The position numbers were made by a program, and so were the translations under genes. A stretch of DNA of 32,816 nucleotides, from positions 1 to 32,816 of the forward strand of contig JALGVA010000087.1 of the NCBI GenBank assembly GCA_029820295.1, given 5' to 3'. Shown piece by piece: positions 1 to 32,816 of the stretch (positions are counted from its first letter, which is position 1; each line of letters begins with the position of its first letter). A model generated the notes under the pieces. The model saw nothing but the letters and a program-made list of their open reading frames with translations, had not been told where the DNA came from and made no database searches. Origin of the DNA: Candidatus Zipacnadia bacterium (GTDB taxonomy: Bacteria; Armatimonadota; Zipacnadia; Zipacnadales; UBA5352).

Positions 1-1331
1 CGTTCCGGAGCGTACCAGGGCAGGCCGCGGCACCGCAGGTTGACGATAAGCTGCTGGGAGACCGACATGCTCGTGAGCAGGGCCGCGAGCGCGATGGCGA
101 CGCCGACACCTGTCCATCCGAGCTTCTGCGCGCGTGCGGAGCCAAGCCATGGTCCCAGCCGTCCTGCAAGCCACAGGATGGCTTCGACCAGGAACCACGT
201 GAAGAAGGGCAGCAGCGGGAATAGGTAGCGCCCGCGCGGCCACGGCGTCACGAGCAGCAACGCGATGGTGAAGATGATGTACCAGTGGATGGCGCTGCCC
301 GAACTGCGCCAGGTTACGATCGCTCCGAGCAACACAATGGCGGCGAGGAGATAGCGCGACATCCTGGCCACGCCGATGCCCTCGCGAGCAGGCTCGTCGT
401 CCGCCTGGTCTGACACCGAGGCACCGTCGGTCGCCGCACCGGCCGAGCCTGTCGGCGGCAATGGCGTGTCCGGCGTGAACGAGATGTGCGCTGGTCGCGC
501 GAGGACAAGCTGGCCCGCCGACAGGAAGTGAGCCGCGCCGTTGCGCACCATACGGTAGGCGTACATTGCGGGTCCGGATGCGCCGGCGAGGTCCTCCTCG
601 GTGCTGCTGAGCGTGGCGGAGACATACGTGTGTTGGCCGCCGGACGTGGCCTGCGTCTGCCGCCACACCCACGGCAGCAGCGCGATCACGATCAGCCCCG
701 GCACTGCGAATGCGGCCCACCACCGCCTGCGCAGCGCGAGGAACGCGAAGGCAGCGGGTATCAGCGCCAGCCCGTGCGGTCGCACGTAGATGGCCGCCGC
801 GCACAGGAGTGCGGCCGGGATGCCCCAGCGCCACCACGGTGCATCGCGGTCGGATGCGCGCTCAAGCGCCACCAGGCCGGCGATGCTCAACAGGACAAAG
901 AACATCTCGGCGTAGAGCGTGCTCGCGCGATGGACCGTGTCCTCGTTCAGGACGAACAGCAGGAGGCCCGCGCCGGCCACCCACGACGACGTCGGCGACA
1001 CTCGGCGCAGCAGCAACCAGGCCAGCGCGACTGCTCCGAGCATGGACAGCATCGATGTGATCTTGAGTGCGCCCAGGTTGTCCCCGACCAGTGATATGCA
1101 GGCGGCGAGGAAGACCGGATAACCCGGCCAGCGCTTGGTCTCGACCGGCATCCCGGGCGTACCGATCTGATGCCACCCGGTCCCGTTGACCAGAGACTGC
1201 GCAAGTAACAGGTACTCGGCGTTGTCGCCGCCTGGTTCGAGCTGCGGCTCGAAGCCGAGGGTGGCGACTGCCAGCGCCACTAGCAGCACCGCAGCCAGCA
1301 CCCACCGGTTGTCTCGCGCATGGCTGCGCAT
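1..1331 (-). CDS. GT-C family membrane glycosyltransferase (PMT/ArnT-like), 3' end cut by window
   Basis: The reading frame stays open from the ATG at 1331 to the window edge (about 443 residues), so the C-terminus is missing. An N-terminal hydrophobic helix (about residues 10-25) is followed by GGDNAEY with Asp36 and Glu39. This fits the acidic first-loop motif of dolichyl-phosphate-mannose/ArnT-type enzymes, which move a sugar from a polyprenyl phosphate carrier to an acceptor outside the membrane. At least eight further hydrophobic stretches follow, e.g. AAIVLLGAIVTW and IIFTIALLLV. An AGGGGAG ribosome site lies just upstream of the start. It is the last gene seen in the minus-strand operon, 46 bases after the epimerase. 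The family assignment is confident; donor and acceptor are unknown. Confidence 0.82.
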   Translation of the reverse strand, partial: MRSHARDNRWVLAAVLLVALAVATLGFEPQLEPGGDNAEYLLLAQSLVNGTGWHQIGTPGMPVETKRWPGYPVFLAACISLVGDNLGALKITSMLSMLGAVALAWLLLRRVSPTSSWVAGAGLLLFVLNEDTVHRASTLYAEMFFVLLSIAGLVALERASDRDAPWWRWGIPAALLCAAAIYVRPHGLALIPAAFAFLALRRRWWAAFAVPGLIVIALLPWVWRQTQATSGGQHTYVSATLSSTEEDLAGASGPAMYAYRMVRNGAAHFLSAGQLVLARPAHISFTPDTPLPPTGSAGAATDGASVSDQADDEPAREGIGVARMSRYLLAAIVLLGAIVTWRSSGSAIHWYIIFTIALLLVTPWPRGRYLFPLLPFFTWFLVEAILWLAGRLGPWLGSARAQKLGWTGVGVAIALAALLTSMSVSQQLIVNLRCRGLPWYAPE

Positions 1332-1377
1332 CTGGCGCAACTCCCCTGCGATCGTCGCGCAGTGGTTCGGCTCGCGT

Positions 1378-2256
1378 CTACCCATACTTCTCTGCCATGA
1401 GGTCGAACAGCTCGTTGAAGCCATCTGCGAAGGGCACTTCGGCGACCCATCCCAAGTCTCGACGTGCCTTCTCTGAGATGACCTCTGCCGGCGGCACATC
1501 GCCCGCGCGTGCGGGCGCGAAGGCAATCTCCATGGTCGGGACGCGGAGCTTCACGAGTTCCGCGAGGCCCACGATTGTCGTCTTCTCAGGAGCGACAACG
1601 TTGAATACGCCGCGCTCCGGCCCATTGGTCAGGGCCAATTCGAAGGCGTTGGCGATGTCACGCACATGCGTGAACTGACGGAACTGCACGCCCTTGCCCT
1701 GGATCGTGATGCCCTTGCCCTGCAGGCCCAGCTTCATGAAGAGCGGGATAACCGCGTTCTCACGCATACCAGGGCCGTAGGCCGTGCCGAGTCGCAACGC
1801 GACCGACGGCACCTGGTTCAGTTCACTGCGGACAACCAGTTCTCCGGCAAGTTTCGAGATGTTGTAGGGATGGTCTGGGTTGGTCGGGTGCCGCTCATCC
1901 AGAGGCTGGTACTGCGGCTCCCCGTACACCTCCCAAGTCGAGGCGTAGACAAGGCGGGAGATGCCGTGCTCATTGGCCGCCTGGACGATCCGCTCCGTAC
2001 CAATCACGTTGGTCTCGTACGCCAGGATCGGATCCTCTGCGGCCACGTACACATCGCCGATGGCTCCGATGTGGCACAGGGCATCACAGTCTCCCAGGCA
2101 GGCTAGGTCCTCAGGGCGGCGGAAATCCCCGTTGACCGACGGCATTCCCTCCACTTCATTTAGGTCGAAGCAGAGGACGTCATGTCCGGCATCCGCCAAA
2201 TGATGCGCAACATGGTGTCCGATGAATCCCGCTGCACCCGTCACCATCACCTTCAT
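1378..2256 (-). CDS. NAD-dependent sugar-nucleotide epimerase/dehydratase (extended SDR)
   Basis: This 292-residue protein opens with a Rossmann motif (TGAAGFIG) directly after the start and carries the SDR catalytic pair Tyr131 and Lys135 in YNISK, with the Ser/Thr partner in YASTWEVYG. Such enzymes epimerise or dehydrate NDP-sugars in the cytoplasm and supply unusual donors. I chose the ATG at 2256, not the in-frame start nine codons earlier, because GGAGGG (2263-2268) sits correctly before it and because it makes an ATGA overlap with the upstream glycosyltransferase stop. Length and motifs suit a UDP-glucose 4-epimerase-like or UDP-glucuronate-decarboxylase-like member. The exact substrate cannot be read from the sequence. 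Confidence 0.88.
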   Translation of the reverse strand: MKVMVTGAAGFIGHHVAHHLADAGHDVLCFDLNEVEGMPSVNGDFRRPEDLACLGDCDALCHIGAIGDVYVAAEDPILAYETNVIGTERIVQAANEHGISRLVYASTWEVYGEPQYQPLDERHPTNPDHPYNISKLAGELVVRSELNQVPSVALRLGTAYGPGMRENAVIPLFMKLGLQGKGITIQGKGVQFRQFTHVRDIANAFELALTNGPERGVFNVVAPEKTTIVGLAELVKLRVPTMEIAFAPARAGDVPPAEVISEKARRDLGWVAEVPFADGFNELFDLMAEKYG

Positions 2257-3455
2257 GTCCTTCCCTCCTGTTCGCCAATACACTCTGTGAGCAGAGCCTG
2301 CAGTCTCTCGACCACCGCCTCGGGGCTATGGGACTCTCGCACATAGTCGCGGCATCGTTGCTGTGTGGCCGCGTATTCGCCTGGATCAGACAGCAGATCC
2401 TGGATGGCCTCCACGATCTCATCCACGGTCTCCGCGTGTCGGCCGAGACCCATCCTGGTGATCACGCGATCTGGGTCGATAGTGGAGACTACTGGCGTTC
2501 CCGACGCCCACGCCTGTAGGAAAGTATTGGGGAAGCCCTCAGTAGTTGAGGTGCACACCAGGACTTCGGCGCTCGCGTAGTAATACCCCGTCTTACTGAA
2601 GTGGACATGCCCTGCAACCTCAACGTTGGGGACTTGTACGGCGCGTGCACGGACCTCCTCAAAGAGCCTCGGTGCGTCGGGATGGGGGCCGCCCACCAAC
2701 GTGAATTGCACATTGGGGAGTCTCTCGGCAGCATCGATGACCATGTGAGGCCGCTTGAGTTCGCGCATGTTGCCGACCCAGAGGACACCACTCTTGCCAG
2801 ATGGCGCTCCTTCAGGCGGGACGCTCCAGACGTTCCGGCAAAGCTCAGCGGGCCTGCCCGAGGCATGGGCGATGGCGTCCCGCTGCTCCTCTGTCTGGGC
2901 CAGGACGAGATCGCTTGCTCGCACTCCATAGCGGTAGAGCCACCAGATATGCAGTGGCCAACCGCCGCGACACACATAGTTGTCGGGATCCATGCGCGAA
3001 GCCGTCCAGAAGGCCGACTTGCGCCTTGCCACACGGCCAAACAGCGCCGTTGCGGCGGGCAGCCAGCCACTGGCTCGAGTGATGTAGATGTCCGCGTCGG
3101 CTCTGCGCATGGCGCGCCACACGCGTGCCCACTTGGCGACGAACCCCGGTCCTTTCCCTCGGTCGCCGGGTGTGAGAGCGGCCAGCACGCGAATGCCTTC
3201 GGGGCTGATGGCCTCTTCTCTCCCGTCGATCCCCTCGGTGATGAAGCTGACGGTGTTACCTGCCTCCTCGAGCAGGCGGGCGTACTGAACCAGCTGGACT
3301 TCGGCACCGCCAACGTCCGTGTCATCGACACCCAGGCGAAGCTCGGCTGGTCCCCGCCAGAGAGACACAAAGCAGATGGCCAAACCTGCTCCACACGGGT
3401 GCTCGAGCGAGCCTGCTGCCGGGCTTGCGCGTTCGGCCCTCGTGGCGGTGCTCAT
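2253..3455 (-). CDS. GT4-type glycosyltransferase (copy A of a tandem pair)
   Basis: This 400-residue GT-B fold enzyme has an N-terminal VGGAEVQL acceptor-side motif and a C-terminal donor-binding half with LKRPHMVIDAAERLP, a VGGP turn and EGFPNTFLQAW. In the family the last segment is usually E-x7-E; here the second Glu is Gln. The enzyme is expected to add one sugar from an NDP donor to a lipid-linked oligosaccharide on the cytoplasmic face. The first 25 or so residues are not part of the fold and may be over-extended, but the ATG at 3455 makes an ATGA overlap with the preceding gene. It is clearly paralogous to the next gene upstream (3452-4612): the same motifs occur in the same order and spacing. 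Confidence 0.88.
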   Translation of the reverse strand: MSTATRAERASPAAGSLEHPCGAGLAICFVSLWRGPAELRLGVDDTDVGGAEVQLVQYARLLEEAGNTVSFITEGIDGREEAISPEGIRVLAALTPGDRGKGPGFVAKWARVWRAMRRADADIYITRASGWLPAATALFGRVARRKSAFWTASRMDPDNYVCRGGWPLHIWWLYRYGVRASDLVLAQTEEQRDAIAHASGRPAELCRNVWSVPPEGAPSGKSGVLWVGNMRELKRPHMVIDAAERLPNVQFTLVGGPHPDAPRLFEEVRARAVQVPNVEVAGHVHFSKTGYYYASAEVLVCTSTTEGFPNTFLQAWASGTPVVSTIDPDRVITRMGLGRHAETVDEIVEAIQDLLSDPGEYAATQQRCRDYVRESHSPEAVVERLQALLTECIGEQEGRT

Positions 3456-4612
3456 GGTCGCTGAACCAACCTCTCAACACTCTCGACCACAACCTGTGCG
3501 CTGTGGTGCACAGAAACGTAGGTCACCGCGGCGCTGCCCATCTCCAATAGTCTGGTATTGTCGTTCCACAGTTCGCGGATCGCGGCTGTCGCCTCTCGCG
3601 CGTCCGAAAAATGCGCGCCCAGGCCGTGCTCGGCGATGATGCCGTCAGGGTCGAAGCTGCCCACCACGGGCTTCCCGACCGCCCATGCCTGCAGGTAGGT
3701 GTTGGGGAAGCCCTCCACCGCCGATGTGTTGACGAGTAGTGCCGCATCGGCGAAGTACCTGCCCACCTCGTCAATCGGCACGAAGCCCAGGAACGAGACG
3801 TTGGCCAATCCCGCCGCTCGGGCCTGAGTCTCGTCATAGAGCTGCTCGTACCCCCTGACGGGCCCTCCGACCATGACGAAGGGGATGTCGGGCAGAGATT
3901 CCGCGATGTCGAGCAGCATCTCCGGGCGCTTCTCCGGCCGGATGTTGGACACCCAGAGCGCGTAGGTGTCGGCGGGGGTCTCGGCCACGCCGACTTCGTG
4001 AGGCCAGATGTTGGGGATGACCACTGCTTCGCGCCCCGTATGTCTCCGAACTGCGTCGGCTTGCGCACGCGTCTGGGCGACAATCGCGTCCGCCCACAGC
4101 AGACCGCGATGCGCCAGCCATCGCTGGGATGGCGGCACGCGCGACAGCCCGTCGATGTGGCAGGTCGCGTCGGTGTCGCTGGCCAGCCAGAGGATGAACC
4201 TGCGCCCGGTGGCCCGGCAGTAGCCTGCGACGATCCCCGCCTGCGCGCCGGCGCCCATCACGATGTAGGTGTCGGCTGCCATGCGGCGCAGCCCGGCAAG
4301 CAACTGCACGGGACGAATGAGCTTGCAGGCCTGCGACTGACCGTTGCCCAGGGCGTAGAGGACCCGGACCTGAGCGCCATCGGGTGTCTGTGCATCGCGC
4401 ACGCCCTTGTAGCCACCGACGCCGAGAGTAACGCGATGCCCTCGGCGGGCCAGCTCGGCACAGAGCAGGCTGAGCTGGAGTTCGGCGCCGCCGACCTTCT
4501 CCGGCCCGACGCCCGTCAGCAGACGCGGGAGGCCGGGATGGGTGCCGACGAAGCCGATGGACACGGGTTCGCTAGCTGCCGGCTGCTGGTCGCCTTGGCG
4601 TACGCGCGCCAT
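3452..4612 (-). CDS. GT4-type glycosyltransferase (copy B of a tandem pair)
   Basis: This 386-residue GT-B glycosyltransferase shares VGGAELQL, EKRPEMLLDIAESLP, MVGGP and EGFPNTYLQAW with its downstream neighbour, including the Glu-to-Gln change in the usual E-x7-E motif. A strong GGAGGAGG lies eight to nine bases before the ATG at 4612, so I keep this start although it overlaps the end of the polymerase-like gene by 41 bases. A GTG at codon 18, just before SIGFVGTHPG, is a weaker alternative. It probably transfers a different sugar, or makes a different linkage, from copy A during repeat-unit assembly. The family is certain and the specificity unknown. Confidence 0.88.
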   Translation of the reverse strand: MARVRQGDQQPAASEPVSIGFVGTHPGLPRLLTGVGPEKVGGAELQLSLLCAELARRGHRVTLGVGGYKGVRDAQTPDGAQVRVLYALGNGQSQACKLIRPVQLLAGLRRMAADTYIVMGAGAQAGIVAGYCRATGRRFILWLASDTDATCHIDGLSRVPPSQRWLAHRGLLWADAIVAQTRAQADAVRRHTGREAVVIPNIWPHEVGVAETPADTYALWVSNIRPEKRPEMLLDIAESLPDIPFVMVGGPVRGYEQLYDETQARAAGLANVSFLGFVPIDEVGRYFADAALLVNTSAVEGFPNTYLQAWAVGKPVVGSFDPDGIIAEHGLGAHFSDAREATAAIRELWNDNTRLLEMGSAAVTYVSVHHSAQVVVESVERLVQRP

Positions 4613-6065
4613 CCTCGACCTCCTCCCCCGCCTGCGGGCGCTTGATGATGAGAGCGTCCGGATGCCCGATCAACAGCCCGGTTGTGGCCCAGAACAGCGA
4701 CGTCACCGGGAAGACGGTGTCGGTGTTGTGGAAGAGTGCGTTGACCAGGAGGCCAGCGCCGCTCCCCGCAAGTGCAACGAGGAAGGTCGTGTCAAACACC
4801 GCGCCCAGACGCCGCGCGCGATGCGCCGCAAACACGATGGACACGACCACGCACGCGGCGAGCCCGACGAGACAGAAGGCGCCGGCATAGCCGTACTCGC
4901 CGAAGATCGTCACCGGTGCGCAGTGGATGGGGCGCTGTCCGAGTTCCCACGCAGTGCGCCAACACCGCTGGTTCGGGTCCCAGACGACTTCAGTTGTCGA
5001 GAGCATATCGTTGGAGAGTCGCTTCAGCCGCCAGAAGCCGGTGCCCAGGATGGGGTCCCAGCGATCGGAGTTGATGTAGTCGATCGCCTTGCCGACGTAG
5101 ATGCGGCGTCTGAGCATGGGGTCTTTGTCGTCCGCGAAGCGGGAGTGCACCTCGCTCCCGACGGAAGTGCTCAGCCACCACGCGCCCACTGGGAGGAGAA
5201 GGACGATGCCGACCGCGACATATCTGAACATCCGAGGGTGGCACAGGCAGATCAGTACGGCCAGCAGCCCCGCGACGACGCCGCTGCGTTCCTTTACGCC
5301 CGCGGTCGCGATTACCCCGATCAGGGCGAGTGCGAGCCACCACCAGCGCTGGCGTTCCGTTCCGTCCTCCTCAACCGTCACAGCCATGTAGATGAACAGC
5401 GGCGGGAACAGGGCACTGTAGGTCGCCTGGTCCGAGAGACTGCCCAGCGGGCCTGCCCCGTCCCAGAGGCGGCCAACATGCAGCAATTGCACGAGCGCCA
5501 GGTCGGCGAGCATGAAGCCGGCAGCAATGAGCACCCACTTGAGAACGAGACGAAGCTTCGCACGATCGATCTGGAGCCATCTGGTCGCGAAATAGAGCAT
5601 GACGGCAAACAGCACCTGGTTGCCGAATGTCTTCCAGTTCTGATACCCAGGCTCCAGCGCGATCCCGAGAACCGCAACCACGATGAACCCCAACACGAAC
5701 ACGTCGCCCGTCCTGATCCTGAAGGTGCCCCAGTCTTTCCTCGCCACGCTGGTCGCCAGGATCGCAAGGAACATCCCGGGGATGAGGAACTGCGTCAGGT
5801 TGGGCACGTAGAATCCGAGGAAGTGCGCCTCAATTGGCAGTATCGAGAAGTGAGCCAGTGTGACGGCGTAGACCACCCACGGCTGGCGCATCATGATGAC
5901 GAAGAGCACGAGCACCAGCGGCAGCACAGCTCCCGCCGTCGCATCGTAGCTCATCATGAGCAGCGTGGACACGAGCACCAGTCCGCCGGCAACGCCCGCC
6001 ACCACCAGCCCTCGTCGCGAGTGCTCCTCGTCCATCGTCCCGGTCAGCCTGCTGACTGCTCTCAC
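4572..6065 (-). CDS. O-antigen ligase/Wzy polymerase-like polytopic membrane protein
   Basis: About 497 residues with roughly eleven to twelve hydrophobic helices and a larger polar loop before the last helices, where DPILGTGFWRLKRL recalls the GxGxG/extracytoplasmic loop of the Wzy_C (O-antigen ligase) family. A conserved-looking basic patch, GVKERSGVVAGL, matches the T/K-xSRgg-type segment of these proteins. The role would be polymerising or ligating lipid-linked repeat units on the outer face of the membrane. I place the start at GTG 6065, which gives a GTGA overlap with the flippase stop. ATG 6035, ten codons later, is the alternative. The open frame continues upstream to 6734, but that part is arginine-rich antisense-like translation inside the flippase gene. 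Whether it is a polymerase or a ligase is undecided. Confidence 0.75.
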   Translation of the reverse strand: MRAVSRLTGTMDEEHSRRGLVVAGVAGGLVLVSTLLMMSYDATAGAVLPLVLVLFVIMMRQPWVVYAVTLAHFSILPIEAHFLGFYVPNLTQFLIPGMFLAILATSVARKDWGTFRIRTGDVFVLGFIVVAVLGIALEPGYQNWKTFGNQVLFAVMLYFATRWLQIDRAKLRLVLKWVLIAAGFMLADLALVQLLHVGRLWDGAGPLGSLSDQATYSALFPPLFIYMAVTVEEDGTERQRWWWLALALIGVIATAGVKERSGVVAGLLAVLICLCHPRMFRYVAVGIVLLLPVGAWWLSTSVGSEVHSRFADDKDPMLRRRIYVGKAIDYINSDRWDPILGTGFWRLKRLSNDMLSTTEVVWDPNQRCWRTAWELGQRPIHCAPVTIFGEYGYAGAFCLVGLAACVVVSIVFAAHRARRLGAVFDTTFLVALAGSGAGLLVNALFHNTDTVFPVTSLFWATTGLLIGHPDALIIKRPQAGEEVEDGARTPRRPAAGS

Positions 6066-7633
6066 GTCGCACCGTCCCCAGCCGTAGCGGTCGCCACCTT
6101 GGCTTCGGGCATCAGCCAGCGGGACGCCATCGACTTCAGTAGCGTGACGGGTCTGCCATCCCGCACCCGGCCAGGGAGGGCGCCAAAGAGCAGATCGAGG
6201 TCGCGGACCGACACCCGACCGCGCAGAGCCGCCGTGTATGCAGCCGTGCCCAGGATGGACCCCGTCAGGACTGCGATAGAGGCTCTCGGAGCCAAAGCGG
6301 CGACCCCATAGCATGCGAGTGCCAGTAATGCCCCGGCGAACAGTGCGGACCTGAGTGCCTGCAGATCGTAGCGCAGGGGCATCGTCCGCGCCAGGAGAGC
6401 ACCAGCCACCACATTGAGCAACGCATAGGTGATGAGCTTTGCCACGGCGGCCCCCAGAGCGCCCAGGAGCACGACCAGCGTCGCCATGGTCAACAGGTCC
6501 ACGCCGGCTGAGATCGCCTGAAGCATCAGCAGGTGCACGGGTGGCGCGTACACCTGGATGTGTGCGCGGTGCAGATCGTAGGCGAGCTGGAGCCAGGTGT
6601 AGGCGGCCAGCACGGAGAGGATTGCCCCCGCGCCAGCATAATCGGCTCCGGCGTACACCCGCACGATAGGCACCGCGAGCACCGCCACGGCCACATGCAT
6701 GGGCAGCATTATCAGCAGCAGATAGCGGCTGCACTGTTGCAGGATGCGCGGACGCTCTTCGGGGCTCGTCCCGCCCCGTTCAGCCAGCTTGGGCGTCACC
6801 ACTCCAATACCGAAGCCGCCCAGTTCCCGCAGGTAGTCGCTGACCTTGCTCGCCACGAAGTAGAGACTGAGCACCTCGGGGCTGGACAGAATCCCAATCA
6901 CCAGGTACTGAGCCCGTCCACGCATGAAGCCGAGAATCGACACCCCGTAGTAGGCGGCCGAGAAGCGCAGCAGGCCGCCGACCGGGGCGAAGCCGTGGCA
7001 TCTGCGCATGTAGGGCCACAGCAGGACGAGCGTGACGACACATGAGGCCCCTGGAACGATCGCGAATGCCACGAGCAGCCCACTGAGGCCATAGTGCACA
7101 TACAGCGCTACCGCCAGCGGCATGCGGGCAACGCGGCTGAACAGATCCAGCACCGCGATGCGACCGAACTGCTGAGTGGCGGTGAGGCCCCAATGGAGCC
7201 GCTTGTCCACGGCGGCAAGGAAGACCATGGCCGCCAGACTGCTGACAATGGCGGTATGCGAAGCGTCGCCGATCAGGTGTTGGGCAGTCCACCTCGGGTT
7301 GATCGTGAGCAGCGCCGTGGCGACGGCGCACGCAGCAACGTTAAGCAGTACGCCCGTGCGCAGCAGGGCCCCCGCGTCGTCGCGCTTGCCCTCTGCCAGG
7401 TATCTCGGGATGCGGCGGACGAAGGTGTCACCCATGCCGAGCGAGGCCAGGGCCTCAACTGCGGCCGCGAGCGCGACCGCAATCGGCCACACGGCCAGCT
7501 CCTCGGTCGGAATCAGGCGAAGCAGCCACCCCGTGAAGAACACGGAGAACGCGGCCGTGGCCATACGCGCGGAGAACAGTTTCGCGGTGTCCTTGACGGC
7601 TCTTGTTGACGCTGCTGCATCGCTCACTGCCAT
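6062..7633 (-). CDS. Wzx-like polysaccharide flippase (MOP/MATE superfamily)
   Basis: About 523 residues with twelve to fourteen hydrophobic helices. The opening pattern (DTAKLFSARMATAAFSVFFTGWLLRL) is typical of RfbX/Wzx-type exporters, which flip undecaprenyl-diphosphate-linked repeat units across the inner membrane. The amphipathic RRIPRYLAEGKRDDAGALL segment between early helices is also characteristic. I chose the ATG at 7633, which follows the stop of the upstream deacetylase-like gene by one base (TGAGATG). The in-frame start at 7678 would add 15 residues overlapping that gene. It lies directly before the polymerase-like gene, as expected for a Wzx/Wzy system. Confidence 0.85.
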   Translation of the reverse strand: MAVSDAAASTRAVKDTAKLFSARMATAAFSVFFTGWLLRLIPTEELAVWPIAVALAAAVEALASLGMGDTFVRRIPRYLAEGKRDDAGALLRTGVLLNVAACAVATALLTINPRWTAQHLIGDASHTAIVSSLAAMVFLAAVDKRLHWGLTATQQFGRIAVLDLFSRVARMPLAVALYVHYGLSGLLVAFAIVPGASCVVTLVLLWPYMRRCHGFAPVGGLLRFSAAYYGVSILGFMRGRAQYLVIGILSSPEVLSLYFVASKVSDYLRELGGFGIGVVTPKLAERGGTSPEERPRILQQCSRYLLLIMLPMHVAVAVLAVPIVRVYAGADYAGAGAILSVLAAYTWLQLAYDLHRAHIQVYAPPVHLLMLQAISAGVDLLTMATLVVLLGALGAAVAKLITYALLNVVAGALLARTMPLRYDLQALRSALFAGALLALACYGVAALAPRASIAVLTGSILGTAAYTAALRGRVSVRDLDLLFGALPGRVRDGRPVTLLKSMASRWLMPEAKVATATAGDGAT

Positions 7634-7634
7634 C

Positions 7635-8666
7635 TCAGGTCTGCCCAACTCCCGCGTAGCACTTCGGCCCTGCGCCACGGGCCGCAGCCAGTTCAGTCAG
7701 CGTGCTGAAGCCGATCTCAGGCTGGCTTGCGGCGAACTCCAGGACGTCCCGCAACCTTCGCCACACGCGCGCCGCCGCTTCGTCATCGGGCACATCGGGT
7801 GCACACCCGGCGGCCAGTTCACTGGAATGGAAGGCCATGTTGAGGCATCGGGTGCCCCGTGACATCATCCATGAACACAGCTTGATCATGTCTTCCGAGG
7901 ACGTACTGACGGGGTCCAGCCAGACCCGCGCGGCAATCCCCGTCGCGGCCATCAGTCTCTTGGGGCCCGCCCACAACAAGCGTCGATGCTCAAGGCCTGC
8001 GGCCATCCACGCGAAAGCGCTCTGCTGCAGTAGCCCCAACGCGCCTATGGTCACCGGGACCTCGAGCAGCGGATGATCGCCGGTGTGGTAGAGGTCGTTC
8101 CTGGCCGGGCGGTAGGCGTCCTGAGGAGCCAGAGCGTGCGCCGGCCCCCCCTTCGTCACCCCCCGTGCGCGCCGCCAGGACACCAGTGGCGTCACCGACG
8201 TGTCCACGGCGTAGCCCAACTCGTCGAGCAGATCGAGACACGTCATGTCGACGTCCCAGCGACCGCCGCGGTAGCTGGTCGGCCTGCTGCCGCTCAGCTC
8301 TGTCACGGCGTCAGTCAGGTTCTCGAGCTTCCGTCGCTGGACGCCGGCCTCGTACTCCGACAGGTAGGGTCGGGCCCGGGCATCCGGCTCGAGTTGGGGC
8401 ACGTGAGGTGGCGTCGTCCACGCGTGCAGATGGGCGCCGACCTCGCAGCGTGCCGTCGCTGCCAGGTCACGGATGATCGCCGAGCCTTCAGGATGCATAG
8501 CCACATCGTGTGTGACGAGATAGGTCGGCAGCGCGCCGAACTCGTCGCACAGGTTCTGCAGGCGGGGCAACGCGAGCAGGTTGCGGTATGTGCGAGTCGC
8601 AGCGCCCGCCCACTCATCGTCGGCCTCGGTGTCCACCGTTACCACGAACTGGCTCTCGCGTGTCAT
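7635..8666 (-). CDS. Polysaccharide deacetylase-like protein (NodB fold, divergent)
   Basis: This 343-residue protein has the outline of a NodB-fold deacetylase. An acidic first strand, VDTEADDEW, comes at residues 10-18. GAHLHAWTTPP can supply two metal-binding His residues, SYRGGRW matches the Arg-containing third motif, and FHSSEL is a late His motif. The exact CE4 signatures (TFDDG, HSxxH) are replaced, as in the WalW-like group found in surface-glycan clusters. It could remove N-acetyl groups from the repeat unit. There is no signal peptide, so action on a cytoplasmic lipid-linked intermediate is more likely than on the finished polymer. GAGAGG precedes the ATG at 8666; the upstream gene ends 12 bases earlier. 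Confidence 0.75.
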   Translation of the reverse strand: MTRESQFVVTVDTEADDEWAGAATRTYRNLLALPRLQNLCDEFGALPTYLVTHDVAMHPEGSAIIRDLAATARCEVGAHLHAWTTPPHVPQLEPDARARPYLSEYEAGVQRRKLENLTDAVTELSGSRPTSYRGGRWDVDMTCLDLLDELGYAVDTSVTPLVSWRRARGVTKGGPAHALAPQDAYRPARNDLYHTGDHPLLEVPVTIGALGLLQQSAFAWMAAGLEHRRLLWAGPKRLMAATGIAARVWLDPVSTSSEDMIKLCSWMMSRGTRCLNMAFHSSELAAGCAPDVPDDEAAARVWRRLRDVLEFAASQPEIGFSTLTELAAARGAGPKCYAGVGQT

Positions 8667-8678
8667 GCCTCTCGCCGC

Positions 8679-9971
8679 TCAGGTCCTTCCCAACACGGAC
8701 TTCGCCTTAGTCCTGCACGCCTCGGCGATGTAGCCCAGCCCCGTGCGCCACAGACTGCGCGGCGTGGGCCAGAACACAGTCACGTCAGCCAGCCTCTTGC
8801 GCCCGTCCGAGTAGGTCGTCTTGTACCCATGCTCCCCGGCCAGGAAGTCGAAACTGGTGAGGCCCTCGCGGATTGACTCTCGTATCCGGTGGCCAATCAG
8901 GCAGTGTCCAGGCCTGAACTCTGCGAAGCCCGGATCGAAGCTGATCTGGTAGAGGAAGTACGTGCCGCCATGCACGAAGCCCATGAGCACTGCCGCAACC
9001 GCGCCATCGAGCCGCAGGCCCTCAAGTCGAAGGCCGCCGCACTCGAGGAATGCGGCGCATATGCGCAGCATGCATCGGCAGAAGCTCTCCTCTTCCCAGG
9101 CGCTTGCGGTGCCGTCACCCGTGAGACGCTCCCTGCTGAACCCACTGAGTGCGGCAATGAGCTCCAGCATTTCCGCCTCGGTTCGCGCGCTCGTGTACTC
9201 GATGCTGCTGAAGCGGCCTCTCAGGGCCTCATCTTGGTTCCGCAAATAAGATCGCCGCCTGGGGCTTGGGACAGACTCGACGAACTCCTCGAAGCTGCCA
9301 GGCAAGGTCACCAAGACGCTGTTGCGGCGTGGCCTGACTATCGCCTCAAGGCCCCGTCCCGCAAGTGCCTCGACTAAGCGCGCCATGTCACCGTCCGCGG
9401 CCATCAGCGTCAGCTCGGCGGTCAGGCCATCATGTAGGACCCCGCTTACCTCTTCGAGCAGCGCGAGCCTAACCTGATCCTCGTGTCCGCGGGCGAGAAT
9501 GAGGCCGAAGTAGTCCCCGAGAGCTCGCTCGCCAGTGCCGATGAAGCCCAGTGTCCGTCTGTCGATTGTGCGCCCGCGCCGCACTCCCCACATCAGCGGA
9601 GCGATGCCGACGAGCTTACCGCCATGGCGGCATGTCACCAACGCCAACTCCCTGCCGTCCCCGTATGTCTCCCACCACGGGTAAAGCCATTCCCACAGCA
9701 GGAACGGAGAGCAACAGTGCCCGTGCCGAGCCAGCTCACGCCACTCCTCTCGCATGTTCGCGAAGCGTCCGACATCAGAGATGAGTTCCGTCGTCAGCGG
9801 CTGGCCGTCTGCGTTGGCCGCTGGCGTGTTCGGGCGCAGTTGCTCGATCCTGCGCCCGATCTCACGGTGGCGCGCGATCAGGTGGCTGGCATCCTCGCCG
9901 GCCTTCTTGGCCCGGCCGATGGCTGCCGACAGGTCGCGCCGCATTGCGTCGAGTTCCTCAATGGTCTCCAT
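8679..9971 (-). CDS. CelD/BcsL-like acyltransferase (GNAT fold, Acetyltransf_6 type)
   Basis: This 430-residue protein starts with an acidic, helix-forming segment (residues 1-45, possibly coiled coil). The body has the features of the CelD-like GNAT group: PFLLWEWLYPWWETYG near residue 95, a central region with FVESVPSPRRRSYLRNQDEAL, and a C-terminal stretch in which FDFLAGEHGYKTTYSD is the hallmark. Related proteins occur in cellulose and exopolysaccharide operons and in FemAB-like sets, where they are thought to acylate a sugar or an amino-sugar. Here it sits between the methyltransferase and a deacetylase-like gene, which suggests a modification step on the same glycan. GGAAG lies before the ATG. 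The acyl donor and acceptor are unknown. Confidence 0.78.
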   Translation of the reverse strand: METIEELDAMRRDLSAAIGRAKKAGEDASHLIARHREIGRRIEQLRPNTPAANADGQPLTTELISDVGRFANMREEWRELARHGHCCSPFLLWEWLYPWWETYGDGRELALVTCRHGGKLVGIAPLMWGVRRGRTIDRRTLGFIGTGERALGDYFGLILARGHEDQVRLALLEEVSGVLHDGLTAELTLMAADGDMARLVEALAGRGLEAIVRPRRNSVLVTLPGSFEEFVESVPSPRRRSYLRNQDEALRGRFSSIEYTSARTEAEMLELIAALSGFSRERLTGDGTASAWEEESFCRCMLRICAAFLECGGLRLEGLRLDGAVAAVLMGFVHGGTYFLYQISFDPGFAEFRPGHCLIGHRIRESIREGLTSFDFLAGEHGYKTTYSDGRKRLADVTVFWPTPRSLWRTGLGYIAEACRTKAKSVLGRT

Positions 9972-10004
9972 TGGCAGTCTTCCGTTGTCGTGGCAAGTGA
10001 GCCA

Positions 10005-10982
10005 CTACGCGGCCGTCTTCTGTGCCACGACGACGAGGTAGCGCCCCAGGTGCTTTGACAGGAATGTCCGCTCAAGCGTGCGCTCGACAAGGATCCCCCA
10101 GACCCCGAGGGCCTCGCCCTTCCGTCCGAGACTGCGAAGCCCGAAGGTGCGGAGCATCCGCATCTGCGGAGGCAGTTCGCCGACGACTTCATCTGTCGTG
10201 TAGTAGTGGAAATAGGGCTCGTCCACATCCAGTGAGAGGCCGGTGTGCTTCTGGCCGATGCGGCGCTCGCGCACGCCGAAGTTGTGCACGTTGAACACCA
10301 GAAGTCCGCCCGGCTTGAGTACTCTGGCTGCTTCGGCCAGCGCTTGGCGCCGGACAGCTCCCCCCGGGATCTGGTCTACAACTTGGCAGGCGACAAGGCG
10401 GTCGAACGTCTCGGCCTGCAACGGCAACGCTCGAGCGTCGGCCTGCACGAGCCCGAGGTGAGTGCCAGCGCCCGGCTTCACAGAAGCCCGCGCCTGCTCA
10501 AGAGCACTGAGCGACAGGTCGGCCCCCACCACACGAACTCCGGCTCTGAGACACTCACGTGTGAGCCTGCCGGTACCGCAGCCGAGGTCAAGAACCGAGG
10601 TATCTGCGCCCAGGCGCGCCTCGCGGCGCAGACGCTCAAGCTCTACATAGTTCTGATAGGGACTGTAGTTGGACTCGTATGACGCCGCACCCTCGTCTCG
10701 GAGGCGCATCTCCCGCTGCGAATACTCGTCGGCAAGTTGTGCTTCATGTTCAAGCTCGGCCATGGAGGCGGGGAGCATTGAGACAATCCCGTTCACCACG
10801 GGGAAGCGACGCCCACAGCGACTGCAAACCAGCATCGTACCGTCGTGGTGCCCGGCGCCCCCCTTCCCGCTGGCCTCTCTCGTGTCCGCGATCGCCGACA
10901 GGGGCGATGACCCATCATCCGGGCACGCAAGGTGCTCGAACCACCAGCAATCCGCTGCCTGCGTTCCACTCAAGCGAGCCAC
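10005..10982 (-). CDS. SAM-dependent methyltransferase with N-terminal Trm112-like segment
   Basis: This 325-residue class I methyltransferase has motif I as VLDLGCGTGRLTRE (about residues 130-143), an acidic end of strand 2 (GADLS), and a late KPGGLLVFNVHN strand. Ahead of it, LACPDDG (Cys20) and CSRCGRRFPVVNGI (Cys53, Cys56) look like a Trm112-type zinc ribbon. One Cys of the first pair is missing, so zinc binding may be lost. This layout is common in methyltransferases of surface-glycan clusters, where it may O-methylate a sugar or cap a chain. The start overlaps the preceding gene by 13 bases. Ubiquinone/menaquinone-type methyltransferases share the core domain, but the context argues for glycan work. 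Confidence 0.82.
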   Translation of the reverse strand: MARLSGTQAADCWWFEHLACPDDGSSPLSAIADTREASGKGGAGHHDGTMLVCSRCGRRFPVVNGIVSMLPASMAELEHEAQLADEYSQREMRLRDEGAASYESNYSPYQNYVELERLRREARLGADTSVLDLGCGTGRLTRECLRAGVRVVGADLSLSALEQARASVKPGAGTHLGLVQADARALPLQAETFDRLVACQVVDQIPGGAVRRQALAEAARVLKPGGLLVFNVHNFGVRERRIGQKHTGLSLDVDEPYFHYYTTDEVVGELPPQMRMLRTFGLRSLGRKGEALGVWGILVERTLERTFLSKHLGRYLVVVAQKTAA

Positions 10983-11953
10983 TCCCTGTACGCAGCCGAG
11001 CCTACCGGTCTGCCAGCCGCCTCAAGTACAGCATCTGCATTGGTCGTCGCGTTACCGAAGCTGTAGGCGCTCCCTCTGCCCGGCGACAGCTCGTCGGCGT
11101 GGAAGCACGTGACGAACGCAGCGGGTGAGCCGTTGGTCGATGCATGCCGTGACCAGTGCCGCAGCAGTGGCCGGAACGCGCGCGGGTGCGCGGTCAGTGG
11201 CGGCGCGTGGACGTAGCCGCGTACGTCGCTCATTCGGGCCATCGCCCCCAGGTCGCCTCGACGCAACGCGTTCGCCACGCCCCACAGCGCCCGGCCGACG
11301 CCCCAGATCGCGCTGCGCGCCGTGGTGCGCGGCACCTCCAGCACCGAGAGCGCCGCCTCGCCGTCGCGAGGCGGGCGGCGGTAGTCGGCACGCGAAGGGT
11401 GGTAGGGCTCGGCGCCCGTAATGCTCCAGTCCAACTCCCCGTGACGCATCGAGCCCCGGTCGCCGACGGCGTGACGGCGCCGCCCCGGCGTGGCGGACAG
11501 GTCAACCTCGATGCCCAACTCGTCGATGATGCCCATGGTCAGATCGCTGTGATACTCCCAGCCCATTCGACACGTGCGCAGCTTCCTACCGCAGGCCTCG
11601 CAGATCGTCGCGTAGCCCGCGCGCAGGCAGCGCTCGATCCAGTCCGCGTCCTCAGTCTCCTGGTACCAGCAGTTGTGGTCCTCGCTCCACCGCCACAGGT
11701 GCGGGTGCCATGCGATGTCGTCGCCCGCGGCCTCAAGCTCCCGCCACATCGCCTCGAACCGACGGAACGGCCAGGCGCAGTCGCCGTAGACGCGCTCCAT
11801 CTGCAGGTCGGAACGCACGCACCACGTAATCCTCGGCCGCGCTTCGCCCCTGACCTGCGCCTGCTCTTCCAGCGCCTGCACGAACCGCGGGATGCCCTCC
11901 TCGACGCCAACCCACGTCAGCCGGTCCGGGCAGTCATAAGGCTCCGCATTCAT
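10970..11953 (-). CDS. NodB-fold deacetylase-like protein lacking the usual N-terminal metal motif
   Basis: This 327-residue protein resembles the other deacetylase-like gene of the operon in its middle and end: AWHPHLWRW could supply the two histidines, and CFHADEL matches that gene's FHSSEL. The first beta strand with its acidic TFDD/VDTE motif is absent. The protein begins at MNAEPYDCPDRL, which in relatives should follow that strand. An in-frame TGA lies nine bases before the ATG at 11953, and only 30 bases separate it from the previous gene, so a longer N-terminus is not available in this frame. It may be a truncated or inactive member, or use another metal set. Two cysteines (CEACGRKLRTC region) are an added oddity. 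Confidence 0.62.
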   Translation of the reverse strand: MNAEPYDCPDRLTWVGVEEGIPRFVQALEEQAQVRGEARPRITWCVRSDLQMERVYGDCAWPFRRFEAMWRELEAAGDDIAWHPHLWRWSEDHNCWYQETEDADWIERCLRAGYATICEACGRKLRTCRMGWEYHSDLTMGIIDELGIEVDLSATPGRRRHAVGDRGSMRHGELDWSITGAEPYHPSRADYRRPPRDGEAALSVLEVPRTTARSAIWGVGRALWGVANALRRGDLGAMARMSDVRGYVHAPPLTAHPRAFRPLLRHWSRHASTNGSPAAFVTCFHADELSPGRGSAYSFGNATTNADAVLEAAGRPVGSAAYREWLA

Positions 11954-11983
11954 GGCCGTCTCTCACGGTGGCACGTCAGACTG

Positions 11984-13288
11984 TCACTTCGCCGCGCAGC
12001 AGTGAGCGGCAACTGGATGTGCGGCGACGGTATCCTCAGTCGGCGCAAGCTTGGCCAGGCGATTGAGCAGCGTCTGCGCATGGCTCTGCGGCGTGTACAC
12101 CTCGGTCAGTCTCCGGCGGGCCGACTGGCCCATCTGTGTGCGCAAGACCGGATCGTTGCTGAGGCGGTGCATTGCTGCGGCGAGTTCGGCGACGTCGCCG
12201 GGCTCGAAGAGCAGGCCGCAGTCGCCGGTCACCTGCTCCGGAATGCCGCCGATGCGCGCCGCGACGACCGGCTTGCCGTGCGCGAACGACTCGAGAATGC
12301 TCATCGGGCAGTTGTCCGGCCAGATCGACGGCACCACCGTGAACAAGCTCCCTGCGATCAGGTCAGACAGCGCTCCGGACTCCTGGAAGCCGACGAAGTC
12401 GACCAGGTCCGAGCGGAGTGTCTCAGACAGCTCCATCAGCCTCTGCGCGTAACTGAGCGTGTCTGCTCCGGCGATCACCAGCCTCGGCGGGTTCTCCACC
12501 TGTGCGTGCGCATGAAGCAGGCACTCGAGGCCCTTTTCGGGCGCGATGCGGCCGAAGTACAGGATGTACGCGTCCTCAGCTTCACCGTCGGTGCATCCCG
12601 GCGCCACAGCGGGATAGAAGCTGGGGATGCACGCGATACGCCATGGGTCGTAGCCGGCGGCCACCAGCAGATCCGCCATGAAGCGAGAGGGCGTGATGAG
12701 CAGGTCCACCTGCTCGTACACCTTGGCGGAGTCATGGAGCATCATCGCCGCAGCCCGGGCTGCGGTCGCCGACAGCGAGCCCTTGTGGCATCGGTACCCG
12801 ATCGCCGGCGCATAGCCAGAGCCGATGCACTCAAAGCACGGGCCGCCGTTGCGAAGCAGATGGATGCTGGGGCAGACCATGTTGTAGTCGGAGACGCGCA
12901 TGACCACGGGGATACCCGCGTCCTTGAAGGCCGCAATGGGGCTGGGCGACATGTAGGTATACAGGTTATGCACGTAGGCGATGTCCGGCTGCGTCGCCTC
13001 CACCAGCGCCCGCGCCTTGTAGTAGGCCTCGACCGACCAGGTCGAGCGCGCCAGGAGTCTGAGCGCCAGCCACGGGCTCATCTTCATGTCCTTGAGATGA
13101 TCGTGGGCGGCGCCATCGGGCGGCGACACGTAGAACTCCGAGTACTCGTCCACGGCGGTGCGCTCGAAGGCCACGGTGAACGGGATGGTCTCGTGGCCCA
13201 TCTGATGTAACTGCTCACGCAGCGCAAACAGATAGGTCGCGGTCCCGCCCCCTCGGAAGAAGTACTTGTGTGCGAGCACGATCTTCAT
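11984..13288 (-). CDS. GT4-type glycosyltransferase
   Basis: This 434-residue GT-B enzyme starts with FFRGGGTATYLFALREQL, the glycine-rich acceptor-side loop. It has a Cys-containing insert (NMVCPSIHLLRNGGPCFECIG) seen in a GT4 subgroup, then GRIAPEKGLECLL and WPDNCPMSILESF, where the usual E-x7-E is D-x7-E, and finally the nucleotide-binding GGIPEQV turn. It is predicted to add one sugar in the cytoplasm during repeat-unit synthesis. It is more distant from the tandem pair at 2253-4612 than those are from each other. The start makes an ATGA overlap with the upstream GT-C gene. The last 20 residues are Ala/His/Cys-rich and outside the fold. Confidence 0.87.
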   Translation of the reverse strand: MKIVLAHKYFFRGGGTATYLFALREQLHQMGHETIPFTVAFERTAVDEYSEFYVSPPDGAAHDHLKDMKMSPWLALRLLARSTWSVEAYYKARALVEATQPDIAYVHNLYTYMSPSPIAAFKDAGIPVVMRVSDYNMVCPSIHLLRNGGPCFECIGSGYAPAIGYRCHKGSLSATAARAAAMMLHDSAKVYEQVDLLITPSRFMADLLVAAGYDPWRIACIPSFYPAVAPGCTDGEAEDAYILYFGRIAPEKGLECLLHAHAQVENPPRLVIAGADTLSYAQRLMELSETLRSDLVDFVGFQESGALSDLIAGSLFTVVPSIWPDNCPMSILESFAHGKPVVAARIGGIPEQVTGDCGLLFEPGDVAELAAAMHRLSNDPVLRTQMGQSARRRLTEVYTPQSHAQTLLNRLAKLAPTEDTVAAHPVAAHCCAAK

Positions 13289-15153
13289 GGTGAATCAGCG
13301 CCCCCCGCGGCCGGTGCGTCCAGCACGCGCAGCACCATGATCGTAGGGCCAGAAACGGTCTGGTCCGGCTCGAAGCGCGCCACCTCTTCAGTCGCCGCGA
13401 ACAGGTCGCGGTAGAACCGACGGTCCTGAGGATACTTGTCACTGGCGTAGCGCTCGACCGAACTCTGGCTCACCACTACGTACTCAACTCCCCGTTGGAC
13501 GTAGTAGGCGAAGGGCATCATCAGGTCGCGACCCGGAACGATGCTGATTTGATCGCGGCGCTCCGGCAGATCTGAGTCCTCTTCGACAGCGGGGCGAAAC
13601 CACACGTGGCTGAGGCGGTAGATATCGTACGCCGGCTTGGGCGAGCGTTCCGCGGCGGCGAGTTGGCACTGATAGTACGTGTCGATGTGCGCGTACTTGG
13701 GGTTGTCAATGCCCTGAGCGCTGGCAAGCATGCGCAAGGTGCTTGCGCGGTTTGGCCTCACTTGCGCGTTGGAGGAAGTGGCGCCGTCGATGAGTATTGG
13801 CGTGCCGGCCGGGATGTGTTGCTCGATCCACCGAGTCGCGATAGTCCTGGTGTCAGGTCCGGTAATGGCATCCAGGTAGCGCAGGGCGACTGCGGTGGTA
13901 GGCCAGATCATGACGGGCAGCACGGCGAGGCCGGTCCAACGAAGCCACGTAGCCCGCGGCCATCTGCCCCCAGCCTCGCGCATCACGACCACACCGAGAG
14001 CCGCCGCAATGCAGATGCAGAGCATGGCCGGGAATACCCAGCGCGGCATGATGCGGCCCAGTCGGGAGAGCCAGAAGATGTTCAGTGCGATCGTGAGGGC
14101 GAGCCCGACGGCGAACCCGGGCGCTCGCTTGACACCATAGCCGATGCCCAGGATCGCGAGACCAGCGCCGATGGGGCCGACGCCCTTCGCGCTATAGATG
14201 TCCTTTCCTATGCGGCGCAGCATGTCGGCCTGTGATATCCCCCACGGCGTATCTCCGGTCACCGCGCCCGAGATGCCGCCGAGGGCGTCCGCGCCGGATG
14301 CGGCACCCAGGGAGTCGCCCAGACGCAGGAAGAACGTCGGCATACCTGCGAAGAAGCCGGCCAGCACACTGATGCCGCCCACAACCAGGTGCAGGGCCGC
14401 CTGCCACAGGCCGGCGCTTCGGCCGATGCCGATCATGCGCCAGGCAGCGTAGGCAACGAACCCGAAAGCCCCGAGGTATTTGGCGGCGGTGGCCAGACCC
14501 AGCAAGATGCCGACCCAGATGTCGGTGCTGAAGCTGACAGGGCGCGCTTCGTCACGGGCCATGAGGTAGAAGGCGGCGGCCATCAGACAGACCATCAGGG
14601 CATCGGGATAGGCCAGGTGCGAACGCTCGACGTGGATGGGGTGGACGGCCAGCAGCGCGGCGCCGACCAGCCCCGCCCAGCGCCCCCCCAGGCGGCTCCC
14701 GGCGCGGTAGACGAAGTAGATCGCGAGCACGCCTGCCACAACTGAGACTAGGCGGGCGATGAGGTAGAACGCGCTCGGGTCATCGCAGAAGGAGACGCCG
14801 ATGTCCTGTACGCTGTCGAAGTGCCCGACCAGCAGGCCCAGACCGCCGTAGCCCGCGAACAGGAAGAAGCACAGGTAGATCATCAGTGCGCCGACCTCGG
14901 TCGTGTGCGGGTCGAGGTCGCCGGTGCCCATGGCCATGGCGCGCGCCACCACGCGCCATTCGTCCGGATGGAACTGCAGCGGCAGGCCCATGCGCAGACC
15001 CCAGACACGCAGCAGGAGCGCGCCGAGCATCACTATCCCCAGCAGCGCTGGGAACAGCCATGCCGGCAGCGCGCCCGCGCGCGCCTGGTCGTCCGTGCAC
15101 ACCGCCTCCTCATCCAATTCGCGTAACTCGACTGCGGCAGACACCCGCGTCAT
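13285..15153 (-). CDS. GT-C family membrane glycosyltransferase (PMT/ArnT-like)
   Basis: This 622-residue polytopic protein has an N-terminal cytoplasmic stretch, a first helix at about residues 31-50 and the acidic loop motif FHPDEW (Asp64, Glu65) that marks PMT_2/ArnT-like enzymes. SHLAYPDALMV is a second family-typical acidic loop. About ten helices run to residue 430, followed by a soluble C-terminal domain of about 190 residues, probably periplasmic. It should transfer a sugar from a polyprenyl-phosphate donor on the outer membrane face. The upstream GT2 gene, joined by an ATGA overlap, is the kind of enzyme that makes that donor, so the two are probably partners. Confidence 0.86.
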   Translation of the reverse strand: MTRVSAAVELRELDEEAVCTDDQARAGALPAWLFPALLGIVMLGALLLRVWGLRMGLPLQFHPDEWRVVARAMAMGTGDLDPHTTEVGALMIYLCFFLFAGYGGLGLLVGHFDSVQDIGVSFCDDPSAFYLIARLVSVVAGVLAIYFVYRAGSRLGGRWAGLVGAALLAVHPIHVERSHLAYPDALMVCLMAAAFYLMARDEARPVSFSTDIWVGILLGLATAAKYLGAFGFVAYAAWRMIGIGRSAGLWQAALHLVVGGISVLAGFFAGMPTFFLRLGDSLGAASGADALGGISGAVTGDTPWGISQADMLRRIGKDIYSAKGVGPIGAGLAILGIGYGVKRAPGFAVGLALTIALNIFWLSRLGRIMPRWVFPAMLCICIAAALGVVVMREAGGRWPRATWLRWTGLAVLPVMIWPTTAVALRYLDAITGPDTRTIATRWIEQHIPAGTPILIDGATSSNAQVRPNRASTLRMLASAQGIDNPKYAHIDTYYQCQLAAAERSPKPAYDIYRLSHVWFRPAVEEDSDLPERRDQISIVPGRDLMMPFAYYVQRGVEYVVVSQSSVERYASDKYPQDRRFYRDLFAATEEVARFEPDQTVSGPTIMVLRVLDAPAAGGADSP

Positions 15154-16079
15154 TCCCTCTCACTTACGGTGGCGCGCAGCTTGGAGACGGCGTCGGCCAG
15201 CAGCCCGAAGGCGCCGAGCTGCAGACCGACCAGAATCGCCAGAATCTCGCCCTGGAAGATGTTGTTCTCGACCACGATGTCGTAGATCAGCTTGGCCGTG
15301 CCCAGCCCCATGAGCAGGAACGCCGGGGGCATGAACACCTTCAGCGGGTTGAAGTAGCAGAGGATGCGGAAGACCAGCAGGAAGAAGTTGTAGGTGTCCT
15401 TGATCGGCTTGATCTTCGACGAGCCCCGGCGTTCGTGGTAGTCGATGGGGATGTAGCGGACCACCATGTCGTTGCACAGCATCGCCAGGGTGATGGTGCT
15501 GGTGAAGGAGAAGCCCGAGGGCAGCAGGCTCATGAAGCGGATCGCGGCCTGCTTGTCGAAGACGCGCAGGCCGGAGTTCAGATCGGGGATATTCGCCTCC
15601 GCCAGCAGCGACGCCAGCTTGTTGAGCAGCCACTTGGCGGGCCGGCGGACCGCCGGGATCTTCACGTCCCGGCCGATGCGCGCGCCGACCACCATGTCCG
15701 CGCCCTCGAGCTGCTCGACGAGCATGGGGATCTGCTCGGGCGGGTAGGTGCCGTCGGCGTCGGTGATGACGATAACGTCGCCGCGGGCGTGGCGGATGCC
15801 GGTCTTGAGCGCGGCCCCGTAGCCGCGGTTGCGCGGGTGCTGCACCACGCGTACACCATCGACCGCCGAGGCGACAACAGCGGTGTCGTCCTCGGAGCCA
15901 TCGTCCACGACGATGACCTCGTACGAGGCGTCCTGACTCGCCAGCGCGTCCAGGATGCCGCGCAGGTCGTGGTCGATGCCACCCGCCTCATTGAAGGCCG
16001 GCACGACCACGGAGATCTCGGGCGTTGCGGTACGCAAGCCCGTAGCGTCGCTCAGCTCGACCGCGGTGCCGCTTGCCAC
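15150..16079 (-). CDS. GT2 polyprenyl-phosphate glycosyltransferase (DPM1/GtrB/ArnC-like)
   Basis: This 309-residue enzyme has a GT-A catalytic domain beginning ISVVVPAFNEAGG, with Asp59-Asp60 in VDDGS, the metal-binding DAD at residues 107-109 (ITDADGTYPP), and GYGAALKTG. Two C-terminal helices (about 240-262 and 275-298) anchor it in the membrane, as in GtrB. It should load a sugar from a UDP or GDP donor onto a polyprenyl phosphate. The start is a GTG at 16079; no ATG fits the frame and the ribosome site is poor, so the start is the least certain point. It is the first gene of the minus-strand operon and looks richer in GC than most genes downstream. Confidence 0.88.
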   Translation of the reverse strand: MASGTAVELSDATGLRTATPEISVVVPAFNEAGGIDHDLRGILDALASQDASYEVIVVDDGSEDDTAVVASAVDGVRVVQHPRNRGYGAALKTGIRHARGDVIVITDADGTYPPEQIPMLVEQLEGADMVVGARIGRDVKIPAVRRPAKWLLNKLASLLAEANIPDLNSGLRVFDKQAAIRFMSLLPSGFSFTSTITLAMLCNDMVVRYIPIDYHERRGSSKIKPIKDTYNFFLLVFRILCYFNPLKVFMPPAFLLMGLGTAKLIYDIVVENNIFQGEILAILVGLQLGAFGLLADAVSKLRATVSERE

Positions 16080-16114
16080 AGGGCATCACTAACCTCGTTA
16101 GAGATTGGGCCGCG

Positions 16115-16300
16115 TCAATACTTAGCGAGCGGGTCCAGCCGGTTGTGGAATGGAGGAAGGGGGGCCAGGCCGATCAGGCGGCCATCGTTTGCCGCACGGT
16201 ATCCGAGATCCCAAGCCAGGATGTGTCGGTGCTCCCGGAACCTGAAGGCATCCCCATCAGCGAGCCGGACCTCCCTTCCCCCAGTGCGTTCAGTGGCGGT
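16115..16300 (-). pseudogene. Possible remnant of a small gene upstream of the GT2 gene
   Basis: A minus-strand frame ending in TGA at 16115 reads FREHRHILAWDLGYRAAND and ends FHNRLDPLAKY, which looks more protein-like than the arginine-rich translation before it. The stop lies 35 bases before the GT2 start. No start codon with a ribosome site could be tied to it, and the plus strand is also open here, so it may be a degraded gene end or chance. Confidence 0.25.
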
Positions 16301-16433
16301 GTGGCGGTCGGGACGGACGCGACGGGGCCTGTGCCGGTCGCGGCCCGAGCCGTTCAGTCGGCCGGGGAACTGCGCCTGACGCCGGCGCTGAACGTTGCCC
16401 GGGGGAGCCGCGCGGTAGGCGCCGCGGTCCCGT

Positions 16434-16450
16434 GTAGTGCGTGGTAGTGC
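16434..16450. repeat. GTAGTGC direct repeat, 10-base period
   Basis: Two exact copies of GTAGTGC start ten bases apart, i.e. about one helical turn, within the divergent intergenic region. This spacing fits a dimeric regulator reading one DNA face, but two 7-base copies can occur by chance in 580 bases. Confidence 0.3.
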
Positions 16451-16530
16451 AGCGATGTCCGACCTGGCGCCGGGGAGAGCTTGTGTGCCCCTCTGCCGGC
16501 GCACGCAGATGGTAGCACGACCCGCGCGGT

Positions 16531-16552
16531 GATTGTCTCACGGCAATCTCAC
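16531..16552. repeat. TCTCAC direct repeat (11-base period) inside GATTG/CAATC inverted repeat
   Basis: TCTCAC at 16536-16541 and again at 16547-16552 lie 11 bases apart. The first copy also sits within an inverted repeat formed by GATTG (16531-16535) and CAATC (16544-16548). The segment is less GC-rich than its surroundings and lies 110-130 bases before the first catabolic gene, so it could be an operator or promoter element for that operon. Confidence 0.3.
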
Positions 16553-16660
16553 AAATCCTCGCGCCCCGCCGAGGGCCCGGCAGGAGGGCGGGAGCCCGTC
16601 GGGGAATGCCAGCGCGCACGCGGCTCCATGTCCAGGGGGGGCTCCCGGAAGGAGCAGAGC

Positions 16661-17569
16661 ATGGACGGCTCAGCGCTCAAGGTGCTGGTGATCGGCGGCA
16701 GCGGGTTCGTCAGCGGGACGCTCGCGCGCGTGGCGCGCGATGCCGGGCATGAGGTGTGGGTGGTGACGCGCGGGCAGCGGCCGGTCCCCGAGGGCGTGAC
16801 CGCGCTCACCGCCGACCGCAAGGACCGCCAGGCCTTCGCCGCCGCAGTCGCCGGCGCGGGAGTCGAGTGGGACCTGGCGGTCGACTGCATCGGCTACCAG
16901 GCTGAGGACGCGGTGCAGGACGTCGAGGTGCTGTCTCCGCGCGTCGGGCACCTGGTGTTCATCTCGACCGACTTCGTCTTCGACCCCGCGCGCCGGGCGT
17001 TCCCGCAGCCCTTCGGCAACCCGCACTTCCTGGCCGAAGGCTACGGCGGCGGCAAGCGCGCATGCGAGGAGGTGCTGTCGGCGGCCGACACCGGCGACAT
17101 GCGTTGGACGGTCTTCCGCCCGTGCCACATCTACGGGCCGGGCTCGCAGCTCGGCTGCCTGCCCGAGCATGGGCGCGACCCGGAGTTGATCGCGCGCATG
17201 CGCGCGGGCGAGCCGCTGCGGCTGGTCGGCGGCGGGCACTTTCTGCAGCAGCCCATCTTCGTGCGCGACCTCGCAGAGCTGGCGCTGAGCGCCCACGGCT
17301 GCGACCTCGCGCACCGCGGGATCTACTGCTCGGCCGGGCCGGACATCATCGAGTCGCGCCGCTACTACGAGATCATCGCCGAGGTGCTCGGGGTCGAGGC
17401 GCGCATCGAGGAGGTGTCGGTGGCGCAGGCGCGGATCGACCATCCCGAGTGGGCCTCGTTCCTGTGCCACCGCATCTACGACGTCACGCCGCTGCGGCTC
17501 GCCGGGCTGCAGGTGCCCAACACCCCGATCGCGGCCGGGCTGCGCGAGCATGTGAGGAGCCTGCTGTGA
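16661..17569 (+). CDS. NAD(P)-dependent epimerase/dehydratase-like oxidoreductase (SDR)
   Basis: This 302-residue protein has a GGSGFVSG dinucleotide motif at its N-terminus and an SDR-type Tyr128-Gly-Gly-Gly-Lys132 pair, with STDFVFDP ahead of it where the catalytic Ser/Thr is expected. VFRPCHIYGPG is the usual substrate-loop signature. The group includes atypical sugar epimerases and CSP41-like proteins. There is no signal peptide, so it should act on a free or nucleotide-bound sugar in the cytoplasm. GGAAGGAG (16647-16654) precedes the ATG at 16661; the frame is open upstream but has no coding character. It is the first gene of the catabolic operon and overlaps the lyase start as TGATG. 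Confidence 0.85.
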   Translation: MDGSALKVLVIGGSGFVSGTLARVARDAGHEVWVVTRGQRPVPEGVTALTADRKDRQAFAAAVAGAGVEWDLAVDCIGYQAEDAVQDVEVLSPRVGHLVFISTDFVFDPARRAFPQPFGNPHFLAEGYGGGKRACEEVLSAADTGDMRWTVFRPCHIYGPGSQLGCLPEHGRDPELIARMRAGEPLRLVGGGHFLQQPIFVRDLAELALSAHGCDLAHRGIYCSAGPDIIESRRYYEIIAEVLGVEARIEEVSVAQARIDHPEWASFLCHRIYDVTPLRLAGLQVPNTPIAAGLREHVRSLL

Positions 17570-20463
17570 TGCATATGGAGCGGACCGTGCTGGCGGTGGC
17601 GATCACTCTCGCGGCCGGGAGGATCGGGTTCGCGCAGGGCGAGCCGATCCCGCCGTTCGCGTCGCCGGAGTACATCGAGATGTTCATCCAGGAGGAGACT
17701 CCGTACACGCACGTGTGCCGGTGCGCCCGTCCGGACTGCCCCGGCTTCAGCAACCCCGGCTTCCTCGTGTGGAGCCGCGAGCGGCCCAACGAGATTCAGT
17801 GCAAGGGCTGCGGGACCTGGTACCCGAATGAGGAATTCCCGGAGGACCACTTCATCGAGGTGGACGGTCGGCGCTACCCCTATCATGAGGACGTCCAGGG
17901 GCGGCCGCTGTTCTTCTCGGGGAACGTGCGCTATGCCAAGCTCATGCGCGCGCTCTACGACGCCCGCTACGCCGCCCGTGACTACGCCGAGACCGGGGAC
18001 CCCGAGCGCGGCCGGCAGGCGCGCGACATCCTGTTGGCCATCGCGCGCGTCTACCCCGGGTTCTTCTACGCGCGCACGCCGACCTTCGCCCCGGGCCTGC
18101 CGGTCATTCCCGATGTGCCCGGCAACGCCGGGGCGGGCCGGCTCAAGCAGTACTTCGGCGACTACGGCATGCCCAGCTTCTTCTGCGAGATATGGGAGCC
18201 GCTCGCCGACTCCGATCTGGTCACCGAGGAGCAGCGCGCACAGGTCCGCGCGCTCATCGAGGACTGCGTCGGCACGTGCGTCTTCCCGTACTTCAAGCTC
18301 TACCGCGCCACCGGCAACACCGCCGGGCAGATGCTTACCGACTTCGTGCGCGCCGGCACCACCTTCCCCGAGCTGACCATCCACGATCTCGTGCACGAGC
18401 ACCACTTCGGCGAGGAGCGCATCCTGCGGGGGCCCGACCTGGTGCACGAGGCGATGGAGGGTTCCTACGGCCTGACGAACCTGTTCGCCAACGGCTTCTA
18501 CTCCGACGGCTTCTGGCACGAGGGGTCACTGTCGTACCAGCACATGGTGCTGGTGGGCATACTGCCGGCGCTGCGCATGTTGCGAGGGTACTCGGACCCG
18601 GCAGACTACGTGCCCGCCGACGCCGCGTGGCGGCGCGTCGAGGGCTACGACCCGCTGCAGCGCGAGCGCATCGGGCGGGCGCTGGTGAGCCTGCCGCTGC
18701 TCGCCTTCCCGGACGGGACGGCCCTGACGCTGGGTGACAGCCACAAGGGAGGCGAGGTCATGCCCGGCTGGGAGGAGGCGCTGGGCGAGCTCGCGCCTGA
18801 GGAGGGGCTCTCGGTGCCGAGCGAGAGCGCCTTCCACGATGGCATCGGCGTGAGCGCGCTCCGCTGCGGTGAAGGCACAGACGCGGCGGCGGCCTTCCTG
18901 ACCTACGGCCCGCGCGGCGGCGGGCACTCGCACTACGACCAACTCAACCTGACGTATTACGCCCTCGGGCACGAGCTGGCGACCGACATCGGCTACCCCG
19001 ACTCGACCGACCCGCTGCGCGGGCGCTGGTGGAACCGCAGCGCCGCGCACAACACCGTGGTGGTCGACGGGCGCAATCAGGCGCAGTCGATGGGGCGGCT
19101 GGATCTCTACGCCACGGCGGGGCACTTTCGCGTCGCGCAAGCCTCCTGCGGCAACGCATATCCTGAGCTGGAGGACTACCGGCGCACGGTGGTGCTGGTC
19201 GGCGACGCAGGCGACCCGGACGCGCCGCGCTACGTGGTCGATGTCTTCCACGTGATCGGCGGGAGCACGCATGACTGGGCCTTCCACGGCCAGTCCGAGC
19301 CGGAGCTGCCTGAGGCGCAGTTCGCCGCTGAGGGCATCGAGGCGGCCGACGCGGGCGTCGGCAGTCTGCTTGAGCTGACTCCCGGCGCCGAGCCCGACGT
19401 GATGGGCTATGACTGCGTCACCGACCTGCGCCGCGCGACCGCCGCGGGGCCGTGGTCGGCGCGCTGGATCACGCCGCCCGAGGAGGGCCTGGAGCTGCGC
19501 CTGCTGGCGTTGCCTGAGGCGAGCGAGGAGGTGTTCATCGGCTCCGCGCCCGGGCATCGCCTGCCGCCGAAGGAGGACGTGGACATCGGCAGGCGCATGA
19601 TCTGGCTGTGCCGGCGGCATGAGGGGGAGGCGCCGCTGAGCAGCGTCTTCGCCAGCGTGATCGAGGCCCTGCCGACCGGGTCGACGGACGATGTGAGCGC
19701 GCGGCGGCTGGCGGTGACCGCGCCGCTGGAGTGCGGCGCGGTCGCGATCGAGGTCACGCACGCCCGCGGCCGTGACGTGTTGGTGATCGCGCGTACGGCC
19801 GGCGCCATCGGTGTCGCCGAGGCGGGCCTGCGCATGGACGGGCGTGTCGGCCTCGTCTCCCTCGACGGCGAGGGCGCGGTCACCGGGGCACTGCTGCTGG
19901 ACGGGACGGTGTTGAGCGTCGGCGACCTCACGCTGACCGCCGGGGGGCCGTCACCGACCGGCGAGATCGTCGCGCTGCCCGAGGGCATTACCGACGCGCC
20001 GCTGGTGATCGACGTGGACCTGCCGCCGGCGCCCGACAGCGCCGGGCGCATGGTGACGCTGGCGCACGCGAATCACACGGGCAGCGCGTGGACGATCGCG
20101 CGCGCCGAGCCGCTTGCGGGAGGCGGCACGCGCCTGACGCTGGATCGCTCGGCGTCCGAGGGGATAGGGCGGGTCGGCCGGCTGAGCGAGGACCGGACGG
20201 TGCTCTTCGCCAACGCGGGCTTCCGCCGGCTTGAGGAGGGCCTGAGCGCGCTCTACTACGACGGACCGTGGCTGGGCGTGGGGGAGAGGCGCGTGCCGGT
20301 GCGCGGTGTCGCGCAGCACGGGCGCAATGAGCCGTGGCTGTACGAGGCGACGCTGGCCGAGCCGCTGAGCGCGAGCGACGGGCCCGAGGGCGCGGCCTTC
20401 ACGATCAGCCGCGTGGCGGTCGGCGATCGGGTGGTCGTGCCCAACGTGGTGGCGTGGCCGTGA
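17569..20463 (+). CDS. Secreted heparinase II/III-like polysaccharide lyase with N-terminal Cys cluster
   Basis: This 964-residue protein has a short signal peptide (cut probably after GFAQ). An all-helical toroid region follows, with FWHEGSLSYQ (Tyr323), then a beta-sandwich region with GGGHSHYDQLNL (His453, His455, Asp457) and AAHNTVVVDGRNQ (His494). These match the Tyr/His catalytic and metal-site motifs of heparinase II/III, alginate and chondroitin-type lyases (PL12/15/17/21 and relatives). Such enzymes cleave uronic-acid polysaccharides by beta-elimination outside the cytoplasm. Before the toroid, Cys50, Cys52 and Cys57 with Cys78-x2-Cys81 suggest a small metal-binding or disulphide knot. 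The length exceeds simple lyases, with a C-terminal beta region of about 350 residues. The substrate is unknown. The start overlaps the preceding stop (TGATG). Confidence 0.85.
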   Translation: MHMERTVLAVAITLAAGRIGFAQGEPIPPFASPEYIEMFIQEETPYTHVCRCARPDCPGFSNPGFLVWSRERPNEIQCKGCGTWYPNEEFPEDHFIEVDGRRYPYHEDVQGRPLFFSGNVRYAKLMRALYDARYAARDYAETGDPERGRQARDILLAIARVYPGFFYARTPTFAPGLPVIPDVPGNAGAGRLKQYFGDYGMPSFFCEIWEPLADSDLVTEEQRAQVRALIEDCVGTCVFPYFKLYRATGNTAGQMLTDFVRAGTTFPELTIHDLVHEHHFGEERILRGPDLVHEAMEGSYGLTNLFANGFYSDGFWHEGSLSYQHMVLVGILPALRMLRGYSDPADYVPADAAWRRVEGYDPLQRERIGRALVSLPLLAFPDGTALTLGDSHKGGEVMPGWEEALGELAPEEGLSVPSESAFHDGIGVSALRCGEGTDAAAAFLTYGPRGGGHSHYDQLNLTYYALGHELATDIGYPDSTDPLRGRWWNRSAAHNTVVVDGRNQAQSMGRLDLYATAGHFRVAQASCGNAYPELEDYRRTVVLVGDAGDPDAPRYVVDVFHVIGGSTHDWAFHGQSEPELPEAQFAAEGIEAADAGVGSLLELTPGAEPDVMGYDCVTDLRRATAAGPWSARWITPPEEGLELRLLALPEASEEVFIGSAPGHRLPPKEDVDIGRRMIWLCRRHEGEAPLSSVFASVIEALPTGSTDDVSARRLAVTAPLECGAVAIEVTHARGRDVLVIARTAGAIGVAEAGLRMDGRVGLVSLDGEGAVTGALLLDGTVLSVGDLTLTAGGPSPTGEIVALPEGITDAPLVIDVDLPPAPDSAGRMVTLAHANHTGSAWTIARAEPLAGGGTRLTLDRSASEGIGRVGRLSEDRTVLFANAGFRRLEEGLSALYYDGPWLGVGERRVPVRGVAQHGRNEPWLYEATLAEPLSASDGPEGAAFTISRVAVGDRVVVPNVVAWP

Positions 20464-20498
20464 GTCGCGGGCGTATGAACCAAAGCGGAGGTGCGTTC

Positions 20499-21494
20499 AT
20501 GGACAGGCTGCGCACAGGCGTGATCGGGGTGGGGAAGATGGCCGAGATCCGGCACCTGCCGATCCTCGCCGAGCTGCCGCAGGTGGAGCTGGTCGCGTTC
20601 TGCGACACCAGTGAGGAGAACCTGGCCGTGCGCGGTGACGACTACGGCGTCGCGGCACGTTACGCCGACCATCACGAGATGTTCGACGCCGAGACGCTGG
20701 ACGCGGTGTGCATCTTCATCCCGCCCTACGCGCACACCGACGCCGAGATCATCGCCGCCGGGCGCGGCATCCACGTCTTCGTGGAGAAGCCGCCGACGCT
20801 GAGCATGGAGCAGGCGCGCGAGATCAACACGGCCATCGCCGAGGCGGGCATCATCAGCCAGGTCGGCTTTAACAGCCGCTACCGGCTTTCGGCCGAAGTG
20901 GCGCGCGAGCGGCTGGCCGGGCGCATCGTCACCCAGGCGCTGGTGCACCGCCTGCACGGCTCCGGGGCGCTGGCGTGGTGGTGGAAGATCGAGCGCTTCT
21001 CCGGCGGGCCCTTCGTCGAGAACACCATCCACTACGTGGACCTGCTGCGCTGGCTGGCCGGTGAGTTCGCCGGGGTGTCCGCGCGTGTGGTCGACCGCCC
21101 CGATCCGAGCGAGGAGCTGGACATCCCGCTGAGCATCTCGGCGACCTTCGCGCTGGAAGCCGGCGGACTTGCCAACGTGACCACCTGCGCGGCACTCGAG
21201 CGCGCCGGGCACGCGCAGTTCCTCGTGGTGGCCGACGGCTCGCTCTACGACCTGAGCGACAGCAGCCTGACCATCGACCGCGCGCGCGTCGCCGACGACG
21301 GCGAGCGCCGCAACTGCTACGAGGCGCAGTTCGCGGCCTTCTTCGATGCGATCATCTCGGGCGATCAGTCGCTCACGCGCTCGCCCTACGACGACGGCGC
21401 GCGCTCGCTTGCGGCGGTGCTGGCGGCGGTGCACTCCGCGCGCAACGACGGGGCATGGGTGGACCTGCGCGACGCGGCCTGGGCGGTTGATTGA
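20499..21494 (+). CDS. Gfo/Idh/MocA-family oxidoreductase
   Basis: This 331-residue protein has the N-terminal Rossmann motif GVIGVGKMAEIRHLP, the family-defining Glu96-Lys97-Pro98 (VEKPPTLS) whose Lys contacts substrate, and ENTIHYVDLLRWL with His178 at the usual catalytic position. These cytoplasmic enzymes oxidise or reduce sugars and inositols with NAD(P), sometimes as part of retro-aldol or epimerisation routes. GGAGGTG (20487-20493) fixes the ATG at 20499; an in-frame ATG at 20475 has no such site. It lies 35 bases after the lyase and just before an aldo/keto reductase, so it probably handles a monomer released by the secreted enzymes. Confidence 0.92.
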   Translation: MDRLRTGVIGVGKMAEIRHLPILAELPQVELVAFCDTSEENLAVRGDDYGVAARYADHHEMFDAETLDAVCIFIPPYAHTDAEIIAAGRGIHVFVEKPPTLSMEQAREINTAIAEAGIISQVGFNSRYRLSAEVARERLAGRIVTQALVHRLHGSGALAWWWKIERFSGGPFVENTIHYVDLLRWLAGEFAGVSARVVDRPDPSEELDIPLSISATFALEAGGLANVTTCAALERAGHAQFLVVADGSLYDLSDSSLTIDRARVADDGERRNCYEAQFAAFFDAIISGDQSLTRSPYDDGARSLAAVLAAVHSARNDGAWVDLRDAAWAVD

Positions 21495-21498
21495 GCGC

Positions 21499-22431
21499 AT
21501 GGACTTCCGCGATCTGGGCAGACGGCGGCTGGGGCGCACGGAGATGCCGGTCAGCCCGATCGGGCTGGGCGGCGCGCATCTCGGGCGCGTCGAGGGCGAG
21601 CGCTTCGACGAGCGCCAGGCGGTCGCGACCGTGCACCGTGCGCTCGAGCTGGGCGTGAACCTGATCGACACCTCACCGATGTACGGGCCCAGCGAGCGCT
21701 TCATCGGCGTGGCCCTGCGCGAGTGGCAGGCCGCCGGCGGGCGGCGCGAGGACCTGGTCATCTCCAGCAAGAGCGGCTTCGTCGAGCGCGGAGTGATGGA
21801 CTACTCGGCCGAGTGGACGCGGCGCTCCATCCAGCGCAGCCTGGCGCGCCTGGGCACCGACTACCTCGACGTGGCGCTGGTGCATGACCCGAGCGACCTC
21901 GACCCGGTGACCGCGCCGGGCGGGGCGCTCGAGGCGCTCGAAGAGATGAATGCCACCGGCACGATCCGCGCCATCGGCCTTGGTGTGCGCAACCAGCCCC
22001 TCCACCTGCGCGCCGTGCGCAGCGGGCACTTCGACGTCTCGCTCACGCACTGCGACTTCAACCTCATCGACCGGAGCGCGGCGGAGGAGCTGCTCCCCGC
22101 CGCCGTCGAGCATGACGTGGGCGTACTCAACGGTGCGGCGGTGATGCTGGGTCTGCTGTCCGGCGACGATCCGCGCGCGGCCGCGCCGGGGCTTGGGGGC
22201 TTCGCCTCCCCCCAGCGCATGGCACGCGCCGTCGCGTTCTGGGAGTGGGCGCAGGAACGGGGCGTCAGCCTCCTCGCCGTGAACCTGCAGTTCTGCCTGC
22301 GCGAGCGGCGCATCGCTTCGACGCTCGTCGGCGCGCGCAACCCCACCGAGATCGACGCGGACATCGCCGCGGTGACGGCCGAGCTGCCCGCGGATACATG
22401 GGACGACCTGCGCGCGGTCGGCGCAGGCTGA
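21499..22431 (+). CDS. Aldo/keto reductase
   Basis: This 310-residue AKR keeps the full catalytic tetrad: Asp57 and Tyr62 in IDTSPMYG, Lys91 in ISSKSG, and His129 in LVHDPSD. The C-terminal LVGARNPTEID region is the nucleotide-binding loop. Relatives include L-fucose, D-threo-aldose and L-galactose dehydrogenases, which oxidise sugars to lactones, as well as reductases of sugar aldehydes. The start lies four bases after the upstream stop, so translation is probably coupled to the Gfo/Idh/MocA gene. Together the two can interconvert hydroxyl and keto groups of a released sugar. The direction of the reaction is not visible. Confidence 0.92.
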   Translation: MDFRDLGRRRLGRTEMPVSPIGLGGAHLGRVEGERFDERQAVATVHRALELGVNLIDTSPMYGPSERFIGVALREWQAAGGRREDLVISSKSGFVERGVMDYSAEWTRRSIQRSLARLGTDYLDVALVHDPSDLDPVTAPGGALEALEEMNATGTIRAIGLGVRNQPLHLRAVRSGHFDVSLTHCDFNLIDRSAAEELLPAAVEHDVGVLNGAAVMLGLLSGDDPRAAAPGLGGFASPQRMARAVAFWEWAQERGVSLLAVNLQFCLRERRIASTLVGARNPTEIDADIAAVTAELPADTWDDLRAVGAG

Positions 22432-22462
22432 CGGCAACGGGGGCGGCAACGGCAGCCGAGGG

Positions 22463-22487
22463 AGGGCTTCTTCCTGGAAGAAGCCCT
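22463..22487 (+). terminator. Perfect 10-bp hairpin, possible terminator or processing site
   Basis: AGGGCTTCTT and its exact complement AAGAAGCCCT flank a five-base loop, CCTGG, 31 bases after the aldo/keto reductase stop. No U-run follows, so it may be an intrinsic terminator of the GC-rich type, a transcript-stabilising end or an attenuator before the large LamG gene. Confidence 0.5.
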
Positions 22488-22528
22488 GCGCCCGCGGGCG
22501 CTGGGAGGTCGCGGCCGGGCGCCGGCCG
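22488..22528 (+). repeat. Two further GC palindromes (22488-22501 and 22512-22528)
   Basis: GCGCCCGCGGGCGC is a perfect 14-base palindrome directly behind the first hairpin. CGGCCGG-GCG-CCGGCCG then forms a 7-bp stem with a three-base loop. Along with the preceding hairpin, nearly the whole 124-base gap is palindromic. The elements could act as a mobile repeat (REP-like) or a structured leader. Confidence 0.45.
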
Positions 22529-22573
22529 AAGGGGGCGGGCGCCGGCGGAGCGACCTTGGAGGAGGCCGAGCTG

Positions 22574-25500
22574 ATGGTGCGAGTGAGGATGCTGCCCGGA
22601 ACGATGGCCATGATCCTGGCCGCGCTGGTCGTGCTGGCAGGGGCGTGCATGGCGCAGGACGGACCGGTGAGCTGGTGGCGCTTCGACGAGGGTAGCGGCT
22701 CGCTGGCCGAGGACAGCTCGGGCAACGCCAACGACGCGGACGTGTGGGGCGCGAAGTGGGCGCGCGGGCCGTTCGGCACCGCCCTGCACTTCACCGGCGA
22801 TGACACCTGGGTGTCGGCGCTGGGGGTGCCCGGCATCGACGGTTCCGATCAGCTCACGGTCTCCGCGTGGGTCTACTGGGAGGGCACCTCGCGCTACCCT
22901 AACATCGTCACCGGCGGGCGGTGGAGCCCCGGCGGATTTCTGATCTTCGTGTCCGACCGCGCCTGCCGCTTCCGCATGGGGCGCCCCGGCGCCGCCGCCT
23001 CCGATCCGGACTCGGGCTGGACCGAGGGCGGGGCGGAGCTGGTGCCGCAGATCGAATTCGGGCGCTGGTATCACCTCGCCGCGACCCTCGACCGTCCGAC
23101 CATCACCACCTACGTCGATGGCCGCCAGGTCGGCTCCGCGACCTGGGACTACCCCGTAGGCTACTCGGGAGAGCTGCTCATCGGCCGCTGGGGGAGCATC
23201 GCACAGTGTCACCAGGGCCTGATCGACGATGTGCGTATCTACGCGCGCGCGCTGACTGCGGACGAGATTGCGCAGATGTACCAGTCCACCTCGGAGGGGC
23301 GTATCGCCGCCGGGGGCGACGTCGCGCCCTACGAGATCATCCCCGAGCAAGAGCAGGTGGGCCCCGCCATGGCGACCTTTGGGACGCGCGATTTCGAGAT
23401 GTCGCTCAACGAGGCCGGACGCGTGACGTCGCTGATCGACCGGCGCAGCGGTCGCGAGCTGCTGGCCCGGCCGACGCCCATCGCGAGGGCGCGCGTCGGC
23501 GACCAGGTGATACGTCGGCTGCGCTGCTCGTACGAGGACGGGCGGCTGAGCCTGAACTTCGGCAACGACCAGGCGCGCGCGGTCATCGCGGTGCGCGACA
23601 TGGGGAGCTGGCTGGACTTCGAGGTGCTCGAGGCCGAGGGCGGGATCGACCAGCTCGTGCTGCTGCAGCTCGACATCAAGCCGATGTCGCTGAGCAGCCC
23701 CATGTCCGGCCACATGACCGATGGTGAGGTCGGCGTGTGCCTGCGCGCGCTCAACATCGACACGCGCGTGTCCCTGGGCGGCAGGCCGCCGCGGATGAGC
23801 GCGATCGGCGAGGCGGAGCATGGCATCGTGGGAGCGCGGGCGGGGCTGATCGCGGGGCCTGAGGAGAGGATGATCTCCGCGCTGCGCGAGATGCTGCAGG
23901 CCGCGGGCTGCCCGACGACGCCGCTGGGCGGGCCGTGGGCGCGCGACGCCGAGGAGAACCTGGGCTCATATCTGTTCGCCAACGTCTCGGAGGAGAACGT
24001 TGACGACTGGATCGCGCTGGCGAAGCGCGGCGGCTTTGCCGTCGTGCACTTCAGCTCGTGGTGGCAGTCGCTCGGGCACTACGAGCCGCGCGCGAAGCTC
24101 TTCCCGAACGGGATGGCGGGGCTGAAGGAGTGCGTGCGGCGGGTGCACGAGGCCGGGCTGAAGGCGGGAATGCACACGCTGACGGGCTGCATCTCGACCA
24201 ACGACCCGTGGGTGACGCCGGTGCCGGACCCGCGGCTGGCGGCGGATGCGGTGTACACGCTGGCGCGGCCCATGGACGAGACCTCCGACGCCATCTACAC
24301 CGTCGAGCCGCCCGGCAGGCACGACACCATCTGGAGCTACGCGGGCTCGGGCAACGTCATCCGCATCGGTGAGGAGCTGATCCATTACGCGGCCATCTCG
24401 CGCGAGGAGCCCTTCGGCTTCCTGCAGTGCACGCGCGGGGCCTTCGGCACGACGGTCTCGGCGCACCCCGAAGGCGCGCAGGCCGACCATCTGCGGCAGC
24501 GCTACCTGGCGTTCTACCCGGACGAGAACTCGACGCTGGTGGGCGAGCTGGCCGACCAGATCGCGCGCGTCTACAACGAGTGCGGCTTCGATCAGATCTA
24601 CCAGGACGGCTCGGAGGGCATGGGCGGCTGGCACCGTATGGCGGTGATGCGCACCGCGATCGTCGAACGCCTGGAGCGTCCGCCGATCGTGGAGGCCTCG
24701 GCGTGGGGGCACTGGGGCTGGAACTTCCACTCGCGCGTGGGCGCCTGGGACCACTCCAAGTGGGGCTTTCGCATGTCGATGGACGCGCACTGTGCGGCGC
24801 TGCCCTACTACCGCGAGGCGTCGCTGCTGCAGTCGCAGCTTGGCTGGTGGGCGGTCAACGGCCCGGGGCCCATGTGGCGCGCGGAGATGCCCGAGGAGAT
24901 GGAGTACTTCTGCGCCAAGGTGCTGGCCAACGAGTCGCCCATGTCACTGCAGGGCGTGGGGCAGCCGGGCAGTCCGGCCAACCGGCGCATGTCCGAGTAT
25001 CTGACCATGACCGGCCGGTACGAGCGCCTGCGGCTGGCGCACTACTTCGACGAGCGTGTGCTGCGCCGGGTGCGCCGGCCCGGCGAGGACTACCACCTGC
25101 GCCAGGCCGCGGATGGCGAGTGGGAGTTCGTGCCGCGACAGTACGTCTCGCACACCGTCACCGGCCTCGATGACGGGAGCGAGCGGTGGCTGGTGGTGAA
25201 CCCGCATGACGACCAGCCGCCGGGGCTGCGCGTCACCGCCCTGTTCGGCGTGGAGCCCTACGACAGCGAGCGGGCCGTGGTCCTGGCCGACGCCGGCGAC
25301 GTCGAGGCCTTCGCCTCCGGCGGCGCCGCCCGTGATGTGACCCATGCGCTGCAGGCGGCGGGCGAGACGACGCCGCTCGGCGAGCCGGCCATGGCGTTCT
25401 CGGCCACGAACGACGGCGCGGAGCGCTCCGGGGCGTGGGCGCGCATGACCCGGCGCTTCGACCCGCACTTCGACATGGGCCCATGTGAGGCGCTGGGTGT

Positions 25501-27067
25501 CTGGGTGCACGGCGACGGTAGGGGTGAGATCCTCAACATCGAGCTGACCTGCCCGCCGGAGTACTCGCGGGCGCAGGCCTTCAACCTGGTGCCCATCGAC
25601 TTCGAGGGCTGGCGTTACGTGGAACTGCTGCTGCGCGAGCGCAACCCGGACCTGCTGGCGCAGTACCAGTGGCCCTTCTCTCTCGCCAGCCACTCCATCG
25701 TGCGCACGCCGCTCACCCGCGACCATGTGAACGAGCTGAACCTCTACCTGAACAACGTGCCGACGGGCGAGAGCGCGGAGGTGCTGATCGGGCCGATCCA
25801 CGCGCTGCCGACGCGTGCGCTCACGATCGAGGCGGGCGCGCTGAGCGTGGGCGAGCAGCAGATGGCGCTGCCGGCGACGCTGACCAGCGGCTCATATGTT
25901 GAGATTGAGCCGGACGGGGCGTGGCGGCTCTACGACGTGCGCTGCGACCTGCTCGAGCGCGGGCGGCTGGACGGCCCGCCGCCGACCTTCGCGAACGGGC
26001 TGAACGCGGTGGAGTTCGCCTGCACCGCGGCCGACGACCTGCCCGCGCGCGCCGAGGTCACCACCTGGACGGAGGGCGAGCCGCTGCGCGGGCGCCGGCC
26101 CGACGCTGAAATCACCTGGGATCAGCTCCGGTACGAGTATGTGGACCCGCGCATCGTGATGGCGCTCGACGGCCGCGAGAACGCCTGGGACGTCATCTGC
26201 CGCGCGGACGGCGCGCGCCTGGGCGTCGAGATGACCGTGCAGCGCTCGGGCGCTTCGGTGGCGGCCTACGACGATCCGGCGGCGCTGACGCTGGAGAGCT
26301 TCGACGATGTCAGCGCCTTCGCCGACGGCCCGGAGAACGAGTTCGCGCAGTACGTCTGGGACGCCGAGACCGAGGGGGTTCCGAGCAAGCCCGGGGTGAC
26401 GCAGGAGTTCGCGGCCAGCACCGAGACGGTGAAGGTCGGCGCGGCGAGCATGCGCTTCTCGGCCACCAGCACGCGCGATAGATCGGACGGCTGGGCGGCG
26501 CGCGGCCGGCGCTTCGCTCCGACGTTGGACCTGTCGGGCCTGCGCGGCATCGGCGTGTGGGTGCATGGCGACGCGCGCGGGCAGTCGATTAAGTTCCAGC
26601 TCCGCGACGTGGAGGGCCGCTGGCATGACATGGTGCAGCGCGTGGACTTCGCGGGCTGGCGCTACCTGGAGTTCGACCTCGCTGGTGCGCAGCTCGACCT
26701 GTCGCAGATCGAGTATCTGATCGTGTTCTTCAACGGCATTCCGGCACATCAGACCGTGAGCTGCTACGTGGACGACATCCGCGCCCTGCCGCGGGTGGAG
26801 ATGGTGCGCAACCCGTCGCTGGCGATCGGCGAGGCGCGCGTCGCCTTCCCGGTGAGCCTGGGCGCGGGGGACGTGCTGCGCTGGGATGGCGGGGCGACGG
26901 CGACCGTGCGCCGCGCCGCGGGCAGCGGCGGCGAGACGGTGGGCGTCGAGGGGACGCTGCCGTCGCTGGCGCAGGGGGTGACGCCGGTGACGCTGGACCT
27001 CGAGCACGCGGGCGAGGGCTTCCGCGTCGAGGTGGGGCTGGTCAAAGACTACCTGTCGGAGCACTAG
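22574..27067 (+). CDS. Giant secreted LamG / TIM-barrel / double jelly-roll carbohydrate-active protein
   Basis: This 1497-residue protein has a signal peptide (about residues 1-27, cut near CMA/QD). A LamG/concanavalin-A-like domain (30-238; WWRFDEGSG, WYHLAATLD and DDVRIYARALTADEI are hallmarks) comes first. A beta region (about 270-440) and a likely TIM barrel (about 476-825) follow, where DQIYQDGSEG (Asp678, Glu681) and IVEAS (Glu707) sit at strand ends like GH27/31/36-type acidic residues. The C-terminal third holds two copies of a jelly-roll module, with GVWVHGD at 975 and 1327 and FxGWRY at 1010 and 1359. I infer an extracellular glycosidase with carbohydrate-binding modules, family unassigned. 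GGAGGAGG supports ATG 22574 over the TTG 18 bases earlier. Confidence 0.8.
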   Translation: MVRVRMLPGTMAMILAALVVLAGACMAQDGPVSWWRFDEGSGSLAEDSSGNANDADVWGAKWARGPFGTALHFTGDDTWVSALGVPGIDGSDQLTVSAWVYWEGTSRYPNIVTGGRWSPGGFLIFVSDRACRFRMGRPGAAASDPDSGWTEGGAELVPQIEFGRWYHLAATLDRPTITTYVDGRQVGSATWDYPVGYSGELLIGRWGSIAQCHQGLIDDVRIYARALTADEIAQMYQSTSEGRIAAGGDVAPYEIIPEQEQVGPAMATFGTRDFEMSLNEAGRVTSLIDRRSGRELLARPTPIARARVGDQVIRRLRCSYEDGRLSLNFGNDQARAVIAVRDMGSWLDFEVLEAEGGIDQLVLLQLDIKPMSLSSPMSGHMTDGEVGVCLRALNIDTRVSLGGRPPRMSAIGEAEHGIVGARAGLIAGPEERMISALREMLQAAGCPTTPLGGPWARDAEENLGSYLFANVSEENVDDWIALAKRGGFAVVHFSSWWQSLGHYEPRAKLFPNGMAGLKECVRRVHEAGLKAGMHTLTGCISTNDPWVTPVPDPRLAADAVYTLARPMDETSDAIYTVEPPGRHDTIWSYAGSGNVIRIGEELIHYAAISREEPFGFLQCTRGAFGTTVSAHPEGAQADHLRQRYLAFYPDENSTLVGELADQIARVYNECGFDQIYQDGSEGMGGWHRMAVMRTAIVERLERPPIVEASAWGHWGWNFHSRVGAWDHSKWGFRMSMDAHCAALPYYREASLLQSQLGWWAVNGPGPMWRAEMPEEMEYFCAKVLANESPMSLQGVGQPGSPANRRMSEYLTMTGRYERLRLAHYFDERVLRRVRRPGEDYHLRQAADGEWEFVPRQYVSHTVTGLDDGSERWLVVNPHDDQPPGLRVTALFGVEPYDSERAVVLADAGDVEAFASGGAARDVTHALQAAGETTPLGEPAMAFSATNDGAERSGAWARMTRRFDPHFDMGPCEALGVWVHGDGRGEILNIELTCPPEYSRAQAFNLVPIDFEGWRYVELLLRERNPDLLAQYQWPFSLASHSIVRTPLTRDHVNELNLYLNNVPTGESAEVLIGPIHALPTRALTIEAGALSVGEQQMALPATLTSGSYVEIEPDGAWRLYDVRCDLLERGRLDGPPPTFANGLNAVEFACTAADDLPARAEVTTWTEGEPLRGRRPDAEITWDQLRYEYVDPRIVMALDGRENAWDVICRADGARLGVEMTVQRSGASVAAYDDPAALTLESFDDVSAFADGPENEFAQYVWDAETEGVPSKPGVTQEFAASTETVKVGAASMRFSATSTRDRSDGWAARGRRFAPTLDLSGLRGIGVWVHGDARGQSIKFQLRDVEGRWHDMVQRVDFAGWRYLEFDLAGAQLDLSQIEYLIVFFNGIPAHQTVSCYVDDIRALPRVEMVRNPSLAIGEARVAFPVSLGAGDVLRWDGGATATVRRAAGSGGETVGVEGTLPSLAQGVTPVTLDLEHAGEGFRVEVGLVKDYLSEH
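25390..25830 (+). repeat. Jelly-roll module, copy 1 (protein-level repeat)
   Basis: This part of the LamG protein carries the ordered marks MAFSAT, RFDP, GVWVHGDGRG, DFEGWRYVEL and an IHALP end strand. All recur in the same order about 350 residues later. The pattern is that of a carbohydrate-binding beta-sandwich. The short beta domain following it (SVGEQQMALP...) is also echoed after copy 2. Confidence 0.7.
26440..26800 (+). repeat. Jelly-roll module, copy 2 (protein-level repeat)
   Basis: The second copy has MRFSAT, RFAP, GVWVHGDARG, DFAGWRYLEF and an IRALP end strand. It is followed by AIGEARVAFPVSL, which parallels the segment after copy 1. The copies are clearly diverged at the DNA level, so this is an old duplication. 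Confidence 0.7.
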
Positions 27068-27107
27068 CGGCGGCAGAGATGGACGGGCAGAGGAGAGTGC
27101 CCCGGCG

Positions 27108-29183
27108 ATGGCCGCGGGGGAGGCGTGTGTTGCGGCAACACTGGCGTTCCTGCTGACGGTCGCGCTGCCGGCGGCCGGTGACTGGCCGTGGCCCGACGAC
27201 GAGTGGGAACGGGTTGACCCCGAGGCCGCCGGCATGGACCCGGCGCTGCTGGCCCGGGCGCAGGAGTACGCGCTGACCGGCGGCGGCTCGGGCTGCATCG
27301 TGCGCGGCGGGCGGCTGGTGCTGGCCTGGGGCGATCAGGCGCGGCGCTATGACCTCAAGTCCACCAGCAAGTCGATCGGCGTGACCGCGCTCGGCCTCGC
27401 CATCGGCGACGGGCTCATCGGCCTCGATGACCGCGCGCGCGAGCATCACCCGACGCTGGGCGATGAGCCGCCCGCGAATCGCGAGACCGGCTGGCTTGAC
27501 GCCATCACCATCAGGCAGCTCGCCACCCAGAGCGCGGGCTTCGCCAAGTCGGGCGGCTGGTCGCCGCTGATCTACGAGCCCGGCACCGCGTGGTTCTACA
27601 GCGACTGCGGACCCAACTGGCTGGCCGAGTGCGTGACGCTGGCCTACGGGCGGGACGTGCAGGAGGTGCTCTTCGAGCGCGTATTCACGCCGATCGGCAT
27701 CACCGCCGACGATCTGCGCTGGCGCGACAACGCCTACCGGCCGCACGAGATCGACGGCATCCCGCGCCGCGAGTTCGGCTCGGGTGTCCATGCCAACGTG
27801 AACGCCATGGCGCGCATCGGCCTGCTCTACCTGCGCGAGGGGCGCTGGGCCGACCGGCAGCTCATCCCGTCGAGCTTCGTCGATCTCGCGCGCACCATCG
27901 ACCCGTCAATCGCCGACCTGCCCGTGCACGAGGGCGACGCCCACGGCGCCGCCGCGCGGCACTATGGGCTGCTGTGGTGGAACAACGCCGACGGGACGCT
28001 GGCGAATGTGCCGCGCGACGCCTACTGGTCGTGGGGGCTGCACGACAGCCTGATCGTGGTCATCCCCAGCCTCGACCTGGTGATCGCGCGCGCGGGCTCG
28101 GACTGGCAACGCGAGTGGAGCGGGCACTACGATGTGCTGCGTCCCTTCCTCGAGCCGATCGTGGCCTCGGTGCGCACCGCCGCCGTCCACCCGGACGCGC
28201 CCTATCCGCCCAGCAAGACCATGGTGGGCCTGGGCTGGGCGCCGCAGCAGCAGATCGTGCGGCGCGCCGAGGGCAGCGACAACTGGCCGATAACCTGGGG
28301 CGATGACGACGCGCAGTACACGGCCTACGGGGATGGCTGGGGCTTCGAGCCGCGCGTGCCCGACAAGCTCAGCCTCGGCCTGGCCCGCGTCACCGGCGGG
28401 CCGGAGGATCCGGTCGGCGGCAACATCCGCTCGGAGAGCGCGGAGCAGATCGGCGACGGGCGCTCGGGGCGCAAGGCCTCGGGCATGCTCATGGTCGGGG
28501 GGCGGCTCTACATGCTCGCGCGCAACGCCGGCAACTCGCAGCTCGCCTGGTCGGACGATCACGGCGCGACCTGGACGTGGGCCGACTGGCGCTTCGAGAC
28601 CAGCTTCGGCTGCCCGAGCTTCGTGAACTTCGGCCGCAACTACGCCGGTGCGCGCGATGAGTTCGTCTACGTAGTCTCCTTTGACAGCGACAGCGCCTAC
28701 CGGCCCGCCGACCGCATGGTGCTCGCGCGCGCGCCGCAGGAGCGGCTGATCGATCGCGACGCCTGGCAGTTCTTCGCCGGCCTCGACGCTCATGGCGAGC
28801 CCACATGGAGCGCCGACGTGGCCGACCGCGCCGCGATCTTCGAGCATGAGGCGCGCTGCTACCGCTCGGGGATCAGCTACTGCGCGCCGCTGGGGCGCTA
28901 CCTGTGGTGGCAGGGGTTGCCCGCGGGCACGGACGCCGCCGACCGCGACGGGCGCTTCGCCGGGGGCCTGGGGGTCTACGAGGCGCCCGAGCCGTGGGGA
29001 CCGTGGCGCACTGTGTACTTCACGCAGCGCTGGGACGTCGGACCGGGCGAGAGCGGCAGCTTCCCGACGAAGTGGATGAGCGCCGCCGGCCGCACGCTGC
29101 ACCTCGTGTTCTCGGGCGACGACAGCTTCGCCGTGCGCCGCGCCGAGTTGTGGCTGCCAGGCGACGCGGACCCCGCGCCGTGA
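27108..29183 (+). CDS. Secreted beta-lactamase-fold serine hydrolase fused to a sialidase-like (BNR) domain
   Basis: This 691-residue protein has a signal peptide ending near PAAG/DW. Residues about 35-345 are a class C beta-lactamase/penicillin-binding-protein fold: the nucleophile motif S85-T-S-K88, a Y164-S-D166 where Y-x-N is usual, and WGLHDSLIVVIP as the third motif. Residues about 365-691 form a separate domain with an Asp-box (S482-D-D-H-G-A-T-W489), SDNWPITWGDDD at its start and FPTKWMS near its end, like secreted sialidase/BNR-type propellers. The first half could be a deacylase of decorated glycans and the second a glycan binder or hydrolase. A fusion of the two is unusual to my knowledge. 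AGGAGAG precedes the ATG. Confidence 0.83.
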   Translation: MAAGEACVAATLAFLLTVALPAAGDWPWPDDEWERVDPEAAGMDPALLARAQEYALTGGGSGCIVRGGRLVLAWGDQARRYDLKSTSKSIGVTALGLAIGDGLIGLDDRAREHHPTLGDEPPANRETGWLDAITIRQLATQSAGFAKSGGWSPLIYEPGTAWFYSDCGPNWLAECVTLAYGRDVQEVLFERVFTPIGITADDLRWRDNAYRPHEIDGIPRREFGSGVHANVNAMARIGLLYLREGRWADRQLIPSSFVDLARTIDPSIADLPVHEGDAHGAAARHYGLLWWNNADGTLANVPRDAYWSWGLHDSLIVVIPSLDLVIARAGSDWQREWSGHYDVLRPFLEPIVASVRTAAVHPDAPYPPSKTMVGLGWAPQQQIVRRAEGSDNWPITWGDDDAQYTAYGDGWGFEPRVPDKLSLGLARVTGGPEDPVGGNIRSESAEQIGDGRSGRKASGMLMVGGRLYMLARNAGNSQLAWSDDHGATWTWADWRFETSFGCPSFVNFGRNYAGARDEFVYVVSFDSDSAYRPADRMVLARAPQERLIDRDAWQFFAGLDAHGEPTWSADVADRAAIFEHEARCYRSGISYCAPLGRYLWWQGLPAGTDAADRDGRFAGGLGVYEAPEPWGPWRTVYFTQRWDVGPGESGSFPTKWMSAAGRTLHLVFSGDDSFAVRRAELWLPGDADPAP

Positions 29184-29198
29184 GATGTGGCGGCGGAT

Positions 29199-29216
29199 GT
29201 GCCGGCGTTCCGGCAC
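29199..29216 (+). terminator. Hairpin in the 129-base gap after the serine hydrolase gene
   Basis: GTGCCGG-CGTT-CCGGCAC is a perfect 7-bp stem with a four-base loop, 16 bases after the stop. No U-run follows. It may end or stabilise the transcript. The rest of the gap (to 29298) holds short CTCG-rich repeats and no gene. Confidence 0.4.
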
Positions 29217-29298
29217 GTGGCGGTGGTGGTCGTGGAGCGATGACGGCTACCGTCGTCGGCCGTTGGCTCGCGGCTCGCAGCTCGTTGCCCGTGGCTGC

Positions 29299-29306
29299 AA
29301 AGGAGG
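29299..29306 (+). promoter_or_regulatory. Near-perfect Shine-Dalgarno AAAGGAGG
   Basis: AAAGGAGG lies six bases before the ATG at 29313 and is the best anti-16S match in the window. It fixes the start and suggests independent, efficient translation of the unknown secreted protein. Confidence 0.8.
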
Positions 29307-29312
29307 ACCCTT

Positions 29313-31067
29313 ATGCGCCCGACAACCGCTCTGATGACGCTGCTGGTGTGCACGCTCGCCGTGCCAGTACTCGCCGTCGATGCGCTTGACTTCTCGACCG
29401 TCGGCATCTACGGCCGCGACTTCGAGGAGTGCGACTTCACCAACTTCAAGTTCTTCCCCAAGCCCGAGAACTACGAGCGCTACGCGCAGATGGTGCGCGA
29501 GGCGAACGAGCGCGGGCAGTTCGTCATGGTCGGCCTGTACACGTACGACCGCGTCTCGCTCGAAGGCCCCATCGAGGAGTACTTCCGCGCCACCGATGAG
29601 CTGCTCGACGCCCTGCCGCTCGAGCTGGTCGATGTCGTCTTCCTCAGCGAGGAGAACATCGCGTGGAACAACGGGCTGGAGATCCAGAACCAGCTCTACG
29701 ATCATGTGAAGGAGCGCTACGCCGACCTCTCCGTCTACCAGTGGTTCACGCCCTACGACACGCCACACGCGGGCGTGCGCGCCGACGGCTGGATCATCGA
29801 CCCCTACCGGCTGGGGACCCAGGACTTCCGCAAGTACCTCATGAAGTGGCTCAGCACCGGCCTGCCGGTCATCAACTGCGTCAACGCCAGCCCCGAGGTC
29901 GGCGACTTCCAGTCCTCGCAGGACCAGGTGGACGTGTGCCGCGAGTTCAACGTGCCCATGTTCTTCTACGCCGTGGACAGCATGCAGGGCAGCCCGTTCG
30001 TGTGGATGCAGACCGACGAGCCTGAGCTGGCGACGTGGCGCGGCTGGTTCATGCGCGTGCGCGAGATGTGCCACGCCACGGATGTCTCGCGGCTCCCGCT
30101 GCCCAGCGCCCAGTGGTCCTACGGCATCCCCATGGAGGTCGCCGGCGGCGCGGACAACCGCTTCACCTACGCCGACGACTTCGCCAACACGAAGTTCATC
30201 GACGATGCCACCATCGACGGCTTCCTGTCGCTGCGCTGGGATGGCCTCGGCGAGCGCCTGGGCCTGCTGGGCGGAGGTGAGGCCACGCTGACCTGGCACC
30301 TGTGGAGCGCATTTGAGGTCCGCCGGCCCACCGTGGCGTTGACCGCGACGCCGGTCGAGGGCGCCACCGGCGAGGTCGCGCTGTCGTATTCGGCGGACGG
30401 CAACACCTGGCAGGAGATGGCGGCCGGGGAGCCGCCGCCCGACTTCGCCGGTCGCAACCTGTGGGTGCGCGCGCACCTCTCGGCGCAGGGCCCCGCCGGC
30501 GAGCCGGCGCTGTGGATCGACGACCTCGCCATCACCGGCGAGACCGTGCCCCCGGCCGAGCCGATCGTGCAGATCGTCCCGGCGCACCGGCGCGGGAACT
30601 TCGAGTGGCGTGATGACTTCCAGTCAAGCCGCGCCATGCACCAGGCGATCATCGCCGGCGGCGAGGACCTGACCTGGGAGCGCGGGCGCGTGAGCATCCG
30701 CGGGCAGGACGGGCGCGCCATCCGTCCGACGCTGCGCTGGCACTTCTCCTCCGAGCGCCCCATGCAGAACGTGACCATCACGGTCGAGAGCTACTCACAC
30801 CGGCAGCTCGGCGCGCACAACGAGATCGGCGTGTCGCTCGACGGCGAGAACCTGCTGCTCAGCGAGACCACCAGCGGCCGCGAGGACTCGACCGGCCGTT
30901 ACACCGGCACGATCACACTCGACCTGTCGGGCGATGAGCGTTTCGCGGACGCGACCGATCTGTGGCTGCACGTGACCCTGGTCAACACTGCCGGGGTGGC
31001 GACCGGGCGCTCAAACGACCTGCGGCTGGTCGAGATCACGGGCAGACTCGCGGAGGAGGCGGGATAG
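29313..31067 (+). CDS. Secreted protein of unknown family, TIM-barrel-like plus C-terminal beta-sandwich
   Basis: I do not recognise a named family. The 584-residue protein has a clear signal peptide (cut near VLA/VD). Residues about 25-260 alternate helices and strands like a glycosidase barrel, with aromatic and acidic residues at strand ends (LSEENIAWNNG with Glu113 and Glu114; YQWFTPYDTP; WIIDPYR). Residues about 290-410 and 425-584 look like two beta-sandwich modules; the latter begins FEWRDDFQSS and ends in a strand-rich, Ser/Thr-rich tail. Its place between a serine hydrolase and a GH-like gene argues for a role in glycan breakdown. Glycosidase activity is an inference only. The stop overlaps the next start (TAGTG). 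Confidence 0.7.
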   Translation: MRPTTALMTLLVCTLAVPVLAVDALDFSTVGIYGRDFEECDFTNFKFFPKPENYERYAQMVREANERGQFVMVGLYTYDRVSLEGPIEEYFRATDELLDALPLELVDVVFLSEENIAWNNGLEIQNQLYDHVKERYADLSVYQWFTPYDTPHAGVRADGWIIDPYRLGTQDFRKYLMKWLSTGLPVINCVNASPEVGDFQSSQDQVDVCREFNVPMFFYAVDSMQGSPFVWMQTDEPELATWRGWFMRVREMCHATDVSRLPLPSAQWSYGIPMEVAGGADNRFTYADDFANTKFIDDATIDGFLSLRWDGLGERLGLLGGGEATLTWHLWSAFEVRRPTVALTATPVEGATGEVALSYSADGNTWQEMAAGEPPPDFAGRNLWVRAHLSAQGPAGEPALWIDDLAITGETVPPAEPIVQIVPAHRRGNFEWRDDFQSSRAMHQAIIAGGEDLTWERGRVSIRGQDGRAIRPTLRWHFSSERPMQNVTITVESYSHRQLGAHNEIGVSLDGENLLLSETTSGREDSTGRYTGTITLDLSGDERFADATDLWLHVTLVNTAGVATGRSNDLRLVEITGRLAEEAG

Positions 31068-32581
31068 TGAGGCGGCTCCCGATCGCGATGGCGTGCATGG
31101 TGGCGCTGACGCCTGTCGCGCCGGCGCTCGGGCAGGACGAGTCGCGGCCGGAGTACCTGCACACGCTCTACTGGCCGGCGATCCGCCCGACGGCGTTCAA
31201 CGCCGGCAAGCCGGTGGTGGACCTGACCACGCCCGAGCGCGTCTTCCCGATCGTCCAGGAGCTGTCGGAACTCGGCGTCAACGTCATCACCTACCATTCG
31301 GTCTATTCGGGCTGGGGCGCGCTGTTCCCTGTCGATGACCCACTGCTGACGGAGGCCTGGTACTGGCCGGAGGGCGCGCAGCCGGTGGACACCTTCCTGG
31401 ACGCCTGCGCGCGCTACGGCGTTGATGGCTATCTCGGCCTGTGGCTGGGCCAGGAGGGCCACCCGACCATCGCCGCGCACGCCATCGACGCGATCATCGA
31501 CCGCTACGCGGGCCGCCCGGGCTTCGCGGGGATCGCGCCGCCGATCGAGGCGCCCTACACCAACATCACCACCGATGATTTCATCGACCTGAGCGCGCAG
31601 GTCAAGCGGCGCGACCCGCGCCTGATGACCATGGACTACCCGCCCTCGCCCTACTCGTTCAAGCAGCTTCAGTGGCTGATGAAGCTCGCCGGTTCGGGCG
31701 TGGTGGACATCGAGAACGTGCAGTTCCACCCGTGCGATGACCGGCTCGCCGACCTGCGCGAGGCGCGCGGGCTGACACTGCTGACCATGGGCTGCTGCCC
31801 GGGCATCCGCAGCATCATTCACACGCACTACAAGAACGGCGTCAACAACCCGCCCGAGCACCCGACGCAGTGGCTGCCGCCCGAGCGCGCCTGGGACGTG
31901 ACTCAGTCGGCGATCATCACCGCCACCCCCGACGGCACCTCGATCTTCAGCTTCCTGCACGGCTTCTGGGGCGAGGAGAGCGGGCCGGGCGGCGGCGACG
32001 CCATGTGGCGGCGGCTCAAGTGGTACGAGGGCATCGTCGGCGTGCAGCGCACGCTGCCTCTCTACGCCTTCGCCCGCAACGCCGCGCGGGTGCAGATCAT
32101 GGTGCCCACGGGCACACTCGAGGACGCGCAGGACCTGCTCGCGCGCTGCTGGGCGCCGCTGGCGCGCGGGCACATCCCGACCGGCTTCTTCGTCGATGAG
32201 CGCAACCTCCCGCCTGAGGCTGAGGTCATCATCGTGCCCGACCTGCAGCGCTGCGACGCCACGCAGGGACGGCTGGTGCAGCGCTTCGCGGCCGGGGGCG
32301 GCACGGTCATCCTCACCGGCGGCCTGCACGCCAGCACCAGCCTCTACCAGTCGCTCGCCGAAGCGGGTGTCATCAATCCGCACGTGCGCGAGGTGCTGGA
32401 CCTGAACGAGCGCCCGGACGTGGCGCCTGGCGATCTCGATGCGGAGTTCGCGCGGCTCATCGGCTTCCAGGGCGGGCCGCTGCCTGAGCCGGAGGAGCCC
32501 GTGCGCCACGCCTGGGGGGATGGCGCCGTCATCGTTGCGCCCGGCGGGCCTGGGATCGCTGGTCCTGGGCGCGCTGTCTGA
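31067..32581 (+). CDS. Secreted TIM-barrel protein with GATase-like domain (putative GH), frame broken near its end
   Basis: The start is a GTG overlapping the previous stop (TAGTG), with GGAGG ahead of it, giving a signal peptide cut near ALG/QD. Residues about 25-330 resemble a glycosidase barrel: YLGLWLGQEGHPT, PPIEAPY (Glu161) and VVDIENVQFHP (Glu216) place acidic residues at strand ends. Residues about 335-430 (RVQIMVPTGTLEDAQDLL to GGTVILTGGLH) look like the class I glutamine-amidotransferase-like domain found in GH42 beta-galactosidases and relatives. The frame reaches TGA at 32579-32581, but coding continues in the +1 frame from about 32550, so the gene is frameshifted here, by mutation or sequence error. 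Substrate unknown. Confidence 0.7.
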   Translation: MRRLPIAMACMVALTPVAPALGQDESRPEYLHTLYWPAIRPTAFNAGKPVVDLTTPERVFPIVQELSELGVNVITYHSVYSGWGALFPVDDPLLTEAWYWPEGAQPVDTFLDACARYGVDGYLGLWLGQEGHPTIAAHAIDAIIDRYAGRPGFAGIAPPIEAPYTNITTDDFIDLSAQVKRRDPRLMTMDYPPSPYSFKQLQWLMKLAGSGVVDIENVQFHPCDDRLADLREARGLTLLTMGCCPGIRSIIHTHYKNGVNNPPEHPTQWLPPERAWDVTQSAIITATPDGTSIFSFLHGFWGEESGPGGGDAMWRRLKWYEGIVGVQRTLPLYAFARNAARVQIMVPTGTLEDAQDLLARCWAPLARGHIPTGFFVDERNLPPEAEVIIVPDLQRCDATQGRLVQRFAAGGGTVILTGGLHASTSLYQSLAEAGVINPHVREVLDLNERPDVAPGDLDAEFARLIGFQGGPLPEPEEPVRHAWGDGAVIVAPGGPGIAGPGRAV

Positions 32582-32816
32582 CGCCATGCGCGTGACCGGC
32601 CTGCCCGACGGCTGGATGGTCGAGCAGTGGCGCGCAGAGGGTGGCGGCGAGTTCCTGGCGCTCTTCGGCATCGAGGAGGGCCAGGTGGCGCGCGACGTGC
32701 GTATCGAGCTGCCCGGCACAACCGCCGACCATGCGTGGCTGGTGACCGGCGAAGGGTCGGAGCGCGTGCCGGTCGAGAACGAGGCGGTGACGCTCGGGAA
32801 CCTGGGTGACAGCTTC
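32550..32816 (+). pseudogene. Out-of-frame continuation of the preceding putative GH gene, cut by window
   Basis: From 32550 the +1 frame is open to the window end (89 codons) and reads as ordinary protein: LGSLVLGALSDAMRV, then DGWMVEQW and GEFLALFG. It joins well to GDGAVIVAPGG in the upstream frame, completing the strand-helix unit that normally follows a GATase-like domain. One extra G or C in GGGCCTGGG (32546-32554) would explain the break. The frame has no start or ribosome site of its own near 32550, which argues against a separate gene. Confidence 0.6.

What the first reader, a model, noticed from the sequence alone, without database searches (positions are those of the whole stretch)
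16661..32816. Unusual oxidative glycan-degradation locus without transporter or SusC/D
Sequence: three predicted cytoplasmic oxidoreductases (SDR, Gfo/Idh/MocA, AKR) are interleaved with five exported proteins (heparinase-like lyase, LamG/TIM/jelly-roll giant, serine hydrolase-sialidase fusion, unknown barrel, GH42-like barrel), all on one strand with mostly tight junctions. Known: heparinase II/III-like lyases act on uronate polymers, and AKR and Gfo/Idh/MocA enzymes oxidise or epimerise sugars. Inference: this is a coordinated system that deacylates, cleaves and oxidatively processes a decorated acidic polysaccharide. At least three of the exported parts fall outside families I can name.
Basis: partly seen in the sequence, partly recalled or inferred. 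Interest (0 to 1): 0.65.

Follow-up and report, generated by a model that had tools for sequence, protein, structure and literature searches.

The report
Mosaic cluster of uncharacterised glycan-degrading enzymes
An uncultured bacterium of the WS1/Armatimonadota group has eight neighbouring genes that look suited to breaking down a complex sugar polymer, but they are a patchwork of separately inherited blocks rather than one fixed machine, and several of the enzymes belong to families that standard libraries do not name.

Summary
The gene content is real: eight same-strand genes (SDR, heparinase-II/III-like lyase, Gfo/Idh/MocA, AKR, LamG giant, serine-hydrolase/propeller fusion, TIM-barrel protein U7, GH42-like barrel BAR8). 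The window is one whole contig, so BAR8 and whatever follows are cut off. The genome has 38 heparinase-family hits, so this lyase is one of many. The proposed single eight-gene system fails its own test: no relative examined has the eight together. Two blocks recur: GFO-AKR (7 of 7 genomes with both orthologs) and fusion-U7 (3 of 3, with BAR8 once). SDR, lyase and giant occur elsewhere with unrelated neighbours. The interest lies in the proteins. The giant's core has no family model; its predicted fold resembles GH101/GH36/GH129/GH31 enzymes. U7 is an unmodelled barrel with a conserved Glu-Glu pair. The fusion joins a SxxK serine hydrolase to a DUF4185/GH183-like propeller with an invariant Asp pair. 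'Oxidative processing' of the polymer is unsupported: the oxidoreductases look cytoplasmic and only GFO-AKR is a conserved unit. Best reading: a locally assembled glycan-degradation neighbourhood with unlinked uptake; substrate unknown.

The parts
16661..17569 (+). SDR: NAD-dependent epimerase/dehydratase-family protein (302 aa), GGSGFVSG and YGGGK motifs
   Evidence: Pfam PF01370 62 bits; motifs; orthologs at 57-84% identity in 14 relatives, the seven neighbourhoods read all different
17569..20463 (+). Exported heparinase II/III-like polysaccharide lyase (964 aa); N250, H293, Y323 and GHSHYD (H453, H455) invariant
   Evidence: PF07940 47.8 bits, cut-off 24; nearest solved relatives PL17 alginate lyases, Uly1040, other alginate lyases, Hep III; alignment A4; one close ortholog (68%, G003) among housekeeping-type genes
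20499..21494 (+). GFO: Gfo/Idh/MocA oxidoreductase (331 aa; an upstream ATG at 20475 is possible)
   Evidence: PF01408 84.8 bits; nearest solved DgpA and myo-inositol 2-dehydrogenase; adjacent to AKR in relatives
21499..22431 (+). AKR: aldo/keto reductase, L-galactose-dehydrogenase-like (310 aa)
   Evidence: PF00248 158.8 bits; nearest solved L-galactose dehydrogenases, E 2e-36
22556..27067 (+). GIANT: exported protein of about 1490-1503 aa: LamG lectin domain, beta-sandwich plus clan-GH-D-like barrel core (about residues 255-1180), C-terminal CBM11-like part; candidate catalytic Asp684/Glu713. True start probably 22574-22604
   Evidence: Laminin_G_3 79 bits; model pLDDT 88.7; Foldseek to GH101, GH36-like, GH129, GH31; invariant D430/E459 of the core in A2; PDB profile hits to GH36-type alpha-galactosidase/galactosaminidase E 0.004; CBM_11 in 9 of 17 members
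27108..29183 (+). BLAC: exported fusion of S12-type serine hydrolase (STSK at 85, YSD at 164) and DUF4185/GH183-like propeller (Asp391/Asp409, Asp-box at 482)
   Evidence: PF00144 67.8 bits; DUF4185 25.5 bits, below cut-off 39.5; all 7 propellers aligned hit DUF4185, best E 4e-11; A5/A6 invariants
29313..31067 (+). U7: exported TIM-barrel protein with two beta-sandwich domains (584 aa), conserved Glu113-Glu114 pair after barrel strand 4
   Evidence: no Pfam/NCBIfam match; model pLDDT 88, Foldseek to modular GH30/GH101/GH85 enzymes with low TM-scores; A1; matches in 22 relatives, some partial
31067..32816 (+). BAR8: exported GH42-like barrel protein, interrupted by a frame break near 32540 and cut by the contig end (full length about 870 aa in relatives)
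   Evidence: A3; PDB profile hits to the C-terminal domain of GH42 beta-galactosidases, E 0.0013; sequence of the end
20499..22431 (+). Conserved block 1: GFO-AKR gene pair
   Evidence: both orthologs within 6 kb in 7 of 7 relatives that have both
27108..32816 (+). Conserved block 2: BLAC-U7-BAR8
   Evidence: all three contiguous in G004; BLAC-U7 in G001 and G005

Best explanation
This is a glycan-degradation neighbourhood of a WS1/Armatimonadota bacterium, assembled from separately inherited blocks, whose exported enzymes are largely uncharacterised. Outside the cell the lyase would cut a uronate-containing chain by beta-elimination. The fusion protein would remove O-acyl groups with its serine hydrolase half, and its propeller half would cleave or bind furanoside units. 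The giant would release an alpha-linked sugar while held to the polymer by its lectin domains. U7 and BAR8 would act as further glycosidases. Products would be taken up by transporters encoded elsewhere, and inside the cell GFO-AKR (a conserved pair) and the SDR would oxidise or epimerise the released sugars. Shown: gene content, families or predicted folds, conserved candidate active-site residues, and block conservation. Inferred: all substrates, the order of steps, co-expression, and import by unlinked transporters.
For: Families and folds. Conserved motifs: lyase N250/Y323/GHSHYD; SxxK and YSD; propeller Asp pair 18 apart, as the GH183 catalytic pair D170/D188 in PMC10115798; giant D684/E713 29 apart against 32 for the GH101 mutants D764N and E796Q listed. 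Blocks conserved: GFO-AKR 7 of 7 genomes, BLAC-U7 3 of 3. Blocks not joined elsewhere: every pair across blocks 0 of n. The congener G001 has different neighbours at both the AKR-giant and the giant-BLAC junction. Relatives in the same family carry 9-34 heparinase hits each, so such genes are lineage-wide stock. In relatives, block 2 is again flanked by GH-like proteins (GHL6, GH123_N).
Against: Same strand, mostly tight spacing, uniform GC3 of 0.92-0.95 and no terminator-like site found (a weak consensus scan) would also fit one recently formed operon. Most relatives are fragmented MAGs of unequal completeness, so some linkages could be missed. No substrate is demonstrated. The glycosidase readings of U7 and BAR8 rest on fold alone.
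Confidence: 0.62

Rival explanations
1. One dedicated, co-transcribed eight-gene (or longer) system for a single decorated acidic polysaccharide, recently assembled in this species.
For: All genes on one strand with two 1-base overlaps and a 4-base gap; uniform composition; no internal terminator-like site; esterase, lyase and glycosidase activities would be complementary.
Against: No relative carries the set; SDR, lyase and giant occur with unrelated neighbours; even the congener has the blocks apart. Two gaps of 129 and about 140-170 bases allow separate promoters.
Confidence: 0.22
2. The exported enzymes trim or recycle the cell's own exopolysaccharide, whose biosynthesis genes lie divergently at 1-16079.
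For: Adjacent glycosyltransferase, flippase and methyltransferase genes; lyases are known in exopolysaccharide operons (general knowledge).
Against: The biosynthesis half has clearly lower GC and GC3 (0.658; 0.70-0.92) than the enzyme half (0.710; 0.92-0.95), which suggests a separate origin; orthologs of the lyase, giant and fusion elsewhere were not seen beside such clusters; 38 heparinase hits suggest foraging.
Confidence: 0.1
3. The genes are merely neighbours with no functional link beyond block 1 and block 2.
For: 0 co-localisations across blocks in all testable relatives; the SDR is a free-standing conserved gene; very large stocks of heparinases and Gfo/Idh/MocA candidates per genome.
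Against: Five exported carbohydrate-type proteins within 15 kb on one strand is more clustering than unrelated genes would be expected to show (judgement, not computed).
Confidence: 0.06

Closest known systems
Polysaccharide utilisation loci (Bacteroidota SusC/D type)
   Same: Clustered exported lyase, esterase and glycosidase-type genes with sugar-metabolism genes.
   Different: No SusC/D recognised; gene set not conserved as a unit; the contig ends inside the cluster.
Heparinase II/III superfamily lyases (PF07940; PL12, PL15, PL17, PL21 and relatives)
   Same: Conserved C-terminal domain and the Asn/Tyr/His active-site positions.
   Different: Nearest solved relatives are PL17 alginate lyases, with only partial alignment; PL family and substrate not assignable.
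GH101 / GH129 / GH36 / GH31 alpha-glycosidase fold group
   Same: Giant core: N-terminal beta-sandwich plus barrel, invariant Asp and Glu after successive strands, spacing 29 (GH101: 32).
   Different: No Pfam or NCBIfam match; global TM-scores (by query length) 0.22-0.35; LamG and CBM11-like additions.
GH183 / DUF4185 endo-D-arabinofuranases (PMC10115798)
   Same: Propeller with two invariant Asp 18 residues apart; all aligned members hit DUF4185.
   Different: Window protein scores 25-27 bits against a cut-off of 39.5; fused to a serine hydrolase.
GH42 beta-galactosidases
   Same: BAR8 matches their C-terminal domain weakly.
   Different: Only E65 and E161 are invariant Glu in the six sequences; no clear second catalytic Glu late in the barrel.
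3-keto-glycoside (BT_2158-type) and DgpA-type oxidative sugar pathways
   Same: A Gfo/Idh/MocA oxidoreductase with DgpA as nearest solved relative.
   Different: Far below the curated scores (43.5 against 750 bits); no 3-keto-disaccharide hydrolase in the window; paired with an L-galactose-dehydrogenase-like AKR instead.

Membership tests
Heparinase II/III superfamily lyase (PF07940) | Score above the Pfam gathering cut-off | tested here: met
   47.8 bits against 24
Heparinase II/III superfamily lyase (PF07940) | Conserved active-site Asn, Tyr and His | tested here: met
   N250, Y323, H453, H455 invariant in 14 sequences; assignment of roles from general knowledge of the superfamily
A specific PL family (e.g. 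PL17) | Full-length similarity to a characterised member | tested here: inconclusive
   Partial alignment only, about positions 387-525; NCBIfam oligoalginate lyase 14 bits against 1400
Serine hydrolase / beta-lactamase family (PF00144, S12) | Gathering score, SxxK and Tyr motifs | tested here: met
   67.8 bits against 27; STSK at 85, YSD at 164
GH183 (DUF4185) | Score above the Pfam gathering cut-off | tested here: not met
   25.5-27.2 bits against 39.5
GH183 (DUF4185) | Two catalytic Asp about 18 residues apart | tested here: inconclusive
   D391 and D409 are invariant in A5 and A6 with the spacing of the reference pair (PMC10115798), but equivalence is by spacing only, not by alignment or structure
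Sialidase (GH33) | Recognisable sialidase domain | tested here: not met
   Only an Asp-box; PDB sialidase hits E 0.05-0.5, no Pfam sialidase hit
GH101/GH129/GH36 group (giant core) | Sequence membership in a family model | tested here: not met
   No Pfam glycosidase hit for the core in any of 17 members
GH101/GH129/GH36 group (giant core) | Fold and Asp/Glu catalytic pair | tested here: inconclusive
   Foldseek E 4e-16 to GH101 but TM about 0.3 over all domains; D430/E459 invariant
GH42 | Two catalytic Glu in the barrel | tested here: not met
   Only E65 and E161 invariant among Glu, alignment of 6
SusC/D polysaccharide utilisation locus | SusC/SusD pair in the locus | tested here: not met
   None among the 18 proteins of the contig scanned with Pfam; the contig is cut at its 3' end
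One conserved eight-gene system | Co-localisation of the eight families in other genomes | tested here: not met
3-keto-glycoside oxidative pathway | Glycoside 3-dehydrogenase above cut-off plus 3-keto-disaccharide hydrolase | tested here: not met
   43.5 against 750 bits; no PF06439 in the window proteins

The most novel reading that the evidence does not exclude
The fusion-U7-BAR8 block and its partner genes in relatives form an undescribed enzyme set for an acylated, furanoside-containing polysaccharide: the serine hydrolase half de-acylates, a GH183-like propeller half cuts the chain, and U7 is a new glycosidase family with a Glu-Glu catalytic pair, while the giant's core founds another new family of the GH101/GH36 fold group.
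Probability: 0.15. Interest if true: 0.6.

Novelty: new variant of a known kind. Interest (0 to 1): 0.36.

Why it matters
WS1/Armatimonadota-type genomes carry dozens of heparinase-family lyases and many exported proteins with enzyme-like folds that standard family libraries do not name. The window offers concrete, testable candidates: a giant alpha-glycosidase-like enzyme, a barrel family with a conserved acidic pair, and an esterase-propeller fusion. It also warns that a tidy-looking cluster in one MAG need not be a conserved system: the blocks, not the cluster, are the units to study.

Tried and rejected
A PA14 search of the genome found nothing and told little. The genome-contig scan with the giant gave only 5 loci, useful mainly for naming two relatives. 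Sialidase identity of the propeller: rejected. GH42 membership of BAR8: rejected for lack of a second conserved Glu. 3-keto-glycoside oxidation: rejected on scores and missing hydrolase. Own-exopolysaccharide recycling: not favoured because of the composition break and the neighbourhoods of orthologs. Promoter and terminator scan: nothing found, uninformative at 70% GC. Literature on WS1 glycan degradation: little found. My gene calls in relatives come from a simple codon-usage script; its first version missed genes in lower-GC loci and was self-trained afterwards, and the self-trained run miscalled some loci (L144, L154, L047), for which the first run or tblastn was used.

Full report
What was checked. 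The window is the complete contig C145 (32816 bases) of a 5.63 Mb metagenome-assembled genome, 98.6% complete and 4.1% contaminated. I therefore place the genome in the WS1/Armatimonadota group; this is by kinship, not by a named record.

The observation. Eight + strand genes are present as described. Pfam confirms SDR, Hepar_II_III_C, Gfo/Idh/MocA, AKR, Laminin_G_3 and Beta-lactamase domains; U7, BAR8 and the core of the giant match no Pfam or NCBIfam model. SDR-lyase and U7-BAR8 overlap by one base, GFO-AKR are 4 bases apart, giant-fusion 40; the AKR-giant and fusion-U7 gaps are about 140-170 and 129 bases. BAR8 changes frame near 32540 and runs off the contig; relatives are 869-894 aa long. 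GC3 is 0.92-0.95 throughout the eight genes, and their GC is in line with other loci of the same genome, while the divergent exopolysaccharide-type genes at 1-16079 are lower.

Is it one system? I searched relatives for each protein (60 or 100 genomes per query), fetched neighbourhoods and mapped all eight query proteins onto them. No other genome examined has the eight, or the junctions between blocks. Counting close orthologs, GFO and AKR lie together in 7 of 7 genomes that have both; BLAC and U7 in 3 of 3; BLAC and BAR8 in 1 of 1; U7 and BAR8 in 1 of 2. Every other pair is 0 of the 1-5 genomes with both. The relatives with GFO-AKR span four genera in three families and several are close to each other, so they are not seven independent events. 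In G032 a second GFO-AKR locus has an extra gene between the two. The congener G001 has GFO-AKR, the giant and BLAC-U7 on three contigs: its AKR is followed by a convergent propeller gene, its giant is preceded by a guaA-like gene (my reading of the sequence), and its BLAC is preceded by a different protein that recurs beside BLAC in G004 and G009. The lyase has one close ortholog (68%, G003), set among housekeeping-type genes. The SDR occurs in 14 relatives at 57-84% identity, and the seven neighbourhoods I read are all different. Fragmented assemblies limit the power of these counts.

Context. PF07940 hits number 38 in this genome (33 at E below 1e-7) and 9-34 in the other members of its family. 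First-look Gfo/Idh/MocA candidates exceed 100. ABC sugar-type binding proteins (PF01547) number only 6. So this lyase is one of many, and uptake genes, whatever they are, need not be linked. Published surveys report high CAZyme counts for Armatimonadota (PMC9765126); the two marine classes described in PMC10290634 encode few extracellular CAZymes.

The parts. Lyase: N250, H293, Y323 and GHSHYD are invariant in 14 homologs (with H453 and H455); nearest solved sequences are PL17 alginate lyases, E 9e-26, aligned over the C-terminal part only. Giant: the core (residues about 255-1182) was modelled at mean pLDDT 88.7; Foldseek ranks GH101 first (E 4e-16), followed by GH36-like, GH31 and GH129 enzymes, with TM-scores of about 0.3 over all domains. 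D430 and E459 of the core (D684 and E713 of the ORF) are invariant, lie at the ends of successive barrel strands and are 29 apart; the GH101 mutants listed, D764N and E796Q, are 32 apart. This is a resemblance, not membership. U7: mean pLDDT 88.0, a TIM barrel and two beta-sandwiches; best Foldseek hits are modular GH30, GH101 and GH85 enzymes at low TM-scores. A Glu113-Glu114 pair follows the fourth strand, and the seventh strand ends at Asn191, so a standard two-Glu clan-A arrangement is not evident. Fusion: SxxK and YSD motifs in the first half; the second half hits DUF4185 in all seven propellers aligned, though the window copy is below the curated cut-off. Its D391 and D409 are 18 apart, as are the catalytic D170/D188 of a GH183 enzyme (PMC10115798). 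BAR8: PDB profile hits to the C-terminal domain of GH42 enzymes, but in six sequences only E65 and E161 are invariant Glu. AKR: nearest solved L-galactose dehydrogenases. GFO: nearest solved DgpA, over the nucleotide-binding half only.

Mechanism. I commit to an extracellular degradation neighbourhood in which the lyase, esterase half, propeller, giant and barrels act outside the cell, and GFO-AKR and the SDR act on imported sugars, with uptake unlinked. Content and active-site conservation are shown; substrate, order and co-expression are inferred.

Verdict. Observation confirmed with corrections; interpretation partly supported. The interest lies in the unclassified enzymes and in block 2, not in the eight-gene cluster.

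Noticed in passing
window 1-16079 (- strand): Exopolysaccharide/O-antigen-type cluster: NAD-epimerase, glycosyltransferases of the GT2 and GT4 types, flippase, PMT_2-type membrane protein, methyltransferase, GNAT protein, with lower GC (0.658) and GC3 than the other half; it may be an acquired island.
   Followed up: partly
window 32520-32816: Frame break in BAR8 near 32540; the reading continues in another frame to the contig end. Assembly error and real lesion cannot be told apart.
   Followed up: partly
whole genome G000 and relatives: 38 PF07940 heparinase-family hits in one 5.6 Mb genome and 20-37 in many order-level relatives, against 6 PF01547 sugar-binding proteins in the window genome.
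   Followed up: partly
L119, L122, L153, L124: In relatives, BLAC and U7 are flanked by a recurring set of further exported proteins of about 650, 770, 880 and 1100 aa; the 770-aa one matches GHL6 (hypothetical glycosyl hydrolase 6), the others no Pfam family over cut-off.
   Followed up: partly
L144 (499-1368) and L040 (13294-14163): A second SDR-type subfamily ('EAGHEVTVVSSGRTP') lies near GFO-AKR in the congener and just upstream of the giant in G028.
   Followed up: no
L120 4659-5852: A sulfatase-like gene (sequence inspection only) directly downstream of the BAR8 homolog in G006, followed by a GH38-like gene.
   Followed up: no
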